A DNA stretch of 64,000 bases from Mycolicibacterium moriokaense (GTDB taxonomy: Bacteria > Actinomycetota > Actinomycetes > Mycobacteriales > Mycobacteriaceae), in the NCBI RefSeq assembly GCF_010726085.1, contig NZ_AP022560.1, forward strand, positions 992,001 to 1,056,000. The letters are read 5' to 3'. Shown here in pieces: positions 1-64,000 of this stretch (the stretch's first letter is position 1; each line of letters opens with the position of its first letter). The notes below the pieces were generated by a model. It ran no database searches. It was not told the DNA's origin and saw nothing but the letters and a program-made list of their open reading frames with translations. The translations under genes and the position numbers were made by a program.

Positions 1-646
1 GATCATCGGGGCCGACGCCTTCGCCGACGACGCAGCGATCCAGGACGCGGCGCGGCGAGCGGCCACCGATATTGGCTACTTCAATCAAGGTGGCTGCGTC
101 AGCGCCCGGGTGGTCTATGTCCAGACGGGCACCGACCCGGCAGGTGTCGCGGCGGCCAACCGATTCGGCCGGCGTGTCTTCGACGAACTCCAGCGTCTCC
201 CGACGTCGATCAGCGCACCACACCCGGCATTCGACCCCGTACTGCGCGAGGAGCTGGACGGCATCCGGTACGCGAGCGATTTCCGGGTGATCGGGGGTCG
301 GGCCAACGAGGGCGCGGTGATCGTCTCCCAGCACGACGAGGTGGTCGACTTCTCCGAAAGGCTCGACTGCCGGGTGGCGAACATCGTGCCGATCGACGAT
401 GTTGCGGATGCGCTGCGGAGCCTGACGGTTCACACACAAACGATCGGGGTGTTCCCCGACGCGCTCAAGGCGCAAATCCGCGACGAGTGCGCGCTGCGCG
501 GCGGTCAACGCATCGTGTCCCTCGGCGGCGCGGTCTGGCTGGGCATGGCGGGACCGCACGACGCGATCGAGCTGCTATCTAGAATGGTGCGGTGGGTTCG
601 CGACGACACGGTATCGCCGAGTGACGGAACTATCGCCGGACGGTGA
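1..646 (+). CDS. LuxC-type acyl-CoA reductase, C-terminal part (5' end outside window)
   Basis: Open from the window edge (reading from base 2) to a TGA at 644-646, about 214 residues. The stretch FNQGGCVSARVVYV near the visible N-terminus carries the cysteine (about visible residue 32) that fits the acyl-enzyme nucleophile of LuxC/acyl-CoA reductases; the family makes fatty aldehydes from acyl-CoA with NADPH. The N-terminal NAD(P)-binding half is missing from the window. Its 3' end overlaps the TetR gene that follows by 26 bases, so the two are probably cotranscribed. Family assignment rests on the Cys motif and overall pattern; a related aldehyde dehydrogenase subfamily is the alternative. 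Confidence 0.72.
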   Translation, partial: IIGADAFADDAAIQDAARRAATDIGYFNQGGCVSARVVYVQTGTDPAGVAAANRFGRRVFDELQRLPTSISAPHPAFDPVLREELDGIRYASDFRVIGGRANEGAVIVSQHDEVVDFSERLDCRVANIVPIDDVADALRSLTVHTQTIGVFPDALKAQIRDECALRGGQRIVSLGGAVWLGMAGPHDAIELLSRMVRWVRDDTVSPSDGTIAGR

Positions 647-1289
647 TGCGGCCGCACCACGGCGGCGCCCCGGTGCCGAGCTGTCACGTTCCCGGATCCT
701 GGAGTCGGCTGCAGTGTTATTTGCCGAACGTGGCTATCGCGGCACCAGCACGCTCGATCTCGCGGAGGCCGCCGGAGTCGCCGAGGCCACGCTCTTCCGC
801 CATTTCGGCACCAAGGCGCGACTGTTCGAGCAAGCCGTCATCGTCCCACTGCACCGGACGGTCGCCGGCGTGGCGAATCGGCGCAGCGGACAGCCGCGCG
901 GCGTCGCAACCGAGGTCGCGGCATTCGGGCTGTTCGACGAACTGCTCGAGGTCTTGTTCGAAGACGCCGGACTGCTCACCGCGGCGCTGGCGGCTCTCAC
1001 GTTCGAAGGCGAATCCGCCGAGTTCGGCGGCCTGGCTCAGGCATTCACGCCTCTGCTGGAATACCTGCAGGAAGTTGTGAGCCAGCGCGGGCGTGAGCGC
1101 GGGTTCGCGATCGATCCGGCGATCGCGAGTCGCCTGTTGGTGGCCATCCCCCTCGGATTCGCTTTGGGCGACCGCCTGCTCTTCGCTCCCGGCGAGCGTC
1201 CGGCCCGAGAAGAGTTGGCTTCAGCCCTGGCCCGGTTCACGGCCTGGGGGGTTGCCGGCCATCCGCCGGAGGGACCCACCCCACGCTGA
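621..1289 (+). CDS. TetR/AcrR family transcriptional regulator
   Basis: Predicted 222-residue DNA-binding repressor. The N-terminal helix-turn-helix is typical (SRILESAAVLFAERGYRG, then TLDLAEAAGVAEATLFRHFG, about residues 23-62); the C-terminal ligand domain is divergent as usual. The GTG start at 621 lies inside the acyl-CoA reductase gene, a translational-coupling arrangement. It converges on the crotonase gene at 1369-2160 with a 79-base gap that contains only a weak inverted repeat. Target and ligand cannot be read from sequence; autoregulation or control of the reductase is inference from position. Confidence 0.85.
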   Translation: MTELSPDGDAAAPRRRPGAELSRSRILESAAVLFAERGYRGTSTLDLAEAAGVAEATLFRHFGTKARLFEQAVIVPLHRTVAGVANRRSGQPRGVATEVAAFGLFDELLEVLFEDAGLLTAALAALTFEGESAEFGGLAQAFTPLLEYLQEVVSQRGRERGFAIDPAIASRLLVAIPLGFALGDRLLFAPGERPAREELASALARFTAWGVAGHPPEGPTPR

Positions 1290-1368
1290 ACCCTTCGCGT
1301 TGCACGCGCCTGGGTCGACTCGGTGCCGCCCGCCGGCTGCCCGAAAGCAAGACGGGGCACGGCCTTGG

Positions 1369-2160
1369 TCAGGGCCGCAAACCGGGTTGACGTGGTGCCC
1401 GGTCCGGCGCCCGCTTCTCACCGAATGCCTTGGTGGCTTCGATGAAGTCGGGCTGCTCCTGTAGCCAGCCTTGGGTGTGGGCCTCGTACTCGAGTTGTTC
1501 GGCCAACGTCGACGTGAACGTGCGACCGAAAGCCCACTTGACGGCCGTGACGCTGCCGGCGAGCCCGGCGATGTCGCGGGCCAACGCCACCGAGGTGTCC
1601 AAGGCGCCCCCGTCTTCACTCACTCGGTTCACCAGACCCCACTGCAGCGCCTCGGGTGCGTGCAAATCTCGGGCCAGCAGAGCGAGCTCGTTGGCTCGTC
1701 CAAGCCCGACAACGCGGGGGAGCAGCCAGGTCAAACCGGCATCCGGGATGAGTCCGACCTTGGTGAAAGACAACTGGATTCGTGCCGACTCTGCGGCGAC
1801 GCGCAGATCGCACGCCAGCGCCAGCGACACACCGGCCCCGGCGGCCACTCCGTTGATGGCGGCGATGATCGGAAGTTCCAGGCTCTGCATCGTCTGGATC
1901 AACGGATTCCAGGTATCCAGCAGGACGTCCCTGGCGTTTCCGACGTCCCCGGCGATATCGGCACCGGCGCAGAATCCGCGTCCGGCGCCGGTCAGCACCG
2001 CGGCGCGCACGGACGGGTCGGCCTCGAGGTCTTGAAATGCCGCGGACAGCCGCTCTCCCGCCGACGGCGTGACCGCATTGAGCCGCTCCGGCCGGTTGAT
2101 GGTGACGATCCCGACGGGGCCGTCACGGGTGACCAGAACGTCCGTTTCGGTTGCTGACAT
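1369..2160 (-). CDS. Enoyl-CoA hydratase/isomerase (PaaG-like crotonase)
   Basis: 263-residue crotonase-fold protein. The oxyanion-hole segments are visible as GFCAGADI (about residues 62-69) and NGVAAGAGVSLALACD. In the position of the usual second catalytic glutamate it has LIPDAGLTWLLP, the form seen in PaaG-type epoxyphenylacetyl-CoA isomerases and related isomerases rather than classical hydratases. Start chosen at the ATG with AAGGAC upstream. It is the last gene of a four-gene minus-strand operon (ligase, FadE, FadE, crotonase), 27 bases after the upstream FadE stop. Likely acts on an enoyl-CoA made by those FadE proteins; exact reaction unknown. Confidence 0.85.
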   Translation of the reverse strand: MSATETDVLVTRDGPVGIVTINRPERLNAVTPSAGERLSAAFQDLEADPSVRAAVLTGAGRGFCAGADIAGDVGNARDVLLDTWNPLIQTMQSLELPIIAAINGVAAGAGVSLALACDLRVAAESARIQLSFTKVGLIPDAGLTWLLPRVVGLGRANELALLARDLHAPEALQWGLVNRVSEDGGALDTSVALARDIAGLAGSVTAVKWAFGRTFTSTLAEQLEYEAHTQGWLQEQPDFIEATKAFGEKRAPDRAPRQPGLRP

Positions 2161-2187
2161 TGTCCTTACTCGTCCCTTCTCGACACT

Positions 2188-3327
2188 TCACCGCAAGCCC
2201 AGTGAACCGCTGATGATTTCGCGCTGTATCTCGTTGGTGCCGGCGAAGATCGGCAACACCAGCGAGTGCTGGACATGGCTGGCCATCTCGTACTCGGTCG
2301 CGTACCCGTAACCGCCCATCATCTGCATGCCTTCCAGTGCAACCTGTTTGGCGATTTCGGACGTCTTGACCTTCGCCATCGACGTCAAGCGGGTGGTTAC
2401 CGGATCAGGTCCCTTCTCGAGTCGTTCGGCCACCTCGTAGGTGAGTAGCCGTGCGCATTCGAGTTCGATGGCCAAGTCGGCAATGCGGTGACGCAGAACC
2501 TGGAACGAGCCGATCGTCGTTCCAAACTGCTTGCGCTCCTTGACGTAAGCGATGGTGTCGTCCAGCGCCCGCTGGGCCATTCCGATGCCGACCGCAGCTC
2601 CGACCAGGCGTTCACCGTCGAGACCCGCCATGATCTGCGGGAAACCGCGGCCGACTTCTCCGACCACGTTCTCCGCGGGGACGAAGCAATCCGTCAAGTA
2701 GATGTCGTTGACTTCACGGCCGCCGAGAGTGGATATCCGCCTCGTCTCCAGGCCTTCGGCGCTGCCGGGCACCTCAAAGATCGTCAACCCCGCATGTCGC
2801 TTCTCTTCGCGGCTGGTTCGTGCGACGAGCAGGATGCGTTCTGCCCGGTGCGCATAGGAGCACCACGTCTTCTGCCCGTTGAGCACCCAGCCGCCGCTGA
2901 CCGGTTTGGCCGAGCAGGCGATGGCGGCCACGTCCGAGCCGGCGCCCGGCTCGGAGATCGAAATTGACATGATCGAACCCTGGGCGATCGCGCCCAGCGC
3001 GTCACGCTTCTGTTCCTCGGATCCGAACCGCTTGTAGCAGCCGGCGACCGTGGTGGTCGGCCCGAGCGCCTTTACCGGAGCCAAACCGCGGTACAACTCC
3101 TCGAACAGGATGGTCTGCTCGGTGTAGGTGCCGCCCGAGCCCCCATACTCCTCGGGGATCGCGATGCCGAGCCAGCCCAGATCGGCAAGTCGCTTGTAGA
3201 GGACGGCCGACTGATCTTCCTCGTCGGGATCCAGTATCGCTTCCCGCTGTTCCCGGGTGCCGCTCTCGCGGGCACAGAAGTCGCGGATGGCTTCTTGAAA
3301 GTCGCGCTGTTCGGTGGTGAGACTCAT
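2188..3327 (-). CDS. Acyl-CoA dehydrogenase (FadE type)
   Basis: 379-residue flavoprotein that would introduce an alpha-beta double bond into an acyl-CoA. Characteristic segments are LGWLGIAIPEEYGGSGG, MSISISEPGAGSDVAAI, LNGQKTWCS and the C-terminal FAGTNEIQREII. The residue before GTNEI is Ala, where medium-chain enzymes carry the catalytic Glu, so the base must come from elsewhere or from a partner. A longer reading frame extends to 3624, but the ATG at 3327 forms an ATGA overlap with the upstream FadE stop and matches the family N-terminus, so that start is used. It is a clear paralogue of the FadE at 40746-41918. Confidence 0.9.
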   Translation of the reverse strand: MSLTTEQRDFQEAIRDFCARESGTREQREAILDPDEEDQSAVLYKRLADLGWLGIAIPEEYGGSGGTYTEQTILFEELYRGLAPVKALGPTTTVAGCYKRFGSEEQKRDALGAIAQGSIMSISISEPGAGSDVAAIACSAKPVSGGWVLNGQKTWCSYAHRAERILLVARTSREEKRHAGLTIFEVPGSAEGLETRRISTLGGREVNDIYLTDCFVPAENVVGEVGRGFPQIMAGLDGERLVGAAVGIGMAQRALDDTIAYVKERKQFGTTIGSFQVLRHRIADLAIELECARLLTYEVAERLEKGPDPVTTRLTSMAKVKTSEIAKQVALEGMQMMGGYGYATEYEMASHVQHSLVLPIFAGTNEIQREIISGSLGLR

Positions 3328-4487
3328 GCTTGCGGAAACCTTCGATTCGGGAACAAGCCGGCAGCCACGCCATTGCGCAAGACCGCCGGCGCACCGCCGG
3401 CGACGACGTTGGTGACACAATCGCGGTGGATTCGCTGGATCGCGAAATCCGTTGTGACGCCGTAGCCGCCGTGCAGTTCCATGGCTTTCAACGTGATCTG
3501 CGGCCCGATGGTGGCGCCGAACAGTTTGGCTTGGGTGACCTCGGCGAGCTTGGGGAAGCGACCGTCGATGGCCGTCGACGCCGCCCGGTAGGCCAGCAAC
3601 CGCAGCCCCTCGATCTGCACCCACATGTCGGCCAGGCTGTGGTAGACCGACTGGAAGTCGATGATCGACTTGCCGAACGCCTCGCGCTGCTGAGTGTAGG
3701 CCGCCGCTTCGTCGTACGCGGCCTGGCTGAACCCGAGCCAGAACCCGCAGTTGTGCAGCCGTTCCAGGTTGAACGCGGTCATGAGCCGGGCGAACTGGCC
3801 AGGCCCGACGATGACGTTCTCGGCGGGTACCCGCACGTCGGTGAGGACCATCTCGCCGTGGTGCACGCCGCGATCACCGATGAAGACCGGACCCCGGCGC
3901 ACCTGAACCCCGGGCATCGACGCTTCCACGACCACCGCGCCGATGCCCTTGGCGCCGGGCGTGCCGTCGAACCGGACGAACGTGGCATTGAGGTCGTTGA
4001 CGTTGGATCCCGTCACAAAGCTCTTGTGCCCGTTGAGGATATAGCTGTCACCGTCCCGAACAGCCGTGGTGGCCAGGTGGGTCAGGGCTGAACCTGCGTC
4101 GGGTTCGGTCAGCGCGATGTTGCAGCCGCGCCGGCCCGCCACGATATCGCGCAGGTACTTGTCCTTGACGACCTCGTCACCGAGCAGAAACATCGACGGA
4201 CCCGGTCCGCTGGTGCAAAACACCGGCTCCGGCGGCAGCCACGACTGTGCGTACCGGAAAAGCGCCTCCACCACGATCAAGTACTCGATGGCACCGCCAC
4301 CTTGCCCGCCGTACTCAGTGGGCATCGCCACGCCGAATAGCCCCTCGGCGCCCACCCGGTCGAAGATGTCTCGGTAGGGTGCCTCATCGGAGGCATCCCA
4401 ACCGCGAGCCTCGTCGGTGAACGATCTGCCTAGTTTCTCGGCCCGAGCCTGTAAATCCAGCTGCTCGGGAGTCAGAGTGAAATCCAT
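3324..4487 (-). CDS. Acyl-CoA dehydrogenase (FadE type), partner of the next gene
   Basis: 387 residues with the acyl-CoA dehydrogenase fold: FGVAMPTEYGGQGGGAIEYL, ALTEPDAGSALTHLATTA, LNGHKSFVTGSNV and a C-terminal LHGGYGVTTDFAIQRIHRD. The last segment reads VAGGAPAVLRNGVAAGL and lacks the usual GTNEI signature. Two adjacent FadE genes with ATGA overlap resemble the heteromeric alpha2-beta2 FadE pairs described for mycobacterial sterol side-chain degradation; that pairing is inferred. The start is an ATG two bases after the ligase stop codon. Confidence 0.88.
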   Translation of the reverse strand: MDFTLTPEQLDLQARAEKLGRSFTDEARGWDASDEAPYRDIFDRVGAEGLFGVAMPTEYGGQGGGAIEYLIVVEALFRYAQSWLPPEPVFCTSGPGPSMFLLGDEVVKDKYLRDIVAGRRGCNIALTEPDAGSALTHLATTAVRDGDSYILNGHKSFVTGSNVNDLNATFVRFDGTPGAKGIGAVVVEASMPGVQVRRGPVFIGDRGVHHGEMVLTDVRVPAENVIVGPGQFARLMTAFNLERLHNCGFWLGFSQAAYDEAAAYTQQREAFGKSIIDFQSVYHSLADMWVQIEGLRLLAYRAASTAIDGRFPKLAEVTQAKLFGATIGPQITLKAMELHGGYGVTTDFAIQRIHRDCVTNVVAGGAPAVLRNGVAAGLFPNRRFPQA

Positions 4488-4489
4488 CG

Positions 4490-6064
4490 TCAGCGTCGCT
4501 CCTGTCTGGACACGGTCAGATTCATCGCCTCGAAGTCGATTGTGGCGTCGGTGATCCCCGCCGCGCGGAGTCTATGCTTCATCACTCGCCCGACCCCGTT
4601 GCGGGGTAGCGCCTCGACGAACTCGACGTAGCGGGGGATGGAGAAGTACGGCAACGTCGTCTTGAAGAACTCGAAGAGATCGGCTGGGGCGATCGGTGAT
4701 CCCGCCACGATGCATGCCTTGATATCGTCTTCACCCAGTGGGGACGGAACAGCGTGGACGGCCGACTCCACCACGTCGGGATGGCGATCGATCGCGGCTT
4801 CCAGCTCGAGGCTGGAGACGTTCTCACCGCGCCGCCGCAATGAGTCTTTCAGTCGGTCGGCGAAGGCGAACGCCCCGCTGGGCAGCCGGCGTCCGAAATC
4901 GCCGGTGTGGTACCACAGACCGCGGAACGCCTGCAACGTCGCCTCGGGCTGTTCGAAGTAGCCGTCGAACATCGCGTAGGGAGCCTTGGGCCGGAGGCAG
5001 ATCTCGCCGGTCGCCTCGCCTTCCAGTACCCGCCCCTCGTCGTCGAGTAGGGCGACCTCCAGGTCGGGGGCCGCGATCCCGCAACCGTTGGGGTCCCGGT
5101 CCTTCGACGACAGCCCCGCCAACGCGGTGGGCATGCACTCGGTCTGGCCGAAGATATCCACCCAGGGCTCGACGCCGAACCGTGCCCGGAGGGTCTGCTG
5201 ATCGTCCACCGAGAGCGGGGCGCACATGATCCGCCGCACCCTGTGGTCCCGGTCCGCGTCGGACGGCTCGGTAGCCAGGATGGCCCTGCCCATGGCGCCG
5301 ACGGCGATCATCACCGTGGCACCGACCTCTCGGGCTTGTGGGAAGAATGCCTGCGCACTGAACGCGCTCCGCAGGTAGGCGGGAATTCCATACAGCAGCG
5401 GCAGGGTCACCGTCACCAGTTGCGCACCCGAGTGGAACAGCGGCAGCGCAGCGAAAAGCACGTCGTCAGAATCGATCTCGAGGGCGTCACCGATCAGTCG
5501 CGCGCTGCGAAGGTAATAGCCATGGCTGGCCACGCACCCCTTCGGCAGGCCTGTGGTTCCCGAGGTGTACAGGATTGACATCGTGCTGGCCGGGGTGAGC
5601 GCGGGCACCGGGGGTACGCCAGCATGGTCACGCAACGACGCATAGGCAACTTCGTCAGCCACAGGGTCATCGAGCATCACCGTGGTCCGCAGGTCCGGTA
5701 GTTGAGAGCGCAACGGCGCCACTGCTGCCCGACCGGCGGCATCGGTGATCAACACCGACGACCGTGACTGCCGTAGCTGGTGGATCAAGAACTCACCCTT
5801 GAGGTACGCGTTCAACGGTACCTGTGCCGCGCCCGTCTTAGCCAGGCCGAAAAACAACTCGAGGAGCTCGGGGCGGTTCGGCGCCAGCGTGGCCACCCGA
5901 TCGCCGGAGCGCACACCCAGATCGGCGAAACCGGCCGCGAGACGCTCGGAGATGTAGTCCATCCCCGCGTATGTGTAGGAGACGTCATCCATGGCGCAGC
6001 AGACGTTGTCAGCCGCTGCGGCAGCACGGGCCCGGAGCAGGCCGACAATTACGTGACTCGTCAT
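4490..6064 (-). CDS. Acyl-CoA synthetase / AMP-binding ligase (FadD type)
   Basis: About 524 residues of an adenylate-forming enzyme activating a carboxylic acid to its CoA ester. The P-loop-like motif is SILYTSGTTGLPKGCVASH; later motifs are DIFGQTEC, YHTGDFGRR and the A10-region lysine segment RNGVGRVMKHRLR. First gene of the operon with the two FadE genes and a PaaG-like crotonase. An alternative ATG lies at 6091; the one at 6064 fits the family N-terminus better and sits 10 bases after a TATAGT -10-like hexamer (6075-6080, minus strand), which would give a very short or absent leader. A GATAACGATCGTTYA-type site lies about 140 bases upstream. Confidence 0.88.
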   Translation of the reverse strand: MTSHVIVGLLRARAAAAADNVCCAMDDVSYTYAGMDYISERLAAGFADLGVRSGDRVATLAPNRPELLELFFGLAKTGAAQVPLNAYLKGEFLIHQLRQSRSSVLITDAAGRAAVAPLRSQLPDLRTTVMLDDPVADEVAYASLRDHAGVPPVPALTPASTMSILYTSGTTGLPKGCVASHGYYLRSARLIGDALEIDSDDVLFAALPLFHSGAQLVTVTLPLLYGIPAYLRSAFSAQAFFPQAREVGATVMIAVGAMGRAILATEPSDADRDHRVRRIMCAPLSVDDQQTLRARFGVEPWVDIFGQTECMPTALAGLSSKDRDPNGCGIAAPDLEVALLDDEGRVLEGEATGEICLRPKAPYAMFDGYFEQPEATLQAFRGLWYHTGDFGRRLPSGAFAFADRLKDSLRRRGENVSSLELEAAIDRHPDVVESAVHAVPSPLGEDDIKACIVAGSPIAPADLFEFFKTTLPYFSIPRYVEFVEALPRNGVGRVMKHRLRAAGITDATIDFEAMNLTVSRQERR

Positions 6065-6201
6065 CTCAAAAATCACTATAGCGTTGCCCATGGCGTCGCG
6101 GAAGCCCCCGGACGAACGAGCGTTATGCGCTTCGACTTCCTGCGTCCGAAGTTCTACGGGCGTTTTCTCATGCTCAGACAGGGGGGGTGAGCGCGGCGCG
6201 G

Positions 6202-6216
6202 TGAACCATCGTTATC
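6202..6216 (-). promoter_or_regulatory. Predicted operator, GATAACG motif copy 1
   Basis: Minus strand reads GATAACGATGGTTCA, one base away from the copy at 23970-23984. It sits in the 250-base gap upstream of the ligase/FadE operon that starts at 6064. Six further copies occur in promoter regions of this window. Binding protein unknown; inference from recurrence only. Confidence 0.55.
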
Positions 6217-6269
6217 TTTCGATCCGTGGCATGGCTGCGGGGTCGGTGGCCTCGGCGCCTTTAACCCCT

Positions 6270-6286
6270 CACCGGAATCACCGGTG
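6270..6286 (-). terminator. Weak hairpin downstream of the WS/DGAT gene
   Basis: CACCGG and CCGGTG arms (6270-6275 and 6281-6286) around a 5-base loop, about 30 bases past the stop of the acyltransferase gene on the minus strand. No T-tract follows, so this is only a possible terminator. Confidence 0.25.
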
Positions 6287-6315
6287 CGATCGGGGGGGAT
6301 AGAGCGAGGCCACGG

Positions 6316-7707
6316 CTACGCGAGTGCCAGGATCTCGTCCAGACTCTCTTGCATTGACGCCCAGAGGAACTCGAGGTCGTCGAACACCTCACCGTCGGCG
6401 TTCATCGCGATGCAACACACACCGCAATGCGTGCACATCGCCGACGTCAAAACGGTACCGGGCAGCGGGGCGAACACGAACATCCGCTCGAATCGTGCGC
6501 CTGCCATGTACCGGTCTTCGGCGATGCCCGGCCACGAACTCGTTGTGAGGACGGCGCCGCCGACGGCGCCGAGGATGGCGGCCGCGATACCTGACGGGGT
6601 CCGGTTGAGGATCGGGGTGACGGCGCCAAGGAAGCCGAGCGCGGGCTCGGATCGAACACGATCCACTCGGTCGTGCATCGCACGGATCCGTTCCGCGGGA
6701 TCCTCGATGCCCGACGGTACGAGGAAATAAGCTGCGGCGAAATCATTCCCGCCCATTGCGTCCTGCGCGGAGCGCATGGCCACGGGCATGGAAATCGGGA
6801 TGTCTTGAAGATCCTCGCCTTTGGCAGCGCAGTAGCGTCGCAGCCCACCGAGCAGCGCGCTCACGAAGGCGTCGTTCAACGAGCCCCCGGCGGCTTTGGC
6901 GGCGCGTCGGAGATCGGCGAACTCGCATTCCATGGTGCCGAACCGCCACATTCGTCGAGAGCCACCGCGCAGGACCGCGGATGGATTCTTCGGCGGTGGG
7001 CCGGCCACCCGGGCCAGCGACGACACGTAGTCTGCGGTCGTCCGAAGATTTCTGACGGCGTGGCCGAGAACCCGACCGCCGCCCAGCAGCGCCTTGGGGA
7101 CATCGGCTATCTGACGAGCGAGCTGCTGGGTGGTCACGTCGAGCGCACTATGGCGTTCAGGTGCACGCTCGGGCCGCGGCTTGTCCGGCTGATGTGCCCG
7201 ACCCACGTTCAGGACCCGCGAATGCAGCCACGCCAGGGCGAGGCCATCCATGAACACGTGATGGGAATGCATGATGTAGGCCGCGCGGCCGCCTTCGAGT
7301 CCCTCGACGAGGTAACCCTCCCAGGGCGGCCGGGACCGATCGAGCGGCGTGAGTCCGATTGTCTGGGCGAGGTCCAGCAGCTGACGGTGCGTTCCCGGGC
7401 TGGCCAACGAAACCCGCCGCAAGTGGAAGTTCAGGTCGAACGATGGGTCGTCCTCCCACATCGACGGCCCCACCGGAATCACCGGATCCACCACCCGCTG
7501 AGCGAAGCGCGGAACTATTTGGACGAACCATTCGTGCGCCGCGTAGAGCCGCTTCCAGTCGGGGACACTGTCAAGAAGCTGGAGGACGACCCCGGACCAC
7601 GCCCCTCCGGGGTGGCGGTCGGTTCGCCACATCAGTGCGTCCAACTCCGACAAGACCGGTTCGCGGCCCCAGTTGTCGAGTTCCGCCCACGACTGGTCCT
7701 CGATCAT
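6316..7707 (-). CDS. Wax ester synthase/diacylglycerol acyltransferase (WS/DGAT)
   Basis: 463-residue O-acyltransferase. The defining HHxxxDG catalytic motif is present as HHVFMDG (about residues 136-142), and the N-terminus LSELDALMWRTDRHP is the family type. It would esterify a fatty alcohol or diacylglycerol with acyl-CoA to form storage lipid at the membrane. The reading frame is open to 7776, but the ATG at 7707 has AAGGAG six bases upstream and is chosen. The LuxC-type acyl-CoA reductase at the window start and this enzyme are the two activities needed for wax esters, though they are not in one operon. Confidence 0.92.
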   Translation of the reverse strand: MIEDQSWAELDNWGREPVLSELDALMWRTDRHPGGAWSGVVLQLLDSVPDWKRLYAAHEWFVQIVPRFAQRVVDPVIPVGPSMWEDDPSFDLNFHLRRVSLASPGTHRQLLDLAQTIGLTPLDRSRPPWEGYLVEGLEGGRAAYIMHSHHVFMDGLALAWLHSRVLNVGRAHQPDKPRPERAPERHSALDVTTQQLARQIADVPKALLGGGRVLGHAVRNLRTTADYVSSLARVAGPPPKNPSAVLRGGSRRMWRFGTMECEFADLRRAAKAAGGSLNDAFVSALLGGLRRYCAAKGEDLQDIPISMPVAMRSAQDAMGGNDFAAAYFLVPSGIEDPAERIRAMHDRVDRVRSEPALGFLGAVTPILNRTPSGIAAAILGAVGGAVLTTSSWPGIAEDRYMAGARFERMFVFAPLPGTVLTSAMCTHCGVCCIAMNADGEVFDDLEFLWASMQESLDEILALA

Positions 7708-7738
7708 CCGGACTCCTTTCTCACCGTCCATCGTGTCG

Positions 7739-8737
7739 TCAAGCCGGGTTTTGACGACCGAGCCTCGACGGACCATTGCGGTCGGCGAAGCGGTTCGTCA
7801 CTCGCCGACCTTGTTCATCGAGGTCGAGTTGCAATGGTTCGCCCGCCGGCCTGCCGTTGACCGGATCGTGGGAGAAGCTGGCTATGAGAGCAGCAGTTTC
7901 GATCGGTTGTTCGATCATCGCGCAGTGTCCGACGCGATCGAGGACCACCAAGCGGGCATCGGGAATCTCGGCCGCCAACCGCTGTCCGACGGACAGCGGG
8001 ACGATACGGTCCTGGCGTCCCCACACCACCAGCGCCGGGCTGGGCACGGCCTGTGGTGTGGCCTGGTTGACTGCCTGAAATCCCGCCACCATCGTCGCGA
8101 TGAAACCCGGAGATGCCATCCGTGGCACCAGCTCTTGGGCCAGTTGCCGCGTCACACAGCGGGGATGCGCGGTCGCGAGTGCGAAAAACGCGATCCGCAA
8201 TGGCCCGTACCGAGCGATCGACCGCGGGACCGCGGGTATGCTGAACACCAGGTTGAAAACCCGAAACCCCACCTGCAGCGCCGTCAACCGTGCTTGACCG
8301 ACGGTGTTGCCCCCGGAATCGATGAGCAACAGGCCGGCCACTCGGTCCGGGTGATCGCAGGCGGCCCGCTGGGCTACGAGTCCGCCCATCGAGTGACCGA
8401 CCAGGGTTGCTGCAGCGATGCGCAGATGGTCGAGCAGTCCGACGACGGTCGCAACCTGTTCTGCGAACACGTCACCGGAAGCCACGGGTTCGGACTCCCC
8501 GAATCCCGCGAGATCGATCGCGATGATGCGGGTGTCCTTGGCGAGGACGGGGATGACGCGCAACCACCACTGCCACGCCGCCCCTTGACCGTGAATCAGT
8601 ACTACCGGCGGGCCTGTACCGATGTCGACATAGTGGACACGTCGGCCATTTACCTCGGCGTCGTGGGCGTGACTGGACCAGTCAACCGTCTGCCAGCCGT
8701 GGTCGGCGGAATCCGGTGGGGTCGGGGCCGGTTGCAT
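7739..8737 (-). CDS. Alpha/beta hydrolase
   Basis: 332-residue alpha/beta-hydrolase fold protein. Oxyanion and nucleophile motifs are VVLIHGQGAAWQWW and LVGHSMGGLVAQ (Ser nucleophile in GHSMGG), and the C-terminal RVGHCAMIEQP supplies the His. Probably an esterase or C-C hydrolase; substrate not determinable. The frame is open to 8809, but the ATG at 8737 matches the usual N-terminus; its ribosome site (GGTAAGAG) is weak. It lies 31 bases upstream of the acyltransferase on the same strand and is likely cotranscribed with it. Confidence 0.85.
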   Translation of the reverse strand: MQPAPTPPDSADHGWQTVDWSSHAHDAEVNGRRVHYVDIGTGPPVVLIHGQGAAWQWWLRVIPVLAKDTRIIAIDLAGFGESEPVASGDVFAEQVATVVGLLDHLRIAAATLVGHSMGGLVAQRAACDHPDRVAGLLLIDSGGNTVGQARLTALQVGFRVFNLVFSIPAVPRSIARYGPLRIAFFALATAHPRCVTRQLAQELVPRMASPGFIATMVAGFQAVNQATPQAVPSPALVVWGRQDRIVPLSVGQRLAAEIPDARLVVLDRVGHCAMIEQPIETAALIASFSHDPVNGRPAGEPLQLDLDEQGRRVTNRFADRNGPSRLGRQNPA

Positions 8738-9125
8738 GCTCTTACCGCCGCGCAGCCAGGGTCGGTCGGCAGCGGACCGCCGCCCTATCACAGACCTTCG
8801 GACTCTCACTCGCGTCCACCCCCCCGGTCTATACCAATTTTGAACCGATCCGCATCAGAATAGCGAGGATGGTCCCGCCGTCAATCACTTTCGCGTGGTC
8901 GCTCTGGATACGGCACGGCGTCTGCGAGGGGGCTGCGGCACTGCAGCTCCCGTGCAGGCCGCCGGAGCCCTGGCCGGCAGGCAAGTGCCGATTCCTCCGG
9001 CCACCGCTGGTCCCCAGCGCACTGAAGGCGGCTCGCACACTGGTTGCTGGACGAATCTCGAGCGCCGCTGTGATCGAGAGCAAGGCGTTTGACAGCTGTG
9101 ACTCAAGACACTACTCTGCTCATTC

Positions 9126-9159
9126 TGAGACGGCTCGACTTTTAAATATCGACGTCTCA
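9126..9159. promoter_or_regulatory. Predicted operator: TGAGACG and CGTCTCA half-sites
   Basis: TGAGACG at 9126-9132 and its exact reverse complement CGTCTCA at 9153-9159, 20 bases apart. Split into two contiguous 17-mers (9126-9142, 9143-9159), each contains one perfect half of the palindrome found intact at 46652-46668. The intervening DNA is AT-rich (TTTAAATAT), which is unusual here. It is about 420 bases upstream of the mce leader ORF, so it may act on an unseen promoter nearby. Confidence 0.45.
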
Positions 9160-9541
9160 AATATGGGCGGCCTGGTAGTGAAGACGTCCACGCAGACGGC
9201 GTAGACGACCGCTCGGTAGCGGCGAAGGGGTGAAATGGAGTGCCATATTGCGGCTCGCGCGAGGCGATCCGTTGAACACGGATTTGCTGGCGTCACCAAG
9301 GTGTCGGGCGGACGTTCGTTGTTCACGCACAAATCTCCGGTCGCAAGGTAGAGCCGACCGTCACGACACCGATCAGGTGGAAGGACCAATCAACGGTCGC
9401 GCGACGGCGAGCATCGGTCGGTGACAAATGGCCGGTCGCAGGGTGGCAGTCGGCGGGGTGGTCGAGGTCGGGTCCTGAACGGGTACCGGCATTGCCGTCG
9501 GGCACGTGATCGGCGGAGTTCTTCGTCGGCAGGATTCGCCC

Positions 9542-9565
9542 AAGAGTGGACGCCTAAGAGTGGAC
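9542..9565 (+). repeat. 10-bp direct repeat just upstream of the mce leader
   Basis: AAGAGTGGAC occurs at 9542-9551 and again at 9556-9565, a 14-base period, ending 11 bases before the leader ORF start. It could be a tandem binding site for an activator or repressor of the mce promoter. Confidence 0.4.
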
Positions 9566-9576
9566 AAGGGAGTCAG

Positions 9577-9642
9577 ATGTACATATCGCACGAGTTCGGG
9601 GAACGACGTCGAGCGCTGCGGCACCCCGGCGGGGTGCCGTGA
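9577..9642 (+). CDS. 21-codon leader ORF coupled to the first mce gene
   Basis: ATG at 9577 with a strong AAGGGAG ribosome site four bases upstream, then 21 sense codons (starting MYISHEFGERRR) and a TGA at 9640-9642. The stop overlaps the GTG start of the YrbE gene as GTGA, the same arrangement used between other genes of this operon. The YrbE start itself has no good ribosome site, so its translation probably depends on ribosomes finishing this ORF. The second half of the ORF encodes a strong inverted repeat (9619-9639). No function is proposed for the peptide; the act of translation may be what matters. Confidence 0.5.
   Translation: MYISHEFGERRRALRHPGGVP
9619..9639. promoter_or_regulatory. 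Perfect inverted repeat at the start of the first YrbE gene
   Basis: Nine-base arms CGGCACCCC (9619-9627) and GGGGTGCCG (9631-9639) with a 3-base centre. As RNA it would form a hairpin ending on the first base of the GTG start codon. It may control translation of the permease, or be a protein operator. Confidence 0.45.
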
Positions 9643-10511
9643 TCGCCACCGCTCGCCAGGATCGCCTGTCCCTGCCCGCGATACCGGCGCTCCTGTGGGT
9701 CAGCTTTCGCAGGAGAGCCTCGCGGGTAGCCGCGGTACCGGTGCGCAGCGTGGCGACAACCGGGCGGGGTGTGCTCATGGCGGCCGCGGTGCTGCGATAC
9801 GCCATCACGGACACCCTGTCGTTACGCCTCCCGTTCGGTGAACTGATCGTCCAGGCCTGGACGCTGTTCAAGGTGACCGCGACACCGGCGGTGCTCATGG
9901 CAATTCCGATCGGCGCCACCGTGTCGGTCGAAGTCTCTGGTCTTGTCAATCAGCTCGGCGCCAGCTCTCTTGCCGGCACTGCCAGTGCGGTAGGTGTGCT
10001 GCGGCAAGGGGCGCCTATCACCGCCGGCCTGTTGATGGGTGGCGCCGCCGCGTCGGCCATCGCGTCCGACCTCGGGGCCAGGGCGATTCGTGAGGAACTC
10101 GACGCGCTTCGTTCACTCGGCGTTGATCCGGTGCGGCGTCTTGTGGTGCCACGCTTTCTAGCGCTCATCCTCATCGCACCCGTGCTGTGCGTGATCATCA
10201 TCGCATCGGCCGTCGCAGCCGCTTTCATTCTCGCGGTGACTGTGAGCGACGTGACCTCCGGCAGCTTCTGGATGACCTTCGGCGCATTCGCGAAAACCGT
10301 TGACGCATGGTTCGCGATCGGCAAGACGGTCATCTTCGGCGCGATTGTCGCCGTGATTTCCTCGCTGCGTGGAATGGAGGCCAAGGGCGGCCCGCGAGGT
10401 GTTGCCGACGCAGTGAATTCATCGGTGGTACTGAATACCGTCAGCATTGTCGTCGTGAACCTCGCGATCACTCAGTTGCAGGCGATGTTCTTCCCCATGG
10501 AGGTCTCATGA
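9639..10511 (+). CDS. yrbEA: YrbE/MlaE-family ABC permease, first subunit (YrbEA)
   Basis: 290-residue integral membrane permease of a Mce lipid importer. Several hydrophobic segments are visible (for example the run around residues 170-205) and the MlaE-domain signature DLGARAIREELDALRSLGVD is present at about residues 143-162. The GTG at 9639 overlaps the leader-ORF stop; a later GTG at 9741 would give a protein closer to the usual 255 residues, so the first 34 residues may not be translated. Stop overlaps the next permease start (ATGA). Confidence 0.92.
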   Translation: MIATARQDRLSLPAIPALLWVSFRRRASRVAAVPVRSVATTGRGVLMAAAVLRYAITDTLSLRLPFGELIVQAWTLFKVTATPAVLMAIPIGATVSVEVSGLVNQLGASSLAGTASAVGVLRQGAPITAGLLMGGAAASAIASDLGARAIREELDALRSLGVDPVRRLVVPRFLALILIAPVLCVIIIASAVAAAFILAVTVSDVTSGSFWMTFGAFAKTVDAWFAIGKTVIFGAIVAVISSLRGMEAKGGPRGVADAVNSSVVLNTVSIVVVNLAITQLQAMFFPMEVS

Positions 10512-11389
10512 CGGCACCCTCTTTGGCGAACCCGGGCCGGACCGCGACGCCGTCGAAACAGTTCGCCGCTTTGGTCGCGGTGCGATCGAAAGTTGGTGCG
10601 CCGTTCACAACGGTTGGCCAGTGGGTGACGTTCATCGCACTGACGCTGTGGTTGTTGCCGGTGACCGTACGCCGGTATCGGCGGCAGACCCTCCAGGAGA
10701 TGAGCAGCCTGGCGTGGGGGCGGGGTGCCATCATCGTCGACGGCGGCGTGGTCAGTGTGCTGACAATATTGGGTGTCGCGATCGGCGCGTCGATTGCCAT
10801 CGAGGCCTTCGGGACGCTGAATCTGCTCGGCCTGGGAGCACTGTCCGGGATCGTCGGCGGTCTGGTCAACGTCCGGGAGATGGCGCCTCTGGTCGCCGGG
10901 ATCGCCTTCGCGACGCAGGCGGGTTGCCGGATGACCGCCGAGATCGGCTCGATGCGGATCTCTGACGAGATCGACGCTCTCGAAGCAATGGGCCTGCGGT
11001 CGATTCCGTTCGTGGTGGGTACCCGCCTTGTCGGCGGAATGCTCTGCGTGGTACCGGGTTTCCTACTAACGTTGGTAGTCAGCTTCTATGTTTCCAACAC
11101 CGTGATCCGGGTTTTCCACGATCAGCCGGGCGGAACCTACCAGCACTACTTCGTGCAGTTTCTGCCGGCGACGGACATCGCGTACTCGCTTCTCAAAGCC
11201 AGTGTCTTCTGCGCCGCCGTCATTCTGATTCATTGCTACTACGGATATTTCGCATCGGGCGGACCGGCCGGTGTCGGGGCCGCGTCCGGGCGCGCCGTTC
11301 GGGCAAGCCTCGTGGTGATGATGGTGTTGAATGTGATGCTCACAATCGCGTTGTGGGGACTGAAGCCGGAATTCGTTTTCAAGGGATAG
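10508..11389 (+). CDS. yrbEB: YrbE/MlaE-family ABC permease, second subunit (YrbEB)
   Basis: 293-residue second permease of the importer; the two YrbE proteins are expected to form the membrane channel with an unlinked MceG-type ATPase, which is not in this window. Signature segment EIGSMRISDEIDALEAMGLR at about residues 147-166, flanked by long hydrophobic helices, and a C-terminal GGPAGVGAASGRAVRASLV typical of the family. The ATG at 10508 overlaps the stop of the upstream gene (ATGA); the frame is open further upstream but only within yrbEA. Confidence 0.92.
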   Translation: MTAPSLANPGRTATPSKQFAALVAVRSKVGAPFTTVGQWVTFIALTLWLLPVTVRRYRRQTLQEMSSLAWGRGAIIVDGGVVSVLTILGVAIGASIAIEAFGTLNLLGLGALSGIVGGLVNVREMAPLVAGIAFATQAGCRMTAEIGSMRISDEIDALEAMGLRSIPFVVGTRLVGGMLCVVPGFLLTLVVSFYVSNTVIRVFHDQPGGTYQHYFVQFLPATDIAYSLLKASVFCAAVILIHCYYGYFASGGPAGVGAASGRAVRASLVVMMVLNVMLTIALWGLKPEFVFKG

Positions 11390-12466
11390 GTGACTACGGT
11401 GTTGTTGCGAATGTCTCCGGAGGCCGAGGCGCGGGCGTTCACCATCGTTGGTGTCGCGGTGGCGCTCTGCGTCGCCGTGGTAGGCCTACTCGTCGTGCTG
11501 GAGCCATTCAACCGCCGTCCAGTCGACCAGGTCTCCATGGTGATCGACACACCATATGTCGGCCAAGGGGTTTCGGTGGGAACGGCGATGATGCTGCACG
11601 GGGTCAAAGTGGGACAGGTTTCGGGGATATCGAGTCGGCCCAGCGGTGGTGTGCGGCTCGGTGTCGACTTCCAGGCCGGACCCACCACCGGCCTGACCGA
11701 CGCGATGGGTATCGACTTCCGGCCCGCGAACTACTTCGGTGTGACTGCCATCAATGTGATTCCGACCGCCGGCGGCCAGGTGATCAAGGACGGAATGACC
11801 ATCGATCTGGTGCCTCGCGGGAACTTCACGCTGGAAACGTTGCTGTCCGATCTCAAAGACCTGACCGGAGGGGTGATCACGACGCAGCTGATCGAGGTGG
11901 TCGAGCGCACCACGCGATACACCGATGCCCTCAACCCGCTGTTCGAAACCATGGTGATCGCCGCCGACGCGATTACCGAGGTCCAAACGGTCTCTACTGC
12001 ACAACTTTTGACCAACGCTACGGGGGTAAGTGTGGCACTCCCCGGGTTCGTGGAGGCGGCCAGCAGCGCCGTCGACGACTTCGCCCATTCCGGGCTGACG
12101 CGGTTCTTGGCGTCCGGGCCGGGCGGCGCCGTTGCCGGTGAGCCCATCTCCGAGGAGTTCTGGCAGAGCAGACATGTCGGGACGCTCGAGATGGTCACCA
12201 CCTCGTTCTTCGCGAAGGTCGGCACACTGGTGTCGAAACACGTCGAGGATCTCCTGCCGGCGGTTCAGATGGTGCAGACGCTCAGCGACACCGTGCCCGG
12301 CGTCGTCACGCCGCCCGGCGTCGCTGACAGCCTGGTGGAACTACGGACGCGACTGGAAAAGCTCTACGGCGGGACGCCCGAGCAACGCGCCTTACAAGTG
12401 CACATCGTCCTAGACAACATTCCCGGTGTGGCGGCGCCGCTCGCGGCTATGGGAGTTCCGCAGTGA
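11390..12466 (+). CDS. mceA: Mce family protein A
   Basis: 358-residue substrate-binding component of the importer. One N-terminal membrane anchor (about residues 16-37), then the MCE/MlaD domain (about 45-125, VSVGTAMMLHGVKVGQVSGI) and a helical C-terminal region predicted to form the periplasmic tunnel. GTG start directly after the yrbEB stop, with AAGGGATAG as ribosome site within the previous stop region. Shorter than the roughly 400-450 residues of well-known mycobacterial MceA proteins. Confidence 0.92.
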   Translation: MTTVLLRMSPEAEARAFTIVGVAVALCVAVVGLLVVLEPFNRRPVDQVSMVIDTPYVGQGVSVGTAMMLHGVKVGQVSGISSRPSGGVRLGVDFQAGPTTGLTDAMGIDFRPANYFGVTAINVIPTAGGQVIKDGMTIDLVPRGNFTLETLLSDLKDLTGGVITTQLIEVVERTTRYTDALNPLFETMVIAADAITEVQTVSTAQLLTNATGVSVALPGFVEAASSAVDDFAHSGLTRFLASGPGGAVAGEPISEEFWQSRHVGTLEMVTTSFFAKVGTLVSKHVEDLLPAVQMVQTLSDTVPGVVTPPGVADSLVELRTRLEKLYGGTPEQRALQVHIVLDNIPGVAAPLAAMGVPQ

Positions 12467-13464
12467 AGCCGTGGGGAGCGTTGTGGAGATTCGCCGTGGC
12501 CTCGGTCGTGGGGGTCCTGCTGTTCATCTTGATCGCAAATGTCCTGCGGCAACCGGTTGCCGCCGAGACACGTTCGTACACAGCACAATTCACTGATGTT
12601 GCCGGCTTGCACCTCGACGCCGACGTGCGCGTGCGAGGGGTGCGGGTCGGCAAGGTCAAGTCGATGGAGCTGGTGCGCAAGGCAGGCCAGAGCCTGGCGA
12701 CCGTCGAGTTCAGCCTCGACAAGCAGTACGCGGTGGTGCCGGCGACGCGGCTGGCCATCAAGTATCAGGCGTTGACCGGGCTTCGTTATCTCGACATCGT
12801 CGATCCCGCCGAGCAGGCCCCGGAACACGATGTGGTGACTGAGGTACCGCTGAGCATGACGCAGCCCTCCTTCGACATCACCAGGTTGTTCAACGGGCTC
12901 CAGCCGGTTCTCGCGACGTTGAGTCCCGAAGATATCGACACCTTCACCGACAACGCCGCGACGCTGCTCGCCGGAGACGGCAGTGGATTGGGGCCGATGC
13001 TCGAGAGTATTCATACCCTGACCGAGTTCGTCTCAGATCGGCAACAGGTCGTCGCAACCTTGATGGGAAATCTCAACGCGATCGCGGACACGTTCGGGGG
13101 ACACTCGAGGGACTTCGTTCAAATGTTGGATTGGCTGAACCGGCCGTTGGACGCGGCGATCCGAATCATTGACGAGTTCCGGAAGTCTGAACTGTACGGA
13201 CCCGGGTTCACCAGCCCCATAGTGCGGCTCTTGCACAATGTGGGGCTTCAACCGGGTGCCGACATCGCCGACGGGCTCGACCGGGCCGTCACCGTATTCG
13301 ACGACTACAGCGATGCGTTCAAGAGGGTGCCGGTCATGTGGGACAACCTCGAGCCGGCGATGCCACCGGATGTCCCACTACCGTGCGCGCGCGGCCGCGC
13401 TCAATTACCCGAGTCGCTGGACGTTCTGCTGAATGGGCAAAGGGTGGTCTTGTGCAATCGATGA
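12463..13464 (+). CDS. mceB: Mce family protein B
   Basis: 333 residues: N-terminal membrane helix (about 9-27), MCE domain around residues 35-115 containing LDADVRVRGVRVGKVKSME, then a helical region and a short C-terminus ending with two cysteines (CARG and VVLCNR). The GTG start overlaps the mceA stop (GTGA). Component of the hetero-hexameric Mce assembly by family analogy. Confidence 0.92.
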   Translation: MKPWGALWRFAVASVVGVLLFILIANVLRQPVAAETRSYTAQFTDVAGLHLDADVRVRGVRVGKVKSMELVRKAGQSLATVEFSLDKQYAVVPATRLAIKYQALTGLRYLDIVDPAEQAPEHDVVTEVPLSMTQPSFDITRLFNGLQPVLATLSPEDIDTFTDNAATLLAGDGSGLGPMLESIHTLTEFVSDRQQVVATLMGNLNAIADTFGGHSRDFVQMLDWLNRPLDAAIRIIDEFRKSELYGPGFTSPIVRLLHNVGLQPGADIADGLDRAVTVFDDYSDAFKRVPVMWDNLEPAMPPDVPLPCARGRAQLPESLDVLLNGQRVVLCNR

Positions 13465-14420
13465 ATTTCCTGCGCAATCCGACATTGTGGGGTGTGGGCG
13501 CCCTCGTGATGGTCGTCGTGCTGGCCCTGACGGCTACCGTTCTCTACGTCAGCCCGCCGGGACAAAAGACCGTGGCCTTCTACACCGATGACGCGGCCTC
13601 GATCCGCCCGGGCGACACTGTGCGGATTGCGGGCATCACGGTCGGCAAGGTGGAGGACCTGTCGGTCGAGCCGAACCAGGTACGGGTCCGCGCGAAGGTT
13701 GACAACGAAGCATTCGTCGGAGACAAGTCGCATGTCGAAGTCCGGATGCTCACGGTGGTCGGCGGATACTACGTGAATCTGATTTCACTGGGAGACGATC
13801 CGCTCGGCTCGAATACTATCCCGGTGGAACACGTGACAATGCCGTACAGCCTCGTACGTACGTTGACCGACGCCACGAAGATCACCGAACGGGTAGATCC
13901 CAAGCCGATCAACCAGTCACTGGACGAACTGCAACAGGGCCTCACCGGCGCGAACGTGAGCACACTTTCGGCGCTGCTTGACGCCGGAAACAGCCTCACG
14001 GAAACGATCGACAGGCAGCGCGGACAGATCTCGTCGATTCTCGACGTCTCCGACGAATACATTGAGGGACTGGCCAACTACAAGGATGGGCTTCGTCAGC
14101 TCGCCCTCAAGGCTGCCCTCGTCGAACAGATACTGGTGCTGTACGGCAAGGGTTTTGGTGGTGCCTTGATGGGCATCGGCAAGGTCGTCGAATCTCTCTC
14201 CCCGGTTGGCGCATTCTATTTGGACCATCGTGACGAGTTTCTCGCCAAGATCCGCGAATGGCAGGACCGGGTACGAAGGTGGGTGGACAACAACAGTCGA
14301 ATCGTTCCGAGACTGCGTCGGATACGAGATAAGATCGACCGCGTCCTGGATGCGCAGAACGCACGCCCGGAGCTGCTCGCCACCGACGTATGCATACCGA
14401 TGCCGGGGAGCCCATGCTGA
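13452..14420 (+). CDS. mceC: Mce family protein C
   Basis: About 322 residues. Hydrophobic anchor near the N-terminus (WGVGALVMVVVLALTATVLY), then the MCE domain with RPGDTVRIAGITVGKVEDL (about residues 50-68) and a helical C-terminal half. Two starts are possible: GTG at 13452, five bases after AGGGTGG, and ATG at 13461, which makes the classic ATGA overlap with mceB. The first is used because of the ribosome site; both give nearly the same protein. Confidence 0.9.
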   Translation: MQSMNFLRNPTLWGVGALVMVVVLALTATVLYVSPPGQKTVAFYTDDAASIRPGDTVRIAGITVGKVEDLSVEPNQVRVRAKVDNEAFVGDKSHVEVRMLTVVGGYYVNLISLGDDPLGSNTIPVEHVTMPYSLVRTLTDATKITERVDPKPINQSLDELQQGLTGANVSTLSALLDAGNSLTETIDRQRGQISSILDVSDEYIEGLANYKDGLRQLALKAALVEQILVLYGKGFGGALMGIGKVVESLSPVGAFYLDHRDEFLAKIREWQDRVRRWVDNNSRIVPRLRRIRDKIDRVLDAQNARPELLATDVCIPMPGSPC

Positions 14421-15511
14421 TGATTGTTCGGATGGTGCGTAGAGCGGCCCGCGTCGCGGTTACACTGCTGGTGTCCGCGGGTGTCGTCGTGGTGGCGTCC
14501 TCGTGCGGCGCAGTCGGTGCCGGGCAACGAATTGCCTACTGTGCGATCATGCCCGACAGCGTCGGGTTGTATGTCGGCAACCCGGTCACCCAGATGGGAT
14601 TCCAGATCGGTGAGGTGACGTCTATCGTTCCCAGCCCGACCTCCGTGCGAGTGGACTTCCTGGTCGGCGACCGGTCGCTTCCGTCGGACGTCAAGGCCGT
14701 AATCCGATCGACGTCGATTCTCGCCGACCGTTCGCTGGAACTGGTCGGCAACTACGGGGGCGGCCCCCAACTGGAGGCAGACACCTGCATCCCATTGAAC
14801 CGGTCCGCCACACCGAAGACCTTGTCGGAGGTGATTGGTTCGGCAACAACGTTTCTCAACGCAATCAATCCCGCCGACTCGACGAACATCGGCGGTACGG
14901 TGGCCGGGATCGATGAACTGGCGCGCGACAACGGCGCTCGAATGAACCAGCTCCTGGTCAGGTCGTCGAGCTTGCTCGACAGCCCAGATCGGGCGATCAG
15001 CGATATCGGGTCCATCGTCGACAACCTCGCCGAGTTGACCACGACGGTCAGCGAAGTGCGGGGTCCGATCAAGCAGGCCCTGTTGGACGCGCGCATGACC
15101 ATGCCGGATCTGCAGACCGCGGTCGAGGGTGCTGCACTGCTCGCCAACAACCTCGCCCCGTTCTTGAAAGCGCTGGCCGACATCGAAAACAACTTGGGTG
15201 ACGAGACGCAGATAACCCTGGACTCGGTCAGCGCTGCTATGCGCAAGGCGACTCCGCACGCGAACGCCTTTGCGGATCTGCTTAATCCGGTGCCCTGGTG
15301 GATCAACAACCTGGCCAACCACTTCAACGGGCGCCAGTTCAACATCGCCTACCGGCCGCCGCTGTACCGGATTCCGGAACGTAACGGGTTGGCCCTCTGC
15401 GGTCTGATGAACGCCCAGGTGCCGGGCAGCTGCGCCGATGTGCACGGCCAGCCGTACGCGGTAGATGTCGCGCTGCTTCAGTTCGTGCTCATGCAAGCGA
15501 GTCAGCGATGA
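14420..15511 (+). CDS. mceD: Mce family protein D with possible lipid-attachment cysteine
   Basis: About 363 residues, fourth Mce protein. The N-terminal hydrophobic stretch ends in VVVVASSC with Cys at about residue 29, a loose lipobox, so this may be a lipoprotein in addition to MceE. The MCE domain follows with LYVGNPVTQMGFQIGEVTSI (about 49-68). Start at ATG 14420 (nine bases after GGGGAG, TGATG overlap with mceC); ATG 14414 is an alternative with poorer spacing. Well-known MceD proteins are longer and lack the cysteine, so this is a different subgroup. Confidence 0.88.
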   Translation: MIVRMVRRAARVAVTLLVSAGVVVVASSCGAVGAGQRIAYCAIMPDSVGLYVGNPVTQMGFQIGEVTSIVPSPTSVRVDFLVGDRSLPSDVKAVIRSTSILADRSLELVGNYGGGPQLEADTCIPLNRSATPKTLSEVIGSATTFLNAINPADSTNIGGTVAGIDELARDNGARMNQLLVRSSSLLDSPDRAISDIGSIVDNLAELTTTVSEVRGPIKQALLDARMTMPDLQTAVEGAALLANNLAPFLKALADIENNLGDETQITLDSVSAAMRKATPHANAFADLLNPVPWWINNLANHFNGRQFNIAYRPPLYRIPERNGLALCGLMNAQVPGSCADVHGQPYAVDVALLQFVLMQASQR

Positions 15512-16503
15512 GCCGCCGGCTACGATCGGCGGTCGTCGCGGCCGCAGCTGCCGTCCTGCTGTCATCGTGTGCGTCGATCACGGTTGATTCGCTGCCGCAG
15601 CCGGACAACGCCGACCGGGGCGGCTACGACATCGTGATGGAATTCGCCAACGTGCTGAACTTGCCCAACCGGGCGAAGGTGGTGCAGGACGGCACAACCG
15701 TAGGTGTCGTCACCGACATCAACCTTCGCGGCGCTCATGTCGACGTCACGTCGCGGATCGATTCCTCGGTTGTGGTGCCCGGCGACGTCCATGCCACTCT
15801 GCAGCAATCGACTGTATTGGGTGACACATACGTGGCACTCGAACGTGCTCAGCCTGAGAGCTCTGCCCAACCGTTGGGCCCGAGCGGACGAATCCCTCTG
15901 GTGCAGACCACATCTCCTCCCCAATTGGAGGATACGATCGCCAACTTGTCCAACTTCGTTGCAAGTGGGTCGATCCAACGCATCCAGAACACGATCATCC
16001 ATCTCAACAACGTGGTGCCACCACAGCGTGAAGAACTCCGCGCACTGGTGACGCGTGTGGCGACTGATCTGTCGGATTTGTCCGCCAACATCGACCTAGT
16101 CGACAAATCGCTCGACGGCTTGGCGGGAACCGCAAGTGTCATGGCCAGCTATATCCCGGCGTATGACTTCATCTTCTCGCCGGAGGGCGTGCTGGCCATC
16201 GACCGCGGTTCGCGCGTCGGTAGCTACATGGGAACGGTGCTTCCCTCGATCGGCAGCGTCTACGGGGGTGGGTTCTGGCTGGTGCCGCTGCTGAACTCGC
16301 TGGCCGACGCGACGGGCGCCGTGCAGCAGACCAAGTGGGCAGTCGAAGACGAGGTGCCCGCGTGGCGGCGACTGTTCACCGATTTCTTCCTTCCGGAACA
16401 CAAGTACCCGGCGATCAACATCACGTCGATCGTCGGACCTGACGGGCGAGAACTGTCGGGCAACGTGCAGGATGTACTTCGAATGCTGGGAGCAACCCCA
16501 TGA
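15508..16503 (+). CDS. mceE: Mce family lipoprotein E
   Basis: 331 residues with a clear lipoprotein signal: basic start, hydrophobic core and lipobox LLSSC with Cys at residue 21. MceE proteins are the typical Mce lipoprotein. The MCE domain follows (LPNRAKVVQDGTTVGVVTDI, about residues 51-70) and the C-terminal region is helical. ATGA overlap with mceD fixes the start. Confidence 0.92.
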   Translation: MSRRLRSAVVAAAAAVLLSSCASITVDSLPQPDNADRGGYDIVMEFANVLNLPNRAKVVQDGTTVGVVTDINLRGAHVDVTSRIDSSVVVPGDVHATLQQSTVLGDTYVALERAQPESSAQPLGPSGRIPLVQTTSPPQLEDTIANLSNFVASGSIQRIQNTIIHLNNVVPPQREELRALVTRVATDLSDLSANIDLVDKSLDGLAGTASVMASYIPAYDFIFSPEGVLAIDRGSRVGSYMGTVLPSIGSVYGGGFWLVPLLNSLADATGAVQQTKWAVEDEVPAWRRLFTDFFLPEHKYPAINITSIVGPDGRELSGNVQDVLRMLGATP

Positions 16504-17453
16504 AGCTGCGGGATATCCTCTCATTCACGGTGTTCGGACTGATCACCGCCTTCGCGATCAGCTATATCGGGTCATTTGGTGTCCGGGTGGGGCCACCGGA
16601 GCACCGCACGAACCTGTCGATGTCGGTGCCCGACATCAACGGTCTGGTGGCCGACGCTAGCGTGCTGTTGCGCGGCGTGGCTGTGGGCAAGGTGACCCGG
16701 ATCGAGTCCGCGGTCGACCATGCGACCGTTCACTTCTACGTCGACGGCGCGTACCCCATTCCCGTCGACAGCGATGTGCGGCTCGACAATCTGTCCGCAC
16801 TCGGGGAGGCCTACATCGGTCTGCTCCCGCGTACCGACACCGGTCCCGTCCTGCAGGACGGCCAACACATCGCAACCGAGGCGGTGCACGTGCCGCCGGC
16901 GATCTCGGAGCTGGCGACCAGCGTTGTCAGGGTGCTCGACCAACTCGACCCCGATCAGCTCCAGCGGATCATTGGCGAAGCCGACACCGCTCTGCCGGAT
17001 CCCAAGCAGGTACTACCGAACCTGGAGCGGGCGAGCCTGGTGCTGCGCAACATGGCAGACAGCAGAAACGGCCGAGGACAGCAGGTCCTTGAGAACTTCC
17101 AGACACTCCTGAGGAACGCGTCCTGGGCTGGGCCGACACTTGCCGATGTGGCACCGCGCCTTCGAGACACTGGAGAATACGCGCAGTCGATGATATCCGG
17201 CATGTCCCTCGTCGTGATCGACAACAATCCGGAGCACATGGCGCGCACGGGAGATCTGCTCGATCGGATCCAAGGATTCCTGGATGACCGAGGACCCGAC
17301 ATCAAGGTCCTGGCGCAAGCGCTGCTGCCAAAATTTCACGGAATCGGGGGCGCACTCATGAATTTCGACACCGCACAGATTTTGGAGAACGCGTTGGCCG
17401 CCACTCCCGAAGACGGCGCGATCACTTTGCACGTCACGATTCCGGAAAACTAG
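16500..17453 (+). CDS. mceF: Mce family protein F
   Basis: 317 residues, last of the six Mce subunits. N-terminal membrane helix (about 8-25), MCE domain with INGLVADASVLLRGVAVGKV (about residues 46-65) and a helical C-terminal region. The start overlaps the mceE stop (ATGA), completing a run of overlapping genes that guarantees cotranslation of the six subunits. Confidence 0.92.
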   Translation: MKLRDILSFTVFGLITAFAISYIGSFGVRVGPPEHRTNLSMSVPDINGLVADASVLLRGVAVGKVTRIESAVDHATVHFYVDGAYPIPVDSDVRLDNLSALGEAYIGLLPRTDTGPVLQDGQHIATEAVHVPPAISELATSVVRVLDQLDPDQLQRIIGEADTALPDPKQVLPNLERASLVLRNMADSRNGRGQQVLENFQTLLRNASWAGPTLADVAPRLRDTGEYAQSMISGMSLVVIDNNPEHMARTGDLLDRIQGFLDDRGPDIKVLAQALLPKFHGIGGALMNFDTAQILENALAATPEDGAITLHVTIPEN

Positions 17454-17485
17454 ATCCGAGCGTCCGAACACTGGAGGAGACCACG

Positions 17486-18142
17486 ATGCCGTTGACTGAC
17501 GATGAAGTTGAGGCTGTGTCCGCCGACATCGGCGACGCCGCCGAGCCGACGACCGACCTGGATTCCGGCCCGAAGCGCGCCGTCGAAGGTGAGGCCGCCG
17601 ATCCGGCGGTCGAGGCGGGGCGTAAACGGGTGTCGGTCTCCTTGCGCGCACTGGTGCTGGCCGCCGTGATAGTCGTGCTGGTGGGCGCGGTCGGTGTGCT
17701 GGCCTGGCTGTACATCGGCGTGCGCGGACAACTGGCCGCGCAAGCTCGAGAAACGAGCAACAACAACCATGCCGAGGAGGTCGCCCTCGACTACGCGGTG
17801 AACGCTGCGAATATGGACTTCCGGGATCTGAATGCTTGGAAGACCAAGCTGGTGAGCGGCACCTCTCCCGAGTTGAAGGACAAGCTCACGGAGGCGGCAG
17901 ACTCGATGGAGCAGATTCTTGTTCCGCTCCAGTGGAATTCCACGGCGAAGCCGTTGGCGGCGAAGGCGCGGACGGATGTCAACGGGATCGTGGTCGTCGA
18001 TGCGTTCGTCAACGTGCTCACCAAAACGATGCAAGCGCCCGACGGACTGCAGTCCACTGCCACCTACAGCATCACTCTCGACAGAAACAATAACTGGCAG
18101 ATTACCGATGTCGGCGGAATCGATGCCGCGCTGAGGAAGTAG
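17486..18142 (+). CDS. Mce-associated membrane protein (Mam type)
   Basis: 218 residues: a charged cytoplasmic N-terminus rich in Asp, Glu and Ala (about 1-50), one membrane helix (about 53-77, LVLAAVIVVLVGAVGVLAWLY) and an extracytoplasmic domain with the pattern of Mce-associated proteins (SGTSPELKDKL, then a C-terminal DRNNNWQITDV). Such proteins stabilise Mce complexes in known cases. GGAGGAGACC-like ribosome site upstream; 32 bases after mceF, so in the same operon. Confidence 0.85.
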   Translation: MPLTDDEVEAVSADIGDAAEPTTDLDSGPKRAVEGEAADPAVEAGRKRVSVSLRALVLAAVIVVLVGAVGVLAWLYIGVRGQLAAQARETSNNNHAEEVALDYAVNAANMDFRDLNAWKTKLVSGTSPELKDKLTEAADSMEQILVPLQWNSTAKPLAAKARTDVNGIVVVDAFVNVLTKTMQAPDGLQSTATYSITLDRNNNWQITDVGGIDAALRK

Positions 18143-18148
18143 AGATCG

Positions 18149-18784
18149 GTGGTGGGCAGTATGGGCATTATTGCGTGGGCACGTCGACTATTGGCTGCCC
18201 TTGCCGTTCCGGTGGCCATGGGTGCCGGCTGCGTCGGAATCGCCGGAGCCGACCCGGACCCCGAGTACGATGCGGCCGCGATCTACCACAACCCTGAGCC
18301 GTTGCCCGTGGTGGTTCCCGTCCCCGACGACTGGCAGCCCAGGTTTCCGTTTCCTTTCGATCAGACCCAGCACGAGGTCACGGATGCGGAGATCAACGCC
18401 GAGCGCGAAATGTGCCAATGGTTCAATGCGCAGTACGACATCTTGCGACACCAGATCCAAGGGCTCAACAACAGGCTGATCCGAGCAAATGGGCATTTCG
18501 ATGCCGACGGGATCCAGCACGACGCCGATATCGTGACGGCCAATATCGATCAGTCGATGGAATTCCTCACACCGCGCGTGCAATTGCTCACCCAAAGTCA
18601 CGACCGTGCCGGCGACCTCTACTTCCCGCTCTATCAGGGTGACAGCTTCTATGGGCTCTGGCAGCAGCTGTTCAACGTCAGCAACGGGATCAAGGCCCGC
18701 CAGCCGACCTGGTTCACCGGTCCCTCCTACCAGCGGGTGCTGCACTGGGGCAGCAAGATAAATCGGTCTCATGTGTGCCGCTGA
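18149..18784 (+). CDS. Exported hypothetical protein, mce operon
   Basis: 211 residues from GTG 18149 (ATG at 18161 is possible). A signal-peptide-like N-terminus ends near AGADPDPEY, about residue 34, and the mature part is soluble, rich in Gln, Asn and aromatic residues, with no domain I recognise. It starts six bases after the Mam gene stop. Position implies a role around the importer in the cell envelope; function unknown. Confidence 0.7.
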   Translation: MVGSMGIIAWARRLLAALAVPVAMGAGCVGIAGADPDPEYDAAAIYHNPEPLPVVVPVPDDWQPRFPFPFDQTQHEVTDAEINAEREMCQWFNAQYDILRHQIQGLNNRLIRANGHFDADGIQHDADIVTANIDQSMEFLTPRVQLLTQSHDRAGDLYFPLYQGDSFYGLWQQLFNVSNGIKARQPTWFTGPSYQRVLHWGSKINRSHVCR

Positions 18785-18854
18785 TCTCCATCACGACGAG
18801 ACGGCGCCGCACCGCACACTTACCGGCGGTGGCCCGCTGAGGGAGGAAAACCAC

Positions 18855-19346
18855 GTGCTCAACGCCGGGCGGGTTCGACGCTGCATCCGGGTGGTACGCA
18901 GAATCTCTGCGGTAGCGCTGCCGATTGTCGGCGCCGGCACTCTGGTGGCCCCATTGGCGGCCGCCGATCCCCCGACCGATCTTTCGCAGGCAGTGGTTGC
19001 GTTGCGGGGTTCAGCGCAATGCGGACCGCTGCGCTACGACCCGACGGTGGAGCATGCCGCGGAGATCGTCAATCGATCGACCTACGAATACCTCAGACAC
19101 ACCGCAATCAACGTTCCGATCGAAGACGCCCAGCCGACGGCGATCCTGAAGGATCTCGGCATCGACACCGACAGGATATTGTCGCTCAAGGGGGCAGGAC
19201 ACAACGGACCGGATGCGATCAAGGGAGTGATGCTCGAAGGTCGCGACGCGATCCGTGATTGTTCCTACACAGATTTCGGCGCCAGCTTCCTGTACGAGGA
19301 ACAGACGGGATTCACTCTGGCCACCGTTGTGCTGGTCGGGAGGTAG
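18855..19346 (+). CDS. Exported hypothetical protein, mce operon
   Basis: 163 residues from the GTG at 18855, which has GGGAGG eight bases upstream; the frame is open from 18771 but that start lacks a site and would add a non-hydrophobic tail before the signal peptide. The signal sequence ends near PLAAADPPTDL. Two cysteines (CGPLRYDP and RDCSYTDFG) may form a disulfide in the mature domain. No family recognised with confidence, though the CGPLRYDPTVEHAAEIVN segment resembles the small CAP-like or heme-binding exported proteins of mycobacteria. Confidence 0.7.
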   Translation: MLNAGRVRRCIRVVRRISAVALPIVGAGTLVAPLAAADPPTDLSQAVVALRGSAQCGPLRYDPTVEHAAEIVNRSTYEYLRHTAINVPIEDAQPTAILKDLGIDTDRILSLKGAGHNGPDAIKGVMLEGRDAIRDCSYTDFGASFLYEEQTGFTLATVVLVGR

Positions 19347-19348
19347 AC

Positions 19349-19732
19349 ATGCGACGTTTTGCAAGCATAACCGCATGCTGGATGGCGGTCGGTGCCCCGG
19401 CGCTGATCTCTTCGCCAGCGGCCTGGGCAGACGACGTCGTGACCTACGAGGTGGTTTCGGACCACGTCGGCATGGCGAATATCGAATACCAAGACGCCGC
19501 GGGCAGGATATCGATCCCCGGCGCTGCGCTTCCGTGGCGATTCGACGCGGTGGTTCCGGCGATGGGCGCCCCGCCGCCGGCAGGTAGCCAGGTGCGCGCA
19601 GATTGGCGGCCCAGTGCCGCACCGGGACGATGGGTGACGGTGCGAATCGTCTCGCGCGGAAAGGTGATCTGCCAAAGCACGCTCGATATCGGAGACGCGG
19701 CGTGTTACGGCATTACGCGGCGTGTCACGTAA
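19349..19732 (+). CDS. MmpS-like exported protein
   Basis: 127 residues, signal peptide ending near SSPAAWADD. The mature part follows the MmpS pattern: VVTYEVVSD..ANIEYQDAAG, then ALPWRF, then a Gly-containing strand and VICQSTLDIGDAACYG with two cysteines. MmpS proteins assist MmpL lipid exporters, but here there is no MmpL and the protein has a cleavable signal instead of an anchor. ATG follows GGGAGG and lies two bases after the preceding stop. Family call is by pattern, not alignment. Confidence 0.6.
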   Translation: MRRFASITACWMAVGAPALISSPAAWADDVVTYEVVSDHVGMANIEYQDAAGRISIPGAALPWRFDAVVPAMGAPPPAGSQVRADWRPSAAPGRWVTVRIVSRGKVICQSTLDIGDAACYGITRRVT

Positions 19733-19787
19733 TGCCCGGTCGCGATCGGACGCAACGGCGGCCGGTGACAATGTGGGAGGTGGAACC

Positions 19788-20348
19788 ATGAATCGGCTGT
19801 TTAGCGCCATCGCGGTTGTCGGTGGGTTGATGGCGGCGTCCGGCAACGTGGTGAGCGCACAGGCGGACCCGGCAACCGCGGAAGCGGCGCCAGACCCCTT
19901 CCCTGACATTCGTTACTACGACCAACTGGACGCGAGCGGTTTCGTCCTTCCGGGCGGGGTGTGGTTCGTGGCGCCGACGGGGCAGAGCTGCGGCATCTGG
20001 GGTCGGGGCAACTTCGGTTGCTCCGGTGCGATCCCCGGTGCTCCGCCGGGCACGAACCATATCGGCTGGATCAACGGGGATCGAGCGGTCCACTACGACT
20101 GGACTATGGCGGTCCGGTTCCCTGCCACCCAGGCGCAGCAGCCGCTGCCGCCGCGCAGCAAGATCACCCACGAGGGGACAACCTGCGCGGTCACACCGGA
20201 CCTGCGGACGTACTGCACCCGCGGACCCCTGCGCTTCGTCATCGAACCGACCAAGACATGGCTATCGGCTCCCTGGATGGACCTGAGTTGGATGCAACTC
20301 GGCCCGGCCTCGTGCAGTCCGCCGGGCGGAGGGCCCTGCTACAGCTGA
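19788..20348 (+). CDS. Exported hypothetical protein, end of mce operon
   Basis: 186 residues, start at ATG 19788 with GGGAGGTGG upstream. Signal peptide to about AQADPA (residue 28). The mature domain is Gly/Pro/Cys-rich with paired cysteines (TGQSCGIWGRGNFGCSG, then TTCAV, TYCTRG, SCSPPGGGPCYS), pointing to a disulfide-stabilised envelope protein. Widespread in mycobacteria as a hypothetical secreted protein; role unknown. It is followed by a hairpin at 20376-20395. Confidence 0.7.
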   Translation: MNRLFSAIAVVGGLMAASGNVVSAQADPATAEAAPDPFPDIRYYDQLDASGFVLPGGVWFVAPTGQSCGIWGRGNFGCSGAIPGAPPGTNHIGWINGDRAVHYDWTMAVRFPATQAQQPLPPRSKITHEGTTCAVTPDLRTYCTRGPLRFVIEPTKTWLSAPWMDLSWMQLGPASCSPPGGGPCYS

Positions 20349-20375
20349 CCTGCCGGGCGTGCACCGGGAACCGAG

Positions 20376-20395
20376 CGGTCTGCCGGGTCAGACCG
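20376..20395. terminator. Hairpin between convergent genes (mce operon and TetR)
   Basis: CGGTCTG (20376-20382) and CAGACCG (20389-20395) with a 6-base loop. It lies 28 bases after the last mce-operon stop and overlaps the 3' end of the opposing TetR gene, so it may end transcription in both directions. There is no T-tract, which is common in mycobacteria. Confidence 0.45.
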
Positions 20396-21020
20396 GGCGT
20401 GTTCCGACCGCCTTGCGTCCGGATTTGCGTTGGGTGGGTCGAGCCTGTTGCGCGCCGCCGTCGAGGTGCTGCAAGCTCGCCAACACCATGCCGGTGAGCA
20501 TCTCGTCGAGTCCCGAAGTGTGCAGTGCCTGAACTGGCCAAAACGCAACAGAGTCCATCAAACCGTGGGTGGCGTGGACGGCGGCAACGAGTTTCGCGCG
20601 GGAGTGGCCTGGATAGCAGGCATCCAGACATCGCGTCCAGCGGTCGATGTACCGGTTGATCCGCACCCTCAGCCTCGACCGAAACTCCGCAGGGATGGAA
20701 TTACGTTCTCTGGTCCACACGCTCATCAACTCGCGATCCGCGAGCACTTGCTGGACGTGTCCATGCACGAGATGATGGAGTTCCTGGTGGGGGTCGTCGA
20801 ACTCCCCGCCCGTCGCTATCAGCACCCGGTCGATCGCCTCGTCGAGCAGGGTGAGCAGGATCTCGTCCTTGCCGCTGAAATACCGGTAGATTGCCGGGCC
20901 GGACACCCCCGCGCGTTCGCCGATGAGATCTACTCCCACACTCCCGAATCCGCGTTCGTGAAAGAGATGCATCGCGGTACGCAGGATGCGTTCGGAACGC
21001 TCCTTGCGGGTCGAGGACAT
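20388..21020 (-). CDS. TetR family transcriptional regulator
   Basis: 210 residues. HTH region SERILRTAMHLFHERGFGSV to SGPAIYRYFSGKDEIL (about residues 8-55), followed by a KstR2/FadR-like ligand domain with YIDRWTRCLDACYP. The start at 21020 is the first ATG matching the family N-terminus; the frame is open to 21131. It is divergent from the amine-oxidase-like gene at 21250, and a GATAACG-type operator sits between them (21218-21232), so it is a reasonable candidate for the regulator of that motif. That link is inference. The 188-residue TetR at 55736 shares its general pattern. Confidence 0.87.
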   Translation of the reverse strand: MSSTRKERSERILRTAMHLFHERGFGSVGVDLIGERAGVSGPAIYRYFSGKDEILLTLLDEAIDRVLIATGGEFDDPHQELHHLVHGHVQQVLADRELMSVWTRERNSIPAEFRSRLRVRINRYIDRWTRCLDACYPGHSRAKLVAAVHATHGLMDSVAFWPVQALHTSGLDEMLTGMVLASLQHLDGGAQQARPTQRKSGRKAVGTRPV

Positions 21021-21217
21021 CGCACCACGGTACCGCACCGGGTTAGACCGACGCGGTTCGCTGCGCGAGGACAATCGCAGGGTGACGGAGCCAGTGAGGC
21101 CGGGTACGACGAGCCAGGAGCGGTCCGCCATATCGCCGCACCCGACCGTAGCGGAACGGTGGATATTTAGCGAGGCGGTAACAACAGCCTCGAAAACATA
21201 AGTTTTGGTGCCGGTTG

Positions 21218-21232
21218 TGAACGATCGCTAAT
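21218..21232 (-). promoter_or_regulatory. Predicted operator, GATAACG motif copy 2
   Basis: Minus strand reads ATTAGCGATCGTTCA. It is 18 bases before the ATG of the flavoprotein at 21250 and about 200 bases from the divergent TetR start. Confidence 0.5.
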
Positions 21233-21249
21233 CATCGTAGGTTATCACC

Positions 21250-22557
21250 ATGGTGCGGCGGGCAGCGGTCGTCGGCGCGGGGTTGAGCGGGTTGACCGCT
21301 GGCTATCGACTCCAGCAGGCCGGGTGGCACGTTGATGTATTCGAGTCTGGTGACGTGGTGGGCGGCCGTGTTCAAACTGTCCGCTCGCACGGTTACGCCA
21401 TCGATACCGGAGCCTCCGCGCTGGGGTCGACCTATCGCAGCTACATCGCACTGGCCACCGAGTTGGGGCTCGAATTGCGGCCAACCGCACCATATATCGG
21501 TATTCGACGGTCCGGGACCACCCACTTTCTGGACATGCGCCACGCGGTCCGATCGGGGGTGACGACGCAGCTGCTGTCGCGCGGCGCGAAGATGCGGGTG
21601 CCGCGCCTGGCTGTCGACGTCGCACTGGCTAAAGCCCGCGGCTGGTTGGACTACAGCGATATGGGTAAGGCGGCGCCGCTGGACACCCAGAGCGTGCGCG
21701 ACTACGCGGTGCGAGTGTTGAACGCCGAGGTCGATAGCTACTTGTGCGAGCCGATCGTGCGCACGATGCTCATCGCCGACACGGACAAGGTCTCCAAGGT
21801 TGAATTGTTCTCCGGAATCGCCAACATCTTCGCGGCCAAGGTCCTTTCGGTCGTCGGCGGACAGGGCCGCGTGCCGGAGACATTGGCCGAGCGGCTCGAT
21901 GTGCGACTACGCGCGCCCGTTACCGAAGTCCGGCGCACTCCGCGCGGGGTGGAGGTGACCTGTCAGGGGACCACCTCGGTCTATGACGGATGCGTCGTGT
22001 CCTGCCCGCTGCCGCAGGCCTTCGACATCTGTGTCGACGACCGGGAGGCGCTCGGGCCGCTGCGGAGTGTGCTCGGCTACACGCAGTGCGTAAGCGTAGC
22101 GGTGGGGACCTCGCGGCCGCCGGATTGCCCGGCCGGCACGGTGCTGTTCCCTTCGGTCGAGGACGCCGATATCGCGCTGATGTTCCTCGACCACAACAAG
22201 GCGCGCGACCGGGCCCCGTCCGGTCACGGCCTGCTGAGCTGTCTGTGGGAAGCCGGCGCGTCGGAGCGGTCGATCGACGCGCCCGACGACGCGCTGGTGG
22301 AGCGCACACTGGCAACGGTGTTCGAGGTGTTTCCGGAATTGCGCGGCACAGTCGATTTCACGCACGTCACGCGTTGGAGGCAGGCGTTGCCGTTGACGCG
22401 CATCGGCGCCTATCAGGAGATCGGACGTCTCGACGCGGCGCTCGACCGGCGCTCGCTCGTACAGTACGCGGCTGATTTCATGTCGGCCGCCGGGCAGAAC
22501 ACCGCGGTGGAGTTCGGCGGCCGCGCGGCCAGTAACCTGATCGCGCAAGCGGTCTGA
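21250..22557 (+). CDS. FAD-dependent amine-oxidase/desaturase-like protein
   Basis: 435 residues. The N-terminal Rossmann dinucleotide motif is GAGLSGLTAGYRLQQAGW (about residues 8-25), followed by the second FAD contact VVGGRVQTVRSHGYAIDTGA, and a C-terminal flavin-binding region EFGGRAASNLI. This layout is that of the flavin amine oxidase/protoporphyrinogen oxidase/phytoene desaturase superfamily. Neighbours (carotenoid oxygenase, SDRs) favour an isoprenoid substrate over an amine, but this is inference. Start ATG has only a weak AGG upstream. Confidence 0.8.
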   Translation: MVRRAAVVGAGLSGLTAGYRLQQAGWHVDVFESGDVVGGRVQTVRSHGYAIDTGASALGSTYRSYIALATELGLELRPTAPYIGIRRSGTTHFLDMRHAVRSGVTTQLLSRGAKMRVPRLAVDVALAKARGWLDYSDMGKAAPLDTQSVRDYAVRVLNAEVDSYLCEPIVRTMLIADTDKVSKVELFSGIANIFAAKVLSVVGGQGRVPETLAERLDVRLRAPVTEVRRTPRGVEVTCQGTTSVYDGCVVSCPLPQAFDICVDDREALGPLRSVLGYTQCVSVAVGTSRPPDCPAGTVLFPSVEDADIALMFLDHNKARDRAPSGHGLLSCLWEAGASERSIDAPDDALVERTLATVFEVFPELRGTVDFTHVTRWRQALPLTRIGAYQEIGRLDAALDRRSLVQYAADFMSAAGQNTAVEFGGRAASNLIAQAV

Positions 22558-22570
22558 GTCGCTCGGAACG

Positions 22571-22640
22571 CTACGTCTTGGCCGGCACAAAGCTGGTCAA
22601 ACCGCCGTCGACGACGATTCGTTCTTCCGCCTGCTGCGTT
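22571..22640 (-). pseudogene. C-terminal remnant of an SDR dehydrogenase
   Basis: On the minus strand the codons read EERIVVDGGLTSFVPAKT then TAG (stop at 22571-22573). The IVVDGGLT segment is the usual C-terminal end of short-chain dehydrogenases, but no SDR body precedes it: the frame runs at once into the TetR gene region. It looks like the scar of a gene deleted between the flavoprotein and the TetR. Confidence 0.5.
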
Positions 22641-22666
22641 GACCTGGCGGTGCGCCGGTCGGCTGC

Positions 22667-23356
22667 TCAGCCAGTGGCCTCTCCAGGCGCTGTGCGTGGC
22701 GGGCGTCGGTTGGAAGTAACGGCTTCGGGCCTGCGTTGATCGGCTCCGACTTGGTCCAGGCGCAGTAGTTGAATGGCGGTGCTTGCAATCTGGTCCGCGG
22801 TGATCTTCTCGTTCGGCCGATACCAGCGGGAAATCCAGATGACCATGCCGAGGATCAGCCGCATGGTTACGACGGGATCACCGGCGGCCAGGTTGCCTTC
22901 GCGTATGTTGTCGGTGACCACGCTGCGCCAGATCTTCTCGTACGGTCGTGTCCACCTGTGCCAGCGCGAGTACACCTCCGGCGGCAGGTCGCCACCACCG
23001 AAAAAAACCGGCATGTACTTGCGCATCTGTACCGCCGCGCCGGTGTGGATCCCGATGAGCTGGCGCAGACGCTCGGCGGAATCCTCGACTTCATCTATCG
23101 CGCCCTTGGCGGAGTCGATGAGCTCTTGCATGCTGCGTTCGAACAGGATGCCGAGGAGATCTTCCTTGGTTGGCACTGTGCGGTACAAGGTCGCCCGCGA
23201 CACCGCGAGCTTGTCAGCGGTGTCGGCAATGGTGACCGCGTCGTACCCGCCTTCGACGAACAGTTCGGCGACGGCATCGGCCACCGCGTCACGGTCGATC
23301 GGAAGTCGCGGCCGACCGCGAGGACGAGAGCCGACGGGCGCCTTATTCTCGGTCAA
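22667..23356 (-). CDS. TetR family regulator (QsdR-like group)
   Basis: About 229 residues. HTH segment RDAVADAVAELFVEGGYDAV to LAVSRATLYRTVPTKEDLL, then a ligand domain with MRKYMPVFFGGGDLPPEVYSRW and WISRWYRPNEKI. The TetR at 59475-60098 has the same layout and many identical segments (MPVFFGG, WISRWYRP), so the two are paralogues. TTG at 23356 is chosen because AGAGGGG lies seven bases upstream; the frame is open to 23389. The C-terminal tail is Arg/Pro-rich. Target unknown. Confidence 0.83.
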   Translation of the reverse strand: MTENKAPVGSRPRGRPRLPIDRDAVADAVAELFVEGGYDAVTIADTADKLAVSRATLYRTVPTKEDLLGILFERSMQELIDSAKGAIDEVEDSAERLRQLIGIHTGAAVQMRKYMPVFFGGGDLPPEVYSRWHRWTRPYEKIWRSVVTDNIREGNLAAGDPVVTMRLILGMVIWISRWYRPNEKITADQIASTAIQLLRLDQVGADQRRPEAVTSNRRPPRTAPGEATG

Positions 23357-23502
23357 CAACCCGCCCCTCTGCTCAACCCATGCGAACAACGCTGACTTTA
23401 GAGCCTACCCGTCCCGGAAAGGCTGTGTCCGATGGTGCTTGTTGCCGCAGGCCGCCTCGACAGGCAGGCCCGCGAATTGGAGCACCCAACGGGCTCGGAC
23501 GA

Positions 23503-23922
23503 TCAGGTAGCGGGCTCCGAAATCTGCCCGAGCAGACCGACAAAGTCGACATAGATGTGCGACACGTCGAATCTCCCGTCCGAGTCCACGTGCAGTATGT
23601 GGCAGGCCGAGATGTTGAGCGATTTGCCGGTGGGCGGGACCGGCCCGGTCGGCAGGGACAGCGGGCCACTGTGCACCGCGGTAACAGCCAACTCCGCGGC
23701 CACACCCCCGTGGCCCTCGACGTAGGCGACGATGCGGTGCTTTCGATCGGCCAGCGATTGCTGGCCGCCGGCCAGGAACTTCTGCACCGCGGCGCGCCCG
23801 GTCTGTGGCACACCGCCCCAGATCCAGTCCACGTCCTCGCCGAGGAACTCCACCGCGGCGGCGAACTCGCTGGTGTCGATGGCCGCGTAGAAACGCTCGA
23901 GGTTGGCACGGTACCGGCTCAT
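23503..23922 (-). CDS. SnoaL-like / NTF2-fold protein
   Basis: 139 residues with the pattern of the SnoaL-like polyketide-cyclase/ketosteroid-isomerase-type fold: an N-terminal helix NLERFYAAIDTSEFAAAVEFL, then VDWIWGG and a late strand LNISACHILHVDSDGRFDVSHIY. Such small cones act as isomerases, cyclases or hydratases of lipids, or as unknown-function proteins. A GATAACG operator with a TATGAT -10 hexamer lies 50 bases upstream. Confidence 0.75.
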   Translation of the reverse strand: MSRYRANLERFYAAIDTSEFAAAVEFLGEDVDWIWGGVPQTGRAAVQKFLAGGQQSLADRKHRIVAYVEGHGGVAAELAVTAVHSGPLSLPTGPVPPTGKSLNISACHILHVDSDGRFDVSHIYVDFVGLLGQISEPAT

Positions 23923-23969
23923 CGGCGCTGCTCTCCATTTCCCCGACCGCGGTGGTCGGCCCGCTGGCC

Positions 23970-23987
23970 TGAACGATCGTTATCATA
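23970..23987 (-). promoter_or_regulatory. Predicted promoter and GATAACG operator copy 3
   Basis: Minus strand: TATGAT (23982-23987, -10-like) running into GATAACGATCGTTCA (23970-23984). The operator would cover the transcription start of the SnoaL-like gene (start 23922), an arrangement fitting a repressor. Confidence 0.55.
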
Positions 23988-24082
23988 GCGGCATCGCCGC
24001 GTGACTGTCCCCGCGACGGGTGGGCATGCGCTCGACGTCGATGACAACGCTGGCAGCGGCGCCGAGCCGGCACACTGTCGGG

Positions 24083-25609
24083 TCAGACGGCCACGCCGCT
24101 GCCCGCGGACTTGCGGAAGTCCATCCAGTGGCCGTGCGGTGTCCAACCCAGGCTGAAGGGCAGTTCGATCTTGCAGATGGGTCCGGCGGTGATGTCGTCG
24201 GTGTCGAAGATCTGGAACTCGCCCTTGCGTTCCCCCCACCAGGCGACCGGCACGATGATGTAGCCGTCACCCTCCGGGGAGTCGATGGTGCGCGGAGCGA
24301 AGGAAGCCTCCATCACCGCGGCCAGCTGACCGCTGTCGCGTATCTGGTAGACCTCCTCGGTGAGTTTGTCCACATCGTTGCGGATCAGGCTGTCCATCCG
24401 CATCCCGCGCCGCTTGGGCTGGCCGCCGATCTGGAACCCGTATCGGTGTCCCTTCCCGTAGTAGCGCTGGTCGACCTTGCTGATCTCCGACGGCAGGTCC
24501 GAGATCTGCTCGGCGGTGGTGACGCCCGTGGTCAGGTTGACCGTCCAACGACCCAGGTAGCTCGCGGCGTTGCTGAAGAACAGAGCCGCCTGGTCGCCTT
24601 CGTTGAAGTTGTTCTCCATCGGGAAAGGCGGTTCCTGAAAGACCGGAGCGTCGAGGATGAGTTGGTCGCCGACCACGTTGGCCGTCATGGTGTGCATGAC
24701 GTACTGCGCTGGCAGGTCGGTCTTGATCCACCGCACCGGTCCATCGGCCAGGTTATACCGTGGGATCAGCGCGATGGTGATCGGCAGATCGGTTTCCCAG
24801 CCGAAGATGGCCAGGCCCTTGGCGTTGCGTTCGCGGTCGACGATGAACGGCTGGAACGGCATCACCACCCATTCCGGGGTGAGCCAGATGTCGTGCGCCA
24901 CGGTGTTGTACGGCGCATCCCACAGGTCGCGGGATTCGACGGTGCCGTCGGGGTGGACGTACTTCATCGTGACGTACGGAGCGATGTCGCTGTAGGACCA
25001 GCCGTAGAGGATCCCGGTGTCCTCGTCCCACTTGGGATGTGCGCAGAATGTGCCGTCGCCGTAGCACACCTGCTCGTGCGGTCCGCGGGACAACGCCGGC
25101 GCCCAGTCGACAACGCCCTTGGTCTCCAGGGTGATGGGGTCGATGGCCATCGGGGGGCCGCCGAGCTCCCCGGAGGCCACCAGTTGTCCGGCGTGCGGGA
25201 AGATGTTGATGCTACTGGTGCTCTGCGGGGTGTGCGCATTCTCCGGGGTGCGGTTGACCTCGCCGTAGCCGTAGTCGCGGTAGTCGCCGAAGCCGCCGTC
25301 GGCGTACTCGAACATACTGCGGCCGTGTTTGTCCTCCAGCAGGTACTTCGGCGTGCGGACCCAGCGGTTGCGGAAGTCCGCGCGGCCGTTCTCGAACACC
25401 AGCCCCTGGACCATGCCATCCATCGCCAGTAGCGGTGTACCCCCCTGTAGGGCGGGTCGCTTCCAGCACGGTCCGGTGCGGTAGATCCCACCGGCAAGGT
25501 CCTTGGGAATCTCGCCGTGGGTCACGATGCACTCCTCGACCGTCGCCTCGAACCTCATCGGACGGAACGGGCCTTTGGTGGTTACCGTTTCTGGGATCGA
25601 GTAGCTCAT
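24083..25609 (-). CDS. Carotenoid oxygenase family dioxygenase, no. 1
   Basis: 508-residue beta-propeller non-heme iron oxygenase (carotenoid/lignostilbene cleavage family, RPE65-like). Iron-ligand histidine contexts are visible: FCAHPKWDEDTG, VAHDIWLTPEW, YVMHTMTAN and, near the C-terminus, GWTPHGHWMDF. The family cleaves a C=C bond of apocarotenoids, stilbenes or similar to two aldehydes. ATG at 25609 follows GTGAGGAA; an in-frame TTG at 25621 is possible. It is closely similar to the gene at 53050-54543. The promoter upstream carries a GATAACG operator. Confidence 0.9.
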   Translation of the reverse strand: MSYSIPETVTTKGPFRPMRFEATVEECIVTHGEIPKDLAGGIYRTGPCWKRPALQGGTPLLAMDGMVQGLVFENGRADFRNRWVRTPKYLLEDKHGRSMFEYADGGFGDYRDYGYGEVNRTPENAHTPQSTSSINIFPHAGQLVASGELGGPPMAIDPITLETKGVVDWAPALSRGPHEQVCYGDGTFCAHPKWDEDTGILYGWSYSDIAPYVTMKYVHPDGTVESRDLWDAPYNTVAHDIWLTPEWVVMPFQPFIVDRERNAKGLAIFGWETDLPITIALIPRYNLADGPVRWIKTDLPAQYVMHTMTANVVGDQLILDAPVFQEPPFPMENNFNEGDQAALFFSNAASYLGRWTVNLTTGVTTAEQISDLPSEISKVDQRYYGKGHRYGFQIGGQPKRRGMRMDSLIRNDVDKLTEEVYQIRDSGQLAAVMEASFAPRTIDSPEGDGYIIVPVAWWGERKGEFQIFDTDDITAGPICKIELPFSLGWTPHGHWMDFRKSAGSGVAV

Positions 25610-25667
25610 TTCCTCACTCAATTCTTCGTGTGGCCGGTATGCGACGCAAGCTTGGCCGTATACGACC

Positions 25668-25707
25668 AGAGTAGTGTGCTATCGACATTCTGTAAACGAT
25701 CGCTCAC
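25668..25707 (-). promoter_or_regulatory. Predicted promoter and GATAACG operator copy 4
   Basis: Minus strand: TTTACA (25691-25696), 17-base spacer, TACTCT (25668-25673), a good -35/-10 pair for the carotenoid oxygenase. The operator GTGAGCGATCGTTTA (25693-25707) overlaps the -35. Confidence 0.55.
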
Positions 25708-25709
25708 AT

Positions 25710-26049
25710 GAAAATTGTCGGCGAGAACGCACCGATCGGCGTCTCGACGGTGGGAAACATTCATCTGATCTCCCTGCCAGTTGCCATCAGATAGGGGATC
25801 AAACAGGGATTGCACGGTGTTGCAGACGGGCGCGCGCTCATCGGGGGCCGGGCAGCAGTGAAGCAGTCGGAAGCGTCGGTGCCGAACGATCGTTTACAGG
25901 ACTCGGACGGCTGTGCCGCGAACGCAGACCCCAGGTTCTCAGGGAAACCGACAGGCCCCGCCCGGGGAATGACCACCATCCGCGCACGATGGTGTGTCGT
26001 GCGGCTAGAGCGCACCGTCGCCGCGCCCCAATTGAAGTCGTGCGCGACG
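25710..26049. other. Gene-free stretch with a stranded GATAACG operator copy
   Basis: No gene can be supported here. At 25882-25896 the plus strand reads CCGAACGATCGTTTA followed by CAG, matching the copies in front of both carotenoid oxygenases. Nothing intact lies downstream on the plus strand, only IS remnants, so the gene it served was probably lost. Confidence 0.45.
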
Positions 26050-26690
26050 CGGATGGGCTTTGACGCCGACTGCGACAACGTGCTGACGCTGCAGGCCCGG
26101 TGGCGACGCCTGGACCAAGCGATGAAGAGATGGCCACCGACGGGGAGTTCACACGATCGTGAGACGACTGGCGTGTCTGCCGGGGGGGGGGATCACATTG
26201 ACGGGGTTTGCGTCGGCAGTCGAGATTGGCAATCGGAGCCGGCTCTCCGGCAACATGATTGGGTCTTTCGCGGGTTGGCTCCTACGGAGTACTCATCGGG
26301 TGCCTCGCGGGCGCAGGGTCCGATCACCAAGACCGGGAACACCCACGTTCGGCGGCTGCTTGTCGAGGCGGCATAGCATCACTAGCCCAGATGTCACGTC
26401 GGTGCGGTGATGCGTTCACGGTGCGACCGGGCTTCTGTGCCGGCAGCGCGCGCTCGCGGAGATGACGGCGACCGCCCGGCTGCATGGCAGGTTGGTGGGC
26501 TTCCTGGAGCGGCGTAAGCGACCGGTGGTGGCCAATGTCGCGGTGGCGCGAGAGCTCGCCGGCTGGTTGCTGGCCGCTGGCGATCATGCAGGACTGACCG
26601 CCACCCGATCTGTTTCCTCGCCCGAGCCGGTGGTGGCAGCACGTGGATCGACCCGCGACGCACCCACGAGCAGCCGTTCGTGGTGACGCT
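26050..26690 (+). mobile_element. Degraded IS110-family transposase
   Basis: Pieces of one IS110-type transposase are readable in order but in different frames. First [20 protein letters not shown] (from 26159), then after a frame change [14 protein letters not shown] and [19 protein letters not shown] (to a TAG at 26374-26376), then in a third segment TARLHGRLVGFLERRKRP and VVANVAVARELAGWLLA (to about 26591). The N-terminal catalytic DEDD domain is not recognisable, so the element is dead. I could not define its ends or target duplication. Confidence 0.75.
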
Positions 26691-26851
26691 CGATGCTGGA
26701 TACGCAGATGTGATCCAGTCGAAACACCGTCCTGCGCTTGCCATTGCCCGAGTATCAGTTCGACCGCGCGTCGCCAACGACACGCTCACCACACGGACTC
26801 GCCGAGGCAGCGCCTCACCCTGCCCTGTTGACAAACTTCTCTACATATCGG

Positions 26852-27331
26852 CTAGTCCGGTTCGCCACGCGAAACGTTGGAACCGCCGGCGATCATGGTG
26901 CCTTGGCTTGTGGCGCAACGATTCCCGTAGCGGTCCTCGACGATCACCTCGATGAACTTGGTGCGTCGGCCCCCGCCGAGTGGCACCGCACGGAAGGTGA
27001 TCGGCGCCAGAGCGGGGCGATGATATTGAATGTGCAACGATCCGGTGGCCGGCAGCATGCCCTGCTGGCTCACGCGCAGCGTCATCGCCCCCATGACCTG
27101 GTCCGCGGCGGCGACGACGATGCCGCCGTTGACGGCTCCGTTCGGGTTCGGAGTCAGTGCTGGTCGATCCATGATGAACAGGGCCGATGCAGCCGTGAAC
27201 TCGACGCACCGTAGGCCGAGATCTCGGCAGAACGGTAACGAGTTGGCCCACGCCACCCAGTCGCCGGAATCGTGGTCCTCCGGGTACCACCACACGGCAT
27301 TGCCGGCGGCTGGCCCAGCGGTCGGCGTCAT
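26852..27331 (-). CDS. PaaI-like hotdog-fold thioesterase
   Basis: 159 residues. Hotdog-fold pattern: NPNGAVNGGIVVAAADQVMG (helix with the conserved NGG..AA.AD segment), then LHIQYHRPALAPI and EVIVEDRYGNRCATSQGTM. Hydrolyses acyl-CoA thioesters, often to free CoA during degradation of aromatic or branched acids. A GTG at 27355, one base into the operator copy at 27355-27369, could serve as a leaderless start and add eight residues. Divergent from the SDR at 27499. Confidence 0.8.
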   Translation of the reverse strand: MTPTAGPAAGNAVWWYPEDHDSGDWVAWANSLPFCRDLGLRCVEFTAASALFIMDRPALTPNPNGAVNGGIVVAAADQVMGAMTLRVSQQGMLPATGSLHIQYHRPALAPITFRAVPLGGGRRTKFIEVIVEDRYGNRCATSQGTMIAGGSNVSRGEPD

Positions 27332-27354
27332 GGCCTCGGAGTCTACCCCGGGCA

Positions 27355-27369
27355 CAAACGATCGTTATC
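27355..27369 (-). promoter_or_regulatory. Predicted operator, GATAACG motif copy 5
   Basis: Minus strand reads GATAACGATCGTTTG. It lies between the thioesterase (minus, 27331) and the mycofactocin-type SDR (plus, 27499) and could serve both. Confidence 0.55.
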
Positions 27370-27498
27370 GCGACTCCCGAGTCGATGTGGTCGTTGACAC
27401 ACGCACCCAGCATGGTTAATTATGAGATCAATTGCCTTAAAAAGAAGCCACGCGATGTGCTGCTGGCCATTGCCAACAAGGAAGTTAGGAGTGCTGCT

Positions 27499-28329
27499 AT
27501 GGGTTTGGCAGACGGGAAAGTCGCCTTCATCTCAGGTGTCGCACGGGGGCAGGGCCGCTCGCACGCGGTTCGGCTCGCCGAAGAGGGCGCCGACATTATC
27601 GGATTCGACATCTGCGCTGACGATCCGGCTGTCGAGTATCCGCTGGCCACTCAGGCGGATCTGGACGAAACCGCGGAGCTGATCGGCAAGTTCGGGCGCA
27701 AGGCGCTGCTGAGCGTCGCGGACGTGCGTGATTATGACGCCGTCAAGAAGGTCGTCGACGACGGCGTGGCGGAGTTGGGCCGCTTGGACATCGTGTTGGC
27801 CAACGCCGGCGTCATGGCCATCACCGGGCAGCACCGTCTCCAGCGCGCGGCCTGGGACGTCGGCATCGACGTGATGCTCAACGGTGTCTACAACACCGTC
27901 GAAGCGGCGATCCCGCATGTGCGCGCCGGCGGCAGGGGCGGGTCTATCGTCATCACCAGCTCGACCGCGGGACTCACGGGTGGACTGTCCGATGGGTCCC
28001 CGGGGATACAGGGCTACATTGCTGCCAAGCACGGTGTCGTGGGGCTCATGCGGGGCTGGGCCAATGTGCTTGCCAAGGAAGGGATCCGGGTCAATACCGT
28101 GCACCCGACGGGCGTCAACTCGCCGATGATCGCCAACGAGGCATTCGCGCGCTTCGTCCAGGAGTACCCCGAGATCGCGGGCATCCTGCAGAACCCCTTG
28201 CCGGTGCCCAACGGCCTGTTGGAGCCCGAGGACATCACGAACTCGATCATCCACCTGATCTCCGACGCCGGCCAGTACATCACCGGGACGACCTTCCGCG
28301 TCGACGCAGGGTTCTCCAGCAGAGCCTGA
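27499..28329 (+). CDS. Mycofactocin-coupled SDR family oxidoreductase
   Basis: 276-residue short-chain dehydrogenase. Cofactor motif GVARGQGRSHAVRLAEEGAD (about residues 13-32) with the ARGQGR form typical of the mycofactocin-coupled SDR subgroup; the catalytic Ser region is VITSSTAGLTGG and the Tyr-Lys motif is YIAAKHG. These enzymes hold a non-exchangeable nicotinamide and pass electrons to mycofactocin. ATG 27499 follows TTAGGAG; the frame is open from 27385. Starts a run of beta-oxidation genes; probably oxidises a hydroxyl of the substrate. Confidence 0.85.
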   Translation: MGLADGKVAFISGVARGQGRSHAVRLAEEGADIIGFDICADDPAVEYPLATQADLDETAELIGKFGRKALLSVADVRDYDAVKKVVDDGVAELGRLDIVLANAGVMAITGQHRLQRAAWDVGIDVMLNGVYNTVEAAIPHVRAGGRGGSIVITSSTAGLTGGLSDGSPGIQGYIAAKHGVVGLMRGWANVLAKEGIRVNTVHPTGVNSPMIANEAFARFVQEYPEIAGILQNPLPVPNGLLEPEDITNSIIHLISDAGQYITGTTFRVDAGFSSRA

Positions 28330-28416
28330 CCGAGCCAGTTGTCGGAGGCCGGCGCCCAGCTGGTGTCGGGCCGGCCTCTGGCCGTGGACTTATCGTATGG
28401 AAAGGCAACAACAGTC

Positions 28417-29184
28417 ATGAAACTCGACGGCTCATCGGCAGTGGTGACGGGCGGGGCGTCGGGCCTCGGCCTGGCCACCGTGCGACGCCTGCTCAAGGAA
28501 GGTCCCGCGGCGGTGGTGATCGCAGACCTGCCCACCTCCGCGGGCGCTGCGGTGGCTGCTGAGCTCGGCGAACGAGCATTCTTCGTTCCCGCCGACGTGC
28601 GTAGTGCCGACGACCTGTCGGCGGTATTCGATGCAGCAGAGGCCCAGGGCCCACTGCGCGCGGTGGTGCACTGCGCCGGTCGGGGCGGGCCAGTGCGGGT
28701 GGTGGACAAGAAGGGTGAGCCGGGCTCGCTGGAGCTCTACACCGAGATCGTCACCATCAACCTGATCGGCTCGTTCAACGTGCTGCGGCTTGCCGCGGCC
28801 CGGATGGCGGGCAATGAACCGGTGGACGGGGACCGTGGCGTCGTCATTCTGACCGCATCGGTGGCGGCGTTCGAGGGCCAGATCGGCCAGATCCCCTACG
28901 CCTCGTCGAAGGCGGGCATCGTGGGAATGACGATCGTGGCGGCGCGGGACTTGGCCAGCCGGCAGATACGGGTCAACACGATTGCACCCGGGACGTTCGA
29001 CACCCCGCTGTTGGCCCGACTCTCCGACGATGTGCGGGCCTCGTTGGCGGCTACGGTGCCGCATCCGAGCCGACTCGGCGATCCCGACGAGTATGCGCAG
29101 CTGGCACAGGCCATCATCGACAACGGCATGCTCAACGGCGAGACGATCCGGCTCGACGGAGCCATCAGGATGGCCCCCCGGTGA
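28417..29184 (+). CDS. SDR family oxidoreductase (3-hydroxyacyl-CoA dehydrogenase type 2-like)
   Basis: 255 residues. Rossmann motif [18 protein letters not shown], catalytic Ser in [24 protein letters not shown] with Tyr-Lys in YASSK, and a C-terminal [15 protein letters not shown]. The long insertion after [16 protein letters not shown] and the [10 protein letters not shown] form match type-II 3-hydroxyacyl-CoA dehydrogenases (HSD10-like), which would oxidise the 3-hydroxyacyl-CoA made by the crotonases downstream. The start at 28417 fits the family; its ribosome site (AAAGG) is 16 bases away. GTGA overlap with the next gene. Confidence 0.85.
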
Positions 29185-29981
29185 CGACCGTGACCGGTAG
29201 CGAGGTGACCGCGGGCGTCCAGGTGGACATCGACAGTCACATCGCGGTCATTGCGATCAACCGGCCAGCGGTGCGCAACGCGATCGACTTCGACACCGCG
29301 ACCGCCATCGCAACCGCGCTTGACGACGTCGAGGCGGCCGTCGACGTCCGGGCGATCATCATCACCGGGCGCGGGGGACACTTCAGCGCCGGCATGGATC
29401 TCAAGGCGTATTCGTCGGGCGGTCGACGACCGATCACCAAGACCCGAGGCGCGTTCGGGATCGTCGAGCGGCCGCCGGCCAAGCCCCTGATTGCCGCAGT
29501 CGAGGGTGCGGCGCTGGGTGGCGGGCTGGAGATCGCGCTGGCCGCCGACCTGATCGTCGCGGCTCAAGGTTCCCGGCTGGGGCTGCCCGAGGTCGCCCGC
29601 GGCCTGGTCGCCACGGCCGGCGGTGTGATCCGGCTCCCGAACCGGATACCGCGCGCACTGGCGTTGGAGATGATTCTCACCGGCACCCCGATCAGCGCCG
29701 AACGAGCCTACGAAGTCGGCCTGGTTAACCGCATCGTTCCGGCCGGGCAGACGCTCGACGAAGCCCGCGTGATCGCCGCGGCGATTGCGGCGAACGCGCC
29801 GATGGCGGTGCGCGCCGCCAAGGCCGTCGCGACCCGCTCACCGAACTGGCGTGACGACGACACCCGCGAGGCTTTCGCCCTGCAACGCTCCTACACCGAC
29901 CCCGTCCGCGAATCCGCCGACGCTGCCGAAGGCGCCAAGGCATTCGTCGAGAAGCGCCCACCGGTGTGGCGCGATGCCTGA
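29181..29981 (+). CDS. Enoyl-CoA hydratase/isomerase (crotonase)
   Basis: 266 residues. Oxyanion hole segments GHFSAGMDLKAY and VEGAALGGGLEIALAADLI, with the catalytic-Glu-type motif LGLPEVARGLVATAGG. Probably hydrates an enoyl-CoA made by the FadE pair downstream in the same cluster. The GTG start overlaps the SDR stop (GTGA). Confidence 0.87.
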   Translation: MTTVTGSEVTAGVQVDIDSHIAVIAINRPAVRNAIDFDTATAIATALDDVEAAVDVRAIIITGRGGHFSAGMDLKAYSSGGRRPITKTRGAFGIVERPPAKPLIAAVEGAALGGGLEIALAADLIVAAQGSRLGLPEVARGLVATAGGVIRLPNRIPRALALEMILTGTPISAERAYEVGLVNRIVPAGQTLDEARVIAAAIAANAPMAVRAAKAVATRSPNWRDDDTREAFALQRSYTDPVRESADAAEGAKAFVEKRPPVWRDA

Positions 29982-30028
29982 AGCCTGAATACGTTGGCCT
30001 ACACTAACTTTCGCGTAAGGAGAGCAAG

Positions 30029-30082
30029 ATGCGCATCGTGCGCGGGGTAGATTTCGGTATCAGTGGTTGGGGCCGGCCGTGA
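30029..30082 (+). CDS. 17-codon leader ORF coupled to the next crotonase gene
   Basis: ATG at 30029 with AAGGAG six bases upstream, encoding MRIVRGVDFGISGWGRP, then TGA at 30080-30082. The stop overlaps the GTG start of the next gene (GTGA), and that gene has no ribosome site of its own. A TACACT -10-like hexamer is at 30000-30005. Same architecture as the leader ORF before the mce operon, though the sequences are unrelated. Confidence 0.45.
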   Translation: MRIVRGVDFGISGWGRP

Positions 30083-30891
30083 CCGCGAGGGCGACGCCGC
30101 GAGAGCGCGGTGTCCACACCGGTGACGTTGCTGTCGAGGTTCTGGCCAACCATGTCGCGGTCATCGAAATCCGGCGGCCGCCGAACAACTTCTTCGACGC
30201 ACCGCTCATAGAAGAGATCACCGAAGTCCTCGACGAGTTGCAGGTTAAGGACGCGGCCAGGGCGGTCGTCCTGGCCGCGCAGGGCAAACATTTCTGTGCC
30301 GGAGCGGATTTCGCGGGCACCAGCGGGGCTGCCGAGGTATCGCCCGACGAGGGGGCGCGAGCGCTCTACGCGGCAGCGGCGCGGATCTTCCGCGCCGAAC
30401 TGCCGGTGGTGGCGGCGTTGCAGGGCGCCGCCATCGGCGGCGGCCTGGGGCTGGCACTGGCCGCTGATTTCCGGGTTGCAAGTCCGGAGTCGCGGTTCAG
30501 TGCGAATTTCTCGCGACTGGGGTTCCATCACGGCTTCGGGTTGACGGTGACACTGCCGCGGGCGGTTGGAGCCCAGCATGCCGCTGACTTGCTGCTCACC
30601 GGCCGCCGGATCGGCGGCGAGGAGGCGTACCGCCTCGGTTTGGTCGACCGGCTGGTCGAGACGTCGGAGATTCGTTCAGCGGCAGTCGAATTCGCGCGCG
30701 AACTCGCGACCGCCGCGCCGCTGGCCGTGCGAAGCATCCGCAAGACGCTGCGCGCCGGGTTGGCCGACGAGGTGGCCAAAGCCACCGAGCACGAGCGGTC
30801 CGAGCAGGCCTGGCTGCGCACCACCGAGGACTTCGCCGAAGGTGTCCAGGCCTCCGCGGAGCGCCGCGACCCGCTCTTCACCGGACGATGA
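30079..30891 (+). CDS. Enoyl-CoA hydratase/isomerase (crotonase), atypical active site
   Basis: 270 residues from GTG 30079. Oxyanion segments KHFCAGADFAGT and LQGAAIGGGLGLALAADF are intact, but the second catalytic position reads SRLGFHHGFGLTVTLP with His where hydratases have Glu, so it may be an isomerase, a hydrolase or another crotonase. Translation is probably coupled to the leader ORF. ATGA overlap with the FadE gene that follows. Confidence 0.85.
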   Translation: MTARATPRERGVHTGDVAVEVLANHVAVIEIRRPPNNFFDAPLIEEITEVLDELQVKDAARAVVLAAQGKHFCAGADFAGTSGAAEVSPDEGARALYAAAARIFRAELPVVAALQGAAIGGGLGLALAADFRVASPESRFSANFSRLGFHHGFGLTVTLPRAVGAQHAADLLLTGRRIGGEEAYRLGLVDRLVETSEIRSAAVEFARELATAAPLAVRSIRKTLRAGLADEVAKATEHERSEQAWLRTTEDFAEGVQASAERRDPLFTGR

Positions 30892-32036
30892 GCGCGGTCG
30901 ATGCCGGACCTGACCGGCGCCAGGACAACGGTTCCGACAATCAAGAAAAGCTGCTCGGACTGCGTCGGCAAGTACGTGAGCTGACCGGGCAGTGGCTCGC
31001 CGAGGGCCGTTACCGGCCACGTAGCGACTGCTGGCTTCGCTCCTTCGATCTCGAGTTCTCCCGCGAGCTCGCCGCACGCGGGCTGATCGGGCTGACGTGG
31101 CCGAAGGAGTTCGGCGGCTCGGAACTCGATGCGAGGTCACGCCTCGTGGTCACCGAAGAACTGCTGCGAGCTGGGGCTCCCGTTGGTGCGCACTGGATCG
31201 GTGACCGCCAGATCGGGCCGGCGATCCTGCGACACGGCAATCCCCAACTCCAGCAGGAGATACTTCCCGGCATCACCAGCGCCGAGTTCGTGTTCTGTCT
31301 TGGCATGAGCGAGCCGGAGGCCGGCTCCGATCTGGCCGCCGTGCGGACGGTGGCCAAGAGGACCGACGGCGGCTGGGTCGTCAACGGCCGTAAGACCTGG
31401 ACCAGTCAGGCCCATCGCGCCACGCACGCCTACCTGTTGGCGCGCACCGATGCCAGCGGGCGCAAGCACGAGGGGCTGTCCGAGTTCATCGTCGACATGC
31501 ACCATCCCGGCGTCGAGGTGTCGCCCATCATCGACCTGTCGGGCGAACACCACTTCAACGAGGTCACGTTCGCCGACGTTTTCGTGCCCGAGCATTGGCT
31601 GATCGGTGTCGAAGGCGACGGCTGGCGCCAGGTGGTCGACCAGCTGTCGTTCGAACGCGGTGGACCGGAACGTGTGCTGAGCACCTATCCACTGCTGGTC
31701 GAGACGATCGAGCAGTTGCGGACCGCCGACGATCATCGCTTCGACGAAGAACTGGGTTCGCTGGTTGCGCGGTTGTCAGTTCTGCGGCGACGGTGCTGGG
31801 GGATCGCCGAGGCGCTCGACGCGGGCCAGGCCCCGGTTGTCGAAGCGGCGAGCCTGAAGTACTCGGGTACCGAGTTCGAAATCGACGTCATCGAGTTCGC
31901 CCGTCGAGTCGGGCTTCCCACCGCACACGACGACGGCCTGGTACAGGCGCTGCTGGCCTCGCCGGGATTCACCATCCGCGGGGGATCCTCCGACGTCCTG
32001 TTGTCTATCATCGCCAAGAGCGAGGCGCGCAAATGA
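30888..32036 (+). CDS. Acyl-CoA dehydrogenase (FadE), large subunit of a pair
   Basis: 382 residues: LTWPKEFGGSELDARSRLVV, GMSEPEAGSDLAAVRTVA, VNGRKTWTSQAHRATHAYLL and a C-terminal RGGSSDVLLSIIAKS in place of GTNEIQR. ATGA overlap on both sides. Together with the next, shorter FadE it resembles the heteromeric FadE26/27 or FadE28/29-type pairs of sterol side-chain oxidation; which acyl-CoA is used is not shown. Confidence 0.9.
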   Translation: MSAVDAGPDRRQDNGSDNQEKLLGLRRQVRELTGQWLAEGRYRPRSDCWLRSFDLEFSRELAARGLIGLTWPKEFGGSELDARSRLVVTEELLRAGAPVGAHWIGDRQIGPAILRHGNPQLQQEILPGITSAEFVFCLGMSEPEAGSDLAAVRTVAKRTDGGWVVNGRKTWTSQAHRATHAYLLARTDASGRKHEGLSEFIVDMHHPGVEVSPIIDLSGEHHFNEVTFADVFVPEHWLIGVEGDGWRQVVDQLSFERGGPERVLSTYPLLVETIEQLRTADDHRFDEELGSLVARLSVLRRRCWGIAEALDAGQAPVVEAASLKYSGTEFEIDVIEFARRVGLPTAHDDGLVQALLASPGFTIRGGSSDVLLSIIAKSEARK

Positions 32037-33046
32037 GTGAATTCGCCGGCGAACTCGTCGGTTTGATCCAGAATCTGGCCAAGGACGCCGGCGAGACCAC
32101 AGAGAGCGCCGCGGACGAAATCTCGCCCCAGTGGTCGCAGGTGCAGGAGCTTGGCCTCGTGGGCATCGGCATCCCCGAAGACCTCGGCGGTTCGGGCGGC
32201 GAACTCGGTGACCTGGTGGTTGTCGTGCGCGAGCTGGCCGCCCACGCGATCAGGACTCCCATCGTCGAGGCCGCTGTCGCGGCGTTCGCCGCCGGTGTGC
32301 CGGAGCCGGGGTCCTTCGGTTCGGTGGTGGTCGATCGCACGGTGGCCTCGCCGGGGGGGACCGTCACGGCCGACCTGTACGGGGTGCCGTTCGCGACCCA
32401 CGCCGGCGAGCTTGTCATCGTCGGTGACCTGGGCCTGGCAGTCGTGTCGCTCTCGGCCGCGGGGGTAGACGTCGAACCCGCCATCGATATCGCCGGCGCC
32501 CCGGCCGGGAACGTGCGCCTCCAGCGCGCCGCCGCTCGCCCGGCGCGCCAGGGCTCCGAACCCGCGGCTGTGGTCGACCGTCTGGGGCTGCTACGTTCGG
32601 CAGCTCTGCTCGGAAGCGCTTCGCGCGCATACGAGTTGACACGCCAGTACGTCCAGGAGCGTGAGCAGTTCGGTGCACCGCTGCTGAAGATCCCCGCCGT
32701 CGCGACGGCGTTGGCGCAGATGGCCGTACACATTGGCGGTCTTCGCTCGGCGGTGGATCGCGCGATCTCACTGTGCGCTGACGGGGGAGTGAGCCCGACG
32801 CGACGGTTCAGTGCAGTAGCCAGCGCCCGGATCGTGGGCGCGCAGGCGGCCACGCTGGTGGCCCGCTCGGCACACCAATTGCACGGTGCGGTCGGGGTCA
32901 CCCAGGAGTACGGGTTGCACCGATACTCGCGCTCGCTGTGGGCGTGGCGCGACGCCGACGAGCCTGAGCGGGCCTGGTCGAATCGGCTCGGAGCCGCTGC
33001 GCGCTCGCTCGGCGAGGCGGAATTGTGGGACACGCTCACGGCCTGA
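32033..33046 (+). CDS. Acyl-CoA dehydrogenase (FadE), small subunit of a pair
   Basis: 337 residues from ATG 32033 (overlaps previous stop). N-terminal LVGIGIPEDLGGSGGELGDL is intact, the middle domain is shortened, and the C-terminal half has LTRQYVQEREQFGAPLLK and HQLHGAVGVTQEYGLHRYSR, the FadE29-like form in which the catalytic Glu-containing end is replaced. Expected to work only with the upstream subunit (inference). Confidence 0.87.
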   Translation: MSEFAGELVGLIQNLAKDAGETTESAADEISPQWSQVQELGLVGIGIPEDLGGSGGELGDLVVVVRELAAHAIRTPIVEAAVAAFAAGVPEPGSFGSVVVDRTVASPGGTVTADLYGVPFATHAGELVIVGDLGLAVVSLSAAGVDVEPAIDIAGAPAGNVRLQRAAARPARQGSEPAAVVDRLGLLRSAALLGSASRAYELTRQYVQEREQFGAPLLKIPAVATALAQMAVHIGGLRSAVDRAISLCADGGVSPTRRFSAVASARIVGAQAATLVARSAHQLHGAVGVTQEYGLHRYSRSLWAWRDADEPERAWSNRLGAAARSLGEAELWDTLTA

Positions 33047-33090
33047 GAGGGCTGTGCTCGGTGTTGCCGACGAAGATTCGACATCGGGCA

Positions 33091-33136
33091 TTGCGTCCGT
33101 GACACCCAGTTGCCTATATTGAGACATATTGAATCA
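33091..33136 (+). promoter_or_regulatory. Predicted promoter with TGAGACG-type operator (BVMO)
   Basis: TTGCGT (33091-33096), 18 bases, TATATT (33115-33120) form a plausible promoter. The 17-bp TGAGACA-TAT-TGAATCA at 33120-33136 begins at the end of the -10, so a bound repressor would block initiation. ATATTGA is also directly repeated with a 10-base period (33116-33122, 33126-33132). Confidence 0.5.
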
Positions 33137-33178
33137 AAAATACGAGTCGATGCCGACTCTGGCTCTAAAGGTGGAATC

Positions 33179-35104
33179 ATGGCCGCTACGTCATATCCGA
33201 CGCCGTCACCCGCACCCCAGGATTGGGTCGAGTCGTTGCGCGACGCACTGGCCGATGCCAACATTCCCACCTTGCTCATGGTGTTGCGGCACCTGACCGG
33301 GGACCCGCGCTGGACCGCCGACCCGTATCGGCCCCACAAGGGCAAGCCTTTGGACGACAACGATTCCGGTGGGCTTCCCGTCGAGCAGCAAGAGGAAGTC
33401 CGGGCCGCGGCCCTCGATGCCGTCGTCGCGTTCCGCGAGGGGCGTCTGCACCCGGTTACCCCGGGCCCCGACGAGGTCGTGGAGATGCTCACCGCGGCCA
33501 TGGTGGAGGAGATCCCCGCCGAGTACGGTGAACTGCTCTCGGAGGAGATGGGTTTCATCTCCCGCGAGGTCGAGGTGCCGGCGGAACTGATTCCCGAGGG
33601 ATTCCACGTCGTCATCATCGGTGCGGGGCTGTCGGGACTGGCCATGGGAATCCAACTGGGCCGCGCCGGAATCAACTACACCATCGTGGAGAAGGACGAC
33701 GACATCGGCGGCACCTGGCTGGAGAACGTGTATCCAGGCTGCGGTGTCGACACGCCGGGACACCTCTACGCGTTCTCGTTCGCGCCGAACGCCGAAATCT
33801 CGCGGTATTTTGCACCCCGGGCCGAGGTGGAGGATTACCTGCAGCGGTTGACGTCGGATTTCGAGCTGCGGCCGAATATTCGGTTCAACACCGAGGTGAC
33901 CGAAGCCCGGTTCGACGTCGCCGAGGGTCGCTGGCGGGTCGAGACCCGGTCCCAGGGCCGGCCGGAGACCCTGACAGCGGACGTCGTCATCAGTGCCGTG
34001 GGCATGGTGAACCGGCCGCAGGTGCCCGCGCTGCCGGGTCTGGACGAATTCCCCGGACCGGTGTTGCACACCGCGGCCTGGGATCCGTCGGTTGACTTGG
34101 CCGGTAAGCGGGTCGCGGTCATCGGAACTGGTGCAAGCGCAATGCAATTGGTTCCCGCGATCGTCTCTGAAACCGAACACGTCACGATCTTCCAGCGTTC
34201 TAAGCAGTGGGCCGTTCCGCACCCGAACTACCATCGCGACGTCAAGTCATCGGTGCAACTCCTGATGCGGGAGGTGCCGTTCTACCTGCAGTGGTACCGG
34301 CTGCGTGCGTTCTGGAACTTCAGCGACCGGCTGCACTCGGCCCTGCAGATCGATCCAAGCTGGCCGCATCCCGAGCGGTCGGTCAACGAGATCAACGAGC
34401 GGCACCGGCGGTTCTTGACGAAATACATCAAAGAGCAGCTCGGCGATCGCACCGATCTCGTCGATGCTTGCGTGCCCGACTACCCGCCCTACGGCAAACG
34501 GCCGCTGATCGACAACAAATGGTACAAGACCATGCTGCGTGACGACGTCTCGCTGGTCACCGACGCGGTGGACCACCTCGACGGCAACCGCTTGGTGACC
34601 ACTTCGGGCAAGTCCGTAGAGGCCGACGTGGTCGCCTTGGCGACCGGGTTCAAGGTGCTGCAGTTCCTGTGGCCGATGGAGATCATCGGATCATCGGGTA
34701 ACACACTGCGCGAGCAATGGGGCGTCCACGACGCTCGCGCCTACCTCGGCGTGACCGTCCCAGACTTTCCGAACTTTTTTATCCTCAACGGCCCCAACAC
34801 CAATGCCGGTCATGGTGGCAGCGCCATCCACTCGACGGAATTCCAGGTTCGCTACGTCATGCAGGCGCTGCGGAGTCTGTTCGAGTCGGGGTCGACGGCC
34901 ATCGACGTGGATCGGGACACCTTCCTCCGGTACAACCAGGAGCTGGATGAGGCGCTGTCCCAGAGCATCTGGTCGCATCCGGGTATGACCACCTACTACC
35001 GCAACGAGTTCGGCCGTATCGTGGTGAGCAGCCCGTGGAAGTATGTGGACTACTGGGAGCGCACCCGGGAGTTCGATCCCAGCCAGTATCACCAGGTGGG
35101 ATAG
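33179..35104 (+). CDS. Baeyer-Villiger-type flavin monooxygenase
   Basis: 641 residues from ATG 33179 (AAAGGTGG upstream). FAD-binding GAGLSGLAMGIQLGRAG begins near residue 147 and the BVMO fingerprint FPGPVLHTAAWD (FxGxxxHxxxW-D form) near residue 290; the second Rossmann motif is GTGASAMQLVPAIV. It inserts oxygen next to a ketone to form an ester or lactone, typical for terpenoid or sterol rings. About 140 residues precede the FAD motif, an N-terminal extension known in a subset of mycobacterial and rhodococcal BVMOs. Single-gene unit ending at a hairpin. Confidence 0.88.
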   Translation: MAATSYPTPSPAPQDWVESLRDALADANIPTLLMVLRHLTGDPRWTADPYRPHKGKPLDDNDSGGLPVEQQEEVRAAALDAVVAFREGRLHPVTPGPDEVVEMLTAAMVEEIPAEYGELLSEEMGFISREVEVPAELIPEGFHVVIIGAGLSGLAMGIQLGRAGINYTIVEKDDDIGGTWLENVYPGCGVDTPGHLYAFSFAPNAEISRYFAPRAEVEDYLQRLTSDFELRPNIRFNTEVTEARFDVAEGRWRVETRSQGRPETLTADVVISAVGMVNRPQVPALPGLDEFPGPVLHTAAWDPSVDLAGKRVAVIGTGASAMQLVPAIVSETEHVTIFQRSKQWAVPHPNYHRDVKSSVQLLMREVPFYLQWYRLRAFWNFSDRLHSALQIDPSWPHPERSVNEINERHRRFLTKYIKEQLGDRTDLVDACVPDYPPYGKRPLIDNKWYKTMLRDDVSLVTDAVDHLDGNRLVTTSGKSVEADVVALATGFKVLQFLWPMEIIGSSGNTLREQWGVHDARAYLGVTVPDFPNFFILNGPNTNAGHGGSAIHSTEFQVRYVMQALRSLFESGSTAIDVDRDTFLRYNQELDEALSQSIWSHPGMTTYYRNEFGRIVVSSPWKYVDYWERTREFDPSQYHQVG

Positions 35105-35131
35105 CCGGTAGAGGCCTCGGAAGCCACCGGC
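35104..35131. terminator. Hairpin between convergent BVMO and TetR genes
   Basis: GCCGGT (35104-35109) pairs with ACCGGC (35126-35131), then after a small bulge GGC (35113-35115) with GCC (35123-35125), leaving a 7-base loop. It sits directly after the BVMO stop. Confidence 0.4.
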
Positions 35132-35155
35132 TGAGCGGGGGCCCGGCGCGTCACG

Positions 35156-35761
35156 TCAGCTGCCGCCGGCCCACCGGCCGGCAGCGAACGTGATGTCGAC
35201 GATGTCGCGTAGCTGAGCGCGGACCGCGGCGTTGTCCAGTACCCCGACGCCCCATTGCTGAAGCGAGCCGACCAGGCCGGCGGTCATCGCCCGGGCGAGT
35301 CGGCGCGGCTCGGCGGACGGCGCGAGGTCGCCGGCATCGCGCGCCGCGCGGAAACAGGCGACGAACTCGCGAGTCGGGTTCGTCGTCATTGCGTGCAGGC
35401 CGTCGTTCCAGTCGCGGATGAGCGCCCGATGCACCGCGACGTCGGTTACCAGCGTCGCCACGATGGAATCGATGATGCCGCGGACCCGCGGATAGGGATC
35501 GGCCGGCAGTTCACCGAAATCGATGGTGGCCACCGCCGAGTCGGCCAACGCTGCCCAAATGGCGTCGCGGTTTCCGATGAGGTTGGTGATGGTCGGAATC
35601 GACACCTCGGCGCGGTCGGCCAATTCGGGCAGCGTGAAGGTACGTTCCGGTCGTTCCCGCAGCAGAGCGCGTGCGGACTCCAGGATCCGTTCCCGCCGAG
35701 ACTGCTTGCCCCGCTCGCGCAGACTCCCGGCGGCGATCGGCACTTCGGTTCGAGCTTCCAC
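35156..35761 (-). CDS. TetR family regulator of the divergent FadE/ADH/P450 operon
   Basis: 201 residues from GTG 35761 (GAGG about 10 bases upstream; the frame is open to 35938 but only into the neighbour). HTH: RRERILESARALLRERPERT and DRAEVSIPTITNLIGNRDAI, the turn region being NLIGN instead of the usual YRHF. The ligand domain ends GLVGSLQQWGVGVLDN. It is transcribed away from the FadE operon at 35856 with a strong palindrome between them, so control of that operon and of itself is likely. Confidence 0.87.
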   Translation of the reverse strand: MEARTEVPIAAGSLRERGKQSRRERILESARALLRERPERTFTLPELADRAEVSIPTITNLIGNRDAIWAALADSAVATIDFGELPADPYPRVRGIIDSIVATLVTDVAVHRALIRDWNDGLHAMTTNPTREFVACFRAARDAGDLAPSAEPRRLARAMTAGLVGSLQQWGVGVLDNAAVRAQLRDIVDITFAAGRWAGGS

Positions 35762-35783
35762 AATCCCAACCTCACTAATTTTG

Positions 35784-35813
35784 TTGACACCAAAAATTTG
35801 GTGTGCATAAAAT
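35784..35813 (+). promoter_or_regulatory. Promoter with embedded TetR operator
   Basis: TTGACA (35784-35789), 18-base spacer, TAAAAT (35808-35813). The spacer is filled by the palindrome ACACCAAA-AA-TTTGGTGT (35787-35804), overlapping the -35. It directs the FadE/ADH/crotonase/P450 operon, and the divergent TetR starts 23 bases to the left. Confidence 0.7.
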
Positions 35814-35855
35814 TTACCGGAATTCACCCTGACCCGCACGGACAAGAGGCCCATC

Positions 35856-37034
35856 ATGACTATCGCCGCGGCTCCCGCGCTCACGCTGGCCCCCTCGCCC
35901 GAAGAGCGAGCCTTCCGTGAGACCATCCACGCCATCACCGCCGCCTACGGGCCGGCGTACTACAAGAAGTGCTACGTGGAGAACCGGACCCCCGTTGAAC
36001 TGTGGCGTGAACTGGGGGAGGGCGGTTACCTCAGCGTTCACCTTCCCGAGGAGTACGGCGGCGGCGGCGGCGGAATTGCCGACCTGGCCGCAATGCTGGA
36101 GGAGACCGCCGCCGCGGGCTGTCCCCTGATGGCGCTGCTGGTGACACCGGGAATCGTCGCGCCCATCATCCAACGCCACGGCACCGAGCAGCAGCGCCGA
36201 GAGTGGTTGCCCGAGATCGGCGCCGGACGACTGCGGTTCGCCCTCGGCATGACCGAACCCGGCGCCGGATCGAACACGCACAACATTGCCACGACCGCCC
36301 GCCGCGACGGTGACCGCTACATCGTCAACGGGCAGAAGTACTACATCTCCGGCGCCGACACCGCCGATTACATCCTGCTGGTGACCCGCACCGGAACCGA
36401 CGCGAAGGGCCGTGGACAGATCACCATGCTGGCCGTCGATCGCGACGCTCCCGGACTGGTGCGCCAGCCGATCGAGACCGCGCTCGAAGAGCCCGAGCAC
36501 CAGTTCACCCTGTTCCTCGACGACGTCGAGGTACCGGTCGAGCGGCGTCTCGGCGAGGAAGGCCATGGGCTCCGCGCGTTGTTCGACGGACTGAATCCCG
36601 AACGCATCCTGGTGGCCGCGGTGTCCAACGGCATCGCCCGCTACGCGCTGGAAAAGAGCGCCGAATACGCCCGGACCCGAAAGGTCTGGGGAGACACGCC
36701 CATTGGTGCGCACCAGGGTGTGGCGCATCCGCTGGCGGAGGGCAAGATCAAGCTCGAACAGTCCACGCTGGTCACCAGCAAGGCAGCGGCGCTCTACGAC
36801 GCGGGCCTGCCGGCCGGTGAGGCCAGCAACATCGCCAAACTGGCTTCGGCCGAGACCGGAATCTTCTGTCTGGACCAGGCCATCCAGACCCACGGTGGCA
36901 ACGGGATGGCCCGGGAATACGACCTCACCAGTTACTGGTGGCTGACCCGGATCCAGACGATCGCCCCGGTGTCTCGGCAGATGATCCTCAACTACATCGC
37001 CGAACACTCACTCGGGCTACCCAAGTCCTACTGA
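35856..37034 (+). CDS. Acyl-CoA dehydrogenase (FadE)
   Basis: 392 residues: SVHLPEEYGGGGGGIADLA, LGMTEPGAGSNTHNIATTA, VNGQKYYISGADTADYILLV and a C-terminal THGGNGMAREYDLTSYWWLTR with the form ISRQMIL rather than GTNEI. This is the variant associated with some short or branched acyl-CoA substrates. First gene of the operon, 42 bases after the promoter. Confidence 0.9.
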   Translation: MTIAAAPALTLAPSPEERAFRETIHAITAAYGPAYYKKCYVENRTPVELWRELGEGGYLSVHLPEEYGGGGGGIADLAAMLEETAAAGCPLMALLVTPGIVAPIIQRHGTEQQRREWLPEIGAGRLRFALGMTEPGAGSNTHNIATTARRDGDRYIVNGQKYYISGADTADYILLVTRTGTDAKGRGQITMLAVDRDAPGLVRQPIETALEEPEHQFTLFLDDVEVPVERRLGEEGHGLRALFDGLNPERILVAAVSNGIARYALEKSAEYARTRKVWGDTPIGAHQGVAHPLAEGKIKLEQSTLVTSKAAALYDAGLPAGEASNIAKLASAETGIFCLDQAIQTHGGNGMAREYDLTSYWWLTRIQTIAPVSRQMILNYIAEHSLGLPKSY

Positions 37035-37073
37035 ACCACGCTGGTCGGAAAGAAGAGAAGGGGCGGTACCACC

Positions 37074-38186
37074 ATGCGCATGCAGGCGGCGGTCATCTGG
37101 GGTGAAGGCAAGGACTGGGAGATCGAACATGTCGACCTCGACGGGCCAAGCGCCGGCGAGGTTTTGGTGTCCTGGGAAACCGCCGGACTGTGCCACTCGG
37201 ACGAACACGTGCGTCTCGGCGACCTGCCCTCGATGGTTCCGACAGTCGGCGGTCACGAGGGCGCCGGTATCGTCGTCGAGGTCGGCGAGGGCGTCACCGG
37301 GCTGGCCCCCGGGGACCACGTCGTGGCGTCGTTCCTGCCGGCGTGCGGCCGCTGCCGCTGGTGTTCGACGGGACACCAGAACCTCTGCGACCTCGGCGCG
37401 TTCTTGATGGCTGGCGCCCAGCCCGACGGCACGTTCCGGCGCCGGGTGCGGGGCACCAATGTCGGGGCGATGGCACTGCTCGGGGCGTTCGCCCAGTACG
37501 GCACGGTGCTGGAGGCCTCGCTGATCAAGATCGACGACGATATTCCGCTGGACCGTGCCTGCCTCATCGGCTGCGGCGTCACCACCGGATGGGGTTCGGC
37601 GGTGCACACCGCCGACGTTCGCCCCGGGGATACCGTCGTGGTGGTGGGCGTCGGAGGCATCGGATCCGGCGCAGTGCAGGGCGCCCGCATCGCCGGGGCT
37701 GAGAACATCGTCGCGGTCGACATCGTTGCCGCAAAAGAAAAAGCGGCGCGCGGATTCGGTGCCACCCACTTTGTGCCGTCGATGGCCGAAGCTAGCGAGC
37801 TGGTCGCGGACCTGACCCGCGGGGTAATGGCCGACTCCGTCCTGCTCACCGTCGGCCTGCTGCAGGGTGAGCAGATCGCCGGGGCCCTCGACCTGACCCG
37901 CAAGGGTGGGGCAACGGTGGTGACCGCTATCGGCAGCATCAAGGAAAGCACCGTCGCCATGTCGCTGCCGTTGTTCACACTGTTCGAAAAGCGATTGCTG
38001 GGAAGCCTTTTCGGGCAGGCCAACCCGCGCGCCGACATTCCGCGGCTGCTGCGGCTGTACCGCTCCGGTCAACTGCTGCTCGACGAGTCGATCACGCAGG
38101 AGTATCGCCTCGACGAGATCAACACCGGCTACGCCGACATGCTCGCCGGACGCAACATCCGCGGCGTGCTGCGACACACACATTGA
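37074..38186 (+). CDS. NDMA-dependent (mycofactocin-type) zinc alcohol dehydrogenase
   Basis: 370 residues of the medium-chain Zn-ADH family. Catalytic zinc region CHSDEHVRLG and GGHEGAGIV, structural zinc cysteines in PACGRCRWCSTGHQNLC (about residues 89-105), cofactor motif VGVGGIGSGAVQGARIAGA. This combination, with the long insertion GTNVGAMALLGAFAQYG, fits the NDMA-dependent Rxyl_3153-type enzymes linked to mycofactocin. Two ATGs (37074, 37080) are possible. Probably oxidises an alcohol formed by the P450 or another oxygenase. Confidence 0.9.
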   Translation: MRMQAAVIWGEGKDWEIEHVDLDGPSAGEVLVSWETAGLCHSDEHVRLGDLPSMVPTVGGHEGAGIVVEVGEGVTGLAPGDHVVASFLPACGRCRWCSTGHQNLCDLGAFLMAGAQPDGTFRRRVRGTNVGAMALLGAFAQYGTVLEASLIKIDDDIPLDRACLIGCGVTTGWGSAVHTADVRPGDTVVVVGVGGIGSGAVQGARIAGAENIVAVDIVAAKEKAARGFGATHFVPSMAEASELVADLTRGVMADSVLLTVGLLQGEQIAGALDLTRKGGATVVTAIGSIKESTVAMSLPLFTLFEKRLLGSLFGQANPRADIPRLLRLYRSGQLLLDESITQEYRLDEINTGYADMLAGRNIRGVLRHTH

Positions 38187-38217
38187 TCAACCTGGCCGCG
38201 ATGAGAGGAGACCCACA

Positions 38218-38982
38218 GTGAGCCTGGTGCTGGTGGAAGACCACGGGCCGGTACGTCACATCGTGCTCAACCGCCCCGAAACTCGCAACGCGTTCCACCA
38301 CGAGCTGCTCGCCGAGACCATCGCCGCGCTGCGCGCCGCCGGGGACGATCCGGCCGTGCGGTGCGTCGTGTGGCGGGGTGCGGGAAAGGTGTTCTCGGCC
38401 GGTATCGACCTCGCAACGTTGCAGGGCCTGGCCCAAAACCCCCAGACGTTGTTCGGTTTTCGCCGGTCCTGGGTCGAGATGGGGACCGTCATCGAGCAGA
38501 TGCCCAAGCCGGTGATCGCCCAGCTGCACGGCGCGGCGCTGGGTGGGGCGCTGGAAGCCAGCCTCGCCTGCGACCTGCGAGTCGCTACAACCGACACCAC
38601 GCTGCGCTTCATGGAGACCTACCACGGCGTGGTGCCCGATGGCGGCGGATGCGCTCGGCTGCCCGCCCTCATCGGGCTCGGCCGCGCCAAGGAGATGATC
38701 ATGGCCTCCCGCCCGGTCTCGGGGCTGCGCGCCGAAGCCATCGGCCTCGTCAACTATGCCGTGCCACCCGAGGAACTCGATGCGTCCGTTACCGCTCTGG
38801 TGGCAGATCTGTTGGAGTGCAAGCGTGTTGCCGTCGGGCTGGCCAAACAGGTGCTCGACCACGCCGCGCGGCCGAACCTGTCGGTGGCGCTCGACGAGGA
38901 ACTCCTCGCCCAGCAGGCGTGCATGGCTTCCGACGACTTCCGTGCCCTCGCCGGCGAACGCCGGCCCATCGCGTCCCACTGA
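38218..38982 (+). CDS. Enoyl-CoA hydratase/isomerase (crotonase)
   Basis: 254 residues, GTG start with GAGAGGAG ribosome site. Oxyanion elements GKVFSAGIDLATLQ and LHGAALGGALEASLACDL; the second catalytic site reads HGVVPDGGGCARLP, an isomerase-like Asp variant. Third gene of the FadE/ADH operon, 31 bases after the ADH. Confidence 0.87.
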   Translation: MSLVLVEDHGPVRHIVLNRPETRNAFHHELLAETIAALRAAGDDPAVRCVVWRGAGKVFSAGIDLATLQGLAQNPQTLFGFRRSWVEMGTVIEQMPKPVIAQLHGAALGGALEASLACDLRVATTDTTLRFMETYHGVVPDGGGCARLPALIGLGRAKEMIMASRPVSGLRAEAIGLVNYAVPPEELDASVTALVADLLECKRVAVGLAKQVLDHAARPNLSVALDEELLAQQACMASDDFRALAGERRPIASH

Positions 38983-38994
38983 GAGGTTCTCGAC

Positions 38995-40245
38995 ATGAGC
39001 GTTTCCGTCCGCACCGCACCGCAGCTGGGTGTCCTCGACCCCGACACCTACGCCAACGGCAATCCGGAAACCTTTGGCCTGCCGCTGGATCGGTACGCGT
39101 ACCTGCGCGACAACGAACCGGTCTATCTGCAGAAATTCAACGACCCGCTGCTGATCGACAAGGTCTGGGTAGTCTCGGGGTACGACGACATCTCCGCCAT
39201 CGACCGTGACGCCGAAACATTCGCCGCCAATCGGGGCCACATCAACATCTGGAAGGTCAACCCGGTGGACCCGGCGGTCGGCGGGCTGCCTGCGATGCTG
39301 AACCAGGACGGCCCCGATCACCGGCGGCACCGCCAGGTGATCAGCCGTGCCTTCACCCCGACGTTCGTTCGCCGCCTCGAAGAGAAGTTCCGCGGCTACG
39401 CCCGCGCCGTCATCGACCAGGCCCTGACGAAGGGCACGCTGAACTTCGTGACCGATATCGCCCACGCGATGCCGATGGAGGCCCTCGGCGACGTCCTGGG
39501 GGTTCCGCCGGCCGAGCGCCCACAGTTCTTCGGGTGGGTCGACCAGTTCGCCGCCCCGTTCGACACCCGGCTGACCCCGTCGCTGGAGACGACGCTGGGG
39601 GCGATCATGGAGCTGAGCAACTACTCGACCGATCTGGTGGCCCGCAAGCGGCTGGACCCCGGCGAGGACGTGATCTCACAGATGGTCAAGGCCGACGAAG
39701 ACGAGAAGCTCTCCGAGGACGAGGTTCTGGGCAACATCATCCTGTTGGCCAGTGGCGCCGCCGAGAGCACCCGTGCGGCGTTGAGCCACGGCCTGCACCA
39801 GCTGATGCGCGACCCCGATCAAATGGCCTGGTTGCGGGAACGCGCCGACGATGTACCCGACTCCGCGATTCAGGAGATCGTGCGCATCGCGACGCCCTTC
39901 ATCCACTTCGTACGCACCGTCACCAAGGACATCGAGCTGCACGGCCAGCCGATCGCCGAGGGGGAACGGGTGTGCATGCTGCTGCCGTCGGGCAACTTCG
40001 ATCCCGCGGCATTCGACGAGCCTGACCGTTTCGACTTGTCACGTAATCCGAATCGGCACTTGAGCTTCGGCCGCGGACCGCACAGCTGCCTGGGCAAACA
40101 TGTGGCGGTGTTGGAGATGAAGATCCTGATGGAGGAATTGCTGCAGCGCACCAAGGAAATCCGGCCTGCCGGCAACATCACCTATGTCCGAGACGTGTTC
40201 ACCCGAGGCGTCTACGAGCTGCCCGTCACCCTGGAGCCGGCCTGA
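38995..40245 (+). CDS. Cytochrome P450
   Basis: 416 residues. Heme-binding loop FGRGPHSCLG (about residues 357-366), EIVR as the ExxR pair, and I-helix LASGAAESTRAALSHG. It is closely similar to the P450 at 51475-52716. No reductase is in its own operon; the ferredoxin at 51276 could serve both. Likely hydroxylates a hydrophobic substrate; by position downstream of FadE, ADH and crotonase it may act on a side chain. Last gene of the operon. Confidence 0.92.
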   Translation: MSVSVRTAPQLGVLDPDTYANGNPETFGLPLDRYAYLRDNEPVYLQKFNDPLLIDKVWVVSGYDDISAIDRDAETFAANRGHINIWKVNPVDPAVGGLPAMLNQDGPDHRRHRQVISRAFTPTFVRRLEEKFRGYARAVIDQALTKGTLNFVTDIAHAMPMEALGDVLGVPPAERPQFFGWVDQFAAPFDTRLTPSLETTLGAIMELSNYSTDLVARKRLDPGEDVISQMVKADEDEKLSEDEVLGNIILLASGAAESTRAALSHGLHQLMRDPDQMAWLRERADDVPDSAIQEIVRIATPFIHFVRTVTKDIELHGQPIAEGERVCMLLPSGNFDPAAFDEPDRFDLSRNPNRHLSFGRGPHSCLGKHVAVLEMKILMEELLQRTKEIRPAGNITYVRDVFTRGVYELPVTLEPA

Positions 40246-40295
40246 CGCGGCCCGCCGCGGGTAGCGTTTCGCGGAGTCCCAGCCGGGCTGGATCA

Positions 40296-40625
40296 GTGAT
40301 CAACACGCAGCGACTGGCCCGGCAGGCGGACGCCGCAGGATTCGATGCACAGTGGTCCTACGAGATTCTTCGCAATCCGCTCATGGTGGCGGCGGCAGCC
40401 GCCGCGGTGACCAATCAGTCCCGGTTGGGCACCGGAATCGTCGGAGCCTTCTTCCGCACTCCGTTCGACCTCGCCAACACCGCCGCCGATGTCGACGATC
40501 TGTCGCAAGGGCCGGATGATGCTCGGCATCGGTATCGGTGCGCCGGAAGCGCTGCGGGCCTATTACGGCGGCGAGATTCGCAAATATCGTGAGCACCTTT
40601 GCCCCGGTGCTGAGGACAAGTTAGG
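40296..40625 (+). pseudogene. LLM-class flavin-dependent oxidoreductase fragment, frameshifted
   Basis: A luciferase-like F420-type oxidoreductase is readable as ARQADAAGFDAQWSYE, then RLGTGIVGAFFRTPFDLANT and VDDLSQ. One extra G at 40509-40511 shifts the frame, after which GRMMLGIGIGAPEALRAYYG continues. N-terminus and C-terminal two thirds are absent, so this is a dead fragment. The surrounding 500 bases (40246-40745) hold no intact gene. Confidence 0.7.
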
Positions 40626-40745
40626 TGCGTGCGCCGTCCCGTGCGGGCCCGGTGGGTAGTTTAACTGGGGTCGGATCAGCAAAATACGCTGTGACACTGG
40701 TGATCTCATGATCGAGCTCATGCCTGTCGTCGGCATGTCCGGCGT

Positions 40746-41918
40746 TCAGCGCCGTGCTGCAGCCCCCCGCAGCCCGAGTGTGGAGGAGATGATGTCGCGT
40801 TGGATTTCGTTGGTGCCGGCGTAGATGGTGGGGGCGATGCTCATGCGTAGGTGGTGTTCCATGTCGAACTCTGAGGAGTAGCCGTAGCCACCCGTCATCT
40901 GGACGCCTTCTAGGGCTACTTTCTTGGCGGTTTCGGTGACTTTGACTTTGGACATCGAGGTGGCGCGGACCCAGTCTTCTGGGGTGCCGATTCCGTTCTC
41001 GATGTGGGCGACGGTGGCGTAGGTGAGTGCTTTTGCCGCCTCGATGTCGATCGCCAGGTCGGCGATGCGGTGCCGCAGGGCTTGGAAGGTGCCGATCGGG
41101 GCGCCGAACTGCTGGCGCTCGGTGACGTAGGCCAGCAGGTCGTCGAAGGTGCGTTGGGCCATGCCCAGACCTTGTGCGGCACAGACCAACCGTTCACCGT
41201 TGAGCCCGGCCATGACGTGTTTCCAGCCGCCACCTTCGGTGCCGACCAGGGCGGATTCGGGCACTTCGACGTCGGTGAAGTACAGGTCGTTGACCTCGCT
41301 GCCGCCCATGGTGGCGATGGGACGGATGTCGAGCCCGGGGGCGTTGGCGGGAACCTCCAGCAGGGTCAGTCCGTCGTGGGGACGTGCGCCGCGGGAGGTG
41401 CGCACGACCACGAGGATGGTGGTCGCGTGTTGGGCATCCGAGCACCAGGTCTTCTGGCCGTTGATGCGCCAGCCGCCGTCCACCTTGTCGGCTTTGCAGC
41501 TGATGGCCGCGGCATCTGAGCCGGCACCGGGCTCGGAGATACTGATCGACATCACCTCGCCGGCGCAGATGGCGCCCAAGCGGGCGGTGCGTTGTTCCTC
41601 GGTGGCGAAGCGCTTGTAGATCCCGGCCACGGTATGTGAGGTGCCCGCACCGTGCACCGGCACCAGAGCGCGCCACAGTTCCTCGAAGAGGATGACCTGT
41701 TCGGTCAGGCCACCGCCGCTGCCGCCGTACTGTTCGGGGATCGAGACGCCCAGGTAGCCCAGATCGGCCAGTTTCTGGTAGGTGCCTTGATGGTGTTGCT
41801 CGGCGCCGTGGTCGGTCAGCGCGTCACGCTGCTCACGGGTGCCGCACTCGCGCCGACCGAATTCACGTACCACAGCGGCTAACTCGCGCTGCTCCTCGGT
41901 CAACGACAACGGCTGCAT
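40746..41918 (-). CDS. Acyl-CoA dehydrogenase (FadE)
   Basis: 390 residues: YLGVSIPEQYGGSGGGLTEQ, MSISISEPGAGSDAAAISC, INGQKTWCSDAQHA and C-terminal YAGTNEIQRDIISSTLGLR. Strong paralogue of the FadE at 2188-3327, also with Ala before GTNEI. It appears as a single gene, 176 bases downstream of the FadD at 42095 and separated from it by a hairpin, so it probably has its own promoter in 41919-42030. Confidence 0.9.
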   Translation of the reverse strand: MQPLSLTEEQRELAAVVREFGRRECGTREQRDALTDHGAEQHHQGTYQKLADLGYLGVSIPEQYGGSGGGLTEQVILFEELWRALVPVHGAGTSHTVAGIYKRFATEEQRTARLGAICAGEVMSISISEPGAGSDAAAISCKADKVDGGWRINGQKTWCSDAQHATTILVVVRTSRGARPHDGLTLLEVPANAPGLDIRPIATMGGSEVNDLYFTDVEVPESALVGTEGGGWKHVMAGLNGERLVCAAQGLGMAQRTFDDLLAYVTERQQFGAPIGTFQALRHRIADLAIDIEAAKALTYATVAHIENGIGTPEDWVRATSMSKVKVTETAKKVALEGVQMTGGYGYSSEFDMEHHLRMSIAPTIYAGTNEIQRDIISSTLGLRGAAARR

Positions 41919-42030
41919 GGCATCCTCCGACGACGGTTGATGACGGTGCGGGCCGGGGCAATACGACTGCTTGTCGCTCCACTACAGCCGATAGCGCTGC
42001 TGTCCCCGCCCCTTACCCCGGATGGCGTTT

Positions 42031-42059
42031 TCCCGGCCGATAGAGGGAATCGGCCGGGA
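42031..42059 (-). terminator. Strong hairpin after the cox/FadD operon
   Basis: Perfect 11-bp arms TCCCGGCCGAT (42031-42041) and ATCGGCCGGGA (42049-42059) with a 7-base loop, starting 35 bases past the FadD stop on the minus strand. No T-tract, but the stem is the most stable in the window. Confidence 0.65.
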
Positions 42060-42094
42060 CTGTGATGAGCTCGGTGACCGATCTGTTCGGCAGT

Positions 42095-43678
42095 TCACCG
42101 CTCATCTACCCGTTTCGACGGCGCAGCGCCGGGTTCGGCGCCCGGCTCGAACGCGGCTTTCAGTACGTGCTTGAGCACCTTGCCGCCGGCATTGCGCGGC
42201 AGTGCATCGACCTGATGCACAACCTTGGGCCGCTTGTACCGAGCCAGCCGGCCCTCCAGCCAGCCGCCCAGAGTATCCACGTCCAGCGTGGGGCACCCGG
42301 GTGAGCGGGGGACCACGACGGCAACCGGCACCTCGCCCCAGTAGTTGTCGGGCCGGCCGATGACGGCGACCTCGCCGATATCGGGATGGGCGGCCAGCGT
42401 GCTCTCCACCTCGGCACTGTAGATGTTCTCGCCACCGGAGATGATCATGTCTTTTTTTCGGTCGACCACGTAGAGGAAGCCCTCGGCGTCGATATAACCG
42501 AGGTCGCCGGAATGAAACCAGCCCCCGTCGAACGCCTCGGCGGTCGCCTCGGGCCGTTCCCAGTATTCCAGCATCAATGCCGCCCCCCGGTAGACCAGTT
42601 CGCCCACCTGGCCTCGCGGCACATCGTTCATCGCCTCATCGACAACCCGAATCGCGACGGTGTCAACGGGTTTGCCGACCGATCCGAGTTTGCCTACGGC
42701 GTCCTTGCCGGGCAGGGATGCCACCGGAGTCATCTCGGTCTGCCCGAATACCGCGACCACAGCGGCGCCTCGGAACAGCGTGTTGAGGTCCTCGAGCAGA
42801 CTGGCGCTCATCGGCCCACCGCCCCAGGCCGCCACTCGCAACACCAAATCACGTTCACCCAAACCGGTTTCGACGATCGCCTGCCACTGAGTGGGGACCA
42901 TGAACACGCTGGTGACCCGCTCACGCTCCAAGGTGTCGAGGGTCCGCGCCGCCTCGAACGCGCCACTGGGCGCAATGATCATCGCGCCGCCGACGAGCAG
43001 CATCGCCGAGCCGATGACGAATCCCCCCACGTGAAACAGCGGCAGGCACAGCAGCGTGGTCTCGGTCTCCTCGACCAGCCGCCAGGTCCGGATGAGCGCC
43101 AGACCCTGGGCCTGCAGATTGAGATGGGAGAGTACCGCGCCCTTAGGTCGGCCGGTGGTGCCCGAGGTATAGAGGATCACTGCGGGGTCGTCGGTTGAAT
43201 ACGTCACGGACTCGATCTCGGATGTGGCGGTACGCCAACTGGTTTCACGGTCGATGACGAGCACCGACGGTGGTGGTGCGTAAGTTCCGGTGAGCAGGCC
43301 GGCCAGCCTGTCCTCGGTGATCACCGCGGCGGCTGAGGTGTCGGTGAGAATGAAGTCGATCTCGGCGGCGCTGAGGCGAAAGTTCACCGGGACGGCGATC
43401 GCCCCGACCCGGTGGGCGGCAACCACGCCGACGATGAACTGGGGCCGGTTGGTCAGCAGTAGTACCACGCGGTCAGCGCGACCGACACGGTGTCCGGCGA
43501 GCCAGGACGCCAAGCCGTCGCACTGGGCGTCGAGTTGCTCCCAGGTGATCGACTCGTCGTCGAAGCGGACGGCCACATCCGACGGTTTCGCAGTAGCGTG
43601 GCGGGCGACCAGGCCCGACCAGTCCATCCGCCGGGACGACTGCGGCTGCGGCGCTCGTCCTCGCCGCGGTGAGCTCAC
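42095..43678 (-). CDS. Long-chain acyl-CoA synthetase (FadD type)
   Basis: 527 residues. ATP-binding motif VILYTSGTTGRPKGAVLSH, then VFGQTEMTP, WFHSGDLGYIDAEGFLYVVDRKKDMIISGGENIYS and the C-terminal NAGGKVLKHVLK. The frame is open to 43900, but GTG 43678 has AGGAG six bases upstream and overlaps the SDR stop (GTGA), so it is used; an ATG at 43627 is closer to the usual N-terminus. Last gene of the cytochrome-oxidase-like operon. Confidence 0.9.
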   Translation of the reverse strand: MSSPRRGRAPQPQSSRRMDWSGLVARHATAKPSDVAVRFDDESITWEQLDAQCDGLASWLAGHRVGRADRVVLLLTNRPQFIVGVVAAHRVGAIAVPVNFRLSAAEIDFILTDTSAAAVITEDRLAGLLTGTYAPPPSVLVIDRETSWRTATSEIESVTYSTDDPAVILYTSGTTGRPKGAVLSHLNLQAQGLALIRTWRLVEETETTLLCLPLFHVGGFVIGSAMLLVGGAMIIAPSGAFEAARTLDTLERERVTSVFMVPTQWQAIVETGLGERDLVLRVAAWGGGPMSASLLEDLNTLFRGAAVVAVFGQTEMTPVASLPGKDAVGKLGSVGKPVDTVAIRVVDEAMNDVPRGQVGELVYRGAALMLEYWERPEATAEAFDGGWFHSGDLGYIDAEGFLYVVDRKKDMIISGGENIYSAEVESTLAAHPDIGEVAVIGRPDNYWGEVPVAVVVPRSPGCPTLDVDTLGGWLEGRLARYKRPKVVHQVDALPRNAGGKVLKHVLKAAFEPGAEPGAAPSKRVDER

Positions 43679-44565
43679 CGAGCTCCTGCTCGCTGTCCCT
43701 GTAAAAGCCGGCCCAGCCGGTCGGGATGAAGCGGTTCCCATACCGATGGATTTCCCAGTGCAGATTCGAAATCGGTGATGTCCCAGCTCGTGCCGGATGG
43801 GTCGAACGACGAGGCGGGGCGTGGATGCGACCAGACAGATAGCTGACCGCCATCGAATGACAGGATCTGGCCGGTCATTCCGCGACTGGCCGGCGAGCAC
43901 AAATAACCGAATAACAGGGCCACGGATTCGGGTTCACCGAAAACCGTGCCGAGTTCGGCATCCTCGTCTGCCAGTGACTTGGCGAGCGAGGCGGTCATAT
44001 CGGTCTTCACGGTAGGGGCGACGGCGTTCACATCGATGCCGAATCGGGCCAGTTCGAGCGACAGCGCGCGGGTCATACCCAAAATCGCGCCTTTGGCTGC
44101 GGCGTAGTTGGATTGCCCAGGGTTGCCGAAGAGGGCGGTCCCCGACGTCACGTTGACGATCGCGCCACCGGTCCCACCGGACTTCATCGCCCGCACTGCC
44201 GCTTGTGACACCGCCCAGGTTCCCTCGACGTGAGCGGCCAGGACGTCGCGCAGGTCGCCGCGGCTCATCCTGGTCAGCATGGCGTCGCGCGTCATCCCCG
44301 CGTTGTTGACCACGACGTCGATGCCGCCGAATTCGGCAACGCAGGTGTCGACCAACGCGTCGGCAACGCCGTCGGCTTCGACGCGGCCGCCAACGCCGAT
44401 GGCGCCGAGATCCTCTGCGACTGAGCGACATCGGTCCGTGTCGGTACCGTTGACGACCACGTGCGCGCCGCCGGCGGACAGGCGTTTCGCGATAGCCAGT
44501 CCGAGTCCGCGGGTCGAACCGGTGACGACCGCGCGAACACCCGCAACACCGTTCGCGGCGGTCAT
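43675..44565 (-). CDS. SDR family oxidoreductase
   Basis: 296 residues. Cofactor motif VTGSTRGLGLAIAKRLSAGG, NNAG in VVVNNAGMTRDAML, catalytic NVTSGTALFGNPGQSNYAAAKG with Tyr-Lys in YAAAK, then GQILSFDGGQLSVW. Related to FabG/hydroxyacyl-CoA-type SDRs. A 30-residue C-terminal extension follows the normal end. ATGA overlap with the membrane protein upstream fixes the start at 44565. Confidence 0.88.
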   Translation of the reverse strand: MTAANGVAGVRAVVTGSTRGLGLAIAKRLSAGGAHVVVNGTDTDRCRSVAEDLGAIGVGGRVEADGVADALVDTCVAEFGGIDVVVNNAGMTRDAMLTRMSRGDLRDVLAAHVEGTWAVSQAAVRAMKSGGTGGAIVNVTSGTALFGNPGQSNYAAAKGAILGMTRALSLELARFGIDVNAVAPTVKTDMTASLAKSLADEDAELGTVFGEPESVALLFGYLCSPASRGMTGQILSFDGGQLSVWSHPRPASSFDPSGTSWDITDFESALGNPSVWEPLHPDRLGRLLQGQRAGAR

Positions 44566-45359
44566 TTCGCGGCTCGCAATGCTGCGGGTCCGGCGCCCTG
44601 CCATTCACCGGGTCCCGCTTCTGGGCCGCCGCCGGTCGTCGGCGCGTTCTCTGCCCCCGTTTCCGCCAGGAACTCGCGTTCTTGGTTTCGGATCGCCCGA
44701 AGTAGGCAGATCGACATCGTCACCATCCAGATGGTGAAGGCGGGCAGGGCGACCCACCATGAGAAGAACCCGTCCCAGGCGAAGGGCCCTTCCTTGAAGA
44801 AGGGGTTCAGGATGGCTCCTTGCACATCGATCATCACGAAAATGTTCAGATACGCCAGCCAGCGCGGGAAAACCGGTGATCGGGATTTGTCAGCCAGCAC
44901 AGCGAAGGCGAACGCCATTCCCTGCAGACCCACCACCAGGCCGGGGTTGAGGAACATGAACCAGCCGAGGTCGTTCAACCGATGGGTGATTTCGATGTTC
45001 TCGTACGGACGAAAGGCGGCTGCATTCCAGATCACGACGGGAATGATGAACACCAAGGTGAACGCGGTGCCCATGGCCAGCTGGGTGTAGGCCATCGGCG
45101 AGTAACGCCCCTCGATCCTCTTCATCTGCACCGTTATCGCCGCGGTCCAGGCACCGTACAGCACCCCGCCCAGGGCGACGAAGATGGCGCCCAGCCTGAT
45201 CGAATTGACATTCGATGCGTAGCGGTCGGCGACCATCTCTGCGGTGTCGGCTGGACTGACGGGCGGCACCCATCGTGCGAAAACCACCAATCCCACAATC
45301 CAGCAGAACGCCGCGACGAGCCCCAAGTAGGCGCAGACACGCTGGCTGGTGAAGTTCAT
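44562..45359 (-). CDS. Hypothetical membrane protein in the cox-like operon
   Basis: 265 residues with about six to seven hydrophobic segments (for example LGLVAAFCWIVGLVVFARWV near the N-terminus and LGAIFVALGGVLYGAWTAAI). The C-terminal tail is soluble and rich in Gly, Glu and Pro. ATG 45359 with TAGGAG seven bases upstream. Known only from its place in mycobacterial orphan cox III/IV clusters; no function assigned. Confidence 0.75.
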   Translation of the reverse strand: MNFTSQRVCAYLGLVAAFCWIVGLVVFARWVPPVSPADTAEMVADRYASNVNSIRLGAIFVALGGVLYGAWTAAITVQMKRIEGRYSPMAYTQLAMGTAFTLVFIIPVVIWNAAAFRPYENIEITHRLNDLGWFMFLNPGLVVGLQGMAFAFAVLADKSRSPVFPRWLAYLNIFVMIDVQGAILNPFFKEGPFAWDGFFSWWVALPAFTIWMVTMSICLLRAIRNQEREFLAETGAENAPTTGGGPEAGPGEWQGAGPAALRAAK

Positions 45360-45369
45360 CGTATTGCTC

Positions 45370-45699
45370 CTAGAGGAAGTGGATGTAGCCATCGAGATGC
45401 ATGCCCAAATAGGTTGTGATCATGATGCTCAGCCAGGTCAGCAGTAGCCATGACCCAAATGCTGCCTTGAGCCAGGTGACAGATTTCCGGATTTCCATGT
45501 ACTCAGCGCCCACGAGGTACGCCTTGATCAACGCCAATCCCATGATCACGCCGATATCGACGAGCAGGGCGGAATCGCCCCCGGCGCCCGGGTCGAGGAT
45601 CCGAAACAGCAGCAATCCGACGACGGTAAGGGCCACCAAGGCGACGCCGACCGCGTAGTGCAATGTTCGCAGTGTCGGTGTCTTCGCCGGGCCAGGCAT
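45370..45699 (-). CDS. Cytochrome c oxidase subunit IV-like (CoxD) membrane protein
   Basis: 109 residues with three hydrophobic segments: VGVALVALTVVGLLLFRIL, VDIGVIMGLALIKAYLVGAE and FGSWLLLTWLSIMITTYLG, the pattern of caa3-type subunit IV. ATG 45699 with GGAGG nine bases upstream. No subunit I or II is nearby, so the pair with CoxIII is an orphan module. Confidence 0.8.
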   Translation of the reverse strand: MPGPAKTPTLRTLHYAVGVALVALTVVGLLLFRILDPGAGGDSALLVDIGVIMGLALIKAYLVGAEYMEIRKSVTWLKAAFGSWLLLTWLSIMITTYLGMHLDGYIHFL

Positions 45700-45727
45700 G
45701 CTTTGGACCTCCAAAATGCGTAGTGGA

Positions 45728-46393
45728 CTACGAGATGTACAACAGCGAGAACAGGAGCAACCACACGAGATCGACCATGTGCCAGAACAGCCCGACCGAA
45801 TACACTGTGCCGCGCTTTTCAGGTGATGGTGTGACGCGTCCGTTGCTGACGGCTCGTGCGACGATGAACAATGCCACCGAACCGGCGATCACATGCACGA
45901 GGTGGAATCCGGTCAGGCAAAAATAGAACATATAGAAGTCGTTGGACCCAATGGTGTGACCGGCGTGAGCCGACAACATGTATTCGACGATCTTGATCGT
46001 CACGAACACCAGGCCCAAGACGCCTGTGGCGAACAGCATGCGGCTGACCAGCCGATGCGAATCGGCACCTCGCCAACGGTCTATTGCCACTGCGACCAAC
46101 ACCGATCCGACGATCAACACGATCGTGTTGACGAAGCCGAGGCCGATGTGCAGATTCCGGGCGGACGCCTCGAAAAGTTCAGGCTCGCGTCCGCGATGGT
46201 AGGAGAACAGCGCGAAGAACAACGAGAACTGCATGAGGTCGCAGATCAGCAGAAGCCATAGTCCCGGTTCGCCGGGAATCAGCTTTTGTCGCCCAAGCCC
46301 CTCGCGGGTGCCGTTGGGCGACAGTTCAGCTGTTTCGGTATGACGGCCGACGCCACGGACGTCGGCAATGGCCAGGCTTACGTGCTCCGACAT
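45728..46393 (-). CDS. Cytochrome c oxidase subunit III-like (NorE/CoxC) protein
   Basis: 221 residues, five hydrophobic segments. Subunit III signature includes GLWLLLICDLMQFSLFFALF, YMFYFCLTGFHLVHVIAG with conserved His, and FWHMVDLVWLLLFSLLY near the C-terminus. ATG at 46393 with AGGAAGGGA upstream. Without a catalytic subunit it may be a NorE-like or P450-associated protein; function not established. Confidence 0.85.
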   Translation of the reverse strand: MSEHVSLAIADVRGVGRHTETAELSPNGTREGLGRQKLIPGEPGLWLLLICDLMQFSLFFALFSYHRGREPELFEASARNLHIGLGFVNTIVLIVGSVLVAVAIDRWRGADSHRLVSRMLFATGVLGLVFVTIKIVEYMLSAHAGHTIGSNDFYMFYFCLTGFHLVHVIAGSVALFIVARAVSNGRVTPSPEKRGTVYSVGLFWHMVDLVWLLLFSLLYIS

Positions 46394-46416
46394 ACTTCGA
46401 TCGGTCCCTTCCTGTG

Positions 46417-46602
46417 CTACGCCGATGACCGCGGTCGGACGGCAGCGATGAGCGATGGCAGTTGGGTCGGCGTGGGTGTGCCGGGGCACCGCAGGGTGGG
46501 ACGAAAGCAGCACAATGGATCACCCTCCTGCCGGCGCAACCGTGTTGGCAGGTTGACAATCGTTCGGGTACGCGATCCATCGGACACGAGATATTCAGAC
46601 AT
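46417..46602 (-). CDS. Possible small protein heading the cox-like operon
   Basis: 61-residue frame beginning MSEYLVSDGSRTRTIVNL, ATG at 46602 preceded by CAGGAG six bases upstream. It ends 23 bases before the CoxIII-like start and begins 49 bases after the palindromic operator, as the first gene of an operon should. Two adjacent Cys (LCCFRP) and many Arg/Pro residues; no known family. Coding status uncertain because the C-terminal half has low-complexity, high-GC composition. Confidence 0.4.
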   Translation of the reverse strand: MSEYLVSDGSRTRTIVNLPTRLRRQEGDPLCCFRPTLRCPGTPTPTQLPSLIAAVRPRSSA

Positions 46603-46651
46603 CGCGAGCTCCTGAGGTCACCAGCTCCCTGTGGCCCAGGGTACAACAAGG

Positions 46652-46668
46652 TGAGACGGCACGTCTCA
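46652..46668. promoter_or_regulatory. Perfect 17-bp palindromic operator TGAGACG-GCA-CGTCTCA
   Basis: Two perfect 7-base arms with a 3-base spacer, upstream of the cox-like operon. On the minus strand the right arm supplies a TTGAGA -35-like hexamer, with TACCCT about 20 bases further. Best copy of a motif also found before the mce, BVMO, P450/ferredoxin and TetR (59475) genes. Confidence 0.65.
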
Positions 46669-46763
46669 ATTTTGCCGAAGGGCAGCCAGTGGCACACGAG
46701 GAGGCGTGTGGTCGCGACCGCGACGTCAGCGAATGTCGCGGTCCGGATGACCGACCTCCGACT

Positions 46764-47909
46764 TCAGCCCGCGTGCACCACACCGTCACGGATGAGTCCT
46801 TCCGCGTCGTCAATGCCCCAGTCCGCCAATACTTCCCGGGCGTCGGCGCCGACGGCGGCGGGCGGCTTCGGATGCGCGACCGCAGTGCGGCTGAAACGGG
46901 GGGCTGGTGCAGGCTGTACGACTCCACCGACATCGATGAATGTGTCGCGGGCGGCGAGATGTGGGTGGTGCGCGGCTTCGGTCAGTGACAGCACCGGTGC
47001 CACACAAGCGTCGGTGCCGTCGAACACCGTCGCCCATTCCTCGCGACTTCGACTGGCGAACGCGTCGGCGATCGCTGAGCGCAACTTGGGCCATCCGTCT
47101 GGGTCGTCCCGCAGTGCGGCAATCTCATCGGGAAGACCCAGCAGCGAAGCGAATTCGGCGTAGAACTTCGGCTCGATCGCGCCGACAGCCATCCACTGGC
47201 CGTCCGCGGTCTGGTAGGTGTCATACCAAGGCCTGCCGGTATCGAGCAGATTCTCACCGCGCCGGTCCTTCCAGCCGCCGGCAGCCATCATGCCGTGTAG
47301 TGCCGCGGTGAGCGAACTCGCGCCGTCGACGATCGCGGCATCCACCACCTGTCCCTGACCGGACTGGGCAGCTTCCAGCAGCGCAGCGAGAACCCCGATC
47401 ACCAGAAAGGTTGAGCCGCCGCCGAAATCGCCCAATAGGTTCAGCGGAGGGACCGGTCCTTCGCCGGCCCGGCCGATCGCGCCCAATGCGCCGGTGAGCG
47501 CGATGTATCCGATGTCGTGTCCGGCGCTGTGGGCTAGCGGTCCGGTCTGGCCCCAGCCGGTCATCCGGCCGTAGACCAGCCGCGGGTTGACCTCCCAGCA
47601 GTCGGCGGGCCCCAGTCCCAGCCGCTCGGTGACGCCGGGCCGGAAGCCTTCCAACAGGACATCGGCGTGGGCGGTCATCGCCTGAACGGTTTGCGCACCC
47701 CTCGGATCGCGCAGATCGATGACCACCGAGCGGCGGTTTCGGCGAAGCACATCCAGCTCGGGCGGAATTCCGCTGGCCGACGGGCCGGGGCGTTCGATCC
47801 GCACGACCTCGGCGCCCATGTCTGCCAACAGCATCGCCGCATAGGGACCGGGCCCGATGCCGGCGAGCTCGATGACTTTCACTCCCGTCAAAGGCCCACC
47901 GACCGTCAC
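46764..47909 (-). CDS. Alpha-methylacyl-CoA racemase-like CoA-transferase family III protein
   Basis: 381 residues. The motif SAGHDIGYIALTGALGAIG contains the His and LNLLGDFGGGSTFLV the Asp that act as the two acid-base residues in the racemase MCR. N-terminus VKVIELAGIGPGPYAAMLLA is family-typical. It epimerises 2-methylacyl-CoA so that beta-oxidation of methyl-branched chains can proceed, which supports an isoprenoid or sterol-type substrate. GTGA overlap with the FadD; last gene of the P450 operon. Confidence 0.88.
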   Translation of the reverse strand: MTVGGPLTGVKVIELAGIGPGPYAAMLLADMGAEVVRIERPGPSASGIPPELDVLRRNRRSVVIDLRDPRGAQTVQAMTAHADVLLEGFRPGVTERLGLGPADCWEVNPRLVYGRMTGWGQTGPLAHSAGHDIGYIALTGALGAIGRAGEGPVPPLNLLGDFGGGSTFLVIGVLAALLEAAQSGQGQVVDAAIVDGASSLTAALHGMMAAGGWKDRRGENLLDTGRPWYDTYQTADGQWMAVGAIEPKFYAEFASLLGLPDEIAALRDDPDGWPKLRSAIADAFASRSREEWATVFDGTDACVAPVLSLTEAAHHPHLAARDTFIDVGGVVQPAPAPRFSRTAVAHPKPPAAVGADAREVLADWGIDDAEGLIRDGVVHAG

Positions 47910-49720
47910 GCGTACATCTCCTCGATTTGCAGGGCGTATTTCTCGATGACAGCCCGCCGTTTCACTTTCGCGGTAGGGGTGAGCTCGTCGCTGTCGGGCA
48001 GCCAGAATGTCGGCAGCACGGTGTACTTCTTGATCTGTTCGTTGCTGTTGAGCCGTCGGTTTCCGCGCTCCACTGCAGCGGCGATCTCGTCCTGGATCTG
48101 CGGAGCAGACACCACTTCGGCGATCGGCCGGTCAACGAGTCCCAGTTGCCGACCCCAATGGGCCAGCGCTTCGGGGTCCAGCGTGATCAACGCGGTCACA
48201 TATCTGCGACCATCCCCTATCGAGACGATCTGACCGATCAGCGAACTCTCGCCCTTGATGGCGGATTCGATCGTCGCCGGGGACATGTTCTTTCCGGCGG
48301 CGTTGATGATGATTTCTTTCTTTCGATCGACAATGCTCACGTAGCCGTCCGCGTCGATCTCGGCAATATCGCCGGTGTGCAGCCAACCGTCCGCGTCGAG
48401 GGTCTGCGCGGTTACCTCGGGGAGATGGCGGTAGCCGACGAAGTTGAGATCGGACCGCACGAGTAATTCGCCGTCATCGGCGAGCTTGACCTCGACACCG
48501 GGCAGCGGGATCCCCGCGGTGCCGGATTTGAACCGCTCGACCTGGTTGAAGATGTTGAGCGAACCTTCGGTCAACCCGTATGCCTCGAGCATCGGGACCC
48601 CGACAGCCCGGAAGAACTGGGACAGTTCAGGTGCTGCTGGAGCGCCCCCGACGAATGCCGACTTGATCCGGTCCAGACCGAGCTGGGCCAGGATCGGCCG
48701 TAACAGCAGCGTGGCGGATTCGTAAGCGGCATCCAGATCGGCGAGTTCGGTCGTACTCGCCGACGAACCGGCATCACTAGCGGCTGTGTGCCGCCGGCCG
48801 ATTTCAACGGCACGCTCGAGTTCCTCACGGATCTCGGAAGGCTGGTTGGCGATCGCGGTCTCGATGGCGACCTGGATCTTCTCCCAGAACCTTGGCACGG
48901 AGAAAAACGCGTCCGGGTGGACTCGTGCGAGAGTGGGCGCGAGCTGAGTCAGATCAGGACACGTCGTGATAGCGGCGCCATAGGGCAACGCCATGTAGTG
49001 CGAGGTGATACGGCCACCGGCGTGCGCCAGCGGAAGGAAGGAGATGACCGCCTCGCGCGGGAGCGGCACGGCGGCGTCGAGAGCACGCAACTGGGACATA
49101 ACGGTGCGGTGCGACCACTGGGCGGCCTTCGGCGGCCCAGTGGTTCCCGACGTATAGATCAACGTCACGAGATCATCGGCCGTGATGGTGGGCCACACGG
49201 CATCGAAATCGAAATCCGATGAGCCCGAGTTTTCCAGTTCCTTCAGTGAAAGAACACCTTCGGCGACGATGTCGTCGGTAACCACAATGTGGCGAATCTG
49301 GTTGCCCAGCGCCGCGCTGGCTTCCTTGACCCTGGGAAGAAACGATTCCTGGGTGACGACCAGCGTGGCGTCCGCTTGACGCAACTGATACTCGATCTGT
49401 TCGGCCGGCGAACTGTTGAAGATCGCGAACGGTACGGCACCGAGATGGACAGCAGCGATATCGAGGACGTGACAGTCGATCGTGTTCGGCAGCATCATAG
49501 CTACCGTGTGACCCTTGCCGATACCGAGCGCCGCCATTCCTGCCGCTGCCCGCCGCGCCCGATCGTTGAACTGGGACCACGTCAATTCCGATGCGCCATC
49601 GGCTGTGCGGAGTGCGATGCGGTCCGGGTGTCTTGCGACGGTGCGCTGGAAAGCGGCGGCCACCGTATCGGCGTGAATGGGCTCGTCGAGATCGCTTCGT
49701 TCGTGAATTGCTTGGCTCAT
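47906..49720 (-). CDS. Long-chain acyl-CoA synthetase (FadD type)
   Basis: 604 residues. LIYTSGTTGPPKAAQWSH is the ATP-binding motif (Ala replaces the usual Gly after Lys), AYGLTEGSLNIFNQVERF follows, then WLHTGDIAEIDADGYVSIVDRKKEIIINAAGKNMSPA, the form of the long-chain/very-long-chain synthetases (FadD15-like). ATG 49720 overlaps the ALDH stop (ATGA) and has AAAAGG upstream; TTG 49723 is an alternative. Confidence 0.9.
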   Translation of the reverse strand: MSQAIHERSDLDEPIHADTVAAAFQRTVARHPDRIALRTADGASELTWSQFNDRARRAAAGMAALGIGKGHTVAMMLPNTIDCHVLDIAAVHLGAVPFAIFNSSPAEQIEYQLRQADATLVVTQESFLPRVKEASAALGNQIRHIVVTDDIVAEGVLSLKELENSGSSDFDFDAVWPTITADDLVTLIYTSGTTGPPKAAQWSHRTVMSQLRALDAAVPLPREAVISFLPLAHAGGRITSHYMALPYGAAITTCPDLTQLAPTLARVHPDAFFSVPRFWEKIQVAIETAIANQPSEIREELERAVEIGRRHTAASDAGSSASTTELADLDAAYESATLLLRPILAQLGLDRIKSAFVGGAPAAPELSQFFRAVGVPMLEAYGLTEGSLNIFNQVERFKSGTAGIPLPGVEVKLADDGELLVRSDLNFVGYRHLPEVTAQTLDADGWLHTGDIAEIDADGYVSIVDRKKEIIINAAGKNMSPATIESAIKGESSLIGQIVSIGDGRRYVTALITLDPEALAHWGRQLGLVDRPIAEVVSAPQIQDEIAAAVERGNRRLNSNEQIKKYTVLPTFWLPDSDELTPTAKVKRRAVIEKYALQIEEMYA

Positions 49721-51273
49721 CAACGCCTTTTCCTAGGAGCTAACCCGAGCCTGCGCCGCCAGTCATGCATCTCCATCAAGCGCAGAACCGCGGCGGTGAT
49801 CCGGCCTTTGGTGAGGGAGTAGGGATACCAATGTGTTTCGTTGTCCAGATGCACGCGCTCGGTGACGAACGCTTGTTGGCGGCAATACTTCCGGATGCCG
49901 TTGGGGCCCCCGAATCGGTAGCCCAGCCCCGAACTCTTCCAGCCGCCCATCGGCAGGGGGAACTGGAAGACGTGCATCAGCACGTTGTTGACATCGACGC
50001 CACCGGCTTCCAGACGCATGCCCACTCGTTCGCCGCGATCCTTTGAGGCGGTCCAGACACTCGCGCCCAGGCCGTAGTCGCTGTCGTTGGCCAGACTGAT
50101 CGCTTCGTGTTCGTCGCGGACCTTCATGATCGGCAGCAGCGGACCGAACGTCTCTTCACGCATGCAGGCCATGGTGTGGTCGACGTCGACCAGCACGGTC
50201 GGTGGGTAGAACAGGCCCTTGTCCGCGCGCTTGCCGCCGGTCAGCACGCGGGCCCCCTTAGCAAGCGCGTCGGCGACATGACGCTCGACAATTTCGAGTT
50301 GGGATTCGGTTGCCATGGCGCCGAATTCGGTGCTGAAGCCGCCCTGTGGATCGTGTCCCTGGCGCAGCGTCTTCACCTCTGCGACCAGTCGGTCGACGAA
50401 CTCGTCGTACACCGATGCCTCGACATAGAGACGCTCGACCGCGATGCACGACTGCCCGGCATTGAACAACCCGCCCCAGATGGCGCCGCGTATGGTGCGC
50501 TCCATCGGTGCGTCGGACAGCACGATCATCGCGTCCTTGCCACCGAGTTCGAGGCTGGCCGGAATGAGGCGTTCGGCACAGCGCATGCCGATGCGGCGAC
50601 CGGTGGCGGTGGAACCGGTGAATTGCACCATGTCGACCACGTCGACGACGGCGCGCCCGGTGTCGCCGCGCCCCGTCGCGCAAGCCAGGACCGGCGGCGC
50701 TCCGATCTCCTCGTTCCAGCCGCGAACGATCTCCGCCCACGCCAACGGGGTGACCTCAGAGGGCTTGCTGAGCACCGCGGCGCCGGCCATCAGTGCTCCG
50801 GGGATGTCCATCATCGGCATGCCCACCGGGTAGTTCCACGGCGTGATGACGCCGACCAGCTGGTACGGCCGGTAGCGGATCCGCAGGTTCTTGGTCAACG
50901 ACGCCGGGGTGTGCGGCGTGCGACTCTCGTCGGCCAGGAACTCGGCACCGTGTTTCGTGTAGTAGTTGATGACTTCCATACACACCAGCAGTTCGATCTG
51001 CGCGTCGCCCCAAGATTTCCCGGCTTCGCGATGCACCAGGCCGAATATCCGCTCCTGGTTGTCGACGATCCAGTTCAGCCAATTCCGCAAGTGCTGGGCG
51101 CGCGCCTGCGGCGTGAGCGCCTCCCACGCCGGTTGGGCTTCGCGCAGCCGGGCAGCCAGCTCGGCGACTTGGTCGGCTGACATCTCCGGCACCGTGCCGA
51201 CGACCGAACCATCGGCGGGGTTGTGTATCTCGACTACGTTCCCGAGCGCGGTATCAGCTTCAGTGGTTGTCAT
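49720..51273 (-). CDS. Aldehyde dehydrogenase
   Basis: 517 residues. Catalytic Cys in FNAGQSCIAVERLYV, general-base Glu in ASLELGGKDAMIVL, and PWNYPVGMPMMDIPGALMAG for NAD binding. It oxidises an aldehyde to the acid that the downstream FadD can activate, a logical step after P450 or carotenoid oxygenase action. ATG 51273 with AGGA upstream; start is three bases from the ferredoxin stop. Confidence 0.9.
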   Translation of the reverse strand: MTTTEADTALGNVVEIHNPADGSVVGTVPEMSADQVAELAARLREAQPAWEALTPQARAQHLRNWLNWIVDNQERIFGLVHREAGKSWGDAQIELLVCMEVINYYTKHGAEFLADESRTPHTPASLTKNLRIRYRPYQLVGVITPWNYPVGMPMMDIPGALMAGAAVLSKPSEVTPLAWAEIVRGWNEEIGAPPVLACATGRGDTGRAVVDVVDMVQFTGSTATGRRIGMRCAERLIPASLELGGKDAMIVLSDAPMERTIRGAIWGGLFNAGQSCIAVERLYVEASVYDEFVDRLVAEVKTLRQGHDPQGGFSTEFGAMATESQLEIVERHVADALAKGARVLTGGKRADKGLFYPPTVLVDVDHTMACMREETFGPLLPIMKVRDEHEAISLANDSDYGLGASVWTASKDRGERVGMRLEAGGVDVNNVLMHVFQFPLPMGGWKSSGLGYRFGGPNGIRKYCRQQAFVTERVHLDNETHWYPYSLTKGRITAAVLRLMEMHDWRRRLGLAPRKRR

Positions 51274-51275
51274 CG

Positions 51276-51470
51276 TTAATCCTGAATCTCGATTGCCGCG
51301 ACCGGGCACACCATGGCTGCTTCCTCGACTGACTTGCGGAGGCGCTCGGGCGGATTCTCGTCGAGTACCGTGACCACTTCGGCATCATCGTCAATCGCGA
51401 AGACTTCTGGTGCGGCGAGGATGCACTCGCCGTGCAACTCACATTTCTCAGCGTGAAGTATCACCTTCAT
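51276..51470 (-). CDS. 3Fe-4S/4Fe-4S ferredoxin
   Basis: 64 residues with cluster ligands CELHGEC at the N-terminus and MVCPVAAIEI near the end, the CxxHGxC...CP pattern of mycobacterial P450 ferredoxins of the [3Fe-4S] kind. It starts five bases after the P450 stop, so it is the natural electron donor for the P450 at 51475. A GTG at 51482 could add four residues. Confidence 0.9.
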   Translation of the reverse strand: MKVILHAEKCELHGECILAAPEVFAIDDDAEVVTVLDENPPERLRKSVEEAAMVCPVAAIEIQD

Positions 51471-51474
51471 GAAG

Positions 51475-52716
51475 TCACGCACCCGTGATGGTGATCGGGA
51501 GCTCGTACACGCCGCGTGAGTATGCGTCGCGAATGTAGCTGATATCGCCGGCGGGCCGGATGTCCTTGGTGCGCTGCAATAGTTCCTCGAGCAGGATCTT
51601 CATCTCCAATGATGCGACGTGCTTACCGAGGCACTGGTGCGGACCACGGCCGAAACTGACGTGCGGGTTCTTCTCTCGGGACAGGTCGAAGGTGTCGGGG
51701 TCGTCGAAGGCCCGTTCGTCGAAGTTGCCCGCGGCGAACATCATCAGCACCTTGTCGCCCTCTTTGATCTCCTGGCCGTGGAATTCGTGGTCGGCCGTGG
51801 CGGTGCGCAGCAGATGGGTGAACGGCGTTGCGATGCGGACGATCTCTTGGATCGCCGTGCCCGGAATGTCATTGGCGTGCTCCCGCAGCCAGGCCATCTG
51901 GTCCGGGTTGCGCATGAGTTCGTGCATGCCGTGCGACAGCGCTGTGCGCGTGCTCTCCGCCGCGCCGGCGGCCAGCAACGCCACATTGCCTTGCAACTCG
52001 TCTTGTGAAATGACGTCCGAGCCAGCCTGCACCAGCTGGGTGATCACGTCGTCGGCGGGTTCGCGACGTTTGAGGTCGCCCAGCTCCAACGCGTAGTCGA
52101 AAATCGCCATGACAGCGGTGAATACATGCTCGAACGACGGGGTGATCCGGGTGTCGAAGGGCGCCGCGAATGTGTCGACCCATTCAAAGAACTTCGGCCT
52201 GTCCGCGGGAGGAACGCCGAGCACGTCGCCGAGCGCCTCCATGGGCATCGCGTGACCGATGTCGGTGACGAAGTTGAACGTGCCCTTCTCCAGAGCGGCG
52301 TCAACGATGTTGACGGCGTACTCGCGGAACTTCTCTTCGAGCCTGCGAACCATCGCCGGGTTGAACGCCTTGCTCATCACGCCACGCTGTTCACGATGCT
52401 TGGCGCCTTCAGTGGTCAGCATCGCCGGCTTACCGCCCATCACGGCGTCGAACGGGGTGATCTTCCACATGTTCACCCCACCCCGAGCAGTCGAGTACAG
52501 CTCGGCGTTGCGGTCCACAGCCCAGATATCGGCGTTGCGGCTGATCACCCAGGCGCGCTCCACCAGCATCGGGTCATCGAACTCGTAGAGATAGCAGGGC
52601 TCTTCATCGCGCAAGTACTTGTACTGATCCAGGGGCAAGCCGAAGGTCGTCGGGTCTCCGTTGGCATAGGTATCGGAGTCCAGCACGCGGATGTCGGGAC
52701 GGCTGCTCACTGTCAT
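51475..52716 (-). CDS. Cytochrome P450
   Basis: 413 residues. Heme loop FGRGPHQCLGKHVASLEMK, EIVR pair, I-helix LAAGAAESTRTALSHG. Paralogue of the P450 at 38995-40245 throughout its length. ATG 52716 with AGGAGG eight bases upstream (frame open to 52767). First gene of the P450, ferredoxin, ALDH, FadD, racemase operon. Upstream lies a TGAGACG-type 17-bp operator (52811-52827). Confidence 0.92.
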   Translation of the reverse strand: MTVSSRPDIRVLDSDTYANGDPTTFGLPLDQYKYLRDEEPCYLYEFDDPMLVERAWVISRNADIWAVDRNAELYSTARGGVNMWKITPFDAVMGGKPAMLTTEGAKHREQRGVMSKAFNPAMVRRLEEKFREYAVNIVDAALEKGTFNFVTDIGHAMPMEALGDVLGVPPADRPKFFEWVDTFAAPFDTRITPSFEHVFTAVMAIFDYALELGDLKRREPADDVITQLVQAGSDVISQDELQGNVALLAAGAAESTRTALSHGMHELMRNPDQMAWLREHANDIPGTAIQEIVRIATPFTHLLRTATADHEFHGQEIKEGDKVLMMFAAGNFDERAFDDPDTFDLSREKNPHVSFGRGPHQCLGKHVASLEMKILLEELLQRTKDIRPAGDISYIRDAYSRGVYELPITITGA

Positions 52717-52810
52717 GTCGGGTCCTCCTGGATGTCGACCTTGTGGTGGAACTCGGAACCGGACCACCGTTGGGAGTACGTCCTTCGTTCGGGCGGTTCC
52801 GGAATCTTTA

Positions 52811-52827
52811 TGAGTCGCTGAATCTCA
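52811..52827 (-). promoter_or_regulatory. Predicted operator, TGAGACG motif before the P450 operon
   Basis: TGAGTCG-CTG-AATCTCA, same 7-3-7 layout as the perfect site at 46652-46668 with one mismatch in the left arm and two in the right. It lies 95 bases upstream of the P450 ATG. Confidence 0.5.
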
Positions 52828-52963
52828 ATTATCGGATCGCTGGCTGCCAGTGTCAAGCGTCACATTGGGCGAGAGAATAGCTGGGAGCTCGGAGACTCGG
52901 CCTTTGCGTCCCTGCTGGGCCGACTCTCGACAGTCACCGCCAACTCGGTGGATGCATGCCGGG

Positions 52964-52993
52964 TTCGACTAAACGATAACGTTCGTTTACAGT
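52964..52993 (+). promoter_or_regulatory. Predicted promoter and GATAACG operator copy 7
   Basis: TTCGAC (52964-52969), 18 bases, TACAGT (52988-52993), with the operator GATAACGTTCGTTTA at 52975-52989 between them. Inside is an AAACGA/TCGTTT inverted repeat (52971-52976, 52983-52988). Leads to carotenoid oxygenase no. 2. Confidence 0.55.
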
Positions 52994-53049
52994 CGATCGA
53001 AAGGACGCCGCACGTGCCACGTCCTGGTTCAGCCGAGAAAGGACGCTCA

Positions 53050-54543
53050 GTGGGATACCCGCTGCCACAGGAGACCGCACTCAGAGGCCCGTTCACGCCC
53101 ATGCGCTTCGAGGCGACGGTCGAGGAGTGCATTGTCAGTCAGGGTGAGATCCCCAAAGATCTCGCCGGTGGGTACTACCGGTGTGGGCCGACTTGGAAAC
53201 GGCCGACGTCCCAGGGCACCAACCCGCTGGTCAGCATGGACGGAATGGTGCAGGCAATCACCTTCGACAACGGTCGTGCCGACTTCCGCAACCGCTGGGT
53301 GCGTACTCCGAAGTACCTGCTGGAAGAAAAGCAGCATCGCGGGATGTTCGCGTGGACTGATGGCGCGTTCGGCGACTGGCGTGACTTCGCCTACGGCGAT
53401 GTCGAGCGGGACGACTACAACCGGCACACGCCCCAGGGCACCAGCAACATCAACGTGTTTCCGTTCGCGGGCCAGATGGTGGTATCTGGCGAGCAGGGCG
53501 CACCGCCGATCGCGCTGGACCCGATCACGTTGGAAACCAAGGGATTTGTCGATTGGTCACCCTCCTTATCGCCGGGCATCCACGCACCGGTTGCCTATGG
53601 GGACAACGCGTTCACTGCCCATCCGAAATGGGATCACGAGACCGGTGTGCTCTACGGCTGGACCTACCGTGACACCGCGCCCTACGTCACGCTGCACATC
53701 GTGCATCCGGACGGCCGCGTACTTACCCGTGAACTCTGGGATGCCCCGTACAACACGGTGGCACACGATATTTGGCTGACGCCCGAGTGGATGGTGATGC
53801 CGTTTCAGCCGTTCATCTTCAGCAAGGAGCGGATCCTCAAGGGCTTGGGTGTGTGGGGCTGGGATCCGGAACTGCCGATCGTGCTGGCACTCATTCCCCG
53901 TCACGACGTCGAGGGTGAGATCCGGTGGATCACCACCGACCTGCCGGCGCAGTACATCATGCACACCATGTCGGCCAACGTGAAGGACGGCAATCTGCTG
54001 CTGGACGGTCCGATCTTCAATAGGCCACCGTTCCCATTCGAGCAGGACTTCGCCGAGGGTGACGATATCGCGCTGTTCTTCTCGATCGCCTCGAGCACCC
54101 TCGGGCGCTGGACGGTTGACCTGTCCTCCGGGGCGACCAAGAGTGAGCAGCTGTCGGATCGACCCAGCGAGTTGCCGAAAGTGGACGAACGCTTCTACGG
54201 CAAGGGTTATCGCCACGGCTTCTCCGTGGGTGGCGTGGTCAAGCGCGGCGGGATGTCGATGAACAGCCTCGTCGTCACCGACATGGAGACGCTGTCGGAG
54301 CAGGTCTACCAGATCCGCGCCGGCGAGCCTGCCGCCGTGCTGGAGGCCAGTTTCGCACCGAGGTCGATCGACTCGCCCGAGGGCGATGGCTACATCATCG
54401 TCCCGGTGTCCTGGTGGGCAGACAAGCGCGGCGAATACCTGATCTTCGATACCGACGACATCACGCATGGCCCGATCTGCACCATTGAGCTGCCGTTCGC
54501 GCTCGGCTGGACGCCCCACGGCCACTGGATGGATTTCCGCTGA
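53050..54543 (+). CDS. Carotenoid oxygenase family dioxygenase, no. 2
   Basis: 497 residues, the same family as the gene at 24083 and similar throughout (both share GPF.PMRFEATVEECIV and SPEGDGYIIVPV). Iron-site contexts FTAHPKWDHETG, VAHDIWLTPEW, YIMHTMSAN and GWTPHGHWMDF. GTG 53050 (seven bases after GAAAGGAC) aligns with the start of the paralogue; GTG 53014 also has an AAAGGA site and would add 12 residues. It is cotranscribed with the FadE that follows. Probable substrate is an alkene-containing isoprenoid or stilbene-like compound; not determinable. Confidence 0.9.
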   Translation: MGYPLPQETALRGPFTPMRFEATVEECIVSQGEIPKDLAGGYYRCGPTWKRPTSQGTNPLVSMDGMVQAITFDNGRADFRNRWVRTPKYLLEEKQHRGMFAWTDGAFGDWRDFAYGDVERDDYNRHTPQGTSNINVFPFAGQMVVSGEQGAPPIALDPITLETKGFVDWSPSLSPGIHAPVAYGDNAFTAHPKWDHETGVLYGWTYRDTAPYVTLHIVHPDGRVLTRELWDAPYNTVAHDIWLTPEWMVMPFQPFIFSKERILKGLGVWGWDPELPIVLALIPRHDVEGEIRWITTDLPAQYIMHTMSANVKDGNLLLDGPIFNRPPFPFEQDFAEGDDIALFFSIASSTLGRWTVDLSSGATKSEQLSDRPSELPKVDERFYGKGYRHGFSVGGVVKRGGMSMNSLVVTDMETLSEQVYQIRAGEPAAVLEASFAPRSIDSPEGDGYIIVPVSWWADKRGEYLIFDTDDITHGPICTIELPFALGWTPHGHWMDFR

Positions 54544-55692
54544 ATGGCCGGCGTGAATCAGCGTGCCGTTTTCACCGCCGATCAGGAGCACTTCCGGTCG
54601 GCGGTGCGCGACTTCCTGCGTGACGACGTTCTTCCCGACTACCCCCAATGGGTGCGTGACGGTAGGCCGCCACGGCGTTTCTGGGAAGCCGCCGCCGCCC
54701 GAGGCATCCTCGGCATCGGAGTCCCCGAACACTACGGTGGCCTGCCCAAGTCCGACTTCCGGCACAGCGTGGTGGTCACCGAAGAGATCCAAGCACTGGG
54801 TATGGCGATCGGGGGGCTGCGCGTCCAAACGGACATCTGTCTGCCCTACCTACTGCACTACGGCACGCCCGAGCAGTGCACGACGTGGTTGCCGCGGCTG
54901 ACGTCCGGGCAGTCGGTGGTCGCCCTCGGGCTCTCAGAGCCGGGTGCCGGTTCGGACCTCAAATCCATGTCCACCCGCGCGCGGCGAGTTGGGGATCACT
55001 ACGTGGTCAACGGGGCGAAGACCTTCATCTCCAACGGGGCCGCCGCCGAGCTCGTGATCCTTGCGGTGAAGACCGACCCCGAAGCGGGACGTCGTGGCAT
55101 CAGCCTGCTGCTGGTCGACACCTCGACCCCGGGTTTCGAGCGAGGGCGCAAGCTCGACAAACTGGGCTTGCACGCCCAAGATCTTGCCGAGATGTCCTTC
55201 ACCGACATGGAAGTCCCGGTGACCGCCCTGCTCGGCGCAGAAAATGAAGGGTTCTCGTATCTGACGTCGAACCTGGCGCAAGAGCGACTGTCCATCGCGG
55301 TCAATTCGCAGGCCGCGGCGTCGGCGTCGCTGGCGTGGACGGTGCAGATGCTCAAGGACGGGGGCGCGGGCAGAAGCGTTTCCCAGGACACCAAGTTCAT
55401 CCTCGCCCAATGCTCTACGGAGGTCGCGGCCGGGCAGGCGCTGGTGGATCAGTGCCTAGCCGCGCACGTCGACGACAGGCTCACCGGACGAGACGCGGCG
55501 ATGGTCAAGCTGTACTGCACCGAGCTGCAGGGCCGCGTGGTCGACCGGTGCCTCGAGTTGTGGCCCCCGGGCGCCGCGCTGCGCGCCGACTCGTTGATCG
55601 GCAACGCTTATCTCGATGGTCGGGTGAGCCGGATTTATGGAGGCTCCAGCGAGATCATGAAAGTGATCATCGGTCAGGATTTCGGTTTGTGA
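54544..55692 (+). CDS. Acyl-CoA dehydrogenase (FadE)
   Basis: 382 residues: GILGIGVPEHYGGLPKSDF, VALGLSEPGAGSDLKSMSTR, VNGAKTFISNGAAAELVILA and C-terminal RIYGGSSEIMKVIIGQDFGL. Starts right after the stop codon of the carotenoid oxygenase, so both belong to one operon, linking cleavage of the substrate to beta-oxidation of a product. Confidence 0.9.
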   Translation: MAGVNQRAVFTADQEHFRSAVRDFLRDDVLPDYPQWVRDGRPPRRFWEAAAARGILGIGVPEHYGGLPKSDFRHSVVVTEEIQALGMAIGGLRVQTDICLPYLLHYGTPEQCTTWLPRLTSGQSVVALGLSEPGAGSDLKSMSTRARRVGDHYVVNGAKTFISNGAAAELVILAVKTDPEAGRRGISLLLVDTSTPGFERGRKLDKLGLHAQDLAEMSFTDMEVPVTALLGAENEGFSYLTSNLAQERLSIAVNSQAAASASLAWTVQMLKDGGAGRSVSQDTKFILAQCSTEVAAGQALVDQCLAAHVDDRLTGRDAAMVKLYCTELQGRVVDRCLELWPPGAALRADSLIGNAYLDGRVSRIYGGSSEIMKVIIGQDFGL

Positions 55693-55735
55693 GCCGCATT
55701 GTGAGGGTCTGTGGACCAGTCGTAGGCTTAGGGTC

Positions 55736-56302
55736 GTGAGCCGCGACGAGCAAATCCTGTCGGCGGCCGAGAAGCTGTTCTTCGAACGCAGCTTCGACGG
55801 CGTCGGGGTGGACGAGATCGGCCGGGCGGCCGGCACCAGCGGATCTGCCATCTACCGCCATTTTGCCAGTAAGGACGCCATCCTCGCGGCTCTGTTCGAC
55901 AAAGTTCTCGACACCCTGCTCGTTCGGATCGGGGAACCCGACCCCGACCCCGACGCCGATCTGGCGAAGCTGATGAGGGCTTTTGCCGGATTGGTGGACA
56001 GCCACGAGCGCTTGTTCTCGATCTGGCTGCGGGAGCAGCGATCGCTGGCGGAGCGTTATCGGCGCGATCATGACCGCAGGCAACAGCGTGTCACCGAACG
56101 GTGGGTGGGTTGTCTGCGGCGCCGCTATCCCGAAGCCTCGTTGGACGACGTGATCACCGCGACGCGTGGCCTGCAACTGCTCTTGCTGTCGCAGGCGCTG
56201 CGCCCGCCAGGGGGGCGCAGCGCGCGGCACCCGGAGGATCTGCTTGTCCGGATGGGATTGGCGAGCCTGCAGGCACTCGAGCCGGTGAGGGCGACGAGTT
56301 AG
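55736..56302 (+). CDS. TetR family transcriptional regulator
   Basis: 188 residues, GTG start. HTH SRDEQILSAAEKLFFERSFDGVGV and GTSGSAIYRHFASKDAI. The ligand domain resembles that of the TetR at 20388 (WVGCLRRRYPEASLDDV compared with WTRCLDACYPGHSRAKL). Lies 43 bases after the FadE, so it may be read from the same transcript and is another candidate for the GATAACG regulator. Its stop overlaps the hydrolase stop on the other strand by four bases. Confidence 0.86.
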   Translation: MSRDEQILSAAEKLFFERSFDGVGVDEIGRAAGTSGSAIYRHFASKDAILAALFDKVLDTLLVRIGEPDPDPDADLAKLMRAFAGLVDSHERLFSIWLREQRSLAERYRRDHDRRQQRVTERWVGCLRRRYPEASLDDVITATRGLQLLLLSQALRPPGGRSARHPEDLLVRMGLASLQALEPVRATS

Positions 56303-57093
56303 ACAAACGCGCGCAGCGCGTCGTCGAACTCGTCGGGTGCTTCGAGCATCGGGAAGTGTCCGCAGTCCAATTCGACCATGCGGGTGTCGTTCAGCCGTGA
56401 CTGGAGCCAGTATCCGCCCTTGGCCGAGTGCACCGGGTCGGCCTTCCCGTTGAGTTGCAGCACCGGCTGACGCACCAGCTCGATCTCGTCGATCAGATCG
56501 GTCCGCAGCAGGGTGTCGTAGCATGCGATGGCCGACCAACTGGGCATCTGCATCCAGGTCTGCAGCAACCAATCGATCACCCGAGGATGCTGTTCGCGGG
56601 CGAAGCTGGACTGGAGCAACCGACACCGGGCGGCAACACGGTCGGTTTCCTCATCGCCGACCATGCGGGCCACGGTCGGCTCCGGCGGTGTACCGAAGGG
56701 GAACTCTTCACTTCGGGTGGCGCGCACCGCATTCGAACCGACGAGCACCAGCTTGGCCACCAGGTGCGGAGCCGTGGCGGCGGTGTGGAACGCCACCCGC
56801 CCGCCGAACGAGTGCCCGACCACCGTCGCCGCGTTGATGCCGAGGGTCTCCAGGACGATCACCAGGTCGTCGCGTAGTCGATCAATGCCGTAACCGTCCA
56901 GGGGATGGTCGGAATGGCCGTGACCACGCTGTGTCACGCATACCGTGCGGTATCCGGCACCGGTGAGAACTCGTACTTGCCTGTCCCAGAGTGCGTGGTC
57001 GAGGCCGAACCCCGAAATGAAGACCACGGCCGGCCCGCTGCCCAGATCCTGTACGTGCAACCGCACCCGGTCTTCGACGTCGATCATGGGCAT
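56299..57093 (-). CDS. Alpha/beta hydrolase
   Basis: 264 residues. VVFISGFGLDHALWDRQ for the oxyanion loop, nucleophile Ser in TVVGHSFGGRVAFH, Asp in LNGKADPVHSAKGGYW and His in DCGHFPMLEAPDEF. Esterase, lactonase or C-C hydrolase type; a lactone from the BVMO is one possible target (inference). AAGGAG lies upstream of the ATG; last gene of an operon with the FadE and the broken thiolase. Confidence 0.87.
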   Translation of the reverse strand: MPMIDVEDRVRLHVQDLGSGPAVVFISGFGLDHALWDRQVRVLTGAGYRTVCVTQRGHGHSDHPLDGYGIDRLRDDLVIVLETLGINAATVVGHSFGGRVAFHTAATAPHLVAKLVLVGSNAVRATRSEEFPFGTPPEPTVARMVGDEETDRVAARCRLLQSSFAREQHPRVIDWLLQTWMQMPSWSAIACYDTLLRTDLIDEIELVRQPVLQLNGKADPVHSAKGGYWLQSRLNDTRMVELDCGHFPMLEAPDEFDDALRAFV

Positions 57094-57157
57094 GTTGTCC
57101 GGGCTCCTTCGGTCGGATGGTGGTCAATTGCCCTTGCGTACAGGCGAATGGCAAGGG

Positions 57158-58225
57158 TCAGGGCGCGCGGTGGATCTCGAACAGTCGCTCCGCCACCGCC
57201 TGTCGTGGGTCGGAGTACAGCCGACCGACCGTGCGGATGAACCGTGCGTCAGCGAATGCCTGCGCTATCGGGTACTCGCGCATATACCCATAACCGCCGT
57301 GCAGCTGCAGGCTTTGGTCCACCGCCCGATCGGAGAGGCCGACGGTCACTTGGCGGGCGGCGGCGGCGTCGGCCGGCGTCAGCCTCGTCTGCGCGCGGGC
57401 AGCCACACACAGATCCACATAGCTGGTGGCCGCGGAGAGCTCGGCGGCTAGCTCGGCGAGCCGCAGCTGGGTGTTCTCGAACTCCGCGAGTGGCCTTCCG
57501 AACACCTTGCGGCTGCCGGTGTATTCAACGGCGAGCTCGATGGCCTTGCGGGCGTTCGCCAGTGCGGCTACGGCCAGCCACAGGTCGACGTCGCGATGTA
57601 TGGCAGACCTCTTCGCCGGGACGGCCGTCCATTCCGTTGAGGGTGCCGCTGTGACGTCGACATCGGCGATTCCCGCTTCCGGTGCCCCGAGGTTCCCGCT
57701 CACCACGCCGATCCGGACCCCGGCGAGGTCGGTGGGCAGTATGTTCACCGCTTCGTCCACACTCACCAGCAGCACATCGGCCAGCCGTCCGCCCGGCAAC
57801 CCGGACACGGCCACTCCCGGCGAGGGTATTCCGATCTGCGCGCCGGTCACCAGGGAAGGCAGGAACCGCTGCTGGGTCTCCGGGTCGCCGTGGTCGAGTA
57901 GGAACGGGATGGTGACGCCGGCGTGCAGGGCCCACAGGACTGCCAGGCCGGTGGCGCCGGCGGCAACGGTCTCCTCGATGAGCAACGCGAGGAACCCGTA
58001 ATCCTCGGCATCGCCGCCGCCGAAACGGTCCGGTACGGCAGTGCCCAGAAAGCCGTGGGCACCCGCCTCACCGAACACGCTGCGCGGCACGCCGTCGTTA
58101 CGTCGCCAGCCGTCGAGATCGGGCACCACCGCGGAGTCGATGAAACGCGTCACGCTCTCGCGGAACGCTTCGTGATCGTTGGTGAAAACGGGCCTGCCGG
58201 CGGCGATCGGCGCTACCGTTGCCAC
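57158..58225 (-). CDS. Acyl-CoA dehydrogenase family protein, shortened
   Basis: 355 residues, with start GTG at 58225 (TAAGGGC upstream). N-terminal and C-terminal domains are readable (FLGTAVPDRFGGGDAEDYGF; SLQLHGGYGYMREYPIAQAF), but the central segment is degenerate: the usual EPGAGSD appears only as SPGVAVSGLPGGRLADVL and the NGxKxW motif is absent. It may be the non-catalytic subunit of a FadE pair. Four bases after the thiolase remnant, so cotranscribed. Confidence 0.78.
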   Translation of the reverse strand: MATVAPIAAGRPVFTNDHEAFRESVTRFIDSAVVPDLDGWRRNDGVPRSVFGEAGAHGFLGTAVPDRFGGGDAEDYGFLALLIEETVAAGATGLAVLWALHAGVTIPFLLDHGDPETQQRFLPSLVTGAQIGIPSPGVAVSGLPGGRLADVLLVSVDEAVNILPTDLAGVRIGVVSGNLGAPEAGIADVDVTAAPSTEWTAVPAKRSAIHRDVDLWLAVAALANARKAIELAVEYTGSRKVFGRPLAEFENTQLRLAELAAELSAATSYVDLCVAARAQTRLTPADAAAARQVTVGLSDRAVDQSLQLHGGYGYMREYPIAQAFADARFIRTVGRLYSDPRQAVAERLFEIHRAP

Positions 58226-58229
58226 GCCC

Positions 58230-59200
58230 TTACAACCGCTCGATCAGGGTGGCGTTGGCCATTCCGCCGGCCTCGCACATCGACTGAAGTCCGAGACGCC
58301 CGCCGCCGGCTTCCAATGCGTAGAGCATGGTGGTCAGCAGCCGGGCCCCGGACGCACCGGCCCAGTGCGATGGCCACGATTCAATCGGTCGGCCCTCTCG
58401 GCCTCGGAACGGTCGCATCGTCAGTGGTCGTCTGCGCCCCGACGCGCAGCACCTTCTCGGTGGCGGGCAACGGTCTGCGAGCTGCGAGGAGTCGTGTGCT
58501 CCATCGGTGATCGGTCGAAGGAGGGTTTGAGCGTCGCGAGGCCCTCGACGGTTGTGTTCGGTCGAATCGTCTCGTCGGTGCTCACCACACCGTCGGGCGT
58601 CGTGATGGGTACGATCTCGGCGCTGAAGTCGGCGGCGGCCGCGTTGCGGTGCGAACGTGCGGAGAACTCGTCGATCGCCTCCCGGTCGAGTTTCCACCGT
58701 GCCGCGATCAGTTCCGCCGACACACCCTGAGGGATCAGCCCCGGCGCGTACCGCTCGGTGACCGAGGGGCCGTAGGGGTCCTGACCGATGCGCGCGGTGA
58801 ACATGGGTATACGGCTCATCGACTCCACGCCGGCGGCGACCACGATGTCACAGGCTCCAGCGATGACGGACTGAGCCGCGAAGTCGGCGGATTGCTGACT
58901 GGATCCGCAGGCGCGGTGCACCGCAACCGACGGCACCGTCTCGGGGAGTCCGGCCGCCAGCCACGCCCACCGGCCCACCGGCCCGGACTGCTCGCCAACC
59001 TGGCTGACGCAGCCCGTGATGACGTCGTCGACCAGCGCCGGGTCGATGCCGGTGCGTTGCACGAGAGCGCCGATCACCTGTCCCAGCAGTTCGACTGGGT
59101 GCAACCCGCTGAGGGCACCGCCCGGACGACCGTCCTTGGGTGCCTTGCCTTTTGCCATCGGGGAGCGAACAGCATCGATGATGACCGCTTGTCGGGACAT
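58230..59200 (-). pseudogene. Thiolase (acetyl-CoA acetyltransferase family), internally deleted
   Basis: The first 230 residues are intact (MSRQAVIIDAVRSPMAKGK..., active-site Cys in VHRACGSSQQSADFA at about residue 98, ATG 59200 with AAGGAG). Then the frame is lost: SSQLADR, PATEKVLRVG and finally GASGARLLTTMLYALEAGG with CEAGGMANATLIERL are found in different frames, about 60 residues are missing, and the NEAFA and GHP catalytic segments are gone. The TAA is at 58230. Hence a recently broken gene. A truncated N-terminal product of about 258 residues could still be made to the stop at 58421. Confidence 0.75.
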
Positions 59201-59342
59201 GGTTCTCCTTATTCGGTGTCCTCGTGCATACCCCGGCGACCGCGGCCCCGACGATCTGCTGCGGCAGTGCGCCGCGATGTGCCGGTGTGCGGGCAACCCA
59301 GGCCCAGCGTTGGGGTGGCGACCGGATATTTTAGAACTCTAT

Positions 59343-59449
59343 CGTCTCACTAATCCCGAAGCAATGGTGGTGCCGGCTGGTCCCGCCGTTGTCCGCAGAA
59401 GAGTCTGCCCGCGGCGGCCGTATGGTTTATTCTGAAGCTGAGCGTCTCA
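59343..59449. promoter_or_regulatory. Two CGTCTCA sites between the thiolase remnant and TetR
   Basis: CGTCTCA at 59343-59349 and again at 59443-59449; the second lies in TGAAGCT-GAG-CGTCTCA (59433-59449), 26 bases before the TetR ATG. The first faces the divergent thiolase. Placement on both promoters suits autoregulation by the TetR at 59475. Otherwise the 274-base gap (59201-59474) holds no gene. Confidence 0.5.
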
Positions 59450-59474
59450 ATTATTGCGCGATAGGGGTCCCTGA

Positions 59475-60098
59475 ATGGCGGACCAGCGGTCGGGTGATCT
59501 TCCGCGCCCCGCGCCGCGCCGCCGCGGCCGGCCACGTATGGAGATCGACCTCGATGCAGTGGCCGATGCGGTCGCCGGTTTGGTCGTCGAAGGCGGCGAT
59601 AAAGCCTTGTCGATTGTCGGCGCGGCCGAGCGTCTCGACGTTTCGCGTGCCACGCTCTACCGACTGGTGCCGACGAAAGACGATCTGGTCAGCATCATGC
59701 TCGAGCGGGCCACGCGGCAGCTCGCCGACAATATGTCGGCCGTGGTGGAGTCCGATCTCTCCGGGCGGGAGAGACTCAGGATGCTGATCGAGATACACGT
59801 CGACGCCTGCGTGCGGATGCGCGGCTACATGCCGGTCTTCTTCGGCGGAGCGGGGCTGCCGGCCGACGTCCTCGATCGTTGGGACTCTTTTCGCCGGGAC
59901 TACGAAGCGTTGTGTGCCAGCTGTGTTCAGGATGCGATGGACGAGGGTGTGCTGCCGCCGGCGGACGTGATGACCACGACCTTGCTGCTGCTGGGCATGT
60001 GCCTCTGGATATCACGCTGGTATCGACCTGAGGAAGGCATTCGCACCGAAGACATCGCCAAGACCGTCATTCGGCTGGTGTTGCCACCTGACGAGTGA
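59475..60098 (+). CDS. TetR family regulator, candidate for the TGAGACG regulon
   Basis: 207 residues. HTH LDAVADAVAGLVVEGGDKAL and LDVSRATLYRLVPTKDDLV; the ligand domain has MRGYMPVFFGGAGLPADV and WISRWYRPEEGI, shared with the TetR at 22667. Its promoter carries CGTCTCA copies, so it is the best placed candidate to bind the TGAGACG-N3-CGTCTCA sites; this is inference. ATG with GGGGTCCCTGA upstream, poor ribosome site. Confidence 0.87.
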   Translation: MADQRSGDLPRPAPRRRGRPRMEIDLDAVADAVAGLVVEGGDKALSIVGAAERLDVSRATLYRLVPTKDDLVSIMLERATRQLADNMSAVVESDLSGRERLRMLIEIHVDACVRMRGYMPVFFGGAGLPADVLDRWDSFRRDYEALCASCVQDAMDEGVLPPADVMTTTLLLLGMCLWISRWYRPEEGIRTEDIAKTVIRLVLPPDE

Positions 60099-60168
60099 GT
60101 GGTTCGCGCGCGGCCGGATGGGCCGCGTCTCGAAGGCCGCGGGGGAGGAATGGTTTCGCGGCCGGAGA

Positions 60169-61746
60169 TCAGAAGTCTTCCAACGCGAACTGCGCGGCCA
60201 GCCGTCCCGGCCATCCGTTGACACCGCCGCCGGGGTGTACACCCGAGCCGGCCAGGAACAAGCCGTCCACCGGAGTGCGGTAGCCCCCGAGGCCCGCGGC
60301 GGGCCGGTTGGAACCCAGGCGGGTGGCAGTCATGTCGACATGAAAGAAGCACGCGTTGGGAATGTTGAACACCGATTCGAGGTCGGCCGGCGAGTGTTCG
60401 ACCCGGCCGATTTCGGTCTCGAAGCCGCTGAGGAAGCGCTCCAGCGATGCGGTCATGACCTTGCTGTAGCCGGCCTTCTCGGCCTCCCAGCCGGCAGCCG
60501 GTCGCGCGGCACAGTTCGTCAACGTGTACAACACATCTTGGCCGTCTGGCGCCAGGGTCGGGTCGCTGGCAGACAGGATGGCCATATACACCGGCGGATC
60601 GGCCGTCACGTTGTGGCCGTGGGTGATCTGCTGGAACTGGTTGACATGGTCCTCGAGCGTGCCGGTCATCCAGGTGGTGGTCCGCAGATCGATGCCGTCG
60701 CGTTTATCGCGCAGCGCTTGAGCCTTGGGGTAGCCGGCTCGGCCGCCGAGGGCGACGTCGATCTTGAACAGTGCGACGTCGGCCGAGTTGGCGGGCATCA
60801 TCGTCACTTGAATCTTGGTGTTTGCGTCCAGCACGGCGTCATCGAGCAGCGTGCCCAACGTGTGTTGTGGCGCACAGGCACCCAGGACTCCGCGCCGAGC
60901 TCGGACCTCGGTGCCGTCCTCGAGCCGCACGCCGACGGCGCGGTTACCCTCCACCAAGATCTGCTCGACACCGGAACCGGTCTTGATGTCGCCGCCGGCC
61001 GACCGGATCGACGAGGCGAGCGCCTCGGCGATCGCGCTCATGCCGCCCCGCGCCCGCAGGACACCGCGGCCGCGATGCACGGCGGCGAATCCGGCGAGAT
61101 AGACACCGCTGCCGTCGAGGCTGGCCGGGCCGAACATGCTGCACCAATATGCGCATAATCCGCGCATGGCATCGGAATCGAAGGTTTCGGAGACGAGCTC
61201 GAAGATGCTCATCGTGAGCATCTTCACCAAGAAGGACCGGGCGCGCTTATCGAGCCCCAGTTTCCCGACGATGCGCAGCAACTGCTTCTTCGACAGATCC
61301 GACGGACGCTGGCTGCCGAGTTCGACCTGCAGGCCGATCAGAAAGTCCAAGACCGGCGAGACTTCTTCGTAGGTGCGCGCATCGCGGCGGGAGAAGTACC
61401 GGATCTCCTCCAGAGTGCGGGCGATCTCACGGTGCAGGATGAGCGTCGCACCGTCATCTGCCATCCAGCCGTAGGGCCGGTCGAGTGCGATCGAGCGGTA
61501 ACCGTGCTTGGCGATGCCCAGGTCGTCGGCCAGGCTGGTGCCGGCCATGAACATGTCGTCCATCGCGCCGACATGCAACAGATGCCCGGGCGCTTCCGGC
61601 ACCCGAGGCAGACTGGTGGTCAGCCCGCCGATGTGGGGAAGACGCTCGACGACGAGCACGTCGGAGCCGGCCTGGGCCAGCGTGGTCGCTGCGACGAGAC
61701 CGTTGTGGCCGGCGCCGATGACGACGTAATCGTGGGTGACTGTCAT
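60169..61746 (-). CDS. Phytoene-desaturase-like FAD oxidoreductase
   Basis: 525 residues. FAD motif VVIGAGHNGLVAATTLAQAG at the N-terminus, then VVERLPHIGGLTTSLPR, and near the C-terminus GLFLAGSGVHPGGGVNGWPG, the layout of the CrtI/retinol-saturase-type oxidoreductases. It would desaturate or saturate a polyene or isoprenoid, which fits the carotenoid oxygenases in the window. AAGGAGG precedes the ATG. 66 bases downstream of the Rieske reductase gene. Confidence 0.85.
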   Translation of the reverse strand: MTVTHDYVVIGAGHNGLVAATTLAQAGSDVLVVERLPHIGGLTTSLPRVPEAPGHLLHVGAMDDMFMAGTSLADDLGIAKHGYRSIALDRPYGWMADDGATLILHREIARTLEEIRYFSRRDARTYEEVSPVLDFLIGLQVELGSQRPSDLSKKQLLRIVGKLGLDKRARSFLVKMLTMSIFELVSETFDSDAMRGLCAYWCSMFGPASLDGSGVYLAGFAAVHRGRGVLRARGGMSAIAEALASSIRSAGGDIKTGSGVEQILVEGNRAVGVRLEDGTEVRARRGVLGACAPQHTLGTLLDDAVLDANTKIQVTMMPANSADVALFKIDVALGGRAGYPKAQALRDKRDGIDLRTTTWMTGTLEDHVNQFQQITHGHNVTADPPVYMAILSASDPTLAPDGQDVLYTLTNCAARPAAGWEAEKAGYSKVMTASLERFLSGFETEIGRVEHSPADLESVFNIPNACFFHVDMTATRLGSNRPAAGLGGYRTPVDGLFLAGSGVHPGGGVNGWPGRLAAQFALEDF

Positions 61747-61812
61747 GGACCCTCCTTGGTGGCCGCGTGGTGCGCGCCGTTGGTGCGTGAAAGACAGTGG
61801 GGTTCGGGCATA

Positions 61813-62808
61813 TCACTCGTAGACGACGTGGACCGTGCCCCCGATGGGTATCGCCTGGCACGCCAGGATGAATCCATCGTCGACTTCGTCAGCGCTGAGA
61901 ACTTCGTTGGTGCGCATGTCCACCGTTCCGGCGGTCACCCGAGCCGTGCAGGATCCGCAGCCGCCTTCCTCACACGCGTAGGGACTGTCGATGGCCCGGG
62001 CTTTGAGCAGACCCAGCAGGGTGGTCCCGTCCGGCCAGGGCATTGCGTGCGTGTCACCGTACATGTCCACGACCAGATCAGTGCTCACCGGCCCGTCCGA
62101 TGCAGCCGGGTCGCCGACATCAGCTGGTGCGAAGCGCTCAACGTGGAGCTCACGCTGGACGGGTTCGCCGGCCAGGGCCGTCGCCAACGCCTGGAGGAAC
62201 CCCTCGGGCCCGCATGCGTACACCGGTCCGGGCGGGCACTGATTTAGGAAGGCGCCCAACACCTCTGGCGACGGGCGACCGTTTCGTGCGGTGGCCCAAC
62301 GGGACATCCTGAGCCGGTCGGGAAACTCGCTGCAGAGCTCATCGAGTGCCGCATCGAAGATGACGGCGCCTTCGGCCCGGTTGACATAGAACAGGTTCAC
62401 TTGCCCACAACCGGTCCGCAGGGCCGAGGTGATGATCGAGATTATCGGCGTGATACCGCTGCCGGCCGCCAGAAAGACGAGGTCGGAGTCGTAGCCGTCG
62501 GGACCGAAAGAACCGGCCGGACCGTGAGCGACGATCTCCAGACCCTCAGTTGCGTTGTCGTGCAGCCATTTCGACGCGTGGCCACCCGGTATCTGTTTGA
62601 CGGTGATCCTTGGCCGCCGGTCGACGTGCGGCGAGCTCGACAGCGAGTAGCAGCGCGCGGTCCGGCCGCCGCCAGCGCCGGGCAGGCTGAAGGTCAGGTA
62701 CTGCCCCGGCCGGTAGTCGAGACGCCCCGGCGAGTCGAACACAATCGAGATGGTTTCCGGGGTTTCGCGAATGACGTCGGTGACACGCAAGGTGTGGGCT
62801 TGCTGCAT
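61813..62808 (-). CDS. Ferredoxin-NAD(P)H reductase of a Rieske oxygenase (KshB-like)
   Basis: 331 residues in three parts: FAD-binding RPGQYLTFSLPG and RCYSLSSSP, NAD-binding VFLAAGSGITPIISII, and a C-terminal plant-type [2Fe-2S] domain with CEEGGCGSCTARVTAG plus a final Cys (ILACQAIP). This order is that of KshB-type reductases. ATG 62808 is used (upstream frame open to 62934 but overlapping the small gene). Only a weak GGA site. It should pass electrons to the Rieske oxygenase upstream. Confidence 0.9.
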   Translation of the reverse strand: MQQAHTLRVTDVIRETPETISIVFDSPGRLDYRPGQYLTFSLPGAGGGRTARCYSLSSSPHVDRRPRITVKQIPGGHASKWLHDNATEGLEIVAHGPAGSFGPDGYDSDLVFLAAGSGITPIISIITSALRTGCGQVNLFYVNRAEGAVIFDAALDELCSEFPDRLRMSRWATARNGRPSPEVLGAFLNQCPPGPVYACGPEGFLQALATALAGEPVQRELHVERFAPADVGDPAASDGPVSTDLVVDMYGDTHAMPWPDGTTLLGLLKARAIDSPYACEEGGCGSCTARVTAGTVDMRTNEVLSADEVDDGFILACQAIPIGGTVHVVYE

Positions 62809-62825
62809 CGTGCGGTGTCCAACGC

Positions 62826-62978
62826 TCAGTAGACCGGACGGCGACGACGGCTCTTCAGGTAGGTCAAGCCGTCGGATTTCGAGTACGTGGTCAGGCTGGA
62901 CGGATAGCGGATGCCGCTGCGGTAGCGCCACCATCCGAGGCCGGCGACCACGACGGCCAGCGCCACAGCCGCCCTCAT
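62826..62978 (-). CDS. Overlooked 50-residue membrane protein between oxygenase and reductase
   Basis: ATG at 62978 overlaps the Rieske stop (ATGA); 50 residues to a TGA at 62826-62828. N-terminal hydrophobic helix MRAAVALAVVVAGLGWW followed by a basic tail ending KSRRRRPVY. The start overlap and the 17-base gap to the reductase make it an operon member. It may anchor or couple the oxygenase and reductase at the membrane; no family recognised. Confidence 0.6.
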   Translation of the reverse strand: MRAAVALAVVVAGLGWWRYRSGIRYPSSLTTYSKSDGLTYLKSRRRRPVY

Positions 62979-64000
62979 CGGAGAACCTGCACGGTTGCCG
63001 GTGCGGTCAGCGGTGCTTGCGGGCCGGTACCGTTGCTCTGCTCCGATTCGGCCTGTTCGCTCTTGCCCGTGACCCGGATTCCCGCTCGTCTGCCGTTATG
63101 GCGGACGCTGGGGCCGTCCAGGGGCTCGTCGCTGTCGACGCGGCGGTCCCATAGGCGTCGGAACGCGATCGTCGCCCGGTCACTAGGGGCATAAGGGGGA
63201 TTGGCCGGTTCCTGGCGGCGCAGCATCAGCGGTGAGTCCTGCCGGGTGATCCCCCAGTTGAGGGCGCCCACGCCGAAGTCGAGCGCGCGCTGGAGGACGG
63301 GTCCGACGACAGGGAGCTTGATGCGCGGCATCAGCATCATGTCCATCATGCAGAAGCTGTTCTCGTCCACCGGCGTCATGCACAGCAGTGTCGAGCCGAA
63401 GATGCTATTGCGGCCGGTCAGATGGATCTGGAACAGCGTCGCTCCGTAGCAGTGGTTGGTCAGGTCACCGGTCACCGGCGAGAAGAAGTTGGTGATCTCG
63501 CGTTTGCGCGTACGTTTGGCGAGGTTCTGCCAGGTCCACCAGCCCGGTGCATCGTGGACGCGGTTCTCCACGCGCAGCACCGTCGGACTGTCCTCGATGA
63601 TCACCGACTCCGCCCACCCTCCGGTGTCATGGGTGATGGCGAAATGCGATCCGTCGGCGTTGTTCTCGGCGAAATGCTTGGCCGCGTAGGGGAAGAACCA
63701 CCGGTGCTTGCAGAACACGACCTGGTCCTCGGTCAGGCCGAGATCGCCGAGAATGTCCGGGAATTCGATGTCGGGCTCGTCGGCCCCGTTCCAGAGGAAC
63801 ACCGCGCCGTGCCGCTCCATGATCTGATAGCGCGGCAAGCAGATACCCTTGCGTACCCGATCCGGGCCGTTGACGCCGGCGAGCGCGCCGTCGGTGCCGT
63901 AGCGCCACCCGTGGAAGGGGCATTGCAGCTGGTCGTTGACGACGGTGCCGCCGGTGCCCAGATGCGCACCGAGATGCGGGCAGTGGGCCGCCATGCAGTG
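62975..64000 (-). CDS. Rieske [2Fe-2S] oxygenase, N-terminus outside window
   Basis: At least 341 residues; the frame continues beyond the window edge. Rieske cluster ligands are CPHLGAHLG and CPFHGWRYG, i.e. CxH...CxxH. The catalytic iron region is HFAENNADGSHFAITHD with DGSHF.. and H residues. Resembles KshA/sterol-type oxygenases and other non-heme Rieske oxygenases of large hydrophobic substrates. The C-terminal tail (about the last 60 residues) is low-complexity and Arg/Glu-rich, unlike KshA. Start not seen. Confidence 0.87.
   Translation of the reverse strand, partial: HCMAAHCPHLGAHLGTGGTVVNDQLQCPFHGWRYGTDGALAGVNGPDRVRKGICLPRYQIMERHGAVFLWNGADEPDIEFPDILGDLGLTEDQVVFCKHRWFFPYAAKHFAENNADGSHFAITHDTGGWAESVIIEDSPTVLRVENRVHDAPGWWTWQNLAKRTRKREITNFFSPVTGDLTNHCYGATLFQIHLTGRNSIFGSTLLCMTPVDENSFCMMDMMLMPRIKLPVVGPVLQRALDFGVGALNWGITRQDSPLMLRRQEPANPPYAPSDRATIAFRRLWDRRVDSDEPLDGPSVRHNGRRAGIRVTGKSEQAESEQSNGTGPQAPLTAPATVQVLR

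What the first reader, a model, noticed from the sequence alone, without database searches (positions are those of the whole stretch)
6202..52993. A 15-bp element, GATAACGATCGTTYA, recurs seven times in promoter regions
Copies: 6202-6216 (GATAACGATGGTTCA, minus), 21218-21232 (ATTAGCGATCGTTCA, minus), 23970-23984 (GATAACGATCGTTCA, minus), 25693-25707 (GTGAGCGATCGTTTA, minus), 25882-25896 (CCGAACGATCGTTTA, plus), 27355-27369 (GATAACGATCGTTTG, minus), 52975-52989 (GATAACGTTCGTTTA, plus). All lie between genes, with a palindromic AACGATCGTT core. They precede a FadD/FadE operon, an amine-oxidase-like flavoprotein, a SnoaL-like gene, both carotenoid oxygenases, and the thioesterase/SDR pair. In three cases the element overlaps a plausible -35/-10 pair. 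This reads as one repressor regulon joining both carotenoid oxygenase operons. TetRs at 20388 and 55736 are the best candidates by position and similarity.
Basis: seen in the sequence. Interest (0 to 1): 0.85.

Follow-up and report, generated by a model that had tools for sequence, protein, structure and literature searches.

The report
Repressor operator of a catabolic gene cluster
The repeated 15-base element is real: it is most of an 18-base palindromic switch, probably bound by one of two sister TetR repressors, that appears to control a large uncharacterised degradation gene cluster in mycobacteria and other actinobacteria; it is a new example of a known kind of gene regulation.

Summary
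All seven copies exist where stated and exceed chance. Comparison with relatives shows the element is part of an 18-bp palindrome, TGTnAACGATCGTTnACA. The exact core AACGATCGTT occurs four times in the 6.23-Mb genome, all within 47 kb (three in the window). In 864 kb from six genomes, chosen around such cores, 105 sites score at least 14 bits (15 expected from a Markov model); 89 of 105 are intergenic, where intergenic DNA is 12.6%. The palindrome lies before the same genes in relatives, including both carotenoid-oxygenase-family genes, and overlaps promoters: its TTnACA end is placed as a -35 box, or it ends 7-8 nt before a -10. Each of 16 loci holding a relative of TetR 55736, in Mycobacterium and seven other genera, has a site; 33 loci with only partial matches are not enriched. 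The characterised relative BkaR (Fad35R) has a published operator of the same 16-bp geometry. Best reading: operators of an autoregulated TetR repressor, most likely the 55736 type, with paralogue 20388 as regulon member and possible second binder. The oxygenases are nearest lignostilbene dioxygenases; the substrate is unknown. Binding, ligand and expression are untested.

The parts
6200..6217 (.). operator (17.5 bits), upstream of the FadD-FadE-FadE-Ech operon (6091-1369, minus)
   Evidence: FadD orthologues in G131, G018 and G042 have a site at d53, d55 and d127
21216..21233 (.). operator (19.5 bits) between divergent TetR 20388 (minus) and the flavin amine-oxidase-like gene 21250 (plus)
   Evidence: strong site also before the TetR-20388 orthologues of G042 and G018, weaker ones (15.2 and 12.7 bits) at the start of those of G044 and G131
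23968..23985 (.). operator (22.7 bits) 55 bp upstream of the SnoaL-like gene 23503-23922 (minus)
   Evidence: exact core
25691..25708 (.). operator (23.6 bits), proximal site of oxygenase gene 1; its TTTACA end is spaced as a -35 (N17, TACTCT)
   Evidence: present in all five genomes aligned, weakest in G044 (13.6 bits)
25881..25898 (.). operator (19.8 bits), distal site of oxygenase gene 1
   Evidence: a distal site at d255-287 also in G131, G042, G018 and G044
27353..27370 (.). operator (21.0 bits) between divergent thioesterase (minus) and SDR (plus); 7 nt before a TAGACT -10-like box for the thioesterase
52974..52991 (.). operator (23.3 bits) 67 bp upstream of oxygenase 2 - ACAD - TetR 55736, and divergent to P450 51475
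20388..21020 (-). TetR-A, 210 aa; paralogue of TetR-B; regulon member and possible second binder
55736..56302 (+). TetR-B, 188 aa; most likely repressor binding the operator
24083..25609 (-). RPE65/lignostilbene-dioxygenase-like oxygenase 1
53050..54543 (+). RPE65/lignostilbene-dioxygenase-like oxygenase 2
54544..55692 (+). acyl-CoA dehydrogenase between oxygenase 2 and TetR-B
4490..6091 (-). FadD (AMP-binding) heading the operon
21250..22557 (+). flavin amine-oxidase/desaturase-like enzyme
23503..23922 (-). SnoaL-like protein
26852..27355 (-). 4HBT thioesterase (ATG start probably 27331)
27499..28329 (+). SDR heading the SDR-SDR-Ech-Ech-FadE-FadE run

Best explanation
The element is the operator of a TetR-family repressor. 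The full site is an 18-bp palindrome, TGTnAACGATCGTTnACA, the size expected for a TetR dimer. Its TTnACA ends can double as -35 boxes, or the site ends 7-8 nt before the -10, so a bound dimer would block RNA polymerase. Most likely binder: TetR 55736 (TetR-B type), encoded in the oxygenase 2 operon it would repress (autoregulation). Its paralogue TetR 20388 (TetR-A) has the site before its own gene, so it is at least a regulon member and may also bind. A catabolic intermediate, plausibly an acyl-CoA, would release the repressor and switch on oxygenase, P450 and beta-oxidation genes for an unidentified hydrophobic substrate. Shown in silico: the sites, their conservation, promoter geometry and association with TetR-B-type genes. 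Inferred: binding, repression, ligand and substrate.
For: Excess over chance. Core 4 times in 6.23 Mb, all within 47 kb; reversed control 0. 7 of 17 genome places with up to 3 mismatches to the 18-mer lie in 50 kb; control 1 per strand. 864 kb from six genomes: 105 sites against 15.0 (Markov), 89 of 105 intergenic. Sites before orthologous genes; promoter islands conserved. -10-like TANNNT 17/18 nt after the site in 16 of 145 site-gene directions, and 7/8 nt after in 15 of 145; null 3.1 each, 0 of 2000 randomisations as high. The six of 148 genomes with a TetR-B match are the six with oxygenases of 67% identity or more. 16 of 16 loci of TetR-B relatives have a site (38 sites, null 4.3); 33 partial-match loci have 7, null 6.0. 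BkaR/Fad35R, the nearest solved single-domain relative, has the published core GTTA(N)T(N4)A(N)TAAC; my footprint gave GTTARTNNNNAYTAAC at 30 of 30 of its loci within 4 mismatches, against 5 of 99 control stretches.
Against: No binding or expression data. TetR 22667 co-occurs in the same six genomes (plus G026) and lies near 9 of the 16 named loci. The matrix was trained on the six genomes, whose stretches were chosen around cores. The 16 loci were fetched with TetR-B, so TetR-B is there by construction; many of the 33 control loci are not actinobacterial, so they are an imperfect control. The Streptomyces and Pseudonocardia regulators are about as close to TetR-A as to TetR-B. The promoter spacings were chosen after seeing the profile, and orthologous promoters are not independent; only two of the seven window sites show a -10 in those registers. 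Exact 16-mers also occur, 31 in all, in 25 of 142 genomes without a TetR-B match, and G147 has two cores 46 bp apart.
Confidence: 0.82

Rival explanations
1. The operator is bound by a different regulator of the cluster, chiefly TetR 22667 (paralogue 59538), and TetR-A/B are only neighbours.
For: Orthologues (60-63%) in the same six genomes and homologues near 9 of 16 named loci.
Against: 7 of 16 named loci have a site but no 22667 homologue in the held DNA. G026 has a 22667 orthologue, no TetR-A/B match and no exact 16-mer. Sites lie about 100-170 bp upstream of the TetR-B relatives of Protofrankia, Amycolatopsis and Streptomyces. The operator geometry matches that of BkaR, a relative of TetR-A/B.
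Confidence: 0.09
2. TetR-A and TetR-B both bind, as competing homodimers or a heterodimer, giving two-ligand control like a split Mce3R.
For: 38% identical with near-identical recognition helices; both have Mce3R as best PDB hit by total score; both genes lie under the operator; some relatives outside the genus are about equally close to both.
Against: Each scores higher per domain against single-domain BkaR/Fad35R than against either Mce3R half. G031 keeps sites with no TetR-A match. Mce3R binds an asymmetric operator, per PMC11667970 (abstract and passages), whereas this one is a palindrome.
Confidence: 0.3
3. A repeat family, a HIP1-like iterated palindrome, or chance matches in AT-rich intergenic DNA.
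For: CGATCG is a common kind of iterated palindrome (recalled).
Against: Only 4 exact cores in 6.23 Mb; unrelated flanks in the window; conservation at orthologous promoters.
Confidence: 0.02

Closest known systems
BkaR / Fad35R (Rv2506, MSMEG_4718) and its operator
   Same: Nearest solved single-domain relative of both TetRs. BkaR, called Fad35R by others, is an autoregulatory TetR that binds as a dimer to a 16-bp palindrome GTTA(N)T(N4)A(N)TAAC (PMC3920632, abstract and passages): same length and geometry as GTnAAC-N4-GTTnAC.
   Different: Half-site has AAC instead of A(A/G)T; genes differ (branched-chain keto-acid operon against this cluster). 30 BkaR loci hold 3 sites of 14 bits or more in 103 kb, so the operators are distinct.
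KstR and KstR2 cholesterol regulons
   Same: TetR repressors of actinobacterial catabolic genes with CoA-thioester effectors (PMC8700777 passages).
   Different: Operators differ: KstR AAC-N2-GTT and KstR2 CAAG-N2-CTTG (both recalled) against AAC-N4-GTT here. KstR matches TetR-A only over the DNA-binding domain.
Mce3R
   Same: TetR regulator of lipid genes in mycobacteria; best PDB match by total score.
   Different: Double-TetR chain on a 25-bp asymmetric operator (PMC11667970 abstract and passages); here two single-domain proteins and a palindrome.
Genomic island MmGI-1 of M. massiliense
   Same: Island with an mce operon, beta-oxidation genes, P450, 'beta-carotene ketolase' and several TetRs; some proteins nearest M. 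rhodesiae or M. triplex (PMC4263727 passages).
   Different: No operator described in the passages read; its DNA was not examined here.
Lignostilbene dioxygenases (LSD, NOV1)
   Same: Nearest solved relatives of both oxygenases; top NCBIfam model, below cut-off.
   Different: The stilbene-site lysine of NOV1 (role recalled) is not kept in the alignment of oxygenase 2 with NOV1 or of oxygenase 1 with LSD, though a gap lies beside it, so the substrate may differ.

Membership tests
TetR-family operator/regulon | short palindrome at promoters, repeated before regulated genes | tested here: met
TetR-family operator/regulon | regulator gene with TetR_N domain under the same operator | tested here: met
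   PF00440 in both; sites upstream
TetR-family operator/regulon | purified protein binds, ligand releases it | not testable with these tools
   no bench data
BkaR/Fad35R operator | 16-bp palindrome with N4 centre and GTnA outer half-site | tested here: met
   G at -3 in 42 of 56 symmetrised half-sites of exact-core sites; T favoured at -2 in the matrix; BkaR core
BkaR/Fad35R operator | base T at the sixth half-site position (GTTANT) | tested here: not met
   C here; intergenic sites within 1 mismatch in the clusters: 40 of C type, 2 of T type
KstR operator | AAC-N2-GTT (recalled) | tested here: not met
   spacing is N4 by construction in the 28 exact-core sites, and seen in the window sites
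Mce3R-like double TetR | two TetR units in one chain, asymmetric 25-bp operator | tested here: not met
   188 and 210 aa proteins with one TetR_N match each, palindromic site
SACE_7040 family regulator (NF050111) | score above the curated cut-off of 250 bits | tested here: not met
   115.8 and 96.5 bits, best NCBIfam hit for both
lignostilbene dioxygenase (NF053778) | score above the curated cut-off of 800 bits | tested here: not met
   249.8 and 276.9 bits

The most novel reading that the evidence does not exclude
Two co-inherited paralogous repressors (TetR-A and TetR-B) read the same BkaR-type palindrome and regulate each other's genes. They form a two-input switch over an undescribed actinobacterial catabolic pathway in which lignostilbene-dioxygenase-like enzymes cleave an alkene that is not a known stilbene, within a regulon spread over about 80-250 kb.
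Probability: 0.3. Interest if true: 0.68.

Novelty: new member of a known kind. Interest (0 to 1): 0.5.

Why it matters
It gives a testable operator, a prime repressor candidate and a gene list for a large catabolic cluster whose substrate is unknown. Regulon membership can delimit the pathway genes, and a reporter with this operator could be used to screen for the inducer; for the comparable cholesterol repressors KstR and KstR2 the effectors are known. It also suggests that BkaR-type repressors use one 16-bp geometry with a changed half-site base.

Tried and rejected

Split Mce3R: both TetRs hit Mce3R first by total score, but each fits single-domain BkaR/Fad35R better per domain; not adopted, though a heterodimer is not excluded.

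HIP1-like repeat or mobile repeat: rejected by rarity and unrelated flanks. KstR-type operator: wrong spacing. A T-type (BkaR-like) operator set for TetR-A: 2 intergenic candidates within 1 mismatch in 864 kb, so no support.

Gene missing between 25.9 and 26.85 kb: in G131 and G044 a MarR-like gene (identified from its sequence, not by a family search) is divergent from oxygenase 1; the G131 protein gave no tblastn hit in window 25001-28000.

Third oxygenase at 4.947 Mb: no site of 12 bits or more in 20 kb. Eight other whole-genome places, in nine loci, were looked at: 4727825 (19.6 bits, intergenic), 677401 (17.2, coding), 497732 (16.4, intergenic); the other five scored 15.1 or less. The remaining places listed outside the cluster were not examined.

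Alignments that failed to help: the w71387, w4490 and w20388 upstream blocks were misaligned by the aligner or by wrong start calls; only the oxygenase 1 and SDR blocks were used. The first oxygenase 1 alignment held one sequence through a script fault and was redone.

The BkaR test word was picked from high-scoring hits in those same loci, so the 30 of 30 is partly circular; the published operator is the independent check.

Literature: AACGATCGTT occurs in 11 papers of the held library, none on this topic by title (listing only). Oxygenase plus TetR plus mycobacteria listed two papers: MmGI-1 (passages read) and a review of carotenoid cleavage oxygenases (listing only). Lignostilbene/TetR/regulon/actinobacteria matched 708 papers on at least three of four terms, of which I saw 12 titles, none on this regulon. 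I have no wider basis for calling it unpublished.

Gene calls and later are my own simple codon-usage caller, not a published gene finder; start sites are approximate. An earlier count said 13 of 68 core places (1 mismatch) lie in 989.8-1063.3 kb; recounted it is 11 of 68.
Full report
WHERE IT IS. The window is bases 992001-1056000 of a single-contig genome of 6,225,779 bases. Relatives drawn by the tool as 'same genus' include two whose contig lengths equal those of Mycolicibacterium vinylchloridicum (297,291; G042 and L150) and Mycobacterium pinniadriaticum (324,380; G018 and L151), so it is a Mycobacterium in the wide sense (inference).

THE OBSERVATION. With up to 3 mismatches the 15-mer gives 10 strand-matches against a shuffle mean of 1.66, largest 5 of 100 shuffles. 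The core alone with up to 1 mismatch gives 8 places against 1.95, and 1 of 100 shuffles reaches 8. The exact core AACGATCGTT is found four times in the whole genome, at 1015972, 1017885, 1019357 and 1063125, that is, within 47 kb; the reversed control pattern is not found. Within 1 mismatch the core has 68 places, control 17; 11 of the 68 lie between 989.8 and 1063.3 kb. With up to 2 mismatches to TGAACGATCGTTATC there are 8 places, 5 of them between 998 and 1063 kb. With up to 3 mismatches to the full palindrome there are 17 places, 7 of them between 1013 and 1063 kb.

THE TRUE UNIT. I fetched 760 kb in five relatives, in stretches chosen around exact cores or TetR matches, 40 kb flanking the window (L035 and L036), and used the window. 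The 28 exact-core sites in these show flanking symmetry that was not part of the selection: G at -3 in 42 of 56 symmetrised half-sites, C or T at -4 in 47 of 56. An iterated symmetric matrix gives TGTnAACGATCGTTnACA. At 14 bits or more there are 105 sites in 864 kb against 15.0 in order-3 Markov sequence, and 89 of 105 are intergenic where intergenic DNA is 12.6%. The matrix was trained on these stretches; the independent test is below.

THE GENES. In the window the operator precedes FadD-FadE-FadE-Ech, TetR 20388 and a flavin amine-oxidase-like gene, a SnoaL-like gene, oxygenase 1 (twice), a thioesterase and an SDR operon, and the run oxygenase 2 - acyl-CoA dehydrogenase - TetR 55736. Outside the window three sites lie between a divergent pair, an F420-dependent LLM oxidoreductase and a weakly phosphotransferase-like gene. 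The same genes carry sites in relatives: oxygenase 1 has a proximal site (d90-93) and a distal site (d255-287) in each of the four relatives that have it (proximal 13.6 bits in G044), and thioesterase/SDR, FadD, acyl-CoA dehydrogenases, oxygenase 2 and LLM genes also have sites. A third, 56% identical oxygenase of this genome at 4.947 Mb has no site of 12 bits or more in 20 kb.

PROMOTER GEOMETRY. I took all 145 site-to-gene directions from intergenic sites of 14 bits or more. A -10-like TANNNT starts 17 or 18 nt after the operator in 16 of them and 7 or 8 nt after in 15; the null is 3.1 for each, and 0 of 2000 randomisations reach either. These spacings were picked from the profile, although 17-18 is the textbook spacing, and orthologous promoters are counted more than once. 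In the first class the operator's own TTnACA-like end is the -35; at oxygenase 1 this reads TTTACA-N17-TACTCT here, with TAGCAT or TAACAT in the relatives, and by eye it is the most conserved block of the upstream region. In the second class the operator ends 7-8 nt before the -10. Both suggest steric block by a bound dimer (inference).

WHICH REGULATOR. Of 148 genomes of the genus, TetR-B (55736) relatives at 71-73% identity are in five besides our own, and TetR-A (20388) at 69-74% in four of those five. These six genomes are also the ones with oxygenases of 67% identity or more. Clustering of exact cores was looked at in 12 genomes. In the six, cores in the cluster region or on its contig are 4 of 4 (G000), 7 of 7 (G131), 9 of 12 (G044), 3 of 4 (G018), 5 of 8 (G042) and 2 of 5 (G031). 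Six genomes with 60-64% oxygenases but no TetR-A/B match have 1-3 cores each, and none within 1 mismatch in the 4.5 kb around the oxygenase, though G147 has two cores 46 bp apart on another contig. The exact 16-mer GNNAACGATCGTTNNC occurs 20 times in the six and 31 times, in 25 genomes, among the other 142; the reversed control is found in 7 genomes. A separate collection gave 16 TetR-B relatives matched over at least 163 of 188 residues (L146-L161) and 33 partial matches, mostly of the DNA-binding domain. All 16 loci have a site of 15 bits or more (38 sites, null 4.3); the 33 others have 7 (null 6.0); many of the 33 are not actinobacterial. Leaving out L150 and L151, which are training genomes, 14 of 14 loci have 33 sites. 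Seven of the 16 are from Aeromicrobium, Protofrankia, Nocardia, Sciscionella, Amycolatopsis, Streptomyces and Pseudonocardia, with 45-62% identity to TetR-B and often the same neighbours. In Protofrankia, Amycolatopsis and Streptomyces a site lies about 100-170 bp upstream of the TetR gene.

AGAINST. TetR 22667 has orthologues in the same six genomes (plus G026) and homologues near 9 of the 16 loci. It is disfavoured because 7 loci have sites without it in the held DNA and because G026 has it without the exact 16-mer, but this is not proof. The Streptomyces and Pseudonocardia regulators are about as close to TetR-A as to TetR-B by score, although their recognition helices have the TetR-B serine. 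For TetR-A, G031 keeps sites without a TetR-A match, so TetR-A is not needed; its helix has Pro where TetR-B has Ser, as in BkaR, so its own specificity is open.

CLOSEST KNOWN. Both TetRs match Mce3R best by total score but single-domain Fad35R best per domain. As a positive control I looked near Fad35R-like genes in 30 loci and found GTTARTNNNNAYTAAC within 4 mismatches of my test word in 30 of 30 (control stretches: 5 of 99 at 4, none better), with a pair about 25 bp apart in 21 of 30. The word was taken from those loci. Afterwards I read that Fad35R is another name for BkaR and that its operator, shown by EMSA, is GTTA(N)T(N4)A(N)TAAC, present twice and bound as a dimer (PMC3920632, abstract and passages). 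The present operator has the same 16-bp geometry with AAC for A(A/G)T. This makes a TetR-A/B type protein the expected binder and the find a new member of a known kind.

THE PATHWAY. The oxygenases are nearest to lignostilbene dioxygenases and below the curated cut-off of that family. In the alignments the NOV1 lysine that I recall as contacting the stilbene hydroxyl is not kept (for oxygenase 1 the alignment is with LSD only). With P450s, ferredoxin, FMO, CoA-transferase, acyl-CoA dehydrogenases, enoyl-CoA hydratases and MCE-type genes (label recalled from gene order and first residues) this looks like a catabolic cluster for a hydrophobic compound that I cannot name.

VERDICT. Observation confirmed; interpretation supported in silico. 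What remains is binding, ligand and substrate.

Noticed in passing
window 58233-59200 (minus): The thiolase gene looks broken: a 396-aa orthologue aligns over residues 1-239 and 352-396 in different frames, with the stretch between mostly unmatched.
   Followed up: partly
G000:C1:4727825-4727842 (L241): A strong distal site (19.6 bits) 55 bp before a CoA-transferase-like gene, divergent to an acyl-CoA-synthetase-like gene; a possible regulon member 3.7 Mb away (names from sequence starts, no family search).
   Followed up: partly
L195-L224 (30 BkaR/Fad35R loci): Palindrome GTTARTNNNNAYTAAC upstream of the matched gene in 30 loci, as a pair about 25 bp apart in 21; matches the published BkaR operator.
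   Followed up: yes
G131:C1:4048865-4049386 and G044:C1:4500313-4500846: A MarR-like gene divergent from oxygenase 1 in two relatives, not found in window 25001-28000; possible second-layer regulator.
   Followed up: no
window 25900-26850: About 0.95 kb without a convincing gene between oxygenase 1's upstream region and the thioesterase.
   Followed up: partly
window 9777-17453: An MCE-type transport operon (two YrbE-like plus six Mce-like genes, label recalled from order and sequence) inside the regulon span but with no operator of 12 bits or more before it.
   Followed up: no
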